From contig OZ037905.1 of the NCBI GenBank assembly GCA_964035575.1, forward strand, positions 25,001-89,000: DNA of 64,000 nucleotides, in the 5' to 3' direction. A program made the translations under genes and the position numbers. Below are positions 1 through 64,000 of the stretch, piece by piece. The notes under the pieces were generated by a model. That model saw only the letters and a program-made list of their open reading frames with translations. It had not been told where the DNA came from and did not search any database. Source of the stretch: Rhynchopus sp. YZ270_cl-10. Taxonomy: Eukaryota > Euglenozoa > Diplonemea > Diplonemida > Diplonemidae. The stretch's first letter is position 1; each line of letters opens with the position of its first letter.

Positions 1-617
1 GCTGCATCTGTACTTCCCCGATGCCAACTAGACGACTACTGGTCCGGAACCTCTGTGTAGTGTTGAATCATTAGATCCAGTGTGTACCTACAGTGTGTGG
101 ACAATAGTTCCCAGAGTAACCCAACCCAGAATTTTGTACCCTCAGGCCAAGACCGTCACACTGTTTCTGGATGACGTGCCAGCACCTTCACATTCTAGCC
201 TCCAATATCATACAGGCTCTGTTATCTCAAACGAATGATAATTTGGTGACGGGCTAAAAAACCTGTCGTTTTTGTGTGACACTTCCATGGAAACGTGAGG
301 AGGACCACACTTTTTTTACAGGTGGTTTTTTTTGTAAGCACCTCACGCACTGGGCAGGCGGTCAGCTATTCGCTTCCCGCGGGGCGTTCGCGTGCGCGCT
401 TCGCGCGCCCGCTCACGGTAACGCATCACAAAAAAACCTCACTCGTGCCTTCATGAACTGGCTTTTCAGGTGAAAAGTGGCCTGTTAAAAAGTGGTGTTT
501 TTGTGGTAAACGCCAGATGGTCAAAAGAGTGATCTGACCATATTCTCCAGGTATAACTTGTACTCAAAAAGTTCATTAACGAAGGAATCTTGCACTTTTG
601 ACCATCACATATTACAT
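1..617. repeat. Degenerate interspersed repeat, copy 1
   Basis: No gene is seen. The stretch shares blocks with 2028-2640, including 'tactggtccggaacct', 'tttttaccctcag' and 'cttgcacttttgacca', so it is one copy of a dispersed repeat present at least twice here. The 'ctttttaccctcag...agacc' block also recurs near 62480. Around 393-415 there is a short palindrome (gcgcgcttcgcgcgc). Coding capacity is not recognisable. It could be a decayed retroelement, but nothing proves it. Confidence 0.55.
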
Positions 618-1394
618 CAGTCCTATTCGTGGTCATTTACCCCCCCCCCTTTGGGTCGGTGAACCGGAAATTTTGGAAATAAGGGGGTAAAATAAGGGGG
701 GGGGGTAAATGAGGGGGTAAGGGGGGGGGGTAAATTACCATGTTATGGGTTAGGTCATGTTTTTGGGTGGGAAGGGGGGACTTTTTCATACACGGTGGGG
801 TAAAATTTTGCACAACACAGTGTGACGACACATGCTCTCATGACAAATGTGTCATCTGAAAAAAATTCCTCACTTCCTTGCGACATCGCAAGCAGTCATG
901 CATCATGGATCCACATCATCCACATCATTGACCATTGTTCCCCCTTTCCTCATTTCGAGCTTGTCTCCAGCTTCAAATCAGACGAGTCCTACAGTCTCCG
1001 GATGTACGACCCGCTGAACACATCAGCCCCTCCCAGCAAACCATAAAACAAAACAGGTATGCGCTGCACTAAGTGAAACTATTACCCCATAATTACACGC
1101 CAGGTGGTGTTTTGCCACTCGTTCCCTGAACCCCCTCGCTTCGCTCGTGGGTTTAGGTCACTCGTGACAAAACACCACCTGGCGTGTTGCGGCGATAATT
1201 ACCCAAAAATTACCTGGTGGCTGGTACTTTACCCCCCCAGGGGGGTAAAGTACCAGCCACAACAGGGTATTATAAGGGGGGGGGGTAAATTACCATGTTA
1301 TTTTGGCCTGAACCGTTTTTTTCTGAAAAAGGGGGTAAAATAAGGGGGGGGGGGTAAATTTAGGGGGGGGGGTAAATGACCACGAATAGGACTG
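618..1394. mobile_element. TIR element (non-autonomous) with C/G-rich ends
   Basis: The ends are inverted repeats: cagtcctattcgtggtcatt at the left and its complement, ending ggactg, at the right. They are followed inward by long C or G runs. AT dinucleotides at 616-617 and 1395-1396 flank it. The related copy near 2590 reads acatgtgttttt without an insert, as expected of an empty site, although the sequence after this point also differs by an extra block. Inside lies a nested hairpin at about 1097-1187 (acgccaggtggtgttttg and its complement) and a perfect palindrome at 1227-1257. No transposase frame is present, so it would need a helper in trans. Confidence 0.6.
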
Positions 1395-3098
1395 ATGTGT
1401 TTTTTCAGGTTTTTCAATGCACTTTTGTGTGCTGGGAAGCATGCCACAAGTGTCATGTTTTACAAGGTAAAAATGACCAAAAAAGCTGATTTTTGGCCGA
1501 ATGCCACATGTCATTTGGCAGTCCATTTTCTGAACACGACTGAAAAAATATTTTTTTTTGGGCCTCAATACCCCCAAACAACACGTTAAGCCCAAAAAAG
1601 TCACTTTCTGATGAGCAACTATTTATTTAAAAAAATCGATTTTTTGGTCAAATCCCCCCTGGTGGTGAGGGGGTGTGTGGGTGGGTAGTGTGTGTGGGTG
1701 TGTGGGTGGGTAGTGTGTGTGGGTGTGGGTGGCGCACATCTCTATAGTAAAGACTAAAAAACTAAGGTTTTTTAGGATATCTTTTCAAAACTAAAACGTG
1801 AAACTCCAGAACCTTCATGAAATTTCACTCCTGCGCTCGCCACTATTTACAGCACTCCTACAGTATTACTCTCAGCAGATTTATTGATTCTCAGTATATG
1901 TTCGAAATTCTCCAGTGCGACCTCTCTTGGTAGGATAAGTACTGTACATAATACTATATTCATTCACACCGGGGAGTAAAAGGTCTCTCTCTAATCATTG
2001 TATAACTTCAGGGACGTACTCTTTCTGCTGTAGCATTGTTTGCCCCATGACCACTAGACGAGTACTGGTCCGGAACCTTTGTGTAGTTTTGACTCATTAG
2101 ATCCCGTGTGAACCTCCACAGTGTGTGACCACCTTCGTGTCCCGGGGACACCCATCCCAACACTTTTTACCCTCAGACCAAGACCTTCACACTGTTTCTA
2201 GATGAAGTACCTTGAATGTCTCCTACACATTGCTAGTGCACTCATGTTCTAAAGACAATTTGTTTTCCAAATTAAAACGTGAAAATCCAGAGCTTTTCGT
2301 AAATTTCACTCCTACGCTCGCCAGTATTTGCAGCACTTCTCTAGTGTTACTCTCGGCGTATTTTTTGGCTCTCTGTAACATGTGTTCATTATCTTTCCAT
2401 TGCGACCAGTCTCTGCATGATTAGTACCTCACATATTTATTCATTCACACCTGAGCGTAAAATGTCGAAAATTTTTGGCTTTTGTGGCAAACGCCAGCTG
2501 GTCTGAAGAGTGATCTGACCATATTCCCCAGGTATAACTTGTACTCAAAAAATGAAATGGCGAAGGAATCTTGCACTTTTGACCACCACACATTACATGT
2601 GTTTTTAAGGCAAAAATAACCGAAAAAGCTTATTTTTGGCCGAATGGCAAGTGTCACTAACATGAAGGGTATCAGGTTAGGACTGAAAAAAAGTAGTTTT
2701 TCAGGCCTCAATATCTCCATATAACACGACTATAAAATGTACATTTTTTCTGATGTGCAACTATTTTTTGTGTTTTTTGGTGTTTTCCGGTCTATGGTGG
2801 TGAGGGTGGGTGTGTGTGTGTGTGGGTGTGTGTGGGTGGCGCACACCTCTAAAGTAAAAACTAAAAAACTAAGGTTTTTTAGAATTTGCAAAAACAAGCA
2901 CAGTTAGAAGGTCCACCTTCCTACAAGGCATGAAAGGTAGTTGGGCTTCGTGTGTGCAAAAGCCACTGTGGAACGGCGGCCCCATTGCCAACCCGCACAG
3001 CGAGACATCTTTACGTATGTTCCTGCGTGGAGTTACCCAGGCAAGGTGCAGGAAAGGGAAGCAAAGTCAGATGACACCTTTCATTTGTGGAAGTGGGT
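1395..3098. repeat. Degenerate interspersed repeat, copy 2, with TG-rich tracts
   Basis: This spacer holds the second copy of the repeat seen at 1-600 (blocks at 2028-2640) and two G/T microsatellite-like tracts at about 1660-1740 and 2790-2850. The right end (about 2930-3098) resembles the spacers at 5935-6110 and 42560-42745, so it belongs to the repeated unit of the Ubl-WD40 array. I see no gene. Confidence 0.5.
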
Positions 3099-4190
3099 TC
3101 AAGACAGGTGTGAGATGTCAACAATCTCAACACCATCATCTGCGCCGTACATCACCACACCACCACAGCTGCTGATTTCAAGACCGCAAGAATCCGTCTC
3201 CGGTTCAAATACACGATGCAAGAGTTGCTTCCCTGTTGAGATGGACCACATGCACAATATTTCAGAAGTGTGGGCAGCAACAACGTCGTTCGACACAGCA
3301 ACATCCGCGTAGCCTTCTGAGACATCTTCAAATACACATTCACCTGTTTCGATGTTCCAGACACGTACACATTTGCTGGAACACGCTGCAATGAAAAGCT
3401 GGTTTGGTGTCAGTGCTACATAATGAACATAAGAAGGGCATGTCAGAACAAGTACCTCCACCCCTGTCGTGTAGTCCCAGACGGTGACATCTTTGCTGTT
3501 GTTGCCAAACATCGCCACCTTGTCGCCTGTCACAACCATGACGTAGTTGCACTCCACAATGTGGTCCCATTCATGCACAACAACGCCTGTTGCAATGTCC
3601 CACACCTGCAAACCCTTGTTCTCGCAGCACGACAACAGCTTTGTTCCACAGGGTGACCATGCCGTGGCCCACCTCCAAGCACCGCTTTCATCTCCAAAGG
3701 AGTGCTTCAATGCACCTGTCTTCACGTCATGAACTTCAGCGCACTCTGTGTCATTACTGACACATGAGATCCACTCACTGCACGGTGAGAAGGAAGGGTT
3801 ACAGGCATTGTCTGCAGGGAAGCTGCACAGACACTCATGTGTTTCCGTGTCAAAGATGGACACAACATTCTCGCGGCACATCACAGCAAGGTACCTGTCA
3901 CACGGGGAGAGTGTGAGCGAGTACGTCTCCTCCGAATCATGTATCACCCCAGGAGTGATGATGGCACCAGTGCAGTACAGCTCAACGGCACATCCCTCAT
4001 CCATCTCCGTGTCGCAGATGCGCAAGTCGTCGTTGCCGATGTCGCCACCGCCTCTCATCCGCACACCAACATGCCGAGCACGTGGCGCGCCAAGCTCCGC
4101 AACAAGCTTCCCCTTCACCTGTGCAAGGGTGGCGCTCCTGTCCACTTCTATCACACAGCTTGCAGACTCGAAGTGTCCTGTGATGTCCAT
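3099..4190 (-). CDS. Ubiquitin-like plus WD40 protein, paralog 1
   Basis: A 363-residue protein. Residues 1-73 look like a ubiquitin-like beta-grasp domain with the segment DLRICDTEMDEG at 55-66. From about 88 on, seven WD-type strand endings follow at 111, 152, 195, 236, 276, 313 and 355 (for example QVWDIATG, TVWDYTTG, RVWNIETG), which fits a seven-bladed propeller. Such proteins usually act as binding platforms; the ligand is unknown. I start at the MDITG methionine because it is shared by all eight copies and a pyrimidine tract ending CCCCACAG lies about 20 bases upstream. The frame stays open upstream into that tract, which I regard as untranslated. The paralog's own spacer is duplicated before the reductase gene at 12.5 kb. 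Confidence 0.85.
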   Translation of the reverse strand: MDITGHFESASCVIEVDRSATLAQVKGKLVAELGAPRARHVGVRMRGGGDIGNDDLRICDTEMDEGCAVELYCTGAIITPGVIHDSEETYSLTLSPCDRYLAVMCRENVVSIFDTETHECLCSFPADNACNPSFSPCSEWISCVSNDTECAEVHDVKTGALKHSFGDESGAWRWATAWSPCGTKLLSCCENKGLQVWDIATGVVVHEWDHIVECNYVMVVTGDKVAMFGNNSKDVTVWDYTTGVEVLVLTCPSYVHYVALTPNQLFIAACSSKCVRVWNIETGECVFEDVSEGYADVAVSNDVVAAHTSEILCMWSISTGKQLLHRVFEPETDSCGLEISSCGGVVMYGADDGVEIVDISHLS

Positions 4191-4320
4191 GTTCAAGGGG
4201 TGTAACTCTGTTCTGTGGGGACAGGTGGGTGAGGAGGGCAGGTACAAGAGGCTAATGCCAGAAATGCAGCAAAGTAATAAAAAGGCGAAGAGACAGTTTA
4301 TGTGTCGACCCACTACAGCC

Positions 4321-4708
4321 ACCTATTCAACAGAAGAGGAGAACAAAGAAGTGTGGTCAGAAGAGAGAGGTTGCGTTGCATGCATTGTGAAAACGAGAAT
4401 CGGAAACTTTTATTTTTCTGTATTTGTTGTTGAAACGGTGATGCATCATATTTTGTTACTCAAATTCTTGTCTCTATCATGATTAGAGGTATACCACAAA
4501 AATCATCAAATCCTCCAGTGCTCTTCTTCCTTCCCATGTTGGTGCGTACATGTAGACAAAGGCCCAGACATGTATATATACCTTTACGTATCTTCCTGCG
4601 TGGAGTTACCCAGGCAAGGTGCAGGAAAGGGAAGCAAAGTTAGATGGCATCTTTCCGTTGTGGAAATGTGTTCAAGACAGGTGTGAGATGTCAACAATCT
4701 CAACACCA
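4321..4708. repeat. Spacer duplicated at 12507-12880
   Basis: The segment upstream of paralog 1 and downstream of paralog 2 is almost identical to the segment upstream of the reductase gene and downstream of paralog 4. It is therefore a recent segmental duplication. Within it, on the minus strand at about 4500-4580, GGGCCTTTGTCTAC, then GCACCAACATGGGAA, closely matches the leader and start of the Ala/Glu-rich gene at 16.1 kb; the frame here gives only about 20 codons and looks like a relic of that gene's 5' end. Confidence 0.6.
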
Positions 4709-5776
4709 TCATCTGCGCCGTACATCACCACCACCACAGCTGCTGATTTCAAGACCGCAAGAATCCGTCTCCGGTTCAAATACACGATGCAAGAATTGCT
4801 TCCGTGTTGAGATTGACCACAAACACAATATACCAGAAGCGTATAGAGCAACAGTGTCGTTGGACACAGCCATGTTAGTATAGCAGTCTGAGTTGCTTCC
4901 AGAGAAAAAGGATGCGTCTTCAAATACACATTCACCTGTTTCGATGTTCCAGACACGCACACCTTTGTTGTAACACGCTGCAATGAAACGCTGGTTTGGC
5001 GACAGTGCCACATAATGCACATAAGAAGGGAATGTCAGAACAAGTACCTCCACCCCTGTCGTGTAGTCCCAGATGGTGACATCTTTGCTGCCCTCCCCAA
5101 ACATCGCCACCCTGTCGCCTGTCACAACCATGACCGTGTTGCACTCCACAATGTGGTCCCATTCATGCACAACAACGCCTGTTGCAATGTCCCACACCTG
5201 CAAACCCTTGTTCTCGCAGCACGACAACAGCTTTGTTCCACAGGGTGACCATGCCGTGGCCCACCTCCAAGCACCGCTTTCATCTCCAAAGGAGTGCTTC
5301 AATGCACCTGTCTTCACGTCATGAACTTCAGCACACTCTGTGTCATTATTGACACATGAGATCCACTCACTGCACGGTGAGAATATGGATGCCTGGTCTG
5401 CAGGAAAGCTGCACAGACGCTCATGTGTTTCCGTGTCGAAGATGGACACAACCTTCTCGCGACCCGTCACTGCAACGTACCTGTCACACGGGGAGAGTGT
5501 GAGGTGGTATGTCTCCTCCGAATCTGGTATCACCCCAGGAGTGATGATGGCACCAGTGTAGTACAGCTCAACGGCACATCCCTCATCCATCTCCGTGTCG
5601 CAGATGCGCAAGTCGTCGTTGCCGATGTCGCCACCGCCTCTCATCCGCACACCAACATGCCGAGCACGTGGCACGCCAAGCTCCGCAACAAGCTTCCCCT
5701 TCACCTGTGCAAGGGTGGCGCTCCTGTCCACTTCTATCACATAGCTTGCAGACTCGAAGTGTCCTGTGATGTCCAT
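4709..5776 (-). CDS. Ubiquitin-like plus WD40 protein, paralog 2 (altered C-terminus)
   Basis: A 355-residue member of the array. It lacks two bases in the CAC repeat near 4735 relative to paralog 1, so the last blade strand is lost: the frame ends CGGGDVRRR instead of running on to the shared ending VDISHLS, which is still readable in the neighbouring frame down to about 4672. The protein may therefore have an unclosed seventh blade. The gene is a mosaic: bases 4730-4805 match paralog 1, while 4806-4960 match paralog 4 over more than 100 bases, including an insertion FFSGSNSDCYTN. The Ubl part is the same as in the other copies. It could be functional with a shorter tail or an early pseudogene. 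Confidence 0.75.
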   Translation of the reverse strand: MDITGHFESASYVIEVDRSATLAQVKGKLVAELGVPRARHVGVRMRGGGDIGNDDLRICDTEMDEGCAVELYYTGAIITPGVIPDSEETYHLTLSPCDRYVAVTGREKVVSIFDTETHERLCSFPADQASIFSPCSEWISCVNNDTECAEVHDVKTGALKHSFGDESGAWRWATAWSPCGTKLLSCCENKGLQVWDIATGVVVHEWDHIVECNTVMVVTGDRVAMFGEGSKDVTIWDYTTGVEVLVLTFPSYVHYVALSPNQRFIAACYNKGVRVWNIETGECVFEDASFFSGSNSDCYTNMAVSNDTVALYASGILCLWSISTRKQFLHRVFEPETDSCGLEISSCGGGDVRRR

Positions 5777-6110
5777 GTTCAGGAGGTGGAAATCTGTTCT
5801 GTGGGGACAGGTGTGTGGGGAGAGCAGGAAAAAAGAGGGGTGCGGTGGTGTTTGTGAAAGGAAACGAGATGTGTTGTCATTTGCAAAAACAAGAGAGATG
5901 ACTCACCCACCTCCCACCTTCCCACACCATGACGGGTAGTTGTGCTTCGTAAGTGCAAAAGCCACTGCGGAACGGCGTGGTCTCCATTGCCAACCCACTC
6001 CCACATCGAGAGACATGTGCATCTATGTTCGCGTATCTTCCTGCGTGGCACAGGCAAGGTGCAGGAAAGGAAGCAAAGACAGATGGCATCTTTCATTTGT
6101 GGAAGTGGGT

Positions 6111-7199
6111 TCAAGACAGGTGTGAGATGTCAACAATCTCAACACCCTCATCCATACCGTACATCACCACACCACCACAGCTGCTGATTGCAACACCGTA
6201 AAAGTTAGAGTGATCAACTTCACGACACAACAATTGTTCTCCTGTTGAGATGGACCACACGCACAAAGTAATGGAGGAGTAGGCAGCAACAATGTCGTTC
6301 GTCAAAGCAACATCAGTCCAGCAGCTTCCTGAGTCGTCTTCAAATGCACATTCACCTGTTTCGATGTTCCAGACACGCACACAGATGTCTGTACATGCTG
6401 CAATGAAACGCTCATTTGGTGACAGTGCCACATAAATAACATCAGAAGGGCATGTCAGAACAAGTACCTCCACCCCTGTCGTGTAGTCCCAGATGGTGAC
6501 ATCTTTGCTGTTGTCGCCATACATCGCCACCCTGTCGCCTGTCACAACCATTACGTGCGCGCACTCCACAATGTGGCTCCATTCATGCACAACAACGCCT
6601 GTTGCAATGTCCCACACCTGCAAACCCTTGTTCTCGCAGCACGACAACAGCTTTGTTCCACAGGGTGACCATGCCGTGGCTGACCTCTCATCACCTTCAT
6701 CTCCAAAGGAGTGCTTCAATGCACCTGTCTTCACGTCATGAACTTCTGCACACTCCGTGTCATTATTGATACATGAGATCCACTCACTGCAAGGTGAGAA
6801 GGATGGGACGGAATATAACAAGCAACGGAAGTGGCACAGACGCTCATGTGTTTCCGTGTCGAAGATAGCCACATTAGCATCTAAATGCAGCACTGCAAGG
6901 TACCTGTCACACGGGGAGAGCTGAAGAGAGTACGTATCCTCCAAATCTGGTATCACCCCAGGAGTGATGTTGGCACCACTGCAGTACAGCTCAACGGCAC
7001 ATCCCTCATCCATCTCCGTGTCGCAGATGCGCAAGTCGTCGTTGCCGATGTCGCCACCGCCTCTCATCCGCACACCAACATGCCGAGCATGTGGCACGCC
7101 AAGCTCCGCAACAAGCTTCCCCTTCACCTGTGCAAGGGTGGCGCTCCTGTCCACTTCTATCACACAGCTTGCAGACTCGAAGTGTCCTGTGATGTCCAT
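6111..7199 (-). CDS. Ubiquitin-like plus WD40 protein, paralog 3
   Basis: A 362-residue member with complete ending VDISHLS. The Ubl part differs from paralog 1 at only a few sites, whereas the segment after the first blade (LHLDANVAIFD, then CHFRCLLYSVPSF) and the segment before blade six (DDSGSCWTDVAL) are its own. This is the last copy before the foldback element and reductase gene. The leader carries the CCCCACAG acceptor-like site 21 bases before ATG, and the frame is closed upstream, supporting this start. Function is unknown beyond the propeller scaffold. Confidence 0.85.
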   Translation of the reverse strand: MDITGHFESASCVIEVDRSATLAQVKGKLVAELGVPHARHVGVRMRGGGDIGNDDLRICDTEMDEGCAVELYCSGANITPGVIPDLEDTYSLQLSPCDRYLAVLHLDANVAIFDTETHERLCHFRCLLYSVPSFSPCSEWISCINNDTECAEVHDVKTGALKHSFGDEGDERSATAWSPCGTKLLSCCENKGLQVWDIATGVVVHEWSHIVECAHVMVVTGDRVAMYGDNSKDVTIWDYTTGVEVLVLTCPSDVIYVALSPNERFIAACTDICVRVWNIETGECAFEDDSGSCWTDVALTNDIVAAYSSITLCVWSISTGEQLLCREVDHSNFYGVAISSCGGVVMYGMDEGVEIVDISHLS

Positions 7200-7423
7200 G
7201 TTCAGGGGGTGTAACTCTGTTCTGTGGGGACAGGTGTGTGGGGAGGGAAGGTAGAAGAGGGGTGGTCTCCACGTGCAGGAAACGGTGGCAAAGTTTAACT
7301 GTTAGAACAATAGATGTTTTTATTGTCACTTGTGTCAAAATCTCTTTGTACTCTGTTTGTGTATTTTTCCTATTTTACCTTTTTCTCGCAAAGTTAGATG
7401 TGCAAAAAAAAAAAGAAGAAGTT

Positions 7424-7490
7424 GAAATGCAAACGCCATCGGCGGACGCAGGCACTGGTACCCCACGGATTCTCGAACTCCATAGAGTTC
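7424..7490 (-). repeat. Short dispersed repeat, tRNA-B-box-like
   Basis: Shares gcaaacgcc and ggacgcaggcactg with 50071-50145 and 54608-54675. Read on the minus strand, this copy and the 50 kb copy contain GTTCGA followed three bases later by CC, resembling a Pol III B box with one extra base. It may be a worn tRNA-derived SINE. The resemblance is weak. Confidence 0.35.
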
Positions 7491-7571
7491 ACTTCATTGG
7501 CATGCACACGGTGAAGCAATCACATAATCATTGCCCCATCCAGTATGGGGGTATTATGACGTAAAGACAAT

Positions 7572-8951
7572 ATGGGTCATTCTCAAAAAACCCCCCCCCC
7601 ATCGGTTCCACACCGGTTTTTTGACGTTCTATGGGGTCTGAGCCCCCACAGACCCCCAAAAAGTGCCCACAACCCTCCGGAAATCGGTTTTGGGCGACTT
7701 TTGGCGGTGTTTTGTGGAAAAATGGCACTTTTTTTGCTATTTTCAGGCTATTTTGGCCTGTTTTGGCCTATTTTCACTGTATGACCGGTATATCGGGTTT
7801 TATGAGGTTTGAGCACCAACAGGTGCCACGAAACACCCCAGTACCGGTTGTGTGGGTCTCCTGTGGGGTTTTGGGGGTGAAATATACCTTTTGCTGTTGG
7901 TTATGGGCCATATTTGGGTGTTTTTGGGCTATGTGGGCTGGTATGTGTTGTATGGGCCAAATTGGGTGTTTTGGGGGGTAGAGGGTCATGGTGGTACGTT
8001 CATTTCTCGGTGGCGGCGACGCTTATTGCTCGCTATTCTGGCCCCATTTCCTCCATTTCACCCCTCCCCGACCCTTTTCTGATGAAGATCTTTGCAGTGC
8101 TGGGTCCTGTCGCAAATGTTCTGTGTGAACGTCCTTTTATAGCACAGGGGAGTATGAGGGGGGTAAAAATAGCCGTTTTTTACCCAAAAACACCAAGAAA
8201 AACACCAAGAAAAGTGACAAATGTGTCCAAAACAGGTCGGAATGGGCTCACAGCTCATTTTTGGGGTATATTTGGGCCAAAAGAGGCCTCCTGGCGTCAA
8301 AAAAATCGAGTTTTTTTGGTCAAAAACGGCTATTTTTACCCAAATATGCTCCCATATTCTATAAAAGGACGTTCACACAGAACATTTGCGACAGGACCCA
8401 GCACTGCAAAGATCTTCATCAGAAAAGGGTCGGGGAGGGGTGAAATGGAGGAAATGGGGCCAGAATAGCGAGCAATAAGCGTCGCCGCCACCGAGAAATG
8501 AACGTACCACCATGACCCTCTACCCCCCAAAACACCCAATTTGGCCTGTACACTGCAGGTGGCACATACATGGCAAAAAACACCCAAATATGGCCCATAA
8601 CCAAGAGCAAATGGTATATTTCACCCCCAAAACCCCACAGGAGACCCACACAACCGGTACTGGGGTGTTTCGTGGCACCTGTTGGTGCTCAAACCTCATA
8701 AAACCCGATATACCGGTCATACAGTGAAAATAGGCCAAAACAGGCCAAAATAGCCTGAAAATGGCCTAAAATAGCCTGAAAATGGCAAAAAAAGTGCCAT
8801 TTTTCCACAAAACACCGCCAAAAGTCGCCCAAAACCGATTTCCGGAGGGTTGTGGGCACTTTTTGGGGGTCTGTGGGGGCTCAGACCCCATAGAACGTCA
8901 AAAAACCGGTGTGGAACCGATGGGGGGGGGGGGGTTTTGAGATTTACCCAT
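7572..8951. mobile_element. Foldback element, about 1.38 kb, arms of about 0.55-0.6 kb
   Basis: The left arm (7572-8150) and right arm (8350-8951) are reverse complements for nearly their full length, starting atgggt..tctcaaaa then a C run, and ending in the complement. The central 200 bases are themselves partly inverted (gtaaaaatagccg against cggctatttttac), so almost the whole element can fold on itself. The arms have diverged in places (for example near 7920-7970 against 8540-8590), so they are not an assembly echo. Frames inside are mirror artefacts. The right end lies about 30 bases from the reductase stop codon. No clear target duplication was found. Confidence 0.8.
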
Positions 8952-8979
8952 TTTCAACACACTAACAACAGGCTGCATC

Positions 8980-11900
8980 TCATCCTGCCAACGCAAACCC
9001 ATCTGCATATAGGTTTGCAATACGTTCAGGGGTCACCTCTCCTCCACCTCCACCTCCCCCTTCTGCCACCTGATCCAACGTATGCAAGAAGCTTTGCAGA
9101 CAGTACAACGGGTCCTCTGGAGATTCACTAATCCTAGCTGCAAACGCCTCTAGGGAAACCACTTCGCAGCTTCCGTTGACCACCGCAGAGCCGAGCGTTG
9201 TCCAGGGCACTGCGGTGCATGAGGAGAGCTCTATTGTAGCACCGTTGCTCTTCCTGCTTGCTATGATCCTCATAGCCAAATGATCTGCAGGCTCGATCGC
9301 GATGCTTCCAACGGTCTTCGGCACTGTCCCCGATGTGATGCAACTCTTGCAGTATCTGTACACAAAATCCGCTGTGTTCCGCAACCCCGGAAACAGCGAA
9401 TGCGGTCCAACAAACCCACACCGTGCCACCACAGCACCCTCCACCTCAGATCTCTCCACAAGAAGCTCGGCCATTTCCTTCGTCGACGCATAACCCTTCC
9501 CTTCATCCGCAAGACGCAAGACACTTTGCAAAGAAGCCTCTCCCGTAACAGACTGCGTTGAAATATGCATGAGATCCGGCCCCAAATGCGCGCGGCGCAC
9601 AAATTTCAACACATTGTGCGTCCCAATCACATTCGCGGAACGCATCTTCGAATACGGCAGCACCCAGTTGACTAAGGCCGCCGCATGCACCACCCAGGTC
9701 ACCTTTCTTTGCAAGCGGGAGTAGACCTCAGGGGCCACCCCCAGATGGGGTGACGCGACGTCCCCTGCAATGGTGGTAACGTTGGTGAGGGAGACGCCCC
9801 TTTGCGTGCAGACCTCGCTGAGGCGTGATTGTGCTTCGCTGTCTGACGCTGCACGGATGAGGCAGACGACTGCAGCATCTGGATTGGTGGTGGTGATGCG
9901 TTCCAGAAAGGCGCCACCAACAAGACCGGTGGCGCCGGTTAACAAAACCACCTCTGGTGGTGTGCAGTCCGGTGTGTGTGGTAGTGTTGCGGGTTGTGCT
10001 ACTGGGCCGAACTGTGCTAAGGTGTCGAAGTCATGTGTGACGTCGTCCCTGCAGGTGTGGTTGGATGCTGCACCCATCGCCTCGGCTACGGTGATCTTGA
10101 TGCCCTGCTCCTTCCGCATTCTGTGAACCAGTCTTGCATATGTCAACGAATCGGTTCCCAACGCTTTCAAGTCAATGCCAACAGATTGTTCTTGGGAAAG
10201 CAGTTTGCGGAGAATGTCATGCAAAGTACGCTCCTTCGATGCAAACCCTGCTTCAAGCTCGCATTTGAAGTGCGCCGACACCTCGCGTCTGCAGATCTTG
10301 TGGGAGGGTGTCATCATGCCGTTGTCAGGGGTGAAGCGTGTTGGGGAGATGACGATGAAGGCAGGGTGTTCATGGCTGGGCAGGGTACTCTCCTCTGCAA
10401 CTGCAAGGAAGCTTTGCAGAACTGCCCTGGGAGTGTCCTGCTGTGTCGCCACTGCGTGCGCAGATGGGTACACCACACAAGCAACACCCGACGGCACCGT
10501 ATTGATGTGTACGTACACCTGATCCACAAGAGTGCTCCCCTTGCAAAACACGCCTGCAAGCGTTTCGGGCGACACAAACTCACCTTCCCCCAGCTTCACA
10601 ATATTAGACCTCCGGTCAATCACCGTAACGTAACGTCCGTCACGCACCTCAACCACATCCCCGGTGCGGAAGTAGCCGTCTGCATCGAAGAATTGTTCGT
10701 TCAGTTCAGGGCTGTTGTAATATCCTGGGGTTTGATCTGCTGTTTTGACGAGAAGTTCACCGCGTGGGTTGGGTATGTCCCGCTTGAAATAGCCAAGCTC
10801 GGGGACATCTTCGAGCTTGAAGTCTACGTCGAGCACACCGTCCCCTGCAATGTGGCCGACCTCGGTACTGCCGTAGCTTTCCTCGATGTGTTGACGGTAG
10901 AAAATCTTGCGAAGAAAGTCCAGCATGTGAGGCGGCACCTTGGCAGAGCCGACACCTACCTTCTGCAGCCTGGTCCCTAACACTACGTTGTACTTTGCGT
11001 TGACCTCCACGATCTGCTCCTTCGTCAAGCCCTGCACCTCAGTGTTGTACTCCGCCATGAGAGAGTTCCACACAGAGGGCACACCACCGATGCGTGTGAT
11101 GTGCATGCGCTGTGCACAGCGGTAGAGGTGTTTCATGTCCTGTTGGTACAGCATCCCGATCTGTCCGTTGCACATAAGGGTGTCCCAGACCTGGTTGCGT
11201 CCCATCATGTGTGTCAAGGGTTGGTACAGCAGCGTGACGAAGGGGTGGGGAGTGGAGTGCAGCGCTCTCCATGTGTCCCGGTGCATCATGGTGTGGGTGA
11301 AGATGGTTCCCTTTGCGGCGCCACTACTGCCGCTGGTGTAACAGATGCTACAAACATCCGTCGGCGCGACGTTCACAGGGGAGTACTGCAGGGTCTTCCC
11401 TTCTGCCATAAGCTGCGCGAAGCTGGTTTCCTTCTCTTCAGGAACCAAGGCAACGTTCTTCTCGGGGAGCAGAACAATGAGCTTCATGGCAGCAAGCACC
11501 TCTGGCACCAAGGAGGCCAGCTTCGCTTTGTGCGACGGAGAGCAAAAGAGGACGGAGGGCTTTGCGTTGCCGAAGACCCCTCGGAGTGTCTCGGCACTTA
11601 GCGTTGTGTGCACCGGGACAAAGAGAAAGCCCTGCGAGACGCAGGCGAAGTCTGTTGCCATGTACTCGACGGAGGTGCTGCTGAAGACGGCCACAACCTC
11701 TCCAGGGTCGATGTACCGTCGGAGACCAGAACCCACGGAGACTGCCATATCCTGCATTTGGGTGTACGTCGTCCACTTCTTTGTAAAGGATTCGTCCTCG
11801 AATTCGGCAACAAAGTTCAGCCCTGCAGCGTTCTTAAACGCTGCCGCAAGGTTTTCCCACAACGTCATATGGTGCAGCGACGTCAACCTCCTCGACTTAT

Positions 11901-12489
11901 CGCGTTTTTCTACAAGCAAATGGTCCTCAATCCCGTACTGTTCTTCCACATATTCCTCCCCAAATATCTCCTTCGCACACTCTCTGTGTCTCTGTCGCAC
12001 CAAAGAAGGGTCCTCCCGAAGGCAGTCGTCGCAAAAGTCTACATTACCGCAGGTTGTGCAAAAATAGCGACTTCCTTGTATTGTATCAGTCTGATTGCCA
12101 CGAACCAGACAGGCATCACACCCGAAATCGAGATGCTGTCGGTGTGCTTCTTCTGCGTAAAGGTGCACAACACTCTGGCTTTCTGTGACTACCCCAGGGT
12201 AGGACTTATCAATGAAGCCCCGTTGCGGAAGAAGTGGCGATGTGTCAGGGGAAACAACACCATGCTCGTCACAGAGGGCAAGAGTCTTCTTCTTGACGCG
12301 TCCCACAGCAGCGATCCAACGTGCGTTGAGACGCTGCTCACCATCCACAAACGCAAAGAGCTCCTGCGTAACCGGACCGCCCTCGCCTCGGCTGCCCCCA
12401 GTGTGCAGGCGCACCACGATCGATCCCTTGGAGACCACTCTATTCCCTACTGTCTGTGTAAGGACTGGGATTGGTGCTTTCGTTGCCAT
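8980..12489 (-). CDS. ZZ zinc finger-carboxylic acid reductase-like multidomain enzyme
   Basis: A 1169-residue, single-exon protein. Residues 117-170 hold a ZZ-like finger (CDAC 124-127, CTTC 144-147, CDDC 153-156, RHRE 167-170). An adenylation domain follows at about 205-650: YTSGSSGAAKG 384-394, ESYGSTE 537-543, YFRTGD 606-611, and DRRSN plus KLGEGEFV at 625-639, a signature close to carboxylic acid reductases. A carrier domain has LGTDSL with the expected phosphopantetheine Ser at 781. A terminal reductase starts TGATGLVGG at 851 and has YASTK (Tyr1000, Lys1004). The known family activates a carboxylic acid with ATP and releases it as aldehyde with NADPH. It needs a phosphopantetheinyl transferase. 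The role of the zinc finger is unknown. It interrupts the Ubl-WD40 array. Fatty acids are plausible substrates, not proven. Confidence 0.9.
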   Translation of the reverse strand: MATKAPIPVLTQTVGNRVVSKGSIVVRLHTGGSRGEGGPVTQELFAFVDGEQRLNARWIAAVGRVKKKTLALCDEHGVVSPDTSPLLPQRGFIDKSYPGVVTESQSVVHLYAEEAHRQHLDFGCDACLVRGNQTDTIQGSRYFCTTCGNVDFCDDCLREDPSLVRQRHRECAKEIFGEEYVEEQYGIEDHLLVEKRDKSRRLTSLHHMTLWENLAAAFKNAAGLNFVAEFEDESFTKKWTTYTQMQDMAVSVGSGLRRYIDPGEVVAVFSSTSVEYMATDFACVSQGFLFVPVHTTLSAETLRGVFGNAKPSVLFCSPSHKAKLASLVPEVLAAMKLIVLLPEKNVALVPEEKETSFAQLMAEGKTLQYSPVNVAPTDVCSICYTSGSSGAAKGTIFTHTMMHRDTWRALHSTPHPFVTLLYQPLTHMMGRNQVWDTLMCNGQIGMLYQQDMKHLYRCAQRMHITRIGGVPSVWNSLMAEYNTEVQGLTKEQIVEVNAKYNVVLGTRLQKVGVGSAKVPPHMLDFLRKIFYRQHIEESYGSTEVGHIAGDGVLDVDFKLEDVPELGYFKRDIPNPRGELLVKTADQTPGYYNSPELNEQFFDADGYFRTGDVVEVRDGRYVTVIDRRSNIVKLGEGEFVSPETLAGVFCKGSTLVDQVYVHINTVPSGVACVVYPSAHAVATQQDTPRAVLQSFLAVAEESTLPSHEHPAFIVISPTRFTPDNGMMTPSHKICRREVSAHFKCELEAGFASKERTLHDILRKLLSQEQSVGIDLKALGTDSLTYARLVHRMRKEQGIKITVAEAMGAASNHTCRDDVTHDFDTLAQFGPVAQPATLPHTPDCTPPEVVLLTGATGLVGGAFLERITTTNPDAAVVCLIRAASDSEAQSRLSEVCTQRGVSLTNVTTIAGDVASPHLGVAPEVYSRLQRKVTWVVHAAALVNWVLPYSKMRSANVIGTHNVLKFVRRAHLGPDLMHISTQSVTGEASLQSVLRLADEGKGYASTKEMAELLVERSEVEGAVVARCGFVGPHSLFPGLRNTADFVYRYCKSCITSGTVPKTVGSIAIEPADHLAMRIIASRKSNGATIELSSCTAVPWTTLGSAVVNGSCEVVSLEAFAARISESPEDPLYCLQSFLHTLDQVAEGGGGGGGEVTPERIANLYADGFALAG

Positions 12490-12506
12490 TTTGGAAGTAC
12501 AGCCAC

Positions 12507-12855
12507 CTATTCAACAGAAGAGGAGAACAAAGAAGTGTGGTCAGGAGAGAGAGGTTGCGTTGCATGCATTGTGAAAACGAGAATCGGAAACTTTTATTTT
12601 TCTGTATTTGTTGTTGAAACGGTGATGCATCATATTTTGTTACTCAAATTCTTGTCTCTAACACGATAAGAGGAAAACCACAAAAATCATCAAATCCTCC
12701 AGTGCTCTTCTTCCTTCCCATGTTGGTGCGTACATGTAGACAAAGGCCCAGACATGTATATATACCTTTACGTATCTTCCTGCGTGGAGTTACCCAGGCA
12801 AGGTGCAGGAAAGGGAAGCAAAGTTAGATGGCATCTTTCCGTTGTGGAAATGTGT
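12507..12855. repeat. Spacer duplicated at 4321-4720
   Basis: Nearly identical to the spacer between paralogs 1 and 2, including the small relic matching the start of the Ala/Glu-rich gene (about 12690-12740). Here it serves as the upstream region of the reductase gene, whose ATG at 12489 lies about 20 bases after an AG preceded by a pyrimidine-rich stretch (12506-12535). Confidence 0.6.
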
Positions 12856-13962
12856 TCAAGACAGGTGTGAGATGTCAACAATCTCAACACCCTCATCCCT
12901 GCCGTGCATCACCACACCACCACAGCTGCTGATTGCAAGACCAAAAGAATCGCTGCCCTCAAATTCACGGTGCACGAGTTGCTTCCGTGTTGAGATTGAC
13001 CACAAACACAATATACCAGAAGCGTATAGAGCAACAGTGTCGTTGGACACAGCCATGTTAGTATAGCAGTCTGAGTTGCTTCCAGAGAAAAAGGATGCGT
13101 CTTCAAATACACATTCACCTGTTTCGATGTTCCAGACACACACACAGATGTCCGTACATGCTGCAATGAAACGCTGGTTTGGCGACAGTGCCACATAATG
13201 AACATAAGAAGGGCATGTCAGAACAAGCACCTCCACCCCTGTCGTGTAGTCCCAGATGGTGACATCTTTGCTGCCCTCCTCAAACATCGCCACCCTGTCG
13301 CCTGTGACAACCATTACGTGCGCGGACTCCACAATGTGGCTCCATTCATGCACAACAACGCCTGTTGCAATGTCCCACACCTGCAAACCCTTGTTCTCGC
13401 ACCACGACAACAGCTTTGTTCCACAGGGTGACCATGCCGTGGCCCACCTCCAAGCATCACCTTCATCTCCAAAGGAGTGCTTCAATGCACCTGTCTTCAC
13501 GTCATGAACTTCAGCACACTCTGTGTCATTATTGATACATGAGATCCACTCACTGCACGGTGAGAAGGATGGGTTGCAGGCATTGTCTGCAGGGAAGCTG
13601 CACAGACACTCATGTGTTTCCGTGTCGAAGATGGACGCAACATTCTCGGGACACATCACTGCAAGGTACCTGTCACACGGGGAGAGTGTGAGCGACTGCG
13701 TCTCCTCCCGTGGTATCACCCCAGGAGTGATGTTGGCACCAGTGTAGTACAGCTCAACGGCACATCCCTCATCCATCTCCGTGTCGCAGATGCGCAAGTC
13801 GTCGTTGCCGATGTCGCCACCGCCTCTCATCCGCACACCAACATGCCGAGCACGTGGCACGCCAAGCTCCGCAACAAGCTTCCCCTTCACCTGTGCAAGG
13901 GTGGCGCTCCCGTCCACTTCTATCACACAGCTTGCAGACTCGAAGTGTCCTGTGATGTCCAT
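12856..13962 (-). CDS. Ubiquitin-like plus WD40 protein, paralog 4
   Basis: A 368-residue member with complete ending VDISHLS. Its first half resembles paralog 1 (PADNACNPSFSPC) and its fifth-to-sixth blade region carries the insertion FFSGSNSDCYTN shared only with paralog 2. Blade five has CVCVWNIETG where others have VRVWNIETG. The start is the shared MDITG methionine, preceded by the CCCCACAG site. It lies just upstream of the reductase in transcription order. Confidence 0.85.
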   Translation of the reverse strand: MDITGHFESASCVIEVDGSATLAQVKGKLVAELGVPRARHVGVRMRGGGDIGNDDLRICDTEMDEGCAVELYYTGANITPGVIPREETQSLTLSPCDRYLAVMCPENVASIFDTETHECLCSFPADNACNPSFSPCSEWISCINNDTECAEVHDVKTGALKHSFGDEGDAWRWATAWSPCGTKLLSWCENKGLQVWDIATGVVVHEWSHIVESAHVMVVTGDRVAMFEEGSKDVTIWDYTTGVEVLVLTCPSYVHYVALSPNQRFIAACTDICVCVWNIETGECVFEDASFFSGSNSDCYTNMAVSNDTVALYASGILCLWSISTRKQLVHREFEGSDSFGLAISSCGGVVMHGRDEGVEIVDISHLS

Positions 13963-15509
13963 GTTCAAGGGGTGTAACTCTGTTCTGTGGGGACAGGTGT
14001 GTGGAGGTAAATCAAAAGCATGTGGCCTGGGTAAGTGTCTGCATAGTGTGCGCCCCGTAATAAAAAGGCGAAGAGACATTTTATGTGTCGACCCACTACA
14101 GCCACCTATTCAACAGAAGAGGAGAACAAAGAAGTGTGGTCAGGAGAGAGAGGTTGCATTGCATGCATTGTGAAAACGAGAATTGGAAACTTTTGTTTTT
14201 TTGTGAATGTTTGTTTTTGTTGAAACGACAATGCGTTGTTTATATTTTTTTTATTTTTGTTTGCTTTTTGTTTTTGCTTTTGTTTATTTTTTGGGTATCA
14301 CTCTGAACATGACAGTTTTGAGGCCGACATGGTTTGCAGAAGCGACGGCCTAGACTAAGAGAAATATAAAAAGTGGAGTCGAAAGTGCACACGTCTCACT
14401 GGACGAGAGCACTGGAGAAAATAAAAACGCGTCGTGGTAAAGAAGAAATATAAAAGGCATCATAAAATCAAAATGTTATTTTAATGATATTTTGCCTTTC
14501 TCGCGTTTTTTTGTTTTGCTTATGTATCTTTTTATTCATATTTGTAGCGAATGCGCTTCCTTTTGCATGCTTTATGCTGTTACTAGCTCTTTTTTTTGTT
14601 ATTTTTATTTTTGGTTTTTCAATCTCAGAAAGTGGAATTGCCACATGAGCAAAGCACTCTCCTCATATGTCTTCCATTTAGGTCTTGTTTTCTTTTGGCC
14701 ACTTTTTTCTTTTAAAAAAAAACTCAGAATAATAGATCTACCAACCTCCAATGTGAAGAAAAAAAAAAGGCTAACGTTACTGCTGGGAAAGGACTTCAAT
14801 TTATTATTTTTTTGTGCCGTTTCTTCGCTTTTCGCACAACGACAAAAAAAGAGAGAAAAAAAAATAGAGAAACTGGGGGACGGGGGGGATATCACGTTTC
14901 TATGCACACCCGACAACATTGTTCTGTCTCTCACATGATGAGGCAGCAGCACCTGTGTGCGTTGGTTGGTATGTTTTTTTGGAAAAATTTGCATACATCT
15001 TTTCTGCAGACGAGCCGTCTTTGGCGCCGTCCCCCTGCACTTCCTCGGCCTGGTAGGGGTGGTTTTGGTTTACACAACAGGAATACTAAGGTGGATTTTG
15101 GGATTTCAAAAATGTTATGCAGATGCTAAGCAAAGTCTTCGCACACAAGCACTTGCGTGAATGAATACGATGAGGTAGGCAACGGTAGTGAAGCCACTAC
15201 TCGGAGACTTCCGCCCTGTGTGTGCAAAGTTGGCGGCAGAGAATAGAAACCCTCACCAGTCATCTCCCATGAAGATCACTCTTGCGGTGCAGGGAAGCAG
15301 CGTGTGCGTGAGAAGAGGCTGCGTGCAGTAGGTGGCATGCACGAAGTCTTCGTGATTGGCGACGTGCTCTAAGGAGAGGTGATTTAAGATCAATCCGCCA
15401 GCGACAGTGCAGCATTGCGTGGTCATTGTGGAAGACCTCGTGTGCATAGTGTCATTCGTTGACACAAATTTGCTGGAGTGTTTAAAGATAGCATCATGCC
15501 CAAACATAC
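13963..15509. other. AT-rich spacer without a recognised gene
   Basis: The first 220 bases repeat leader sequence of the array (14097-14180 matches 4318-4400). The rest is T-rich then mixed. On the plus strand a GTATGTTTTTTTGG...TTTTCTGCAG segment at about 14968-15017 looks like a 50-base intron, but the frames around it are too short to call a gene. The second exon of the Ala/Glu-rich gene probably lies in 15128-15480. Confidence 0.4.
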
Positions 15510-16118
15510 CTCCTTCCTGAGGAACGGCTCCTTCTCGTCCTTCTCCACCTCCTTCTGCGATTTGGGGGAGATGGACGGCGGGGCGTGGTCGGCCTCCTTC
15601 GTCTCCTTCACTTCTGCGGCCGCCTGGGCCTTCGCAGCCTCAGCCTCCTTGGCTGCTGCGGCTGTCTTCTGTTCTGCGGCCTTCTTCTCGTCGTCTGCCT
15701 TCTTGGCTGCTTCTGCCTCCTGCTGTGCCTTCTTCTGTGCCTCCAGCTCTGCCGCCTTGGCTGCAGCAGCCTCCTCTTCTGCCTTGGCTGCGGCAGCCTT
15801 CTCCTCTTCGGCCTTCTTCTCCTCCTCAGCCTTGGCCTCAGCAGCAGCCTTCTCCTCCCCAGCTGCCTTTGCTGCTGCAGCCTCGGCCTCAGCAGTTGCA
15901 GCGGCGTCAGCGTCAGCCACCTCAGCCACCTCCGTCTCCACTGCGGCAGGTGCCTCGGCCGTCTCAACAGGCGTCTCCTCTGCCTTCTCGGCCTCTACCT
16001 CAGGCTCGGGTTCGGGGGTCTCCTCAACCTCCTCAGGCTTGGGCTCAGTAGGCTCGGCCTGGTTCTGCCCACCTCCCCTGCCACCACCACGTCCTCCCTT
16101 GCGGTTCTTCTTTCCCAT
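15510..16118 (-). CDS. Ala/Glu/Lys-rich protein, exon 1 (3' end unresolved)
   Basis: The 203 codons begin MGKKNRKGGRGGGRGGG, a basic Gly/Arg-rich start, followed by a Pro/Glu/Val stretch and then about 110 residues of Ala, Lys and Glu that should form a long charged helix. The exon ends EPFLRKE at a GTATGT donor (15509). Two acceptors give short endings: one at about 15371 (SerThrSer...) and one at about 15227, continuing GGSLRVVASLP to a stop at 15128. I cannot choose between them. Function is not recognised; similar compositions occur in nucleic-acid-binding and structural proteins. The leader matches relics in the Ubl-WD40 spacers. Confidence 0.65.
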
Positions 16119-18926
16119 TTTGGTGCGTAGACAAAGGCCCTGGGTGGCATAGGGTATGAGCGAACAAAGGGTAAAGAGGTACAGATATCAGGTTATAACA
16201 TTAGTCATGAGGAGACGAACAACAACAAAAAAAAAAGTGTTGATTAAAGAGTTAAGGCAATCAGACTCGTTGAATGCGTCAGTGTAGTGCGCGTGCAGCC
16301 TAGGACATTTAGGAGCATCACAGACCTGCTATTGGCTCGCTCTTCCGCTAAAAAAACGCACGCAGTCCCCTTAAGAAGTGGATTCCCTGTTTCAATTTGG
16401 TCCGAAGACCGCATTGCCTAAAATATCGCTAAAAAAACGCACCGTAGAGTAACCGCAGAAGGAAGAAGGAAGAAGAAAGGTGAATTGATCCACGATTGCA
16501 AAAATAAATATGACCCTTTTTTTGTAAAAGAATAAGCACGGGAAGCCAGAGAGGTGACAAGAAATCGTCTGATAAAAAAATGGGGAGGAGATAAACGCCC
16601 GCGTGTGGCTGTTTTATTTTTGCGGCGTCGAATCAAAACGAAAAAAAAAAGACAACGGGTTTCACAACTATAGCAATCTCCACCCAGGGTGGGGGGTGCG
16701 TTCACAGAAGGCACATCACTTCCCTGAGAGTGGCAGAGAGACAAAAGAGGAACCCGGGGCTTTTTTATTGACCCCAGGGGGAGTTTTTTTTCTTCAAAAA
16801 AATGTGTCATGGGAGGGAAAGACCTTTCAGGCAAAAATGAGTTATTTCTCTTTTCTTTCTGTAGTACTGCAATAGAGGTTGGCGTCCCAAAAACAAGGTT
16901 TGCGGACCGTTCCTTTTGTCGCCAAACATATTTGGAGTACTGGATTTCGGAAGACAATGTCGTAAGTTTGTTTGTTTTCATTTCAAACTTTTGCGAAATA
17001 TAAAATCGAAAAATAAAAAAATCGACATGTCATTGTGTATGTAGTCACTGCAAGCAAGCAAGGAAAGGAAAGATGTAAGATAGGAAAACTGTTTGCCCTC
17101 AGAGGCAAATCAATTTTAAAACAGAAAAGACAGCAAACACTAATGGGCAAAAAAAAAAGGGGGGGGAATAAAAAAAAAACGAGAGCGGGGACGAAGTAGC
17201 TCTCTCACAAAAAACCAAGTCAACAAACACAAAAAAAACGTCTCCGCTTAGCAACCTGATAATAGCAAACACGACACTCAGAAGAAATAGGTTTTGTAAG
17301 ATGAACATAAGCCTCTTGCTTAGTCACCCCCCAGGAAAAAAAAAATTCTCTCCTATTTGAACGGCATCCGAAAGCCCGTACTTCTGCTTCCAAACTAGGT
17401 GACGAGAAGAACAGAAGAAGTGAGCCACTCATACACTCTTGTTGCCGATCTGATGGGGAGAGGGGGAAAGAGGGTGCCTTCACGGATGAATGAGCCTTAT
17501 GTGCACACACATCTGAAAAGGTGGAAAACGCCGCTTGCAGACGTAAGACTTAAAGTAATCCAAAAAAAAAAACAAAGAAAAGTTTATAAGATGATCCTTA
17601 GCCTCTCATGCTTAGCCACCTGAAAACAAATGGGGCATGTGCCTCTCAAATAAAGAGAAGACAGATGCTCTAAATAAAAGTTGAAAAAGGTAAAACATGC
17701 CTAAATCGTTGATTAAAATATTTGAGAAGCAATGTTGGGTGATCCATGATCATTTCCGTGAGAACACGCAACAGGCTGAGAGCCTGTGAGACGCTACTGA
17801 GAGCTGAGTGAAACATTCTCTCCCGTTCATAGGTTCACCCAAATGTCCCTGAAGGAAACATTTTTTTATATTTGCCCCTGAAATCAGCCAAATGCGTTCT
17901 CCTGGTGGGCGAGAACCATTTTTTGTGTGAATTTGAATATTTTCTCATAAAACCGTTTTCTCTCCGTGACACATATTCGAGACAAAAGATATAACAAGAA
18001 ACCATAGTACCTAACATTCGCCAACGAACCTCTCAGGCAAACACTTACCAAAGGAAAGAGATGAGTGTAAAGATGCTTGGCCCGTTTGGCGAAAGGTGTG
18101 AAAAAAAGGACGTAAATCCTTTTGGGAAAACACGGACTGAAGAGTCTGACGTGCGGTATTTTTTTTTTAGTTTCTTGAAATTTTCTGAAAAAATTGGTTT
18201 TATATTGTAGACATCCGAGGATGAGTTCCACCATTTCTTTATTTCTTTGCTGGCAGCCTGCATAGACAGCAGTACCTAAGATAGGTTCAGCACTCATGGA
18301 GTGGGGGCAGTTATCTGTGCTTGAGAGAAGGAGAGAGAGAGAGAAAAAAAAATGCTGTGAGATAGTGTAGTGTTCACCTCTGTGTGTGTGTGCAAATCTT
18401 CCGAAACTTCTCATCTTCCGTTCCGCTTAGACGGAAAACTTGAAAGGGTATAAATAGGTCTTGGATCGAGGAAAACTCCCCCCGAATTGAGACAAAAAAG
18501 AAGAAGATTCTTAGAGGAAAAAAAAAAGACGTTCACAAAAAAAAAATGGTTTTCGTTACTATCGATACTGGATACTCACTTTTATAGGTGAATAAAAAAA
18601 TGTTGAAAAAAAAAACTTTTTGTTTTTCCTTTTGGTGTGATCATGCCCCAGTATTCCATGCACTATTAGAGTGCCTCCATGTTGACCTAATTGGGGAATG
18701 TCACACCATTTTTTTTTTTTTTTTTGGCACAGTTTTTCGTGTGTCTGCGTTTTTTTAATTGCAAAAAATCCAAACATAACTAAAAAAACCCAGCAAATGC
18801 AAAGCAAGTCAAACAAAAAATCCAAAAGGGCACCTGATCAAACATAAACAGACGCACGCACAAAGAACAAAAATTCAGAGACAAAAAAAAAAATTTTTTT
18901 TTTAAAAAATGAACCACCCTCCTTTT
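16119..18926. other. Gene-poor spacer with short hairpin repeats
   Basis: No gene can be supported. Long apparent frames here are low-complexity and lack family motifs. The spacer holds hairpins of the ACGAGAG-loop family at 17298-17328, 17485-17514 and 17588-17621, and a copy of the TTGGTT..TGTAG repeat at 18192-18234. Confidence 0.5.
17588..17621 (-). ncRNA. Small hairpin, ACGAGAG-loop family type A
   Basis: On the minus strand the arms AGGTGGCTAAGC and GCTAAGGATCATCTT pair, with G-U wobbles at two outer positions and a two-base bulge. The loop is ATGAGAG. A second copy lies at 17298-17328. Whether it is transcribed as an independent RNA, acts in a transcript, or is just a repeat is unknown. 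Confidence 0.45.
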
Positions 18927-19682
18927 TTATCCACGGCTGGACGGCATCACTACCTCTGCTACGGATGGGTCGTCCAGGCACCAGATGGGGTATGCTGTCG
19001 AGGTGATCCCATGGATGGCCTGGGGGAAGCAGTGCACCACTGCACGGGTCATGACGTCTTGGAACTCGCAGGAGAGCGAGCCTTCGCCGTTGCTGTATTT
19101 GAGGGAGATCTGGATGATGACACCCTTCGAAGGGTCGTACGGGACGATGCCTGCGTCCTCGTCTCCGTAGATGCAGAGGTACGTGCTGGAGGACGTGCGT
19201 GTCAACCCTGTGATGTGCCAGATGTGGTTGCGGTTGTTCCTGCAGTGCTCGTTGAGGCCGATGTTAGGGTTGCACGTCACCCCAAAGTCGATGCGTGGTG
19301 AGCCTTTGATCAGGACTGCCCACGTCGAGTTCTCGCCCGCATGGATCGGTGGGTGCAGCACTGCGACGGCGTAGTCGGGACGCTGGCGTACAAGGCGGAA
19401 CTGCATCCCGCCGTTGTCGATCTCCGCAGCCTCGCCGCACTGCACAAAACGAAACGGCGCAATCGTCTCCGCAAAGAGCACGTCCTCGTTCGCAATGCTT
19501 GTGTCGCAGATCAGGTCCTGCGCATCGAGCTCCTCGTCGTTCAGCAGAAGACGTATCAAGTGTGGGTCAATGCTCATCGCGCGTGCCGCGTTCAGCTTGA
19601 TGTCCTCCACAGTGCCGTCCAAACTGACCTCCACAAAGTGGACAGAACCCTTCGTGTCCTTCACATACAGGTTCATGCTCAT
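18927..19682 (-). CDS. Ubiquitin-like plus SPRY-like protein
   Basis: A 251-residue protein. Residues 1-72 resemble a ubiquitin-like domain and share the segment LICDTSIANED with LRICDTEMDEG of the WD40 paralogs. The rest looks like a SPRY/B30.2-type beta sandwich: a core STWAVLIKGSPRIDFGVT, GVIIQISLKYSNGEG, and an ending with AYPIWCL. SPRY domains usually bind proteins, so a Ubl coupled to a recognition domain repeats the plan of the WD40 family with another scaffold. The start at 19682 is 4 bases after a strong Py-AG (19687-19716). Assignment of the second domain rests on pattern only. Confidence 0.6.
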   Translation of the reverse strand: MSMNLYVKDTKGSVHFVEVSLDGTVEDIKLNAARAMSIDPHLIRLLLNDEELDAQDLICDTSIANEDVLFAETIAPFRFVQCGEAAEIDNGGMQFRLVRQRPDYAVAVLHPPIHAGENSTWAVLIKGSPRIDFGVTCNPNIGLNEHCRNNRNHIWHITGLTRTSSSTYLCIYGDEDAGIVPYDPSKGVIIQISLKYSNGEGSLSCEFQDVMTRAVVHCFPQAIHGITSTAYPIWCLDDPSVAEVVMPSSRG

Positions 19683-19686
19683 TGCT

Positions 19687-19716
19687 CTAGGGAAGAGAAG
19701 GAGGGGAGGGAGGAGG
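19687..19716 (-). promoter_or_regulatory. Pyrimidine tract and AG acceptor at the start of the Ubl-SPRY gene
   Basis: Minus strand reads CCTCCCTCCCCTCCTTCTC then TTCCCTAG, four bases before the first ATG. This is a typical 3' splice site. Since no coding exon lies upstream, it is best explained as a trans-splice acceptor or the end of a 5'UTR intron. Confidence 0.6.
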
Positions 19717-19718
19717 TT

Positions 19719-21869
19719 AAATGTGTGAAAAACTCACGCTCCTGTATGGTAAATTTTTGAGGGGAAAAAAAACACACACACACACGAAAATAGAGCACCC
19801 TTTGCCCTTCATTGCATTAGGGGAAGGCAGAGGAAACTCTCCTCCAAAACTACGTTGCCTACAGCGAGTTCGTGGTGACGGCGGAAAAAACTCAGGAAAA
19901 GAATAGAGATGTTGTTTTTCTTCATCAGCAGAGGGGACACTACGAGACACAAACGGGCACATGAAGAAGCACCCCGAAGACGTTCCACAACAGAGCCTCC
20001 CTTGCAGACGCACAAAGAGGGAAGTGATCCCATCAAAAGTGGTCCAGAAAGCCAGAAGCGGTTCGTCATTGAAGGTGCCTGCTAGATATGCCCGCTAAGC
20101 GTACGCAGTGCCCGAGCTGGATAGGTTTAGCATGGATATGTATGTCATCATTGTTTTGCAAGCGGAACGTTGCATTCGCATTAATAATTTATGCAACCCA
20201 AAAGACAAAAAAAAACCCCTTTCGTGACAGCATAGTGTACCTTTGCGTGAGCAGAACTAGAGGGGTAGGGGAATGATACATATGACATGCCCTCCGCCCG
20301 CTTCCTCTCATCAGTCAGATGAACGGGGATCATGGAGACAAGGTAATGTAGGTTCCGTTCCGTCTGGAGTCCTCTCGTTTCGCTGTGTGGGAGAGGCGTG
20401 GAGCGAATCCCTGAGTCGCTCATCCGGGAGGGACAAGGAACATTGGTAATGGTTTTGAGTGGGGGGGGTTTGGAGCAAGAGAAAAAAAACGGATGGTTTT
20501 GTTTTACTACACAAAAAAAGGCACAAAAAAAGAGAGCGAACACTTGTTGAAAAAAAAAAAACCAGCCACAACTGGCAGACATAGAAGAAGAAAAATTTCG
20601 ATGTAAAGTATGAAGCAAAACGAGAGGACTCCTGGTCCGCAAGGTAACAGAAAAAAAATGGCGACGGTTATTGCCTTCGAAAGGTACACACGACTGTGAA
20701 GCAAAATGACTTGACCATGAAACCACACTGCAAATCATTTACTTAACCATCGTATGAACCACTGCGGGAAGGGGGTGAATGGCATAATTACTGTTGACAG
20801 TATTGTTACCACATGGTTTTCAGGTTCAGGTGAGAAAGCAACTTGGGAGAGCAAAACAGTGGGTGTGCATTTTTTCATAATATTATGCAGACCCACTGTT
20901 TGCTCTCCCCCTTGCTCCTCCCATCTAGATCTGACAACCGCGCAGATTTAAAAAAAGAAAACAAATTTGGGAAGATAGGCAAGTCCTAACGGCACCAATC
21001 TTTTTAAGGTGATGCAAAGGGGAGGCATCCTTGCAGAAAAGCAGCATCCCTCTGTTGTCAGAAAGAGGATAAATAAGCTGGATTTTGCACAACAACTGAC
21101 ACTACTGTGTTCTGTTTTAATTTTTTTTTTTGAAAACTTGGTTGTATTAGTGTAGACACCCGAGGATGAACTCCACTATTTTTTTTGTGCAGACTCTAAT
21201 TTTTTTTTCACCTATTTCTGATGTGCTGTGAACATCGGGATCGTTCTCTGCAAAAAAATAAAAAATAAAAATTAAATTCGTATTGCTTTCAGGAGAACAG
21301 AAAGTATTGTTTTTGGGGGTACACATGCGCCCATTCTTTGAGATGAAAGATGCTTCACATACTTTTTGAAAGATATACTTTCGAGGTACTAAAAAATGCA
21401 CCCAAATAAAAAAGGAGGGAGGGGAAGTAAAAGGGGTGGTGCTAGCTGACCAAGGAAACCTCAATAAGAAGAAAACAGCGTTTTTCGAGTTACTTCAGCC
21501 TCAGAGACCTTCTTCACACAGCTACATCTGTTGGGGAAAAGATAACAGACCCTCCCTAAATGGAACAGGGGACATATTTTCTTGTGGAATATTTGGTTTT
21601 TTTTTTGTTCTTTTTTTCTTGTTTTTATATTATTGCTCCAAACTCAGGCCGGTCCTAATGCGGCTCCGTAAATAGAAGCGATGCACAAGCGCATAAGAAA
21701 ATCTATTTTTTTTTTCGACTGTTTTCATTTTTGCTTGTTTGCTTTACCTTTTTTTTAATACTTTTTCTCCTGCCCTCCACCTTTACTCTGAGCATAAATC
21801 TGGACGACAGGAGACATTTTGTTCTTTTTTACCCCACTTCTTTCTATCGTAAAACCTCTCTCTTCCTCC
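19719..21869. other. Spacer with hairpins, no gene
   Basis: No gene is supported. Notable are a near-perfect 65-base hairpin at 20845-20909 and a copy of the gaaaacttggttgtattag repeat at 21131-21180. Confidence 0.5.
20845..20909. repeat. Near-perfect inverted repeat
   Basis: The arm gggagagcaaaacagtgggt is mirrored by acccactgtttgctctccc with one unpaired base; the loop is AT-rich. It lies alone between the Ubl-SPRY and dehydrogenase genes. It may be a miniature element or a transcript hairpin. Confidence 0.65.
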
Positions 21870-23414
21870 CTAGAGACGGGCACCCTTCACACCACGGGTT
21901 GCCTGCCTGACACCGAAGTCTGCAAGGACTTCTTCAGACCCGCCGAGGATGGCAGAGAACTTGACATTGGAGATGAACTGCTCGACCTTGGCTCCCATGC
22001 CCGACTTCGTGACGGAGCGGCCTCCGAAGATCTGCGAGGCGTGGTCTGCGATCTGCAGAGAGACGCGTGTGGAGTGGTACTTCAGAAGCGAGATCGGGCC
22101 TGCAAGCTTCTTGGCCTGCTCCATGACGGTCATCTCGTTCATCTGCGACGTGATCGCGTCGGTCCAGTGCTGCAGGGACTCGCTCGCTGTCACCATCTCA
22201 GCAAGCTTCGCACGGATAACGGGCAGCGCAATGAGCGGCTTGCCAAACACCTTACGCTGCTGCGCCCAGCGGAAGCACTCATCGATCATCATCCTGCAGC
22301 GCTCTGCGAGGGACACAATCATTGTCCACCTCTCGTGGTTGAAGTTCGCCATGATGCACATGAAGCCTTTGTTCTCCTGCCCGAGGAGGTACTCCACAGG
22401 CACCTTCACGTCCGTCATCATGACGTACGCGGTACCTGCGCAGGGCGAGTAGGAGGTTGTGATCTGCTTCGTCTCGACGCCCTCTGTGCGGGGCACAAGA
22501 AGCATCGAGATACCTCCCATGCCGTCAGCACCGGTGCGCACAGCGGTGACGAAGTAGTCTGCGTACATTCCTCCTGTGATCCACTTCTTCTCACCGTTCA
22601 CGATGTAGAACTTCCCGCACGGTGTCTTCGTGGCAGTGGCGGTGATCTGCGCCACATCGCTTCCGACGTACGGCTCCGAGATCGCGAGACAGATACGCTT
22701 CTCACCACTGAGCACCTCACCGCACACCTTCGTCCGCACCTCATTCTTGGCGAAGTACGCAACAGGTGGAAGGCCGATTCCAAGCCCACCGCCAAGCCCG
22801 TCAATGAACCCCTGCGACCCAAGCCTCGTGATCTCCTGGTGGAAGATCATTTCGTGGAAGATGTCGAACTTCTCACCCTCAATCCCCATCAGGTTCAACC
22901 CCTTCAGCCACGGGCCGGGCCCAAGGCATGCGGTCAGCACACCCGACCCTGCGATCCTCTTGTAGAGGTCCCCTGGGATGGGCTTCCCTGCCTGCTCCAG
23001 CTTGACACACTCCGCAGCGATGCCTTTGCTGTAGTACTCACGGATGCGGGTCTTCAGGTCTTTGTGGCCCTGCGTGAAGTAGGGGGAGCTGAAGCCCTGG
23101 GTCACCATCATCTCTGCGTACGGGATTTCACTGAACATAGGGCGCTCCGCCTTGAGTGCGAAGCCTGCGATGCGCGCAACAGCAAGACGCTGGTAGCGTG
23201 TGAGCACCTCCTCTCTGTGCAGCGCGAAGAAAGCCTCTGTCGCGTCCTTCCCGGCAACAGTCTGGAACACACGCTCGCCACCAGGGTGCATGCGAGCGAA
23301 CTTGCTGATGTCGTACACAATGCCTTCAATGACGATCCACGAGTCTCCTTTTGTAGAGTGCTTCGCAACCTCCGCCATCGTCACTTCCTTCAAGTTCGAG
23401 CCGAATGGTGCCAT
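21870..23414 (-). CDS. Cytochrome b5-acyl-CoA dehydrogenase fusion
   Basis: A 514-residue single-exon protein. Residues 8-85 form a cytochrome b5 heme domain: HPGG at 43-46 gives the first heme histidine, H66 (FALHREE) the second. From about 95 to the end it is an acyl-CoA dehydrogenase: CLAISEPYVGSD for flavin and substrate binding, WITGG, QRKVFG, and ILGGSEEVLADFG near the C-terminus. Known relatives oxidise acyl-CoA with FAD; the b5 domain may accept electrons directly. The catalytic Glu found before Gly-Thr in medium-chain enzymes is Gly here, so the base must be elsewhere or the reaction differs. No mitochondrial presequence or peroxisomal tail is obvious (ending GVKGARL). An acceptor-like CTTCTTCTACAG lies about 25 bases upstream. 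Confidence 0.88.
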   Translation of the reverse strand: MAPFGSNLKEVTMAEVAKHSTKGDSWIVIEGIVYDISKFARMHPGGERVFQTVAGKDATEAFFALHREEVLTRYQRLAVARIAGFALKAERPMFSEIPYAEMMVTQGFSSPYFTQGHKDLKTRIREYYSKGIAAECVKLEQAGKPIPGDLYKRIAGSGVLTACLGPGPWLKGLNLMGIEGEKFDIFHEMIFHQEITRLGSQGFIDGLGGGLGIGLPPVAYFAKNEVRTKVCGEVLSGEKRICLAISEPYVGSDVAQITATATKTPCGKFYIVNGEKKWITGGMYADYFVTAVRTGADGMGGISMLLVPRTEGVETKQITTSYSPCAGTAYVMMTDVKVPVEYLLGQENKGFMCIMANFNHERWTMIVSLAERCRMMIDECFRWAQQRKVFGKPLIALPVIRAKLAEMVTASESLQHWTDAITSQMNEMTVMEQAKKLAGPISLLKYHSTRVSLQIADHASQIFGGRSVTKSGMGAKVEQFISNVKFSAILGGSEEVLADFGVRQATRGVKGARL

Positions 23415-23773
23415 GGTTACGCTTTTTTATTATTTTTTCTGTAGAAGAAGTGAGTTGAGAGAGAAAGGTTGTGAGGTGAGAGGACTACTTAAAGTTAAAG
23501 TGTGCTTTTGTTGTTTTTGAGGTCTTTTTTCACAGGAAGTTTTTTTTTTTTTGAGAAACTTTCCAAAAAAAAAAAAACAATTTTGAATAGACAAACACAT
23601 GGGAGGGGAAGTGGGGGAATAAGCGAAGATCATCACGGATAGTTTTTTGTTTACTTTTTTTTAAAAAAATTTGTCGTGATTCCTGCGAATGAACTGTGTC
23701 TGGGGGATAGGTCAGCAACGCATGCTGAATGTGTGTATTCATGGAATATGGGAAGGGGAAAAAGAAAGTTTGT

Positions 23774-23804
23774 AAGATGACTATGCCTCGTGTGCACACA
23801 TCTT
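23774..23804 (-). ncRNA. Small hairpin, ACGAGAG-loop family type C
   Basis: Minus strand: AAGATG pairs with CATCTT, and GTGC pairs with GCAT (one G-U), enclosing the loop ACACGAG. Related copies are at 34275-34304, 35194-35221 and 38656-38687. It lies upstream of the dehydrogenase gene. Confidence 0.45.
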
Positions 23805-24633
23805 GTTCATATCCTCCAAGACGAGCAAAGAAAGAAAAGTTTTTTTTCCAAAAAAAAAGATGACACAATTTTAGACAACTTTAAGAACCGTGACCCATAA
23901 TAACACTCGCCAAAATGGAGCCTCTCTAATTCTTCGTAAAGAAATACGTTGTCTTTTTGTCTTTGGAAGAGGGTCAAATGTGTGTTTCGCTGAAGGGGCT
24001 TAAGGGTTGCTCCTCTCTCCTACGTACCTAAGTCAAACATGTCAATGCTTGCAAAAAAAAAAATCACCTTCAAAAAGAATGTCTTTTGTGTTTTTTTTGA
24101 TAAATTATTGGAGTAGTGTAGTTGCCTCGGTTGTGTTGCCACAGTTTGTGCAATCTCCACTGTCCAAAAAGGTTCTTTGTTATGCTTCTCTGTGGGGTCC
24201 ACATCGATAGTTTTTTATTGAATGTTTAGGAAAAAAAACCCTATTCTTTGATCATTTTATTAACCCGCAAATATGCAGGATATTTCTAACCCACACACAC
24301 ACAGACATTTTTTTAGGGCCATATTCTGCGTCAGAATTACCCCTATTAATTATCACACCCAATCTCATGCACACCGTACAATCGCAAAGAAAATAAAAAA
24401 AACCACGCGCAAATCACGATCTGATTTTTTTTTTTCGATTTTTTTAAAAAATTAGAAAAGTCTGAACTGGTACAAAGCGCCAAGGACGCCTTTTTGGTTT
24501 TTTTTTTTCTCCTCCATCCACCCCAACTAGGTGAGGGGTGGGATATTTTTTTTCAAAGAAAAGTAGTGTCCTTACCTTGCTGCGAGGGGAAGCTTTCCAA
24601 AAGAAGATGTGACTTGAAAGAGCATTTGGCTCG

Positions 24634-24690
24634 AAATACAAAAAAAAAATCCCTCTCGTGAACAGTGCACCTCAACCTTTGGTACATGAC
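24634..24690 (-). repeat. Type B dispersed repeat (cctctcgtgaacag)
   Basis: Matches 25075-25150, 50573-50615 and 53087-53130: gaaatacaaaaaa, then ccctctcgtgaacag and, after a gap, tttggtaca. It shares CACGAGAG (minus strand) with the small hairpins, but the flanks pair poorly. A worn copy is at 38815-38860. Confidence 0.5.
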
Positions 24691-25780
24691 CTGGGTACAC
24701 CTGGGTGGACTCCAGATATCATCCCAACCATAACAGTACCTCAATGGGAAAGCCTAACCTTGGAACTTTTTTAAAATAGCATTTTTTTTTCACACCCCTA
24801 CTTTGCACATTGTCGGTGCAACAAAAATTCGGGCCTGTTGTTTTTTTTTTTTTTGCTTTTCTTTATTTTCTTACTCGGGGATTTACCCCCCAACGGAAAA
24901 GTGGGAAGGGTTATTTTTTTTTCGACACCAATTATGGTTTAAGGTCGTTCGTTCCTTTTTTTTGTGTGTTTTCCCTCCACCCCTCTCTCTACCACCTATC
25001 TACGATCCTCTAGTTGAATGATTTCGCGAGGATTAGAATGTAAAAATAGAGTGGAGAGAGAAAAAATTTGACTCGAAATACAAAAAAAAAAGCCCTCTCG
25101 TGAACAGCAAACTTATCCTTGGTACATGACCTCGGGTACACCAGGTGGACAACCATCCAGTCCAGAAAAAAAAGGGGGGGTGAGACGGCATGGGGGAAAA
25201 ACTGTGTGTTGTGCACTTTCTTTTAAAGTGTTGTGTCGCCCCTCCCAAAAAAAAAACAACAAAATTACAGACAAACACTGTTTGGTTGCAAAAGCTTTCT
25301 GTTCGTCAGCTTCGTCTCTGTTTGTAAAGACAGAGGTGGGTCTTTTCCAGAAAGGGAAAAAAAGCGTCGAAAACAGTAGGGGGGGTTACACAAAAATTAA
25401 CAAAAAAAAATTTGAAAATCTGACAAGGGGAGGGGGTAACCATTTGTTTTGAAGGGGAAAAAAAACACTTTTTTGGTTGAACTAGTGGGACCAGAGGTCC
25501 TCCGCTAGTGGTTGCTTAGGTTTTGTTTTTGTTTTTGTTTTTGTTTTGTTTTTTGTTTTTCGTTTTCGGGTGTTCGTTCAAACCTAACCGCCGCCATCGC
25601 CCCCAAAAAAGCACCATTCAAAAAAAAAAAATTCCAGAAAGCACAGTGAAGCACAATGCATTTGTGGTGTGCCGACCCCTAAAAAAGAAAAGGAAAATGA
25701 AAATATTGACCTAATAATGTCACCTTGAAGATGACCTAAGGCCTCGCTTCGTCACCTTTTGGAAAAAAAAAATAGTTTAT

Positions 25781-25816
25781 AAGATGATCCTAAGTCTCTC
25801 GTTGCTTAGCTACCTT
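25781..25816 (-). ncRNA. Small hairpin, ACGAGAG-loop family type A
   Basis: Minus strand arms AAGGTAGCTAAG and CTTAGGATCATCTT pair around AACGAGAG, with one mismatch and a two-base bulge. A second, tighter copy at 25728-25758 has AAGGTGAC pairing with GTCATCTT through one G-U. Confidence 0.45.
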
Positions 25817-26511
25817 TTAAAAAATGCTGCCTATAGTACATTCACGACGGATAATTATTTTTCAGAGCCTGTTTGGGGACCCCTTTTGGAAATATTCTTT
25901 TCCCTTTTAACGTGTACACAAATTGGAGGGTGGGGAAACAGAGTGTGGAAGGGGGGGAGGAAGAGTTTTTGAAAGATCAACAATTTGTTCTTTAAAATTA
26001 CTTTTTTTTTTTGATAAATTGTTGGAGAACTACTCTGCGCAAATCTCCACTTTTTTAGGTCTCGCAAAAAATAAAAATAAAAATCAATAGTTTTGTAAGA
26101 TAAAACCTAAGCCACTCTGTGCTTAGTTCTTTGCTTGAAAAAGTCTTTGGGGCATGCGACTAAAAACCCTTCCACTCCCTGACACATCCCAAAAAATTTT
26201 GAGACAAAAAACGCCCCCTACCCCCCCCATCACATCACAGTATATTTACAAGAACGATCTGTTTCCTTTCATGATAGCGTGAATTATCTGTATGGTTTTG
26301 TGGTGTTTTGTGGTATGTCCAGAAAAATTTACTTCAACAATAATCGCTTGTGTTTTGTGTTGACCACAATTTGGCGCACTGAGCTTCACGTAGTAGTCAC
26401 CTCCGAACCTTTAAAAAACAGACTAATGAACAGAATGCGAATGCATAATGCTGATCCCCAAAGCCTGCTGCTGATCACAGAGATTTGAGATAAAGCACTG
26501 TTTTTCCATAC

Positions 26512-28128
26512 CGCGAACGAGCACTGAAGGTTTTCATCGATGTTCATGATCGCAGCGTCGTTGTCGAACTCAGCGCAATAGCTGGGGGCTGAGAACAGCG
26601 TCACCAGTTGTCTGTCTGCGAAGAACTCGTACCCTCGTTCCATCACCTGTGTGGTGTGTTTTATGTGGGGTTGAAAAGGGCGCCCCACTGCATACCTGAT
26701 GCGCACGAATGATGAGGTCCATGTCCATCAAGTTCAGGAACCGTGTCACTTCGTTCTGCCCAAAGAGGTACGACACACCTCGGTCCGATTCGTGCCAGCC
26801 CTGTTAGGTGGTATTGTGGTTTTGTGGTCTTTTTGTGTTATTTATTAGAAAAGTTTATAAGAACCCAGGCCTCTCACGCTTAGTCACCTCAAATTGATCA
26901 CATTCGAGTTATCGCACAGCATCAGCACGGGATTGCACCGTACTGTGCACAACGATCCTATTTCCCCCTCTCTCTCTCTCTCTTCTTGACCACATACCTC
27001 GATATCGAACTCAGGGTCTGCCCACAAGAGATCGCAGAGAAGCCCTTGGTCGGGCACCTCTGTTGGGCGTGTGATGTCGCGGATGTGCCTCAGGTCGCTA
27101 AGGTCGGGCGAGATGCCGCCGTGCATGCAAAGGATCTTCTCGCCGATGGTGGCTGCTGCTGGCAGACAGTTGAAGACGTCTGTGAAGCCCTTCCAGAGCT
27201 TCACGTTGTAGCGTCTCTTGCAGTCGTCGTAGAAGCCGTACATACGGTTGATCGCAGCGCTCTCGTGGTTCCCGCGCAGCAAAAAGAAGTTTTCGGGGTA
27301 CTTCATTTTGTAGCAGAAGAGCAGACAGATGACCTCCATCGAGTGCTTTCCTCTGTCCACGTAGTCGCCTAAGAACAGATAATTTGCGTCCGGCGGAAAC
27401 CCGCCCCTATCAAACAAACGCAGCAGGTCGTAGTACTGCCCGTGGATGTCCCCCGCCACCTTGATCGGCCCGTCCAGCTCAAGAAGTGTCGGCTGTGACA
27501 TGAGGATCTCGCGCGTCTTGGTGTGGATGTATTTGATCTCGTCCTCCTTGAGAAGCACCAACACCTGCTTGCCTTGCTTGTTCCGCACGGCAAGCAGCTT
27601 CTGGATGATCTGGTCGGTTTTGTCAACAGGTGGCGCTCGCACCTCCTCCTTCTTTGCGGTTGTCGTCATTGGTGCGGTTGGGAGCGCTTTGCTGCTCCTA
27701 CGTGCTGTTTGTCCTGGGCTTGTGCCGCTTGGGGCTGGTGCACCAGAGTTTGTCCCTGCGGGCGGTGCCGTTTTCTTCAAGGTGCCGTTCGAGGGACGCT
27801 GTGGGAGGCCCTTTTGCGAGGTCGACTTGGGTGGGGAGGGGTCGTGTGCGGGTTCTGCGTTCTGTGCAGGTTGCGGCTCCGGTGCCTTAGTGGCGGGTGT
27901 GGCTGATGTGGGTGTGGGGTTCGCAGAAGGAGGGAGTGCGCCCGAGTTGGCGGACTTCGCTGCTGGCGAAGCGTTTGCAGGCTTCGGCTTTTCTGCCAGG
28001 GTGTTGGTGTTGGTGTTGTCCTCCTTGTTGTCGAGGATGGCTCCCTTCGAGTTGACGGGGCTTTTCGCTGATGAGTTGAGACGACTGTCACTGTTCAGTG
28101 AAGGTTTTGTGCTGGTCACCTCTGCCAT
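26512..28128 (-). CDS. PP1/PPZ-type serine/threonine phosphatase (3' exon unresolved)
   Basis: Three exons are clear: 28128-26998, 26800-26696 and 26646-26512, all joined in phase 0 (377+35+45 codons). Donors are GTATGT, GTATGC and GTATGG. The catalytic core has GDIHGQ, GDYVDRG, GNHE, MHGG and LFSAPSYC, so the metal and phosphate ligands are present. It reads most like PP1. About 190 residues of Ser/Thr/Pro/Ala-rich sequence precede the core, as in the PPZ branch. The fourth exon after CSFA is not certain; short endings are possible at several acceptors in 26200-26460. It dephosphorylates Ser/Thr in proteins; the long N-terminus is probably regulatory. Intron 1 contains a degenerate hairpin repeat at 26859-26889. 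Confidence 0.88.
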
Positions 28129-28691
28129 GAAAATAGTGTCCTTAGACTGAACAGAACATTTGGTTCGTAGTGCCTGGGCGAGTGGGTGTGGTGTTTTGGA
28201 AATATGGAAAATAAGGTATTTCAACACACGCCATTCAATTGAGAGCATAGGAATAGGGATCCAAAAATGTAACAATAAAAAGAAGAAAAAAAGAAAATGC
28301 TTTTATTTAGAGAAATGTCTCAAAGAAATGAAGAGAGAAAAAACCAGTTGAAAGAGCTGAACGAACCTACCCAAGGCACGTATCAATAAAGAAGAAATAC
28401 CACAAAAATCGGACCAAAAAAATGTTGGCTGAACAGCAGAGGGACAACAGTACTTTTAGGGAGAAGAATCAAACAAAGAACCCGAACAAAAAAATGGCCG
28501 AGCTATTTTCATTATTTATCCATTTTTCTCCCCTACTCTAAGGCCACGCTTTTCCACTGTACCCACCCTACCCCTAGCCCCCCCAAAGCTCCACACTCCT
28601 TCCTAAACTTTCCATTGCACCACATTCCGGATTACGGAAACCCAATGCAAAAAACAACCAAAAAATCGCACCAAAAAAAAAGTTAGATATT

Positions 28692-30763
28692 TTACAACAA
28701 CCCGTCCAGGTCAATCGCATCACCACCACCACCAGCAGGCTTCACTGGGCCACCTAGGTCCAGGTCGAGGTCATCGCCTAAGTCGATGGAGGCGTTGGCT
28801 GCGGGGGAGCCTAGGTCAAGGTCAAGGTCGTCACCGAGGTCTATGCTGCCTGCACCTGCAGAGGCAGCAGGAGCAGCAGCGGCAGGTGCAGCAGCCACCA
28901 CGCGTACAGGCTTGCTCGAAGGGTCGTAGACGAAAGGTGCAAACTCCTTAGCACGTGGCGGCACACGTGGCAGCAGCGGAAGCTTCCTGTGGTCCTTCCC
29001 TGCTTGCAAGTCGCGTATCCTCGGGAGTGCGCCGTCCTGAACAAATTCGGAGAGTTCTTTAAGACTCGCAAAGTGGTCATCGCAGCCGTCTGGAGTGGGA
29101 GTGGGTTGTACAGAGATGAGGGGGATGTTTGGGGAGGGGGAGGGGGAGGGGCGCATACTCTGGTAGTGGATGGCACGGCACTCTGCCTCGTCCTGGCGTG
29201 CCTCCGACGCCGCAAGCTGCTTCTCAAGGGTGCGGATTCGCTCCATCAGATCTGCAGGCCCGCTGTAGGTGCGGGGCTCATTCACCTGACCTTCCAAATC
29301 CTTGATACGTGCTTGGTCCTTGTCACGGAGGCGTTGGAACTGACGTTGGCGGAGCTCAAATTCGCTGTTTTTAGGTTGTTTTTTTGAAATGGAATTTGAG
29401 TACTTTAAGCTTGCAAATGGGTTCGTAAAAGTTCAGTTTCAATAAACTTCACTTTTTTGGCGACATCGTGTTGCCCTTTTGAAAACGTATGGGGCATAGG
29501 TAGCGTGAACAAGATACTTCAAAAAGGGGGGCATATTGCATACTCAGCCTGCTTCTTGATGAAGCGTGTGTCGAAGTCGGCACGCAGCTCCCGCACGATG
29601 TCCTCCCGTGACGCCTGCTCCTCCTCCAGCCGTTCCTTCAGTGAAGCGGCATTTGCCTCTGCCTTCTCTGCCTTTCCCCGCTCTGTCGCAAGCTGGCTTG
29701 CCGACACTGCGACCTGTCCCTCCAGCTGGCGCACCTTGTCCGACAGCACGCTCAGCGTCGAGTCGTGGTTGTAGCCTGTACCGCCACCGCCAGAGTACCC
29801 ACCACCACCACCACCACCACTCCCTGCTGCTGCTGCTGCTGGTGGCGGTGTTGCCGCAGACCCGTCAGAGATCGCCTGCCCAGGCGAGTCAATAGCAGGA
29901 CTACCGATTTGTGCGTTCTCAGCTTGCTGTATTGCGAGTTGTGGTTTTAGAGGTTGTCAGGAGACGTCAGGGTAGGGGAGGGTAGGGTAGGGGTACAAAC
30001 GGCGTTTAGAGCGGAGAAGTGGAGAGGGGCGGGGGTGATACCTTCTCACGCTCACGCAAGCGTGCCTCGAGAACGACCTTCATGTCGACGTGGCCTTCGG
30101 GTTGTTCCCAGTCTGCCCTCTCTGTCAGGAGTGTGTCGTGTGTGTCGTATTGTGTTATCGCCACAGGCGAGCCTTCTCTGTTCGCAAGGTACACGATGGC
30201 CTGTTGAGAGTGGTGGTGGTCGTGTGGTGGTCGTGTGGTGTGCATACCCGTTCCAAGAGTGTTTCGTCGTTGCCATCTGCGGTGTTCGCTTTGTCGTGGT
30301 ACAGCCTGAAGAGGATGTCGCCGTTTCCCTCGATTTTGAGCAGCACGTGGTGCTCCATTGCTTTGCTGCTGACTGTGCAGAGTGGTGTGTGTGTTGTTGA
30401 TTTAGAGTGGGTAACGCCTGAACGGAGTATAGCCCACCTTGTGGTGTGCTGCATTGGTTACGAACCATTTGCCCACGTCAACGACTCCATACCTATGCTC
30501 TTCTTCACTTCCATCTGTTGTGTGAAGAGGCCGTGCACGCTCTTAAGGCGGATGGCCTTGTCGACTGTGCCCGCAGTGTCGCAGATGTAGAGCATCGACT
30601 TCGTGAGGCAGCACGCCTTCTTCGTTGCCTTGCCTTTGCTGTCCACCTCGAAGAGGATACGCGCATAGAGCGAGTTTTTGTTGCACCAGCTCAGCGCAGC
30701 AGGCACCTCGAGGGACTTCAGGTTGCCTTCTGCATCTGCTTCGAATGGGCCTAAGCCGGACAT
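28692..30763 (-). CDS. Six-exon coiled-coil protein with possible PH-like N-terminus
   Basis: Exons are 30763-30493, 30372-30248, 30200-30042, 29926-29544, 29364-29159 and 29089-28692; all junctions keep frame and give 513 residues. Donors begin GTATG except intron 3 (GTATCA). Residues 1-132 alternate strands in a way that recalls a PH-like fold (ARILFEVDSKGKATKKACCL, EHHVLLKIEGNGDILFRLY). A Pro/Ala/Gly linker follows at about 190-240, then a coiled coil at about 245-350. The tail has two copies of SIDLGDDLDLDLG and ends DLDGLL, a strongly acidic motif. I do not recognise the family; a membrane- or cytoskeleton-linked scaffold is a guess. The start lies 22 bases after an AG preceded by CACCCTAACCCT. 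Confidence 0.75.
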
Positions 30764-30927
30764 GGCAGAACTATGTTGTGTGCGGCCTAAGGGTTAGGGT
30801 GAAGGAAGGGTCGTATGTGATGGTGCAAAGGGGGAAAGGGGTAGTGGGTGATAAGTGAATGCAAGGTCCTAAGGCAAGGTGTAGTTGCTCGCCTCAAAGC
30901 TACGGAGGAGAGAGGAGAGGGGTGAAG

Positions 30928-31049
30928 TAGTGGTGACTGTGTTGTGATAACAGCCCGTCATAATACATAAATACAGATCACAATACAGCTGTATTGTGAT
31001 GTGTATTATTGTACTATGATGGGCAGTTATCACAATACAACCACCACTA
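30928..31049. repeat. 122-base palindrome (miniature element candidate)
   Basis: tagtggtgactgtgttgtga at the left is mirrored by the right end tcacaatacaaccaccacta, and the arms continue through cagcccgtcata against tatgatgggcag to a perfect centre acaatacagctgtattgt. The whole is one hairpin with few mismatches. It lies upstream of the six-exon gene. No target duplication is evident. Confidence 0.7.
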
Positions 31050-31246
31050 GGGTGAAGGGAAGAGAAGGTAATGGACAATGGGGAGTGTTGGGCATATTAT
31101 TTTTATGTTTGAGACATCACACACACACGCAGCCATGAAGAAAAACGTTCCTGTGGAGGAACTATTAACCAATCAGCTGATTTTCAAAAAAAAAAAACAC
31201 ACGCACAGCTTCTGCTGTGAAAAGGAAAAAAAAAGAATTAGTTTTG

Positions 31247-31300
31247 TTGATGCAGGCACCTCCGACTGACCCACTGTACGCCAGCCTGGATGAAAGCGCC
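31247..31300. repeat. Dispersed repeat, second copy at 63003-63065
   Basis: gatgcaggcacctcc, actgacccact and ccagcc..ggatgaaagc are shared with 63003-63065 near the right edge, in the same orientation. Nature unknown. Confidence 0.5.
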
Positions 31301-31363
31301 AACAAAAACAAAACTATCAAATGTGCCTCGCGGAGAAAAAAGAAAAAAAGAAAAAAGAAAAGT

Positions 31364-31398
31364 AAGATGAACTAAAGCCTCACGTTGCTTAGTCACCT
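31364..31398 (-). ncRNA. Small hairpin, ACGAGAG-loop family type A
   Basis: Minus strand: AGGTGA pairs with TCATCT (one G-U) and CTAAGC with GCTTTAG (one bulged base) around AACGTGAG. Confidence 0.4.
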
Positions 31399-32353
31399 GA
31401 CAAAAAAAATGCGGGCGCACTTCGGCACGCGCCTGTAAGGGATGCCCTGATTGATCTTCCCAGTAAAGCGAATGCTGCCTGAGTTAAAAAATAAATACAA
31501 TATGGCTGAGATGACAGCAAAAAATAAAGGTTTCTTTAGTCTGAAAGAAAACTTCAAAAAAGCTAAATAGTAATGTACTTTCCATTCTAAGAAGAGAAAA
31601 GCACACAAAAAAAGAAAAGGACGTTCAAGAACGATACATCCCAAAAAAAAAGAAAAATACAACTCTTCCTTTTTTGCATTTTGCAAAAAAGAATAGTGAA
31701 TCATACATGGTAGTCTCAGACAAGGCCTACTCTGCACCTGAATTTTCTGGACTTTTTCTTGACTTTCAGAAGTCATAAAAAAGTCAAAAAAAAGTCAAAA
31801 AAAAAAAAATCCGTTTCTTGAATTTCCAGGCTTTAAAAAGTCAAGAAAAAGTCAAAAATTGGGTGTCTTGAGTCTGACACAGTCGGCCAGACCACCATGT
31901 ATGGAATGTGGAATAAAAACTCAGAAAACTACTCTATTATAACTAGACTATAGCTGGAAATTGTTATGATTTTTTTAATTATTTTTTTTCGTTCGTAACG
32001 ACGTTATCCTTAAAAACTGCAAGTTGGTTTAACGGCAGTATTTGGTTCGAAAACTTGGTTGTGACAATGAGGAACCTGAAAGATACACTCGCTGTTCAAA
32101 ACTTAAAATGATTTTGCCATTATTTTTTTTTCTGTTGGACGGAATCACGAAAAGGGAGAGAAGTCGTGAAAAACATTTCGATCAGGGTACTAACATCTAA
32201 ACGCTTCACAAAAAAAAAAAAGGGCGAAAAGGTGGGCATGTGGAGACACGGTGCTCACCTTGAAGAGTGGTCAGAAAAAAGAAAAGAAAAGTTTGTAAGA
32301 TGAACCTAAGCCTCACAAAGTGTCAAGTCGCTTACAAAGAAGATGCAGTTTAT

Positions 32354-32388
32354 AAGATGATCCTAAGCCTCTCGTGTTTAGTCAACTT
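32354..32388 (-). ncRNA. Small hairpin, ACGAGAG-loop family type A
   Basis: Minus strand: AAGTTGACTAAAC and GCTTAGGATCATCTT around ACGAGAG; one U-U and one A-C mismatch, same two-base bulge as its relatives. A degenerate neighbour lies at 32294-32335. Confidence 0.4.
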
Positions 32389-34309
32389 TGAACTGCTGAA
32401 CAAAAAAATAAAGATAAATTAACAACAATAACAACAACAACAACAAAAAATGACGCGCATGAGAAAAACGCTGACAAATGGTATCCGTATGGAAACCGTC
32501 CACGTAGTTATCAAGGTTAATGTTAATAAGGACCTGATCTTTTGTCTAAAGGAAGGGTGGGTGGGATAAAGGGAAAAGTGGAGATCTCGGTGAGTGGAGG
32601 GGAAATGAATGTGCCTCACGTACACAGACACACACAGTTTGGGGACATATTCTGCAAGAATTACCCCATATTGTTATCAAAACACAGCTACAAGACGATA
32701 AATGTAATTTTTTTTTCAATACAAAGGACAAAGAAAAGGTTTTGTGAGATGAACGGAAAGCAGTGCATATTGCTTTTGTGTCACCAAAAAAACAGTGTTA
32801 CGCGAACATTGTGTAGAGGACACATTTGTTCGTCAACTCTTCGACTCAAAAAAAATGTGGGAAACAAGAAATTAATAAAAATGGATTTTTTCTAAAAACA
32901 TCACAAAAATATGAAAAGACAAGAAAGACGCGTTTTGTCCAGACTGCATTGGTCTGACAAACGAAAGGGAGCAACAAAATAAAGAAGAAGAAAAAACAGC
33001 CCCATGCAGATCGGCCAGCTTCTCATATCTTTTCTTTTGTTTTTTGTTTGTTTGTTTTTTTTTTTTTTGAAAACTTGGTTGTATTAGTGTAGCCACTCTA
33101 GAGTTGTGCTCCACTATTTTTAGATAATCTGTTTAGTTTAGTGCAGCTGCAACAGAAACAAATCCTGAACTATATTTTTTTTTACTACGTGTACGCTCTC
33201 CAATGTCAGTTGTGACATTCACGAACGTGCACTTGAATGTAACACTGAAAATGAATTACAGTGCCTTCAATGCTGCTGCTAAGTCGGGTGGCATAAAAGT
33301 CATGCTCAAAAAAAACTACAGTGTACTTCGCCTGAATAAGAAAGGCGTGAAATGTTAAATTTAGGGTTTTCTTTTGAGTATTTTCTAAAAAAATGTACTT
33401 TCTTTTCTTATCGAAAAAGAAGGCAAAACAAAGTTTGAGAAATAGTTGGCAAATATGCCTATCTAAGGCCTGTCGCGCTTGAGTCGCCTTAAAAGAAAGG
33501 GGGGAAATGGCAGCAACCCTGGTTGCTGTGAACTCATGTATTTTGCCACAAATTTGACATTTTACTTTTTTTGGTAATTTAAGCGAAAATTCAAGAGTGG
33601 CAGCATTCAGCAGGGTTTATGATCGCTAAAAACAAAAAAATGAATTTTTTTTTTTCAATCGAAATACTTTTTCGAGCATCTGTTATTATTTTTGATGGTT
33701 CTCCGTTGGGTTGCTTTTGGTTTCAATCCCCCTCTTCCGTTCACAGTACCTTCAACCCTCATATTGCGATGTTATTTCGCAAGAAACAGGGACATTTTTT
33801 TTTTAGGTAAAGTCCTCGAAGATGCTTTGATCCTTGTAGAGAAACGCAAAAAAACCGCAAAAAACAACCACAAAAGTTTACCAAACAAAAAGTGAATATT
33901 TTTTTTTTTTGAAAATTTCAAGAAAAATTAAAAAGGCTAAAAATAACTAAAAATAACTAACTGAAACTACTGTGTCATGGTGATGGTTGGAAAGGGGAGC
34001 GGGGAGGGGTAAGAAATACAAAAAGAAGAAGATAAACAACATGTTGCTTTTGAGGTGTTAGTTTTGTTTGCTGTTAGTAAAAGTAGGTAGGAGGTGCAAC
34101 GGTTGTTTAATAAAAAAATTATAGGAATTTTTTAGGTTTTTTTTTTTGTGACAAAGTCTCAAGAAATACCCAACCCAGCCTCTCGGAAGGGGGGGGGGCA
34201 GAAAGCAAGATAAAAAAATGCTTAGAAAAGGGCAAAAAAAGCAAAATGTTAGAACTAAAGAGAAAATTTGAAAAGATGAAAGTGCCTCTCGTGCACAGAC
34301 ATACTTTAT

Positions 34310-34346
34310 AAGATGACCCTAAGCCTCTCTCTTAGCTTAGTCATCT
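34310..34346 (-). ncRNA. Small hairpin, ACGAGAG-loop family type A, full Watson-Crick outer stem
   Basis: Here the outer arm reads AGATGAC on the minus strand and pairs fully with GTCATCT, where other copies have AGGTGAC with a G-U. The inner arm TAAGC pairs with GCTTA; the loop is enlarged. A type C copy (GTGC-ACGAGAG-GCAC) lies directly beside it at 34275-34304. Confidence 0.45.
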
Positions 34347-35746
34347 AAAAGAATGATTAATGGTGCCCCGGGAGGGGTCGATATTGACAGGTCGCTGACA
34401 CAGAAGGACTCTATACACACACCCCCTGATATTGACAGTTGACCGACGTTCCGAAAGCACCAAATTAAGATATTTTTTTTTTGAAGATGGAGCTGTCCAT
34501 CCACATACTAAAGAAGAAAGTTTTTTATTGTTAGATTAACCGAAAGAGACTCTCATTTTACATCTAAAAACGATGAAAAGCCGTCTCAAAGGGCGCGTAT
34601 CCAACTAAAGTAAAGTTGTTACAGATGACCTGACATACCGTAATCGTAAAAACTATCGACCGTAAAAAAAAGGTCATCTTCCAAAAAAAAAATCCTGAAA
34701 AGGATAATCTATACGATTACGGTACATTTTGGTCACCCTTCCAAACAAACGAAAAGAAAACTTGAAAGATGATCTCTCGTGCACATCATAAATCAAGAAA
34801 TAGGTTCTAAAATAATAGAAGTAAGAAAAGGGTGGTGGTGGGAAGCGCTACAACACAGTTATTTTTTGGGGGTGGTTTAAAAAAAAAACGCAATTTTTGC
34901 CATCATTCTCTTGCTCTGCAGCAGAGAAAACAGTGGAAAATTGAATAAAAAAAAAATAAAAAAAAAGGGAAAAAACCACGTTCTAGAAGAGATCCACAAA
35001 AAGTCGTGTCCCCACCAACCAACTTACAAAATCTAAAAAGATCGAAGGAAGATGAAACGAACGCTTGGAAAAAAATCGCTGATTCCCTCAAAGGGTAAGG
35101 GGGGAAAAAATTGGAGAAAAAAGTGGAGATTGCACAAACTGTGGCAACACAACTGAGGCAAACTACACAATTCCAATAATTTATCAAAAAAACAGATGAA
35201 AGATCTCGTACACACATCTTACAACTTTAAAAGAAGAAACATCGAGAGCAGTTACAGACCTGAGGGTTGAGACAGTTAAAATCACCGTTCATTTTCAGGT
35301 CATAACATGTGGTCGTCGAACAATGCACAAAGCACAAAAAAAAAATCAAAAAAAAAAAATCAGAGAACCAGCGATTCTTCCTGCAGTCGTTCTGAAGGAT
35401 TGCGAGAAAAAAAAATTAAAACCAAAAAAGGGAAAGGGACGAGAAAGGGTGTGCTCTGAGCAGGTGCAAAATGTACCAAAAGAAACAGGTATTTCGAATA
35501 TTGCACTTGCTCGAATGCAGCATGAAGACAAACTAAAACTATCAACAAAGCTACGAAAAACAAAGGGTGTGGTGAAAAGGATCGAGGGTGAGTAAAGGTG
35601 TAGTTACGAACATAGATACAATAGGTATTGTAAGAAGTTGAAAAAACAAACATTATTTTGGAGGCGAGCAAAAAATAAATAAAAAGCAGAAAATAATTTC
35701 ATACTTTCCAAAGAAAGCACAGAATAAAAAAACAGAATAAAATATA

Positions 35747-36416
35747 CCTACCCCCCCCCCCGTGTATATGTCCTGTGCATATGTCCGTGTTGGCCGAGGC
35801 TCGGACATATACACATGTTTTCGGACATATACACATCCCGGACATATGCACAGTTCAGTGCATACAGTGTACAGTGGCAAAAACCCATTCCGAGCTTTCC
35901 CTGGCGGGGCATCTCCCCTCAGGGTTTTTCGGGGGATGGGGTTGAAGAAGGGGGAAAATGGGTCAAATACGAGAGGGGGCGGTTGTGAACCATCCCGCCA
36001 CCAGGCCTCTCCTCCTCTGTGCAGCCTTGAGAGCTTTGTAGCCACCGGTGAGTCACAAGCCGTAGGTACATACAAAGAACGCGTAACCCTGCGCTCGCGG
36101 AGGTACACCTTAAAATTTGTTCTCCGCTCGCTTCGCTCGCGGAGGTACACCTTCAAAAATTTTTCCGCTCGCTGCGCTCGCGGAGGTACACCTTCAAAAA
36201 ATTTTCCGCTCGCTACGCTCGCGGAGGTACACCTTAAAATTTTTCCCGCTCGCTTCGCTCGCGGAGGTACACCTTAAGGCAGATTTTTACCTCTCACACG
36301 GACATATACACCTGTACCTGTGTATATGTCCGGAAAATTTTCAGAAAGTCCGAATGGGTCCGGACATATACACATCAAAATGGGTCCGGACATATACACG
36401 GGGGGGGGGGGGTAGG
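35747..36416. mobile_element. TA-flanked TIR element with internal tandem array
   Basis: Ends are cctacccccccccc then gtgtatatgtcc at the left, and their complement at the right; both sides abut TA (35745-35746, 36417-36418). ggacatatacaca repeats several times inside. A five-unit array at about 36089-36276 (unit ending gctcgcggaggtacacctt, period about 48 bases) fills the right half. There is no transposase, so it would be a non-autonomous element of a TA-inserting group such as Tc1/mariner. Confidence 0.7.
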
Positions 36417-38606
36417 TAAGCAAAAAATTCAAATGAGATGAGCTATTGTTATTAAGCAAACGTAAAGTTGGTAGTAAAGTGCTAAACGACTCTTTCCAGC
36501 ACGGGTCTTAGAACCACGCAGTGTGCACCTTGGCGATAATTTAACAACCGGGTTAAAATTTGGTTTATTAAATTGAGTTGTTTTAAATTTGAATCATAGA
36601 CAGGAAGAGGTCCTGCCACTGCTATTGAAAGGGGTTTGTAAAAACATCAAAGCAACGAAAAGTTGTAAAGCTGTAAACAAAGGCTTACTACAATACAGAA
36701 AATAATTAATCTTCCACTACGAACGGTGGTGTGTCGTGAACGGTATAAAAAAAAGGCAACCTGGTACAGATTCTCAAAAGTAAAAACAAATTCATATACT
36801 TACTATTATAGTAAACAGTAAGTATTAAATATGTTACTAATGTTTATTGAAGAAAAAACAAAAACAAAAAAAACAAAAACAAGAAAAAAACAACAAAACA
36901 GAAATGTCATCGCGCAGACTCTCGTACACACATTTAAAAAATAATCAAATTGTGTGAGGAGAGGATAAATAAAATAAACGAGGAAACAGAAAAATAAACC
37001 TGGCAGTGGCAAGAGTAATTCAAGAAGGTCATTGCTAAAAATCGGTATTTGATTTTCGCTTGATCAAATGAATGAAGGAAAAAAAACAATAACAACAACA
37101 ATGGTTCTCTACAGAATCCAAAGGGGGGAAAATAAAACTCTTTTTTAGACAGATATTCAGTCAAAAGAAAACGAAAACAAAGGAAAAAAAGAGAGAAAGT
37201 TTTTTTCGTTGATCGCTCGAATTAGTGTCCCTGAGTGAATGAGTCTGGGGAGTAATTCGGCAAAGCACTATCTAAAAAAACAGAGTTTTATTTTTATATG
37301 ACGATTCTCGTATATATTCAAAAAAAAAAAAATTACCTAGTGTTTTCGGTTTTTACTCGTTTGTTCTACTCGAAGTTATGTGGCTAACCTAAATACTAAA
37401 ATATGTGGGGGGGAAAAAGATGTTGCAAACATGGGGGCTACCTTTTCAGAAAGGTTTCATACAAAAACAAGAGGGGGGGGAAAAGGTTGGTGTGATGACT
37501 CTAAGCCTTGAAAGGGGGCATCACCCATATGAAGAAGGCTAAAACGCTTAAGGACTGTTGCTTTTTTTCCTGTGATGTTCTTTCCTTAGATGTGGTGTTG
37601 GCGGACAAGAGAACAGTTTACGATAAAAAGGCTCAGTTTTCTCTCAAGAAAAGCAGATGTGTTTTACAAAAAAAAATGAAAAAAATAAAATAGCGAAATA
37701 TCGCGGAACAAATGGAGCAATTTTTTTTTGAAGGGGCTGCAAAACGGGATGCAAAAAAGATGTTTTTTTTTGTTTTTTTTTGTTTTTTTTTTTTTTGCAA
37801 AGATACCGACCCAGCACCACGTAGATTTACGAAAAAAAAAAAATTTTTTTTTTTAGCATTTAACAATGCGTGCTGTGTCGTCACGAGACATGGTGATGAC
37901 ACTCAAAGACGAATGGTTTTTTGTGTTAAAGTTGATGCAAGCTAACTACAACTACAATAGAGATGAGGGGGAGAACGGGAGAGGGAAGAGGTGACGAGGG
38001 ACACTCAACGTGAGTCAAGGGGGAGAGAAATGGGGGCTTTTGGATAACGATTAATTTTTCTATGAGAATTTATTAAAAAGACAACCAAGTTTGTTTAAGT
38101 TAACAAAGAGAGAGCAATGCAAAAGCGACGCTTTTGCGTTAAAAAAATTACTTTCAGGGAGAACAGAAAGCATTGGAGGGGGGAGTAACACATACCCCCC
38201 CCTGAGTCAAGAAAAGAGGGGAGAAAAAAGCTGATGTAAAGATGTCTCTAAGCCTACTGTGCTTTTAGTCAAAAAAAAACAACTTCGAAACACCAAACTT
38301 TCTGATCAAGAAGAGACCAGGAACGATTGAAGAACCTAAAAAGAGGCTCTTTTTATTCTTTTGTGTCACTACGTCAAAAAAGGTGTACAACACAAGAAGC
38401 AACACTTCATTGTGGTGTATAGTGACGAGGTGATGTCGTACATGGGGTTGATGGGGGAGAAAGACAAATAAAAGCAAAATAGACAAACACTCTGTTGTTC
38501 TATGAAACGAAAAAGAATTTGTTTTCGTGTACTTTCCGAAAGAGAAAGGACCAAAGGACGTTCTGGACAGATGCATCCTTCCGAAACAAAAGAAAGAAAA
38601 GTTTAT

Positions 38607-38642
38607 AAGATGACTCTCAGTCTCTCGTGCTTAGCCATCTTA
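38607..38642 (-). ncRNA. Small hairpin, ACGAGAG-loop family type A
   Basis: Minus strand: AAGATGGCT pairs with AGTCATCTT with one G-U wobble, then AGC-ACGAGAG-ACT with two inner pairs. It is followed within 15 bases by a type C copy. Confidence 0.45.
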
Positions 38643-38655
38643 AGAAGGATTTGTA

Positions 38656-38687
38656 AGATGCATGTGCCTCTCGTGCACTATACATAT
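38656..38687 (-). ncRNA. Small hairpin, ACGAGAG-loop family type C
   Basis: The best type C example: minus strand ATGTAT pairs with ATGCAT (one G-U), GTGC pairs with GCAC, and the loop is exactly ACGAGAG. Compare type A, where AAGC and GCTT close the same loop. Confidence 0.5.
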
Positions 38688-39957
38688 TTAAACGGAAAAA
38701 AGAAACCGCATTTGAACACAGAGCACCGCAACGTCCCTAAAGGACCCACAGCCATGCGAAACACTCATGTACACATGTCAGTTTGTCATCTCTCAAAAAA
38801 ATGGCTTGAAAAAAATAAAATACAAAGCCCTCCTCGTTAGCAGTGTACCTTAAAAGACTGGGCTTAGTTTGCGCGCTAGATTTTGGTGTAAAAATAAAAG
38901 GCTTGTAAGATGATCCGTGGACTTTCTCTTGTGTTTCGTCACCTAATCAAAAAAATCATGAACAAGAAAGAGTGAAGGTCGCTCACCCTACCAAAGGACA
39001 CCAGGGGTGATTCCGTTGTTCATGTTCATGTGACACTGAAAAGCGCTGCCGCAGTCCATTCAACCAAATAATTTGAAAAACAACAAAAAAACATGATGTG
39101 AAACGGTACAGTAAGATAGATAAACCTAAAGCCTCACCTCAGTGCTTAGTCATCTCAATACATATTTTTTTCTTCAAAAAATAAGAGGGGTCCCTGTGCA
39201 AATGAAAAGAAAAAGAAAGAAATGAGGGTTTTTTTGAACAATTCTGCAGTTTTTTGTTAAATTTTCGTTTTTATCGCGTATTTCACTTCATGTCTTCAAT
39301 ACAACAGAGCAAGAAAAGAGAAAGGCTGCTATCAAAACTGCCGCCAATACCAATACGAACCAGCAAGAGTGTTGATAAACATCGCTCGCGGTGGACGCAC
39401 ATAAAAAATATGCGGCATTTTAGTATTCCAACAAAAAAAAAAGTGTTTGGAATTATGAATCTCTCTCAGTACACAGCTTTGAGGGGGGAATAAGAAGTCT
39501 TTGTAAGATCCTGAGCCTCTCATGCTTTGTCACATTTAAAACTGGTGGTCGTAAAGTGCAACGACTCTTGTGGACGAAGGCACCATCTTTCAAAAGAAAA
39601 GACGTTAACAACACAACAAATGTATGAAACGGGACGAGAAATAAGAAGAACAGATGACTAAAGACGCACCTAAACACCTCTTCTACGTGCTTAGTTGGCT
39701 AAGAACAAAAGAAATGAGCCATAGTCATGATAGTGGTACCTTTGGCTGGAATGTGATGTGTCACGTAATGTGTACTTATTTTCCTGGGCTGTAATGGGGC
39801 ACTGAAAAGTATTTGTTGCAATTTTGTGGAGTAGAGGGGGGTAACGAATTTGCAGAATTCAAAAAAAAAATTGTTCAAAAAAAACACACATTATCACATT
39901 CATCTAATACTCTTGCGCCCTTTTCGGACCAATTTTTCAAAAAAAAAATCCCCTTTT

Positions 39958-40764
39958 TTAATACTTTGGCCACGACGACGCACGTTGAAACACTCCATAC
40001 GGCATCTCAGGCATGGCATACGGGTTGTGTGTGTACGTCAGCGAAGGGGTTGGGGCAGAACTTGCGTGGCCACATCCACTGGCAGCAACATTACCACCGG
40101 GCACTTCCACCACCACCTTCTCCGCCACCTCCTCCCTACGCGCAGGGCTGCCACCGTCACGCCTCTGCAGTCCGCACGCAAGCTGCTCCATACTCACATT
40201 CATGCCCTCCTCACAGTGCACCGCAGCCCCACGACGCTTGCCAGACCCACGCCTGCGCGCACCCTTCGTGTCCGCCTTCACATCACGCAGTGCCGGCTGC
40301 ACTGCCGTCCCTGCTTGCATCTCTTCTGCGACGTGCTCGGTCCCCTTTGCGAAGATGTGCGGATGCGGGCAGTCACCTCCTAGACTGCAGGTACCGTGGT
40401 AGAAGGCCTGGCATTTGGTGTGCATGTCTTTCATTGTTGCCCACGTGGTGGAGCAGACCACACAGCGGAGGAGGATACCTCCGAGGAGCTTGCGTGGGCG
40501 GCGCATGCGGAGCCATGTGTTGTGTGTGCATGGTGGTGAGGAGGAGACGGGGATGTCGTGCACAGGAGATGTTGAGGTTGTGGTCGTGGACGCGGCCGCG
40601 CTGGTCCGTGTTGTGTCTGTGGTTGCAACAGAGCACGACGACGTTGTCTCCCCACTGCACGACCCGGTGCTGTGCGCGTCGTTCATGTCGACGTTCTTCT
40701 CCTTCACAAAGCGCCCCGTCTGCACGGCAAGGCGTGGTGCTACCATGTCACCTCCGAAACGCAT
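39958..40764 (-). CDS. CCCH-type zinc-finger protein
   Basis: A 268-residue protein. One CCCH finger is visible: C118, C126, C132 and H136 (spacing 7-5-3; KCQAFYHGTCSLGGDC). Just before it, CVVC at 101-104 and H115 could form a second metal site. Residues 35-80 are Ser/Thr-rich, and the C-terminal half is basic (GARRRGSGKRRGAA) then low-complexity. CCCH fingers usually bind RNA, so a role in mRNA control is likely but not shown. It lies downstream of paralog 5. No clear acceptor site was found close to the ATG. Confidence 0.7.
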   Translation of the reverse strand: MRFGGDMVAPRLAVQTGRFVKEKNVDMNDAHSTGSCSGETTSSCSVATTDTTRTSAAASTTTTSTSPVHDIPVSSSPPCTHNTWLRMRRPRKLLGGILLRCVVCSTTWATMKDMHTKCQAFYHGTCSLGGDCPHPHIFAKGTEHVAEEMQAGTAVQPALRDVKADTKGARRRGSGKRRGAAVHCEEGMNVSMEQLACGLQRRDGGSPARREEVAEKVVVEVPGGNVAASGCGHASSAPTPSLTYTHNPYAMPEMPYGVFQRASSWPKY

Positions 40765-40920
40765 GTTTGTGGCGAGGAAGAAGAGTGAAGGGAAGGTGGT
40801 AGTGGAGGGTGGGTGGAGTGCGGGGGGAGAAAGAAAAGGTTGTGTTGGTGGGGGATGCGGGAGAGGGTGTATAGTGAGACACCTTTGATGGTTGGTTGTG
40901 TGTGGAATTTAGTTGTTGAA

Positions 40921-40956
40921 GAATTGTTGGAATAGTGTAGTTGCCACCGCTGTTTC
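40921..40956. repeat. Fragment of the gataaattrttggag repeat family
   Basis: gaattgttggaatagtgtag matches the starts of 24092-24161 and 55021-55088. Only the first half is present. Confidence 0.35.
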
Positions 40957-41023
40957 TAAAAAGAAAAGTTAAAAGTGCAAACACGGCAGCTCCCCCGGCT
41001 GCGCCACACACTCCTTCCCGCTG

Positions 41024-41134
41024 TCACACCGCCACCGCAGCCGCCAAACGGTCCAGTGCGTCCACATACTGTTCAGTCTCCTCCTCAGTACTCCTGCACT
41101 GCACATCAGTGACGATGCCTACCTTGCATGGCAT
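41024..41134 (-). CDS. Short coding segment, possibly a last exon
   Basis: ATG to stop gives 36 residues (MPCKVGIVTDVQCRSTEEE, then TEQYVDALDRLAAAVAV). The composition looks coding. A related ending, DALDRSAGAVV and stop, is readable on the minus strand at about 44150-44185, so this appears to be the 3' end of a duplicated gene or small protein. I do not recognise it. It sits between the CCCH gene and paralog 5. Confidence 0.3.
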   Translation of the reverse strand: MPCKVGIVTDVQCRSTEEETEQYVDALDRLAAAVAV

Positions 41135-41319
41135 ATTGAGGGGAGAGCTGAAGGCATGTGAAAGAGGGTGGGGGGTGGTGCACGGCGTGGCAGGTGCAAT
41201 GCAAAGTTAGTATTTTAAAATAAGATTGGTGTTCACGATCTTGTTGTTCCATGCTTTTCTAGTCTGTTATTGAACGGCAAACGATTATGCACTTTCTGCA
41301 TCATAATAAAAAGACAGAT

Positions 41320-42396
41320 TCAAGACAAGCGTGAGATGTCAACAATCTCAACCCCATCATTCATTCCGTGTATCACCACACCACCACAGCTGCTGATCGC
41401 AAGACCGCAAGAAGAGTTGTCCTCAAATTCACGACACAACAGTCGTTTCCCTGTTGAGATGGACCACGCGCACAATGTAATGGAGGAGTAGGCAGCAACA
41501 ACGTCGTTCGACACAGCAACATCAGTCCAGAAGCTTTCTGAGACGTCTTCAAATGCACATTCACCTGTTTCGATGTTCCAGACACGCACACCTTTGTTGC
41601 AACACGCTGCAATAAAACGCTGGTTTGGTGACAGTGACACATAAGTAACATTCTCAGGGCATGTAAGAACAAGCACCTCCACCCCTGTAGTGTAGTTCCA
41701 GATGGTAACCCTGCAGCTGTCACACATCGCCACCTTGTAACCTGTCACAACCACGGCGGACCCGCCAATGTGGCTCCATTCATGCACAAGAACGCCTGTT
41801 GCAATGTCCCACACCTGCAAACCCTTGTTCGTGCACCACGACAACAGCTTTGTTCCACAGGGTGACCATGCCGTGGTACGCCCCCAATCACCTGCACCTC
41901 CAAAGGAGTGCTTCAATGCACCTGTCTTCACGTGACGAACATGAACACACTTCGTGCCCTTGCTGACACATGAGATCCACTCACTGCAAGCTGAGAATGC
42001 CGCGAAACAATTCAACGATGCAGGAAAGCTGCACAGACACTTATGTGTTTCCGTGTCGAAGACGAATAGAAACTTCTCATGGCACATCACTGCAAGGTAC
42101 CTGTCACACGGGGAGAGCGTAAGCGAGAATGTGCTATTCGAACGTGGTATCAGCCCAGGAGTGATGTTGGCACCAGTGCAGTACAGCTCAACGGCACATC
42201 CCTCATCCATCTCCGTGTCGCAGATGCGCAAGTCGTCGTTGCCGATGTCGCCACCGCCTCTCATCCGCACACCAACATGCCGAGCATGTGGCACGCCAAG
42301 CTCCGCAACAAGCTTCCCCTTCACCTGTGCAAGGGTGGCGCTCCTGTCCACTTCTATCACACAGCTTGCAGACTCGAAGTGTCCTGTGATGTCCAT
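41320..42396 (-). CDS. Ubiquitin-like plus WD40 protein, paralog 5
   Basis: A 358-residue member that opens the second half of the array. Blade two reads VHVRHVKTG instead of AEVHDVKTG and blade four is shortened (GGSAVVVTGYKVAMCDSCRV), both shared with paralog 6. Unique are MCHEKFLFVFD, FSACSEW and the ending VDISRLS. The Ubl region differs little from the first cluster 30 kb away. The start is the common MDITG; the CCCCACAG site is 21 bases upstream. Confidence 0.85.
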   Translation of the reverse strand: MDITGHFESASCVIEVDRSATLAQVKGKLVAELGVPHARHVGVRMRGGGDIGNDDLRICDTEMDEGCAVELYCTGANITPGLIPRSNSTFSLTLSPCDRYLAVMCHEKFLFVFDTETHKCLCSFPASLNCFAAFSACSEWISCVSKGTKCVHVRHVKTGALKHSFGGAGDWGRTTAWSPCGTKLLSWCTNKGLQVWDIATGVLVHEWSHIGGSAVVVTGYKVAMCDSCRVTIWNYTTGVEVLVLTCPENVTYVSLSPNQRFIAACCNKGVRVWNIETGECAFEDVSESFWTDVAVSNDVVAAYSSITLCAWSISTGKRLLCREFEDNSSCGLAISSCGGVVIHGMNDGVEIVDISRLS

Positions 42397-42744
42397 GTTC
42401 AGGGGGTGTAACTCTGTTCTGTGGGGACAGGTGTGTGGGGAGGGCAGGAAGAAGAGGGGTGGGGTGGTGTTTGTGAAGGAAACGAGATGTGTTGTCATTT
42501 GCAAAAACAAGAGAGATAACTCCTCGCCCAGTGAGAGGTCCTCCCACCTTCCCACACCATGACGGGTAGTTGTGCTTCGTGTGCAAAAGCCACAGCGGAA
42601 CGGCGCGGTCTCCATTGCCAACCCACTCCCACAACGAGAGACGTGTGCATCTATCTTCACGTACCTTCCTGCGTGGAGTTACCCAGGCAAGGTGCAGGAA
42701 AGGGAAGCAAAGTTAGATGGCACCTTTCATTTGTGGAAATGGGT

Positions 42745-43815
42745 TCAAGACAGGTGTGAGATGTCAACAATCTCAACCCCATCATTCATTCCGTGCATCA
42801 CCACACCACCACAGCTGCTGATCGCAAGACCGCAAGAATCGCAGGTATCAAAGTCACGACACAACAATTGTTCTCCTGTTGAGATGGACCACACGCACAA
42901 TGTAATGGATGAGTAGGCAGCAACAATGTCGTTCGACACAGCAACATCAGTCCAGAAGCTTTCTGAGACGTCTTCAAATGCACATTCACCTGTTTCGTCG
43001 ATGTTCCAGACACGCACACCTTTGTTGCAACACGCTGCAATGAAACGCTGGTTTGGCGACAGTGACACATAAGTAACATTATCAGGGCATGTAAGAACAA
43101 GCACCTCCACCCCTGTAGTGTAGTTCCAGATGGTAACCCTGCAGCTGTCACACATCGCCACCTTGTAACCTGTCACAACCACGGCGGACCCGCCAATGTG
43201 GCTCCATTCATGCACAAGAACGCCTGTTGCAATGTCCCACACCTGCAAACCCTTGTTCTCGCACGACAACAGCTTTGTTCCACAGGGTGACCATGCCGTG
43301 GTACGCCCCCAATCACCTTCATCTCCAAAGGAGTGCTTCAATGCACCTGTCTTCACGTGACGAACATGAACACACTTCGTGCCCTTGCTGACACATGAGA
43401 TCCACTCACTGCAAGGTGAGAATGCTGCGAAACAATTCAACGATGCAGGAAAGATGCACAGACACTCATGTGTTTCCGTGTCGAAGATGGACACATTATT
43501 CGCGCTACACATCATAGCAAGGTACCTGTCACATGGGGAGAGTGTGAGCGAGTATGACATCTCCTCCGAAGGTATCACCCCAGGAGAGATGTTGGCACCA
43601 GTGCAGTACAGCTCAACGGCACATCCCTCATCCATCTCCGTGTCGCAGATGCGCAAGTTGCCGATGTCGCCACCGCCTCTCATCCGCACACCAACATGCC
43701 GAGCACGTGGCACGCCAAGCTCCGCAACAAGCTTCCCCTTCACCTGTGCAAGGGTGGCGCTCCTGTCCACTTCTATCACACAGCTTGCAGACTCGAAGTG
43801 TCCTGTGATGTCCAT
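42745..43815 (-). CDS. Ubiquitin-like plus WD40 protein, paralog 6
   Basis: A 356-residue member very close to paralog 5 across blades two to six. It lacks six bases at about 43658, removing two Asp from the Ubl loop (GNLRICD instead of GNDDLRICD), and has one extra Asp before ETGECAF. The ending VDISHLS is intact. The spacer upstream (43980-44130) is duplicated upstream of paralog 8 (49510-49650). Confidence 0.85.
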   Translation of the reverse strand: MDITGHFESASCVIEVDRSATLAQVKGKLVAELGVPRARHVGVRMRGGGDIGNLRICDTEMDEGCAVELYCTGANISPGVIPSEEMSYSLTLSPCDRYLAMMCSANNVSIFDTETHECLCIFPASLNCFAAFSPCSEWISCVSKGTKCVHVRHVKTGALKHSFGDEGDWGRTTAWSPCGTKLLSCENKGLQVWDIATGVLVHEWSHIGGSAVVVTGYKVAMCDSCRVTIWNYTTGVEVLVLTCPDNVTYVSLSPNQRFIAACCNKGVRVWNIDETGECAFEDVSESFWTDVAVSNDIVAAYSSITLCVWSISTGEQLLCRDFDTCDSCGLAISSCGGVVMHGMNDGVEIVDISHLS

Positions 43816-44295
43816 GTTCAGGGGTGTAACTTTGTTCTGTGGGGACAGGTGTGGTGTTGAGTGTGGAATGGAGACGCTACAGCGGCAGACGCAGGTACTG
43901 AAAAACACTGAAAAGTGTGACATAGACTTAAAGCAACGCACGAGAATGCGCGGCCCAGATGTGATGTCAGGTCAGCAAACAAGTGTTTTGGCTATGGGGT
44001 GGAAAAGAAGTTGTAAAATAAGACCTTGGGGAGGTGGGTTGTCGCTATTGTTACGCCCATTTTGTTTGCTAGAAACGGCATTGAACAGGAAACAAAATCA
44101 TGCTTTTCTTTTTTCGCGAGAGGAAAAATTCCCTTTTTGTTATACCACTGCACCCGCCGAACGGTCCAGTGCGTCCTGCTTGCTTGGGAAGCTTGGTATT
44201 CACGCTCTTTTTGTTCGTTGCATTATTAGTCTGTTTTATTAAAGCGGGTAGGGATAAGCCATTTGTACCCTTCTTTTCACGTTCTTTCTTTCCTA

Positions 44296-44515
44296 CCGAC
44301 CCTCCCCCGTGAAATTGTCCCCCCAAAAACCGGTAGTTTCAATAATTTTGCCGCCAGGGACAATTTCAAAGCAGGGGGGACAATTTCAAGGGAGTCGCAG
44401 GGACAACCTTCGCTCTCCCTTCTTCACACCAAAACGGCCATCCCCCTACAGTACGAGAAATTGTCCCCCCCTCACCTTTTCCCCCAGGGGGGACAATTTC
44501 ACGGGGGAGGGTCGG
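44296..44515. mobile_element. Small TA-flanked TIR element
   Basis: ccgaccctcccccgtgaaat at the left and its complement at the right, flanked by TA at 44294-44295 and 44516-44517. Internal gacaatttc repeats point in both directions. Only 220 bases long, no coding capacity. Confidence 0.7.
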
Positions 44516-44517
44516 TA

Positions 44518-45625
44518 CTTCAAAAACTCTCTTAAGTATTTGGTGTTGGTTGAGACGCACGAAACGGTCGGTTCTGTGGAATCACTGACCAAATAAACCA
44601 CTCATATCCTGTATCACATCGCTGATTCTTTCCCTGCGTTGACTGCAGGAAAGTTCGCGTAACATCGCGACCAGGAATGGGACTTATAAAACAACAATAA
44701 AAGAATAAAGGCAAATAACGCTAAGTCAATCGTAAACACAAAAGATCCGGGGGAGAAAATCATCCCCACGAAGGAAGAAAACGAGAAGTTGCGCACTGCA
44801 TGTAGGCATATCAGAGGTTGGTGTCGCAGTCGACTCGAAGTTGCACCACTCCCGATGAAACATTTGGTACAGACACAACACAGTCAAAAAAGCAAGAGGA
44901 TAAAAATATAATGATGAAATGCTAAAGATGGACACAGTGTACACAGTGTAGCCTACCGGAGGTTGCGTGTCGGGTTGTACCTGCACACACTACCAACAAC
45001 CTCCCGCGACCCAAGCACTGCTCACGATGCGACTTTTTAGTGCAGAAAAAACGCGATGCTGAACTTACACATGAAGGGGCTGCCATGCCCACGAGGTGGT
45101 GTGTCAAGCAACACAGCCCACTACCGTAAGAGACGACCATGGTGTAGTGGAATAGAAGTCGCACTACACCATGTGGGCACACCAAGAGTTGAGCGTCGGA
45201 TCGTACCTGCACACTGCCAACTCCCGTAGTCGACCAGAGTCGTACTACGACACGATGTGACTTCACAACAAAACACACACGAAACGATATTTGAACAAGA
45301 AAATCACATTCAAGAGTGGGATGGTGACATTTTGAAAACAAGAGATGAAAAGCAGAGAGTTAAAAAAGGAGAAGACCAGCAAATGCTCTGTGAAAAAGAT
45401 TTTTCTGTCAAGTGTTTTTGTGTTGGCGGAGAATAAAAAAAACAGTTTCCGATAAAAGGCTCCTGTATCAGTTTTGTCGATCAAAAAAACTGGCCATATT
45501 ATATACACCAGTTTACAGTTATCCGACACTACAATTATCCCACCCCGCACCCCTTTTAAACACAAGCAATTCTGCAGATTTTCTGCATCATAGTAAAAAG
45601 ACAGATTCAAGACAAGCGTGAGATG
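44518..45625. other. Spacer with inverted repeats
   Basis: No gene is supported. A 41-base hairpin (accatggtgtagtg against cactacaccatg) lies at about 45137-45180. Two related blocks (gtacctgcacac...ccaactccc) occur near 44980 and 45210. Confidence 0.4.
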
Positions 45626-46681
45626 TCAACAATCTCCATCATTCATTCCGTGCATCACCACACCACCACAGCTGCTGATCGCAAGACCGCTAGAAGAGTT
45701 GTCCTCAAAGTCACGACACAACAGTCGTTTCCCTGTTGAGATGGACCAAACGCACAAGGTCTCAGAAGAGTAGGCAGCAACAATGTCGTTCGACACAGCA
45801 ACATCAGTCCAGCAGCTTTCTGAGACGTCTTCAAATACACATTCACCTGTTTCGATGTTCCAGACATGCACACAATTGTTGCAACACGCTGCAATGAAAC
45901 GCTGGTTTGGTGACAGTGCCACATAATTAACATTCAAAGGGCATGTCAGAACAAGCACCTCCACCCCTGTCGTGTAGTTCCAGATGGTGATGCTTTTGCA
46001 GAAGCTGTATAACATCGCCACCTTGTCACCTGCCACAACCATGGCGGACCCACCAATGCGGCTCCATTCATGCACAAGAACGCCTGTTGCAATGTCCCAC
46101 ACCTGCAAACCCTTGTTCTTGCAGCACGACAACAGCTTTGTTCCACAGGGTGACCATGCCGTGGTCCACCTGCAATCACCTTCATCTCCAAAGGAGTGCT
46201 TCAATGCACCTGTCTTCACGTCATAAACTTCAGCACGGTTCATGTCCTTGTTGACACATGAGATCCACTCACTGCACGGTGAGAAGGATGGGAAACAATT
46301 CAACGATGCAGGAAAGCTGCACAGACGCTCATGTGTTTCGGTGTCGAAGATGGACAGAACCTTCTCATTCCACGTCACAGCAAGGTACCTGTCACATGGG
46401 GAGAGTGTGAGGTAACATGCCTCCGAATGTCGTATCACCCCAGGAGTGATGTTGGCACCAGTGCAGTACAGCTCAACGGCACATCCCTCATCCATCGCCG
46501 TGTCGCAGATGCGCAAGTCGTCGTTGCCGATGTCGCCACCGCCTCTCATCCGCACACCAACATGCCGAGCACGTGGCACGCCAAGCTCCGCAACAAGCTT
46601 CCCCTTCACCTGTGCAAGGGTGGCGCTCCTGTCCACTTCTATCACACAGCTTGCAGACTCGAAGTGTCCTGTGATGTCCAT
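45626..46681 (-). CDS. Ubiquitin-like plus WD40 protein, paralog 7 (shortened)
   Basis: A 351-residue member. Five bases are missing near 45640 relative to paralog 6, so the last strand is cut: the protein ends MNDGDC in place of VEIVDISHLS. Its middle is mixed: blade four resembles paralogs 5 and 6 in length (GGSAMVVAGDKVAML) while DEGDCRWTTAWSPC is shared with paralog 8. In the Ubl part, DTAMDEG replaces DTEMDEG. The loss is small but falls in the closing blade, as in paralog 2. Confidence 0.78.
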   Translation of the reverse strand: MDITGHFESASCVIEVDRSATLAQVKGKLVAELGVPRARHVGVRMRGGGDIGNDDLRICDTAMDEGCAVELYCTGANITPGVIRHSEACYLTLSPCDRYLAVTWNEKVLSIFDTETHERLCSFPASLNCFPSFSPCSEWISCVNKDMNRAEVYDVKTGALKHSFGDEGDCRWTTAWSPCGTKLLSCCKNKGLQVWDIATGVLVHEWSRIGGSAMVVAGDKVAMLYSFCKSITIWNYTTGVEVLVLTCPLNVNYVALSPNQRFIAACCNNCVHVWNIETGECVFEDVSESCWTDVAVSNDIVAAYSSETLCVWSISTGKRLLCRDFEDNSSSGLAISSCGGVVMHGMNDGDC

Positions 46682-46840
46682 GTTCAGGGGGTGTAACTAT
46701 GTTCTGTGGGGACAGGTGTGTGGGGAGGGCAGGAAGAAGAGGGGTGGGGTGGTGTTTGTGAAGGAAACGAGATGTAGTGTGTGGTGCGTGCTGTGGGGAT
46801 CAGAAAGGTGAGACAAACGGGCTCGGCGTCGCACGTACAC

Positions 46841-47450
46841 ATCTGAAGCACTCACTCGTAGAGGGGAAAGAAGACGAGGAGAGCGCGTGCATTACTCAAC
46901 ATTTCGCGTAGCACCGTGAAGAAGTCCGATGCGCTGGCAGGGCCCCTGATGACTGAGCAGGTGTTCAAGGAAGCTGCGAAGCACTCCCCCGCGACTGGTG
47001 CCAACCAAGATGCTTCATCCGGATCAGGGCGTTAAAACACCCAGTATAGTTCATCATCTGCATACCCGCATAAACCCGGCCGTGTCTTGCAGGTGCTAAC
47101 CGTGGGATCGCACAGATACGTGGGCGGCCGTAACAAAAGGGGAACAAATGTCCATGGCCATGGATACCATGGAGGAAATGGGACTAAAACGTCCTCGTGT
47201 GGGAGGTGGTGATCATGAGCCCTCCAGCATCGCGGCAGTCCATCACGCTGAACTGTCGTTCTTTGGATGTGGCAGCCACAAGCTCAAACACGTGGCTGAA
47301 GCTGCTGAACGAGTTTTGATCCCTCCGATATGAAAGAAGCCGTCGAGACGTTACATACGGCACTCAGCGCCAAGAACAAGAAAGCCGAGCTTCGCACCAA
47401 GTTCCAAAAAATGTTGAAACCGGCGCTTCTCAGGGTAAAAAAATTGAAAC
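46841..47450 (+). pseudogene. Broken plus-strand coding fragments, unrecognised
   Basis: Three stretches look coding. At about 46841-47034 a frame ends SRSTVKKSDALAGPLMTEQV, then FKEAAKHSPATGANQDASSG and stop. At 47148-47333 a frame starts MSMAMDTMEEMGLKRPRVGG. At about 47315-47435 SFDPSDMKEAVETLHTALSA and KNKKAELRTKFQKMLKPALL follow in another frame. Together they suggest one gene with frameshifts or introns, and they are the only plausible plus-strand coding block in the centre of the window. It starts right where homology with the paralog 7 leader stops. A decayed mobile-element gene is possible. I do not recognise any family. Confidence 0.35.
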
Positions 47451-48306
47451 CGAACTCCTACTTTTCCTTTTTATGTTTTTCCCTCACCCCCGCAAACAAT
47501 AAAGCAATAAAAACAATAAAGACAAAAGGGAGAGGTTGTGGTGAAATGCAAACCCAAAAAACAAGATCACTATCTTGGCCACCTCAGCTTTGCTGCATAT
47601 CCGCATCGACTACCTTACCAGCGAGGCCGTTCCCCTTAGGCGTGCACGACCGAGCTTTCGGTCCCTGCCGATATTTCGGCACTGTCAGTGACACTCTGTC
47701 AATAACTGGTACTATAAATGGTACTATTTGTGGGTCCTTGATGCGGGTCCCGAATAAAAAAAGCCAAAAAAAAGCCAAAAAAAAAGTGCATAATTATCAA
47801 ATTCCGGCACTGCGACACATTTCCGGGGGGGGGGGGGGGGGGTTGTGGGGTGGCTTGGTGTGTTTTTTCCACCTTTTGTCGAATATTCAGAAAAAAAAAG
47901 TTTCGACGCAGTTTTATAGCGTGTGACCTCCTCTAGCTGACCTGAGTGATGAAATCGGCTTTTTCTTGTTTGTTTGTTTTTTGATAAAATCGTTTGCAGT
48001 TTAGGGTTGGCTGACGAAACTGAGGACCTCCTTGGCCAGAGCTGTTGACGAAGTCTAGCACTACCCGCTGTGCACTCTAAATCTAAGAGAAACGAAAATA
48101 GGAGGGGGAAAAAAAGTTAAACAAAAATGAAACAAAAGCTCGTGTGCTCACGGATAGCTGCTGGCCCTGTTCTTTTTAGTTGGTTTTCGACTATTGAAAA
48201 AGAAAATTAAAAAAACAAAAGTTCGGGACGACTCGACCTGTTGAAGAGATGAGGCTTCTTATCACGCAACTACACATAGGAATAGGTGTGGTGCAGTATG
48301 GGGAGG
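47451..48306. other. Spacer, no gene
   Basis: AT-rich, with a run of about 19 G at 47825-47843. No supported gene, no clear repeat. Confidence 0.4.
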
Positions 48307-49437
48307 TCAGATGTTCAAAACAGAGGGGGGAATGTGTGAGATGTCAACAATCTCAGAGATCTCGACACCCTCAGCTCTGCTGTACATCACCGCACCACCA
48401 CAGCTGCTCATTGCAAGATTGCCAGAATACATGCCATGTGCAAATCTATGGTGCAGTAGTTGTTCCCCTGTTGAGATGGACCACACACACAAGCTCTCAG
48501 CAGAGCCGGCAGCAACAACGTCGTTAGATACAGCAACATTAAACCACTGGTATCCTGAGATGTCTTCAAATACAAATTCACCTGTTTTGATGTTCCACAC
48601 ACGCACATAGTTGGTGCAAGACGCTGCAATGAAACGTTGGTTTGGTGACAGTGCCACATATTTGACAGGAGTATAATCAGAAGGGCATCTCAGAACGAGC
48701 ACCTCCACCCCTGTCGTGTAGTCCCAGATGGTGACATCTTTTTTGTTTCTGCCAAACATCGCCACCCTGTCGCCTGTCACAACCATGACAATCACACAGT
48801 CCACAATGTGGCTCCATTCATGCACAACAACGCCTGTTGCAATGTCCCACACCTGCAAACCCTTGTTCTTGCAGCACGACAACAGCTTTGTTCCACAGGG
48901 TGACCATGCCGTGGTCCACCTGCAATCACCTTCATCTCCAAAGGAGTGCTTCAATGCACCTGTCTTCACGTCATGAACTTCAACACACTGCGTGTCCTTG
49001 TTGACACATGAGATCCACTCACTGCAAGGTGAGAATGCTGGATCAGAGGCTTGTTCTGCAGGGAAGCTGCACAGACGCTCATGTGTTTCCGTGTCAAAGA
49101 TGGACAGATCATTCTCGCAAAACGTCACTGCAAGGTACCTGTCACACGGGGAGAGTGTGAGCGAGAGTGTGTCATCCGAAATACCGTGTAGCACCCCAGG
49201 AGTGATGTTGGCACCAGTGCAGTACAGCTCAACGGCACATCCCTCATCCATCTCCGTGTCGCAGATGCGCAAGTCGTCGTTGCCGATGTCGCCACCGCCT
49301 CTCATCCGCACACCAACATGCCGAGCACGTGGCACGCCAAGCTCCGCAACAAGCTTCCCCTTCACCTGTGCAAGGGTGGCGCTCCTGTCCACTTCTATCA
49401 CACAGCTTGCAGACTCGAAGTGTCCTGTGATGTCCAT
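48307..49437 (-). CDS. Ubiquitin-like plus WD40 protein, paralog 8
   Basis: The longest member, 376 residues, and first in transcription order within the second cluster. It carries extra residues between blades four and five (RCPSDYTPVKYVALS) and a different ending (EISEIVDISHIPPSVLNI) instead of EIVDISHLS. The Ubl part is standard. Its acceptor-like site differs slightly (TATTCCCACAG). Its leader is duplicated before paralog 6. Confidence 0.85.
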   Translation of the reverse strand: MDITGHFESASCVIEVDRSATLAQVKGKLVAELGVPRARHVGVRMRGGGDIGNDDLRICDTEMDEGCAVELYCTGANITPGVLHGISDDTLSLTLSPCDRYLAVTFCENDLSIFDTETHERLCSFPAEQASDPAFSPCSEWISCVNKDTQCVEVHDVKTGALKHSFGDEGDCRWTTAWSPCGTKLLSCCKNKGLQVWDIATGVVVHEWSHIVDCVIVMVVTGDRVAMFGRNKKDVTIWDYTTGVEVLVLRCPSDYTPVKYVALSPNQRFIAASCTNYVRVWNIKTGEFVFEDISGYQWFNVAVSNDVVAAGSAESLCVWSISTGEQLLHHRFAHGMYSGNLAMSSCGGAVMYSRAEGVEISEIVDISHIPPSVLNI

Positions 49438-50397
49438 GTTCAGGGGGAGTAACTTTGTTCTGTGGGAATAGGTGTGGTGTTGAGTGTGGAATGGAGACGC
49501 TACAGGTCAGGTAAGGAAAGAAGTTGTAAAATAAGACGTTGGGGAGGTGGGTTGTCGCTATTGTTACGCCCATTATTGTTTTGCAAGAACCGGCATTGAA
49601 CAGGAAAAAAATCACGATTTTTCTTTTTTCGCGAGAGGAAAAATAATAACCTCTGATTTTGCTTGGATCGCTCTTCTGTGTTATTTATTTTTTCACTCCT
49701 CACCCGCAGGCAAATAAAAAAACTAAGGTCCTCCGACCACGACCAATTCACCTCTTATTCCCGGACACAAAACACTCCGTACTTCTTGCTGATTTGCTAT
49801 TTTCTTTTGTACTTCGTTGTCTCGTTCTATTTCGTTTTACCCTATGGAATAGTGTTCTCTATTCTTCAAGGGAACCTTTCTGAGCGACAATAAAAGCAAC
49901 ATAAGCTGTCATTAAACACGCTTAGTGTGCAAGCCTCTCAAAAGGTGTGGCAGTTGCAAGAATGCACCCCTCAACAGACGTTTTATTGTATTCTGAAACT
50001 TGGTTGTGTTAGTGTAGACACCCGAAGATGAACACCACTATTTTATTTCCTCCAAAAACACACAAAATCTGTGCAAAACGCCTCTGGGACGCAGGCACTG
50101 ACACTCCGCGGGTCATCGAACCCCAACAGTTGGGAGTTGCTGACAGGGGGAAAAAAACTGTAAGCAGGCACACAGTCATTTCCCCATTTTAAAAAAATAT
50201 GCGTTTGTGTCGTGTTTTGTTTCTGTCCACCCTTTTGGATAGGAAGGGCAGACGCAGGACGGCAAAGACGCAAAAACAAGAGATAATCCCAAGCGTGGCT
50301 GCACTGCTTCGTCGCCTTTAAGCAAACCTTCAAGGTCTTTTACAGAAGGCACAGAAAGGCACCCCCAAAGGAAACTGGAGGGGAGGGGAGATGTTGC
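49438..50397. other. Spacer with two dispersed repeats
   Basis: 49510-49650 repeats the leader of paralog 6. 49994-50040 is a gaaacttggttg repeat, and 50071-50145 is the tRNA-B-box-like repeat. No gene is supported. Confidence 0.5.
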
Positions 50398-51764
50398 TTA
50401 CGCAGAAACAGAGTTGCTTTTGATGGTTTGCGCGAGCTCAGCCTCGGCCTGCTTTGCCTTGAGAATGTTCGTGATGTAGTACTCCCCTGCTTTGTAGCTG
50501 CTTCTCACCTGCAAAAAAAAGGGGGTGAGAAAGAGAGAGAGAGAGGAGAGTAGCTAAAAGGAAGTTGATTTGAAATACAAAAGCCCTCTCGTGAACAGTG
50601 TACCTTTGGTACAAAAAAAAATGCAGCGTGGGTGGAACACAATGCAGGCTGCAGCCATTTTTGAGGTATATGATATGGGGAAAAAACGTTGTTGGGTTTG
50701 TCATGTGACTATATAGGGGTACATACCATAGGCCCCGAAGCAACGTAGAGAAACCCCATAGCCTCGCCTTCGATGCGCCAGCGTTCGAAGTCATCGGGGT
50801 GGACGTACTTTGCGACCTTCATGCGGGTGCGGAGGGGCTGCAAGTATTGTCCCAGGGTCACGCAGTCGACACCAGCGTCACGTAGGTCGCGCAGCGTCTG
50901 GCGCACCTCGTCGTCTCGCTCGCCAAAGCCAAGCATGATGGACGACTTTGTCAGGACAGGTGCGTTCTTCTTGGCAGTCTCAAGCACCTTGAGCGACTGC
51001 GTGTACCCCGCACGCCTGTCGCGCACCATTTTCGTCGCCCGCTCAACGCATTCCACGTTATGTGCAAACACCTCGAGCCCACTCTGCGCGACCGTCGTGA
51101 TGTGCTGTTCGTTACCACGGAAGTCGCCCGTCAGGCACTCCAGGAGGACCTCCCCCTTGGTCTTCCTCTTCACTGCTTGGATGCATTCTGCGATGTGCGA
51201 CGCTCCGCCATCCTCAACATCGTCACGGTCGACCATAGTCATGACGATGTACTTAACACCCATTTTGGAGATGCTTTCCGCAGTGTTCTCGGGCTCCATG
51301 GGGTCGAGCGCTGCTGGGGCACGTGAGGTTTTGACAGCGCAGAAGCGGCAGCCTCGTGTGCAGGTGTCTCCCATAAGCATGATAGTGGCGGTGGCCATGC
51401 CGTCATCGCCGCCTCCCCAGCACTCTCCTATGTTCGGGCATTTTGCCTCCTCGCAGACGGTAGCTAGGTTCGTCTTGCGCATGCCCTTCTTCAAACGCAC
51501 GTAGTTCGCATTCTCCTTCTTGTTCTTGATAGTCGACAGCCGCAGCCACGGCGGCAGCGGCTCGCTCCTGATCCGCGTCTTCTTCACAGGCGTCGGGGCC
51601 GCCTCCTCACCGGCCTCATGCGCATCCATGAAGTCCTCCAGCTCAGGTCCTCCTTTCACCTCCTTGCGGAACTTCGCAAGGTCAAACTTCTCCGACCCCG
51701 CCGCAGTGGACCCATGTGCCATACGTCGGAACGCACCACACGAAGTTCCCCTCATGACGTTCAT
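50398..51764 (-). CDS. Lipoyl synthase, mitochondrial, two exons
   Basis: Exons 51764-50727 and 50508-50398 join in phase 0 to give 382 residues. This radical-SAM enzyme inserts two sulfurs into octanoyl groups on the E2 and H subunits of 2-oxoacid dehydrogenases and the glycine cleavage system. C104, C109 and C115 ([12 protein letters not shown]) hold the auxiliary cluster; C135, C139 and C142 (CTRGCRFC) hold the SAM cluster. The C-terminal RSSY motif at 348-351, whose Ser binds the auxiliary cluster, is encoded at the very start of exon 2, so splicing is required. The N-terminus ([19 protein letters not shown]) looks like a mitochondrial presequence. The intron (GTATGT...GCAG, 218 bases) contains a type B repeat. 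An AG lies 10 bases before the ATG. Confidence 0.95.
50573..50615 (-). repeat. Type B dispersed repeat inside the lipoyl synthase intron
   Basis: gaaatacaaaagccctctcg then tgaacagtgtacctttggta matches 24634-24690 and 53087-53130. It lies within the only intron of this gene. Confidence 0.55.
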
Positions 51765-52088
51765 ATTGAAGGGCCTACAAATGGGGTGGGGGGGAACGTT
51801 GCTGTGAGGTGGTGGAGAGGGAAAGGTGACTATTGAGAGGGGGGTAATGAAAAAAAAAGAAATCCCTTTTTTTTTACAATAAAAAAACGTCTAAGGACCG
51901 TAAGGGTCCTGATGGTACAAAGGGAAGGGGTGTATTGCTAGAAAAAAAGAGAAAAGCTGCTGATGCACCCAATCTACATAAAAAAAAAACTACAAAAAAA
52001 TTATTATACTGTTTTGCAACAAAACAGTACTATTGTTCCCTACCAAACCCCCCCGCCAAAAGCGACCCCCTCCTCCTCCTCCTCATTC

Positions 52089-52988
52089 CTAGGTATACTT
52101 CAACGGCCTGCGCGACTGTGAGAAAGGTGTCTTCGCGAGCTGCTGGATGCGTTTGTTGAGGAGGCGCTCGTTTGTGGTGCGCTCTTGAAGCTGCCCTTTG
52201 AGACGCTTCAGCTCTATACGTAGCCGTTCGTCTCCTGCAGGGGACTGTGAACGGGCTGTACCCACACCCCCCCCTCCTGCAGGGCTGCGCGCACGCAACG
52301 CGTGTGGTGGGGAGACAGGCGAGCCCAACCCTTCGGACGAGAGCATCCGTTCGTCTATCACCTCCGACAGCACTGCCTTCAGCTGGCGTGCGTCCACGGC
52401 TGGTGCTGCCACCGAGGCATGCCCTGCGTCCCGCTTCTCTCGCTCTGTTTTCTCCGCGTCGCGTGAGCGCAGCACTGCGACCTCCTCACGCAGCATGCGC
52501 ACCTCGTCACGCGCTTCGTAAAGGTCACGCCGTAGCTGGTCTGCTGCGGCCTCAGCTGCAAGCGCTCGACGGACGTGTTCGTTGTGGTTGTGGTTGTGGG
52601 TGTGTTGTGTGTGATGTGTATGTTGTGTGTGATGTGAAAAGGACGGACTCAGATTGTACCCAGCAGGCGAGCCCTGGAAAGGAGGTGAAGGCGGCTGGCG
52701 TGGGTAAGTGGCGTTGCTGTTGTCGCCGATCATGCGTGCCAGGTTTTCGGTTTGCTGTTGGAAGAGGGTTTCCATGGCGCGCAGGTTTGTTGTGTGGTTT
52801 GCTGCCACTTCACCTGCCTCGCGACGTCGACGGGACGTCTGCAGATCACTGAGCTGCTGCTTGAGCGCACGGTTGCGGTCGGCCTCCTGCACCTCAATCT
52901 CGCCTATCTCACGCATCATGTCCTCTTGCGACGTTCCGATGTCGGCCAGCTTGCTGCGCGACTCCTCCCAACTTCGTACACCAGACAT
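52089..52988 (-). CDS. Coiled-coil protein
   Basis: A 299-residue protein. Coiled-coil segments are likely at about 10-95, 140-190 and 255-290. Between the first two lies a linker with a His/Thr repeat (HHTQHTHHTQHTHNHNHNEH). The C-terminal half has Ser-Pro sites (SPAGGG, SPAGDE) that could be phosphorylated. A Py-poor acceptor ACATACAG ends two bases before the ATG. No enzyme motif is present. A role in a filament, centriole or flagellar structure would fit but is a guess. The gene is the first upstream neighbour of lipoyl synthase. Confidence 0.7.
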   Translation of the reverse strand: MSGVRSWEESRSKLADIGTSQEDMMREIGEIEVQEADRNRALKQQLSDLQTSRRRREAGEVAANHTTNLRAMETLFQQQTENLARMIGDNSNATYPRQPPSPPFQGSPAGYNLSPSFSHHTQHTHHTQHTHNHNHNEHVRRALAAEAAADQLRRDLYEARDEVRMLREEVAVLRSRDAEKTEREKRDAGHASVAAPAVDARQLKAVLSEVIDERMLSSEGLGSPVSPPHALRARSPAGGGGVGTARSQSPAGDERLRIELKRLKGQLQERTTNERLLNKRIQQLAKTPFSQSRRPLKYT

Positions 52989-53086
52989 TTCTGTATGTGT
53001 GGTACTCTGTTACAAACGAATGATCGTGTGGCTGACGGGGGGGCACCAAATGTGGATTGAAATGGAAAAAAATGAAAGTTAACCTG

Positions 53087-53130
53087 AAATACAAAAAAGC
53101 CCTCTCGTGAACAATGCACCTTTGGTACAA
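53087..53130 (-). repeat. Type B dispersed repeat
   Basis: gaaatacaaaaaagccctct then cgtgaacaatgcacctttgg; same family as 50573-50615. It lies in the leader region of the coiled-coil gene. Confidence 0.5.
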
Positions 53131-53413
53131 TGGCTGTACCGGGGGTGGACCCTCAACCATGCAGTAGTAGTCCATTTCGACATCCATTTCGTGGTTTTAC
53201 ATCTGAAAAATATGATAGGGGACAGAGAAGAGAAAAAAAAGTGCCTTTTTTTTGTATAATCTAAATGAGGAAAAAAGCGATGTTCCCCCCTTTCCCCTCC
53301 TGTTCAGTGCAGTCCACGACATTTGGGAAAAAAAATCATTGGAGTGAAAAACCTCCCACCACACAAAGCCTCTGTAAGATTCCCTCGGTGGGAGAAAAAA
53401 AGATTTTTTTTAT

Positions 53414-53800
53414 TTATTTTTTGGCGCCTTTTTTGGCAGGTTTTGCGGATTTCTTTTTGGCGGGTTTTGCAGCAGATTTTTTCTTTGCTGCTTTGGCGGC
53501 ATCTTCTTGGTCTTTGATTTTGTCTTGTTCAGCGACTGTGCGGACACGCGACGCGATGTTATGGTAGCCCAGCAACTCTAAGGCTGCTGTCAGGTCATCT
53601 GCGCCTGCCTTCTGCCGTCTACCCTCTTCCGCATGCCCCTCTGCCAAGGTTGCTGCAGCAAGAACAAAACAGTGCATAGATTTGTACAGGGCAAGGCGCC
53701 CCTTGCGCCCCACCTTCACACCGTCCACACCCATGGTCAAGTCGTGCACCTGCTTCGCCTGCACTCCCTTTATCCGCAACGGATCGTCGAAAGCAGCCAT
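53414..53800 (-). CDS. Small histone-fold protein (POLE3/NF-YB-like)
   Basis: A 128-residue protein. Residues about 25-95 fit a histone fold: GVKVGRKGRLALYKSMHCFV for the first loop and helix 2, AAATLAEGHAEEG, then AGADDLTAALELLGYH, which parallels the loop-2 and helix-3 pattern LTADDVLxALExLGF of POLE3 and NF-YB proteins. The tail (103-128) is almost only Lys, Ala, Pro and Ser, as in chromatin proteins. It may pair with another histone-fold partner in a polymerase or remodelling complex. I start at MAAFDD, the first ATG after CTCTTCAG. The frame runs on upstream, so an earlier exon is possible. Confidence 0.6.
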   Translation of the reverse strand: MAAFDDPLRIKGVQAKQVHDLTMGVDGVKVGRKGRLALYKSMHCFVLAAATLAEGHAEEGRRQKAGADDLTAALELLGYHNIASRVRTVAEQDKIKDQEDAAKAAKKKSAAKPAKKKSAKPAKKGAKK

Positions 53801-54391
53801 CGCCGCTTTGTTTATGTGCACCTGAAGAGTGGTAGTGGGGAGGGGGCTGGGCACGCTTCTGCAAGATAGCAGGGGACTGACTACCTGCTGAAGAGAAGGG
53901 AATGCACAGACTCAGGACCGAATCAACAACCTCAGTTACTTGGTGCTCACAGAACCTAAGTTAAGCAAAATTGATATATGCGACACAGGATGACCACCAG
54001 GAAGACTCCGGCAGCCCTTCCAAGGAGGAACTGATGAAGCTGCACGGAGTACAGTCCTCGCTAACAATGCATGTCAAGGCAAATAGCAATGCAAGAAGCA
54101 GGTCGGCATATATGAGGGAAATAAGGGGTAGAGAAAATGGCGAAAAGGAAGTAAGTGCGCAAAAACCCCTACGGTGGGTGAGGTGGAAAAAAAAGGGGGG
54201 GAGGTGGGTATCGTTTTAGAGTCGTGACATCCGAAGAGTGTTGGATACTCGCACAGAGAAACAAAAAAATGTGAATAAAATGGGGGAAAGCATCGAACCT
54301 AAGACTTCACAGGGTAATGTTCATTCGTCCTGCCACATACATAGACTAGAACATCAAAAGGCGGGCAACTGCATCCATTGAGAGGAACATA

Positions 54392-54480
54392 CAGTCATCC
54401 AACAAAGGTTGGTGGGGTAAAAACCCACCAAATTTTTTTTGAGCCCCCAAATCCACCAATGTTATTACCCATGATGACTG
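54392..54480. mobile_element. Tiny TA-flanked TIR element (89 bases)
   Basis: cagtcatcc at the left and gatgactg at the right, flanked by TA on both sides. The CAGTC terminus is shared with the 618-1394 element. It has no coding capacity. Confidence 0.5.
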
Positions 54481-55020
54481 TAGATGGTAGTTGGCCGGAG
54501 TCGGCACGACTTTTTGGAAAATCAGAGAGTCGGCCCGACTCCGGCCGACTCTATAGGGAAAGCGGTTCTTTTTTTACTGTGGTAAAAAAAAAAAAGTGAA
54601 GTTGGTAGTGCAAACGCCTCTGGGACAGTAGGCACTGGAAAAAATCCCCCGCAGGTCTGTGGTAAGCACCCGGACAAATCTCAAAAAAAAAAGAGAAGTT
54701 GAAAGTGCCAAAAAAAAGTGTACGCACAAAAAAAAAATAATATGCAAGGGGGAGAGAAATCGAATTTTGTGGGGTTTCGCCACCCAAATCTGAGGAACAA
54801 TCCCAGCTTGTGGTGGGGGTTATCTTGAAACAGAAAAAAAAAAGGATCAACTTTTTGCAGCTTCTGAAATTTTTGCATTTCTATTTATTTTCTTTTGGCT
54901 GCAAAAGATACAAAAGGGATTTGTCAACTTTCAATACTTGCACGAAAAGACTTCACGGAATCCTTTTATATCTCTTGAAGACTTCTCTTCAATGACTCCA
55001 TTTTATTTTGTATTAAACTA

Positions 55021-55088
55021 TTTTTTGATAAATTGTTGGAGTTGTTTTGCCTCGGTTGCCTCGGCTGTGTTGCCACAGTTGTGCAATT
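55021..55088. repeat. gataaattrttggag repeat family
   Basis: ttttttgataaattgttgga, then gcctcgg and gtgttgccacagttgtgcaa, match 24092-24161 in the same orientation and 35122-35190 in reverse. GGAG and CTCC or TTGC and GCAA near the ends can pair in the longer copies. Confidence 0.5.
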
Positions 55089-55367
55089 CAAATTCAATTC
55101 AAAAAAAAAAGTGCATGTGCGTAAACTTGAGTTATACCACCCGTACCTACTTATGGCGGAAAAACAAGTAAAAAAAATCATTTATTTTTATCCCCAAAAG
55201 ACCCGAAAAACCCCCGAAAACCCGCGTCCTGAAGTGCATCATAACACTGTATGGGGGAGAGCTGGAAGCAAATGGGGGGAGGAAAGACGGTAAAACTCAT
55301 GACATCAGAAGAACACGTCTTTCATGTCCAGACGTATGAAACTCGTACAAAAGAAAGAAAAATTTAT

Positions 55368-55402
55368 AAGATGACTCTCAGCCTCTCGTGCTCAGTCACC
55401 TT
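55368..55402 (-). ncRNA. Small hairpin, ACGAGAG-loop family type A, in a 3' flank
   Basis: Minus strand: AAGGTGACT pairs with AGTCATCTT with a single G-U, then AGC-ACGAGAG-GCT. It lies 46 bases after the stop codon of the lectin-like membrane protein, so it is probably inside that transcript's 3' flank. Confidence 0.5.
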
Positions 55403-55447
55403 CATCACATTCGTTATTGCACATCACCTAAACAAGAAAACATGCCC

Positions 55448-57823
55448 CTAGAGTATTGGCTCCTGCACGTAGTCAGTTTGGCAGTTGTCCTCCACTTCGC
55501 TTGTTGTGCAGGTGGGGACGTACTTCTCTTTCGTGGTCTGCTTATTCTTGCGGGTGACGAAGTACACAACTGTGATGACGACAACGATGAGGAAGGGAAT
55601 CACCATTGCAACAATGAGCACGATGTACCCTGCCTGCAAGTCGTCGTTGCCATCGCTGTCGTCCACGTGCACGATCACCACTTCGCTCTGCACCACGTCC
55701 ACGGCACCGACGTAGTACTTCGCAAGAGTCGTGGGCGCAGCAGCCTCACGGTCAAGCGCCAGCTTCACAGTGTCCGCAGAGTTCCCCTCAGCGTACTCAG
55801 GCTCAAACTCCACGACAACGTTCCCACTGGCAAGCAGCTGTGCGTTGCGTGCCACACTGCTGTCGTGCGAGTTGCACTCAGCAGCAATCTTCAGTGCACT
55901 GGTCGCAGGGCAGCCGTTCACGCAAGCAGATTCAGGACACGTCCAGCGTAGTTTCCCGCTCGTGACCTGCTCCGAAAGAAATGCAAGCAGGTCCGCCAGA
56001 AACGTGTCCGCATCAAACAGGGAGAACAGCACACCCAGAGCAATGCGAAGCAGCTCCTTCACAACCATGACCGTGCCCGGTGCTGCCAGGGTCGCAGGCG
56101 CAGTAGGTGTGCGTGTTGACGGCGCAGACGTTGCAGGTGTGTCAGTTGTGGATGCGGATGATGGTCGCACTGATGTTGCAGGTGCGTCAGTTAATGGTGC
56201 AGGTGTCAGCGGCGCAGACGTTGCAGGTGTGTCAGTTGTGGGGGCGGATGATGGTGGCACTGATGCTGCAGGTGCGTCAGTTAATGGTGCAAGTTCATTT
56301 GTGGGGGCGGATGTTGGTGGAGCGTCAGTTAATGGTGCAAGTGTTGACGGCGCAGACGTTGCAGGTGTGTCAGTTTTGGGGGCGGATGATGGTGGCACTG
56401 ATGTTGCCGGTGCGTCAGTTAATGGTGCAGGTGTCAGCGGCGCAGACGTCGAAGGTGTGTCAGTTGTGGGGGCGGATGTTGGTGGTGCTGATGTAGGGCG
56501 CGCGTTGCTTGTATATGAAAGGCATGGTGCACGTGCATCCGTTGAAGCCAACACAGTGTTTGCGAAGCTGACATGGTCCATGAAGTACTCACCACCGCGG
56601 CCCCAAGGAGACCCACCAAGGTGGAACTCACCAATCGCCATCCCACCGTACCTCGAGTTCTTACGCAGGTCCATCGTCACCTCGTGGGAGAGAGCAAGCA
56701 CACCGTCAACCCACAGACGCAGCATCGTCTCAGAAGCTGTGTACGTGAGCAGAACCTGCGACCACTTCCCAACAACAATTGTGGCAGAGCTCTTCTGGTT
56801 CAACTTCAATGTGCGCACACTCAGAGCACCCTTCGAGTCAACCAGCACCCACGCACCCCAGTTGCCAACGGAGCCGTCGTTATCCTTGAAGTTTCCACCA
56901 ATGGCAAACAGCGCACGTTGCGCAAGAGTCACAGGCTTCACGTATCCACCAACAGAGAAGTCGACATTGCCAGTTGGGGCACCGTTCGAGCTGCCAAGAT
57001 TGATGAAGTCGCCCGCCTTCATGTGGTACGAACTGCCACAGACGGCGTTGTCACCTGAGCCAAGGACGATTTCCTTGGTCGAGTTTGTCAGGCCAAACGT
57101 GTCTGTCACTGTTGGTCCGTCCAGGGAGTACTGTGAGTAGATGCCCACACAAGGTGCCCGTGCATCCGTTGAAGCCAACACAGTGTTTGCGAAGCTGACA
57201 TGGTCCATGAAGTACTCACCACCACGGCCCCAAGGAGACCCACCAAGGTGGAACTCACCAATCGCCATCCCACCGTACCTCGAGTTCTTACGCAGGTCCA
57301 TCGTCACCTCGTGGGAGAGAGCAAGCACACCGTCAACCCACAGACGCAGCATCGTCTCAGAAGCTGTGTACGTGAGCAGAACCTGCGACCACTTCCCAAC
57401 AACAATTGTGGCAGAGCTCTTCTGGTTCAACTTCAATGTGCGCACACTCAGAGCACCCTTCGAGTCAACCAGCACCCACGCACCCCAGTTGCCAACGGAG
57501 CCGTCGTTATCCTTGAAGTTTCCACCAATGGCAAACAGCGCACGTTGCGCAAGAGTCACAGGCTTCACGTATCCACCAACAGAGAAGTCGACGTTGCCAG
57601 TTGGGGCACCGTTGGAGCTGCCAAGACTGATGAAGTCGCCCGCCTTCATGTGGTACGAACTGCCACAGACGGCGTTGTCACCTGAGCCAAGAACGATTTC
57701 CTTGGTCGAGTTTGTCAGGCCAAACGTGTCTGTCACTGTTGGTCCGTCCAGGGAGTACTGCGAATAGATCGCACCGTGTGCAGTGGCGCACAGCAGAAGC
57801 GGTGCTAAGCTGTGTAGCATCAT
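55448..57823 (-). CDS. Type I membrane protein with two lectin-like domains
   Basis: A 791-residue protein. Signal peptide MMLHSLAPLLLCATAHGA, then two nearly identical 209-residue domains (about 19-227 and 228-436) with a concanavalin/LamG-like pattern (WSQVLLTYTASETMLRLWVD, GEFHLGGSPWGRGGEYFMD). A Thr/Ser/Pro stalk of about 140 residues follows, with units such as TDTPATSAPLTPAPLTDAP, probably glycosylated. Next comes a Cys-containing domain and one membrane helix at about 733-756, then a 35-residue tail. It should face outside the cell and bind glycans or proteins. I start at the double Met after CACACAG; an earlier in-frame start at 57853 would mask the signal peptide. It has no introns. 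Confidence 0.85.
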   Translation of the reverse strand: MMLHSLAPLLLCATAHGAIYSQYSLDGPTVTDTFGLTNSTKEIVLGSGDNAVCGSSYHMKAGDFISLGSSNGAPTGNVDFSVGGYVKPVTLAQRALFAIGGNFKDNDGSVGNWGAWVLVDSKGALSVRTLKLNQKSSATIVVGKWSQVLLTYTASETMLRLWVDGVLALSHEVTMDLRKNSRYGGMAIGEFHLGGSPWGRGGEYFMDHVSFANTVLASTDARAPCVGIYSQYSLDGPTVTDTFGLTNSTKEIVLGSGDNAVCGSSYHMKAGDFINLGSSNGAPTGNVDFSVGGYVKPVTLAQRALFAIGGNFKDNDGSVGNWGAWVLVDSKGALSVRTLKLNQKSSATIVVGKWSQVLLTYTASETMLRLWVDGVLALSHEVTMDLRKNSRYGGMAIGEFHLGGSPWGRGGEYFMDHVSFANTVLASTDARAPCLSYTSNARPTSAPPTSAPTTDTPSTSAPLTPAPLTDAPATSVPPSSAPKTDTPATSAPSTLAPLTDAPPTSAPTNELAPLTDAPAASVPPSSAPTTDTPATSAPLTPAPLTDAPATSVRPSSASTTDTPATSAPSTRTPTAPATLAAPGTVMVVKELLRIALGVLFSLFDADTFLADLLAFLSEQVTSGKLRWTCPESACVNGCPATSALKIAAECNSHDSSVARNAQLLASGNVVVEFEPEYAEGNSADTVKLALDREAAAPTTLAKYYVGAVDVVQSEVVIVHVDDSDGNDDLQAGYIVLIVAMVIPFLIVVVITVVYFVTRKNKQTTKEKYVPTCTTSEVEDNCQTDYVQEPIL
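56519..57772. repeat. In-gene tandem duplication, unit 627 bases
   Basis: The two lectin-like domain units of the membrane protein differ at only a few bases across 627 positions, mostly silent. The duplication is recent or kept uniform by conversion. Confidence 0.85.
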
Positions 57824-58610
57824 GGTTGCTGTGTGTTTATGAAACAGTGGCAAACTGTGTACGCTGAGGGATTTGTTTTGTAGGAAGTGGGTTGGCTTGG
57901 GCTTGAGGGATTTGGGAAGCGCAAGCTATTGTGACTGAGCAACGTCTGACGGAAATGCAAAGCACACTCGTCATTACCTCAAACCTTTGTGTCGGACGTC
58001 AAATCAAGCTGAGCAGACAATAATGCAAATCGTTGCGGATGGCAATGATACAGCTGGACAAAAGTAAAAAACACAAAACACAAAAGGTGATGGGGGGGTC
58101 GAATAAGCGAGGCACTTCGAATAAAGCACGTTGAGTAGTTGAAGAAAATAGAAGGTGCATGTGTTCGTGCATACTCCACACATCTCATTTGCCAGACACG
58201 CCATTCCTTATTGAGCGAAGCATCACAAAAGACGTACGTTTTTTATTTGGCTTTTTTTTATTCAGTTACTATTCGAATATATTCTTCCCAAAAATAACTA
58301 TGTCGACATATGAATTCAACACATTGAGAGCAGTAGAGGGATCAAATATTCAGGGAAATAGCTCCATATACCGAATTATGCGACATCGCATAATTCTGGA
58401 TTTTTTATACAAGTAAAACGGACGTCACGGAAATGAAAAAAAAATGCTCGACCCACTGCCGTCGTTGCCGTGAAAAATAAAAAAAAACGGCCGTGAAAAA
58501 AAAGCGTACAAAAATTTCACGGCCGTTAAAAAAAAACAACGGCCAGGGTAGATCCTTATTTTCGCTAAAAACGCTAAAAATCCCAGATTTATTTTCGTTT
58601 TTTTCCTTTT
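57824..58610. other. Spacer, no gene
   Basis: No gene is supported. At 58450-58570 a cacggccgt palindrome cluster and the block cagggtagatccttattttc occur; the latter is found inverted at about 61405-61445. Confidence 0.4.
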
Positions 58611-59355
58611 CCCAACCTTCCTGTATACACGCGTCAGCAACCAATACAGGTAGTGTATTGAAATGATTCTGGGGGGGGGGTAAGGGGTCTAATTTTAATT
58701 TCGTCGATTTTGAGAAAAATTTTGGCCAAAAATGGGCCCCACGTATAAGGAACCGGGCTCATATTTCTCAAAATTTAAGTGGTCAAAAATTGTCCAATTT
58801 TCCGAAATGACCCCACCGCTGCACGGGCGGAGCCCAAAAATGCAAATAAGCCACTTTTTCCCAACCTTCCTGTATACACGCGTCAGCAACCAATACAGGT
58901 AGTGTATTGAAATGATTCTGGGGGGGGGTAAGGGGTCTAATTTTAATTTCGTCGATTTTGAGAAAAATTTTGGCCAAAAATGGGCCCCACGTATAAGGAA
59001 CCGGGCTCATATTTCTCAAAATTTAAGTGGTCAAAAATTGTCCAATTTTCCGAAATGACCCCACCGCTGCACGGGCGGAGCCCAAAAATGCAAATAAGCC
59101 ACTTTTTCCCAACCTTCCTGTATACACGCGTCAGCAACCAATACAGGTAGTGTATTGAAATGATTCTGGGGGGGGGTAAGGGGTCTAATTTTAATTTCGT
59201 CGATTTTGAGAAAAATTTTGGCCAAAAATGGGCCCCACGTATAAGGAACCGGGCTCATATTTCTCAAAATTTAAGTGGTCAAAAATTGTCCAATTTTCCG
59301 AAATGACCCCACCGCTGCACGGGCGGAGCCCAAAAATGCAAATAAGCCACTTTTT
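58611..59355. repeat. Three tandem units of about 248 bases
   Basis: Units begin at 58611, 58860 and 59108 with cccaaccttcctgtatacac and are nearly identical; they differ mainly in the length of a G run (ctggggggg). No coding content. The uniformity indicates recent tandem duplication or conversion. Confidence 0.9.
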
Positions 59356-59637
59356 GGTTTCATTGAAATGATGCGGCTGACACTGAGGAATTATGGTTTC
59401 CGGCGTCCCATTGAGGGGGCGAACCCTTTTTAATTTTTTGTTCTCTTGAAATGTGTAATTTCATGTTTTCGCGAAAACAATACGAACTGATCGGGTTGAA
59501 GGAAGGGTGGGGAAAACAATAATAACAAGAACAACTAATTGCTAAGAAAAAAAATGGGGTGTGCTGTGGATAACTCCGCGCGATTTTCGAAACCACCATA
59601 GCATCCTGGCGATTTTCTGGAGGTGCTGATGTGACGA

Positions 59638-59946
59638 TGCCTGGTGCGATCGACGACGTGTTGTCGTCTGTGCATTATGTGTTCCTTCCGCACTGCTCTG
59701 ATGACGACGACGATGCGTGGGAGCCTGTGGACGACTACGAGCTGGAACATGCCGAGGCCGCCCGAGCGAATGGTTATCGAGCCTGCCGAGACTACGTCCA
59801 ATAACGCGATCGAGCAGATGGTGCTGCACGAAGAGGACAGCCGCACTGTTTAAAAGTTTCAGATGCAGGCATCCCAGTGGGTTCAGCAGCGTACGAAGAG
59901 CGTTTTAGCATACCTGCAGAAGAGCAGAATGCTGGGCGTGTTGTAG
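59638..59946 (+). pseudogene. Broken plus-strand open frame, unrecognised
   Basis: A 55-codon frame (MPGAIDDVLSSVHYVFLPHC, then acidic DDDDDAWEPVDDYELE) stops at about 59804; neighbouring frames continue NAIEQMVLHEEDSRTV and, further on, QASQWVQQRTKSVLAYLQKS. The pattern suggests a decayed single gene. Function is not recognised. Confidence 0.3.
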
Positions 59947-61484
59947 ATTATATTTTTTTCAGAGTGGAGTTCCACAGCACACCCGGTTTTTTTCCCGATA
60001 GCAATTACTTGTTTTTTCTCTCCCGTTTTTGAAATTTTTCCGCGCAGGCCTGACGCTAACTTTCATGTTTTTGGGAAATCGTGGGGTGTTGATGGTTTGT
60101 CCGCGAGCGAAGTGTGCGAAAAAAAAATGTAAGGTGTACCTCCGCGAGCGCAGCGAGCGGAAAAAATGAGTGACGGTCCAAAAAAAATCCAACAAGCAGG
60201 TTGGTACCGTACTCAGGCAGAATTGTGGTGTTTTTTTACACATCTCAGCTGTCGTAGAACTAGACCCCAGGGGATAATATAGGTTTTGGGGGTTTTCGCT
60301 GAAACTCGGTCGAGCCCAACCCAGCTCGTTAGGGCCTCCGGCGGAATATGAGAATTCCGTGGTTATCCTACTGCGGAGTTCGGCACTGCATTGATATTTG
60401 CACCAGGCACACGCAGTGACCTCAGTATATTTACAAAAAGAAACGGCGGTGCGTGGCACCCATGGCGAAGCCACGGTACGCAACATTTCTAAAAATTGCG
60501 CTCAAAATTGCAGATATTTACTGCCAAACTAGTCATGGGAAGGGTGGGTTGCAATCTTGCGCCGCAGGCACGGTACGCTACTTTTTTTCTTTCGCATGCT
60601 TCCTTTTCCTTCGGCGTTTGACCAATTAAATCGCATTCTGGCTGTGACCCTTGTCGGACACTGCGCCCTCTGACAAGGGTAATACTTTATAGAAACATTC
60701 TGAAAAAAAGTGGTAGTGCCCGGCAAGAAAATTTTTCAAAATTAAATAGTTAGTGCCGATGCACCAGCAGTTTGGGTGGGCGAGACAGTATTGGGTGAAC
60801 CTCCGCGAGCGCAGCGAGCGGAAATTTTTTTTCGCAGTTTTTGGGCAAAGTTCAAAATCTCACTAAAAATTAAGTGGGGATTTTCGACAACAATACTGGG
60901 GCCCCTATGGGTTTTTGGATTTTGGCCGAACAGTGCTGTGTTTCTGCCTTGGTCCGGTTGAAGTCTTTATTACTGGATCTCATACTCCGTACAGGTGACC
61001 CATACCCGACCTTTAACACACACGCACTTCTTCGAAACCTCCACCCTCAGCACCAACCTTTTTACAATGGTCCGCTTTGCGGGTTTGCGGACATAGTAAT
61101 TGTGTTCTTCAAGGTTATGCTTCAAAATCGTCTTATGCAAGGTGACACTGAGAATTGACACTCATTAATCCTTGTCTTATGAACTGAAGACAAATATTAA
61201 AGGGGCATTGGCGGGCCGAAGGCCAGCCAAAAAAACGGTAGCGAACTTTTATTTTTTTTCCTTTTGGTTTCCCCCTTATTTTGACTTTCCGGATCGATTG
61301 CGGACCGTGGTGGTGCCACTCTGTGCCTGGAAATTAGTAGGTAACCAAAAAAATGGGCCAGAGAAAAAAGGAAAAAAAAAAAAGGAAAAAAAAATAAAAA
61401 ATCTCGAATCCTTATTTTCACTTTCGCTAAGGATCTACCCTGACAACGGCCGTGAAAAATTTTTTTTTTTTTTGTACTCAGGTA
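59947..61484. other. Repeat-rich spacer
   Basis: No gene is supported. GCGNAGC palindromic motifs occur at about 60141-60160 and 60801-60821, and sequence at 60040-60165 resembles the interior of the hAT-like element (cctgacgct, gaaatcgtgg, ggtgtacctccgcgagcg). Confidence 0.45.
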
Positions 61485-62187
61485 CAGGGTCCTCAGCCTG
61501 CACCCCCCTCCGGGAATTTTAGGGGTGCAAAAATTTTTCTGTACAAAACCCTTCAGAAAAGTCCATTCCGAGCTTTCTCCCCACACAAGCGGTCGTCGCG
61601 CGCGCTTCGCGCGCTCCTCCCTGACAAAGTTGGGAGAGGTGTGAAAATTCACGGGAAAATGGGGAAACCAGGGCCTGACGCTATTTTTTTTTGGGTTTTT
61701 GTGAAATCGTGGGAGGCTCAAAAAAATTTTCCCGCGCCCGTTTTTTTATTTCACATGGGGTGTCTTTCCGCGAGCGAAGCGAGCGAAAAAAATTTTTAAG
61801 GTGTACCTCCGCGAGCGCAGCGAGCGGAAAATTACACTCAGTACCCATGCATAAAACGAAATACACTTCCACATAATCACTTCGCTTGCTTTCCTGGAAC
61901 TGCTAAAGGTGGCGACAATCGCAGGGAGCATCCCTGGCACCACTTTCACACATTGTGAGTGTGACAGCCACCGAGTGGTGCTTGGCTGTGTCCGTTGTGG
62001 TGCTGACGAAAAGCCAGAGAATCCCTGCTGAAGCCTGAAACACCCCCTCAAAAAAAATTTTTCGCCCCAAAAAAACTTTTTTTTTTTTTTTTGGGGGGGT
62101 GCAAAAATATTTTTTGCACCCCCCCAATTTTTTTATTTTTTTTTTTTGGGTGCAAAAAATTTTTTTTGCACCCCCTTGAGGACCCTG
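61485..62187. mobile_element. hAT-like non-autonomous element with 8-bp target duplication
   Basis: The ends are cagggtcctca and tgaggaccctg. Both sides are flanked by the same eight bases, ctcaggta (61477-61484 and 62188-62195). An 8-bp duplication and CAGGG ends are the hallmarks of the hAT superfamily. The 703-base interior has gcacccccc inverted repeats, palindromes and two GCGNAGC motifs, and no transposase frame. Confidence 0.85.
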
Positions 62188-62195
62188 CTCAGGTA

Positions 62196-63708
62196 GCTAC
62201 GTAGCCTTCAGGGAGGCAATCGTGTGCTAATACAGAAAGTATCAGTCAAGGCTGTCCTTACAGACGCATGCCAAAGCGGCCGCCACATGGGTGTGGACTT
62301 AAGATTGAAGTTTCATCATTGTACTAGCCCAGGGAGGGTTCCCGGCTACCGGCGAGGTCTCTTCCAATCCGTTCCCTAGTTTCCTAGGGGGGCCTCCTTG
62401 GCTTCACTGGCTAGGGCTCTGCAGGTCCCTCCACACATGTTGTATGCCTGCCTTCAGCACCCAGGGTAGCATACCCAGCACCTTTTACCCTCAGGTCAGA
62501 CCTTCATAGAGTTTCAGGAGGAGTGCCACAAAAGGGCCCCCGGATGCAATTTAACGTCCAGCCCAGGACGAAATTTTTGTACAAGTTTTTGAAGGAAGAC
62601 ACAGTGAAACATGAGAAAAAGCGCCACTCAAGAACCATCCCACCTGATTTTTACCCCTGAAGAAAAGGAGGGTAGGGCAGGAGAGGACCGGTTAAGTGGT
62701 ATCGCACAGAAAACTGCGCTGGGTACTGGGTACTCTTGTAGGGTCTTGTTGCCTTTTGGCACATGTATTGTGTCCACGGTGTGTTGTGTTCACTGCTCTG
62801 AAGGTGCTGGCTCTCATCTACCTGATGGGGTAAGTGCCACAGCATCTGACCCGCCATCTGTAATCTTCTGGTTTCAACACTGCCTTTCAGTTCAGCGTCC
62901 CGAGCGTCTCACAACCTCTCTTATTACTCTTTGCCCGAGAAGGATGTGTTTGGACTCACTCAAACCCCGTTCATCACTCTTGTGCCAAAGAAAGTGAAGT
63001 TATTAATGCAGGCACCTCCAACTGACCCACTTATGATGCCAGCCATCCGGATGAAAGCACAAGTACCCTGCGGCCAACAACAGAAGATGTAAAAAGGAAA
63101 CCTAATGACTGGCCCGTACCGTAAGAGAACGAGGGCGGTTCACAAGAGAGCAGAAACCCAAAAACACAAAAAGGGGTGGGCGGGGGGGTCACAACATCTC
63201 TCTCTTGGCGCCCCATGCTGTACCGACAGTTGGGCCTCACCCTTTCTCTTAGGGATATACATGGACGTCCTTACAGGCAGCACACCGTAACCCAAAGGCG
63301 TGGCAGAGAGACTCCGCAGAGCGACTCTGGCCTGACCGCTGGCCATTTATTCTCCGGGTGCGAGCACCCATCATAGCATAGTGGAGCCAGCCTGACCCAG
63401 CATTTATATACCCTGCCAGGATGAACTTGCTTAAAAGAGGGCAGAGGCGTTTAGACCCTGAGGACTAGGGGAAGTCCCGCATACCCCAACAGAAAGACAA
63501 AGGCTATGCACTGGTGATATAGGAGAGGCAGGGTTGCTGAAAAACAAAAAGACCCTGAAGGCACAAAAACGCCCCGCATACCCCTCCTCGCCTCCTGTTT
63601 TGTAATCTCTCAGGTAGGAGACATCGGTTCGAGCGGTGAACACCTTCATAGAGTTTCTGGAGGAACAGACCCCCGGATGCAATTTAAGGTACAGCCCAGG
63701 ACCTAACC
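62196..63708. repeat. Degenerate repeats at the right edge
   Basis: accttcatagagtttc, cccccggatgcaattta and cagcccagga occur at about 62503-62570 and again at 63647-63705, so a repeat is present twice. The first copy also resembles the left-edge repeats (ctttttaccctcag). 63003-63065 is the second copy of the 31247 repeat. A plus-strand stretch near 63340-63376 reads GHLFSGCEHPS and stop, vaguely like retroelement 3' ends. No gene is supported. Confidence 0.4.
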
Positions 63709-64000
63709 CTACCTGAAAAAAAACATCGGACAAACAGTACAAGTTCACGGGAGCAAAAGGGCTGACCCCTCCCTCTGCGCGTTTCTCGCCAACGTAGCGA
63801 AGAAGATCCAGAGGTGTCCAGAACGTGATGCGGTCTATTTTCCGACAAAAAAGACGGAGGATAGTGCGCGTGACCAGTTGTTCAATGGTGTGCTGATTCT
63901 GTCGGAAGACTTTGCACTGGAAGCTGAAGAACACTGCAAATGGTTCAACACAGATGAGGTTCGTCTCACAGTATTGCTGTGTGCTCCACAACGGAAAGCC
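63709..64000 (+). CDS. Partial open frame at window edge, unrecognised
   Basis: After a stop at about 63706 the frame stays open to the edge for 97 codons: KRADPSLCAFLANVAKKIQR, CPERDAVYFPTKKTEDSARD, QLFNGVLILSEDFALEAEE and on. Composition looks coding, with regular acidic and basic helices. No ATG is seen near the beginning, so it may be an internal exon or part of a mobile-element gene. I do not recognise it. Confidence 0.35.

Follow-up and report, generated by a model that had tools for sequence, protein, structure and literature searches.

Hairpin copies in the window

The window, by which we mean the whole 64,000-nt stretch of DNA analysed here, comes from the 152 Mb genome of a diplonemid and holds 19 called coding segments and a dispersed family of short hairpins. 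All 19 segments are on the minus strand, as had been stated for the genes of this locus, and so are all hairpin copies. Two types of the hairpin have the loop ACGAGAG in common, which is closed by the inner stem TAAGC/GCTTA in type A and TGTGC/GCACA in type C. Using a covariance model, type A tail hairpins were located at 17284..17330, 17574..17622, 25767..25816, 32340..32388 and 55354..55402, the last of which retains upstream LINE sequence including the LINE stop-codon context ATAACGAATGTGAT. Two further copies, both read directly and matched by the model, have A-U at stem position 4 (34296..34347 and 38593..38641). Worn type A copies lie at 31354..31399 (E 8e-5, not a seed of the model) and 25728..25758, the latter recognised by eye only, as the model gives no match at E≤1. 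Type C tail hairpins were found at 23760..23804, 34259..34303 and 38641..38684. The models added four worn type A-like copies at E≤0.01 (26083..26131, E 0.007; 26845..26890; 32283..32333, E 0.003; 39491..39536, E 0.0098) and one worn type C-like copy with part of its 3' arm deleted (34752..34787, E 5e-5). Tail hairpins of a third LINE family, family B, occur at 33085..33116, starting at the hairpin base within an A-rich tract, and, in a worn state, at 21148..21178.

When we read the sequence at the 12 coordinates given by the first-pass annotation, the strand, the loop and the swapped stems were as described. The covariance models recovered eight of the nine proposed type A sites (the worn 25728 was missed) and all three type C sites; since seven of those eight and all three type C sites had served as seeds, the recovery is independent for 31364 only. 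The family is also far from chance levels. For example, the 12-nt tail motif with up to two mismatches has 18 minus-strand matches, some of which are not hairpins, and 5 plus-strand matches, compared with 0–3 in five Markov shuffles. In 264 kb there are 12 occurrences of the ACGAGAG loop with a stem of at least 4 bp; two or more of these look unrelated, and two are one tandem duplicate. The 140 letter permutations of the loop average 0.97, with a runner-up of 5. Genome-wide, the exact type A 19-mer core is found 1910 times and the type C 27-mer 171 times, with no occurrence of the reversed type A control or of the type C control, and extrapolation from 22 model matches in 200 kb gives about 17,000 copies.

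The probable parent LINEs

The hairpins very probably each represent the 3' tail of a LINE (non-LTR) retrotransposon RNA, which the ORF2 protein would grip for target-primed reverse transcription (TPRT). The type A ORF2 matches an AP-type endonuclease (Exo_endo_phos, 2e-13) and a reverse transcriptase (RVT_1, 3e-24), and its top match among solved structures is LINE-1 ORF2. LINE-like proteins of Diplonema papillatum are the closest named relatives of its reverse transcriptase region, the top full-length alignment having 47% identity over 99% and others 34–50% over shorter or equal stretches. In all 20 tails fetched from long copies, the ORF2 stop codon is followed by 10 nt, the hairpin and a T-rich tail, and poly(A) was found in none of these 20. 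As ATAAACTTTTCTTT, or nearly so, stands 3' of the hairpin in LINE copies, the hairpin makes up most of the 3' UTR. About 1.45 kb ending in hairpin and tail is common to three loci at 99.9%, with unrelated DNA beyond. Among the 33 ORF2 places listed in the genome, 18 are full-length, 12 are 5'-truncated and reach the C-terminus, and three are other pieces; the 5'-truncated LINE copies keep their 3' ends intact.

The type C hairpin is likewise a LINE tail, in a lineage sister to that of type A. A longer type C copy (L120) has a related ORF end, with 47% identity to ORF2 over 45 aa and an internal stop. Intact type C LINEs were not found, only decayed ORF ends; in a DNA search with a long type C copy, among the 40 of 914 candidates scored, the query matched over its whole length nothing but itself, and none was a full-length type C LINE. 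A reverse transcriptase family of 1747 aa was considered as the type C parent and rejected, as its tail is a different hairpin, that of family B, which has a loop other than ACGAGAG, is followed by an A-run and sits in A-rich tracts. The first-pass annotation, which knew of no described element with this form, was wrong on this point. It had also named, as an outcome that would overturn its own reading, tails of a single transposon family. The data bear this outcome out, except that the tails belong to the sister LINE lineages A and C and to a third LINE family whose tail hairpin differs.

Start points, orientation and pairing of the scattered copies

Most of the examined copies start at or near the 5' base of the hairpin, so that a hairpin unit of about 50 nt seems to be what gets reverse transcribed. 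The 5' end lies within 3 nt of the base in 23 of 40 exact-core copies, hand-picked on C1 to C4 among the 100 places at the top of the list, by a criterion that leaves out copies cut within the hairpin; in 17 of the 20 best matches, which came from a query holding the hairpin only; and in 25 of 34 model matches in 264 kb, where the model starts at the hairpin base and thus favours full hairpins, and where alignments may end early in worn copies. Judged by eye, the LINE part is absent from 14 of 19 type C copies, and 7 of 10 family B copies start at the hairpin base. Random 5' truncation would not cluster there, so ordinary TPRT needs an added trimming or SINE-like step for most copies. The hairpin-only copies might accordingly be a separate SINE-like, non-autonomous retroelement of about 50 nt that is mobilised by the LINE enzyme, rather than truncation products of the LINE, a reading that we regard as rather doubtful. 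The concentration of start points fits it, as does the 95–100% identity that the 40 best matches share across 53–62 nt. However, the base before TCATCTT in the 33 hairpin-only copies of the 40 exact-core set is T in 12, G in 11, A in 8 and C in 2, whereas it is A in 20/20 recent LINE tails and G in the LINE-linked L003, L005, L006, L007 and L016; the hairpin-only copies thus appear to have several sources and not one master. The same hairpin-only pattern in type C and family B also speaks against a separate unit.

A second feature is orientation. All 34 listed type A copies that have a kinase gene no more than 300 kb away point in gene direction, and orientation was judged within that distance of a kinase match only, which covers 34 of the 100 type A places listed and 23 of 75 family B places (the 75 being taken from 100 listed, on C1–C5, two on C5 left out); further samples gave 14/40, 18/40 and 13/40 judged. 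Another reverse transcriptase family in the genome, represented by the 20 top RVT_1 places of 150, most with 1364-aa frames, does not share this rule. In family B, 56 of 61 cases have the same orientation as the type A copy nearest to them. Pyrimidine tracts are asymmetric in the window (27 vs 4 runs of at least 18). We considered this asymmetry alone as the cause and found it insufficient for a near-absolute orientation, because family B, in A-rich tracts, is still co-oriented with type A.

The near-constant position on the transcribed strand, the sheer copy number extrapolated above and a tail that by eye looks like a branch site with a polypyrimidine tract would suit a host cis-acting RNA signal (for trans-splicing, 3' processing or mRNA stability) borrowed by the LINE. 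We nevertheless consider such a signal very unlikely, as window positions 1–17 kb and 40–55 kb, which hold most of the called genes, have 0 of the 16 window model matches, and decaying copies do not keep their pairs. A signal near gene starts in particular was not supported, since the copies lie farther from the next called downstream gene than random intergenic positions do (median 2.4 kb vs 1.15 kb, n=20).

The claim of a conserved loop with an exchanged inner stem was confirmed between types A and C, where two pair changes affect both sides. Within types, the proposed covariation did not hold up: in type A, 0 of 13 pairs changed on both sides among 20 distinct copies, and in type C, 1 of 11 pairs did so in 13 copies, with no excess over shuffles. 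Among 257 type A pair cells, 222 have the commonest pair, 13 a one-sided change that still pairs, none a two-sided change and 22 are unpaired, a few of the latter being alignment errors, as MAFFT put the 5' arm wrongly in one or two rows (e.g. 34294–34344). In type C, preservation of the outer stem is poor: its third pair is present in 4 of 13 copies. Copies 34310 and 38607 do have the A noted earlier at the fourth stem position, but the change is one-sided. Across 20 long-copy tails, position 4 is always G·U, and inner pair 3 alternates between A-U (14 tails) and G·U (6 tails). The wobble argument for an RNA made from the minus strand therefore has the correct sense on the gene strand and is valid for the LINE copies, but not for the scattered ones. 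The RNA-level signal resides in the LINE lineages, where long copies alternate between A-U and G·U and where A and C differ by two changes that affect both sides of a pair; scattered copies show no sign of pairing being kept.

The first-pass annotation leaned towards a stable small structural RNA family with its own transcription, which now appears highly improbable. The loop is conserved and good copies fold well, the best at -13.3 kcal/mol with a z of -2.3 (six stretches gave z of -2.3, -2.1, -1.6, -0.6, -0.7 and -0.7, the stretches excised for the last two, L123 and L102, having too short a 5' arm). Against this stand the lack of within-family covariation, the absence of any Rfam match at gathering score in the window and the identity of the hairpin with the LINE 3' end. 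Diplonemids have short noncanonical introns with pairing ends and a median length that can be 37 nt, described for Artemidia and Namystynia (PMC12621601). Such introns are a negligible prospect here, given 0 of 45 model matches inside called coding segments (27% of the sample) and a sole ORF overlap, of 7 nt, in which the TGA of the worn hairpin 26845..26890 serves as stop codon to the phosphatase ORF 26884–28275, an end and not an interior. The hairpins are most likely not gene signals, nor do they form a new class of stable RNA.

For the LINE tails, the following course of insertion can be proposed. The copying enzyme probably grips the hairpin to start copying. The ORF2 protein would hold it chiefly via the loop and nick a pyrimidine tract on its purine strand, and the tail of the LINE RNA would then anneal to the nicked tract before reverse transcription. 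Reading of the loop and of a paired stem by the protein would let the stem sequence drift while pairing persists, which would account for type A in one lineage and type C in its sister. The usual template would be an RNA fragment trimmed to the protein-held hairpin, so that most insertions would be hairpins of about 50 nt, which would afterwards decay neutrally. A further-reaching account, which we regard as less likely than not, is that the bare tail is what the LINE enzyme chiefly mobilises in this genome: the LINE RNA is trimmed by the host or the element, and a ribonucleoprotein of about 50 nt is copied into transcribed chromatin, co-oriented genome-wide via the transcribed strand. Target-site duplications are supported statistically, as short pyrimidine flanks, and the flanks being T-rich, clean single cases are lacking. 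The flank match is 7.05 vs 6.37 in shuffles, none of 200 shuffles being as high (42 hairpin-only copies of 60 fetched), and the best-looking target repeat (10 nt, L012:6614-6662) is 3 nt off the hairpin base rather than adjoining it.

Known LINE tails and significance

L2-type tails end in short repeats, and target flanks are repeated at LINE-1 insertions. Features of a stringent-type tail seen here are a 3' stem-loop in 20/20 long-copy tails, a loop constant across types A and C and a paired stem that varies. The loop of zebrafish ZfL2-1/ZfL2-2 is essential and the stem is replaceable if paired (Hayashi 2014, PMC4176376); a conserved loop with an exchangeable stem is what a stringent-type LINE tail needs in order to be recognised by the reverse transcriptase. 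The likeness to ZfL2-1/ZfL2-2 and eel UnaL2 extends to a 3' stem-loop on a LINE with endonuclease and reverse transcriptase. Unlike in those elements, the 3' UTR here barely exceeds the hairpin, the tail is T-rich, most examined copies are hairpin-only and loop recognition is inferred. With the relaxed-type mammalian LINE-1, type A shares the AP-type endonuclease and reverse transcriptase, 5' truncation and repeated target flanks. L1 requires poly(A) only (PMC4176376), whereas type A has a hairpin and a T-rich tail without poly(A), and family B ends in an A-run after its hairpin. The trypanosomatid L1Tc/ingi elements with Pr77 are likewise euglenozoan non-LTR elements bearing structured RNA, but their structured element is reported to be 5' (ribozyme/promoter) and not 3' as here (PMC4035085, PMC4748587). 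No report of diplonemid LINE-tail hairpins was found in our literature search, which reached a minority of the subscription papers.

What goes beyond the textbook is that copies start at or near the 5' base of the hairpin and that type A orientation follows gene direction. Diplonemids are among the most species-rich marine protist groups (PMC10161547), and the tails described here are a natural record in them of LINE tails with a constant loop and an exchanged stem. The hairpin-base 5' ends in three tail families offer a testable case of the enzyme-protected hairpin itself as template; if the bare hairpin tail is indeed what is mainly mobilised, no shorter retrotransposed unit may be known. 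The orientation rule connects the insertion of LINEs with gene arrays read in one direction. The findings also bring a caution: in the intergenic DNA of diplonemids, co-oriented hairpins in their thousands can be debris of transposons and not RNA genes.

Hairpin tails and their probable parent LINEs

The 12 hairpin sites of the first-pass annotation were borne out by the sequences read there. On the minus strand, the type A hairpin has the form AAGRTGA-CTAAGC-ACGAGAG-GCTTAG-GN-TCATCTT, followed by ATAAACTTTTCTTT, and the type C hairpin, whose inner stem is exchanged, has the form AAGATG-TGTGC-ACGAGAG-GCACA-TT-CATCTT, followed by WCAARC and a T-rich tail; the outer stem of type C is retained in part of the copies only. 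Two covariance models, with seeds including seven type A and three type C copies of the window as well as copies from other loci, were applied to the window and 20 arbitrary 10-kb stretches (264 kb in total). The type A model gave 34 matches at E<=0.01 (12 in the window and 22 in the other 200 kb; 31 minus, 3 plus), and the type C model gave 11 at E<=0.001 (4 and 7). Scaled roughly to the whole genome, 22 per 200 kb would mean about 17,000 copies of type A, counting the worn ones. The exact 19-mer core of type A occurs 1910 times in the genome, and its reversed control not once. At L022:153-928, a type C hairpin is part of a tandem duplication whose period is 731 bp.

When the genome was searched with the copy at 55.4 kb, 41 matches were obtained, many of them reaching the upstream edge of the query. 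Three fetched loci have about 1.45 kb in common at 99.9%, ending at the hairpin and tail, beyond which the sequences diverge; other pairs of fetched loci matched over 159, 137, 100 and fewer bases. The common part is coding, with its stop 10 nt before the hairpin. In the 8 kb fetched for locus L029, a 1454-aa ORF with RVT_1 and Exo_endo_phos domains (ORF2) follows a 526-aa ORF for which Pfam gave no match; the 526-aa ORF (L029:4564-6144, minus strand) directly precedes ORF2 in the same frame, with one stop between them. Among solved structures, the best relative of ORF2 is LINE-1 ORF2. Of 97 relatives of the RT region in a large protein database, those labelled with an organism are from Diplonema papillatum, save one frog entry, and the rest are EukProt, ENA and metagenome entries without an organism name. 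ORF2 has at least 33 matches in the genome, a lower bound with 32 of 688 candidates scored: 18 full-length (96-100%), 12 5'-truncated with a complete C-terminus, and 3 other pieces. In all 20 tails fetched (17 of the full-length and 3 of the truncated copies), a stop codon, the hairpin and a T-rich tail were found, and the earlier idea of a free-standing new RNA is replaced by that of LINE tails. One host gene also seems to take its end from a LINE tail: the stop codon (TGA) of a Ser/Thr phosphatase ORF (26884-28275, minus strand) lies within a worn type A hairpin (26845-26890).

Two further tails were examined. Among 20 sites fetched with an exact type C 27-mer, L113 had no upstream DNA, leaving 19. 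Judged by eye, five of these (L102, L104, L111, L116 and L117) extend upstream of the hairpin as a stretch containing TAACGATA, which corresponds to TAACGAATATGAT of type A; the LINE part is absent in the other 14. In L120, the frame before such a stretch matches the end of type A ORF2 (47% over 45 aa, one internal stop). Together, the LINE-like stretch and the L120 match indicate by sequence that the type C hairpin belongs to the tail of LINEs from a sister lineage; no intact type C LINE was found. Family B, a third LINE family with a 1747-aa RT protein, carries after its stop a different hairpin, TAGTGGAGCACACTCTAGGGTGGCTACACTA; next come ATACAACCAAGTTTTC and an A-run (one copy read). A 24-mer of this tail occurs 1392 times, with 0 for the control, and worn family B tail hairpins lie in A-rich target tracts of the window at 33085-33116 and 21148-21178 (minus strand).

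Pairing and stem exchange

Covariation among the scattered copies was absent in type A, where 20 distinct copies had no pair altered on both sides and 91.4% paired cells compared with 91.5% after shuffling. In type C (13 copies), one pair was altered on both sides, which is not above shuffles; therefore, nothing in the scattered copies signals a working RNA. Two pairs of the inner stem differ on both sides between types A and C, with pairing retained (A-T to G-C and A-T to T-A). In the 20 LINE tails, stem position 4 is always G·U; at inner pair 3, 14 tails have A-U and the other 6 have G·U. Since these positions stay paired only with the gene strand as RNA, the earlier argument for an RNA from that strand is supported at the level of the LINE. 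For the zebrafish LINEs ZfL2-1 and ZfL2-2, one study describes that retrotransposition survives a stem swap with the loop kept, at about half the rate for ZfL2-1, and is abolished or sharply reduced by loop change or stem unpairing (PMC4176376). One conserved loop with exchangeable stems, as found here, represents the ZfL2 pattern in nature.

Where copies begin

Measured by alignment to the LINE end, the distance between 5' start and hairpin base is at most 3 nt for 23 of the 40 exact-core copies (at most 7 nt for 32 of them), for 17 of the 20 best hits and for 25 of the 34 model hits in the 264 kb. Family B starts at the hairpin base in 7 of 10 distinct sites (by eye). Random truncation should produce a smear of 5' starts. 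The main rival explanation is a dedicated small element that makes the hairpin-only copies. In 33 such copies, the base preceding TCATCTT is T in 12, G in 11, A in 8 and C in 2; it is A in all 20 recent LINE tails and G in LINE-linked L003, L005, L006, L007 and L016. This mixture indicates that several LINE lineages fed the hairpin-only pool. We infer that a hairpin RNA would be the usual template, perhaps the remainder of a LINE RNA trimmed back to the bound protein.

Insertion sites and orientation in the gene arrays

The genome comprises 152.4 Mb in 126 contigs, with the window at C73:25001-89000. Among named organisms, the lipoyl synthase of the window is nearest to that of Diplonema papillatum (68% identity), and its identity to EukProt transcriptome entries reaches 79%; this places the host among the diplonemids. 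Diplonemids are described as having long one-way gene arrays and spliced-leader trans-splicing (PMC10161547). All 19 coding segments of the window, called by codon usage, are on the minus strand. By 131 kinase-domain matches, genes on the left arms of contigs are mostly on the minus strand and those on the right arms mostly on the plus strand, and kinases adjacent within 300 kb had the same direction in 58 of 58 cases. The contigs can be read as two-armed chromosomes in which transcription runs from a central switch towards both ends; contig C2, which has more switches, is among the exceptions. WD40 beta-propeller proteins account for 5 of 10 ORFs scanned with Pfam, in two minus-strand groups (3099-14079 and 41320-46681) that represent a gene family expansion. 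At 35760-36430, where no genes were called, the minus strand has densely spaced repeats with the forms CCGCGAGCG(A/C)AGCGAGCGG and GTGTATATGTCCGGACC.

Of 60 copies fetched, 42 hairpin-only ones were compared, and the flank upstream of the hairpin matched the DNA beyond the tail more closely than it matched shuffled partners (7.05 versus 6.37, sd 0.18; 0 of 200 shuffles as high); both flanks are T-rich. No called coding segment contained any of the 45 model hits, and the hits were not nearer to downstream genes than random positions, but rather farther. Orientation was judged only for copies within 300 kb of a kinase. Copies pointed the same way as the kinase in 34 of 34 cases for type A in one set (of 100 listed) and in 14 of 14 cases in another (of 40); the figures were 12 of 13 for hairpin-only best hits (of 40), 16 of 18 for type C (of 40) and 18 of 23 for family B (of 75). 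A control RT family agreed in 2 and disagreed in 5 of 7 judgeable places (of 20); thus, the rule is not general for retroelements here. Pyrimidine runs of at least 18 number 27 on the gene strand versus 4 on the other, an asymmetry that helps the orientation but does not explain family B, because that family sits in A-rich tracts. The orientation may be set by transcription-coupled insertion or by loss of antisense copies.

By analogy, we file the hairpins as LINE tails that may act like the stringent kind. As far as our literature searches reach, the host group is new, as are a 3' UTR this minimal and copies that are hairpin-bounded and oriented in this way.
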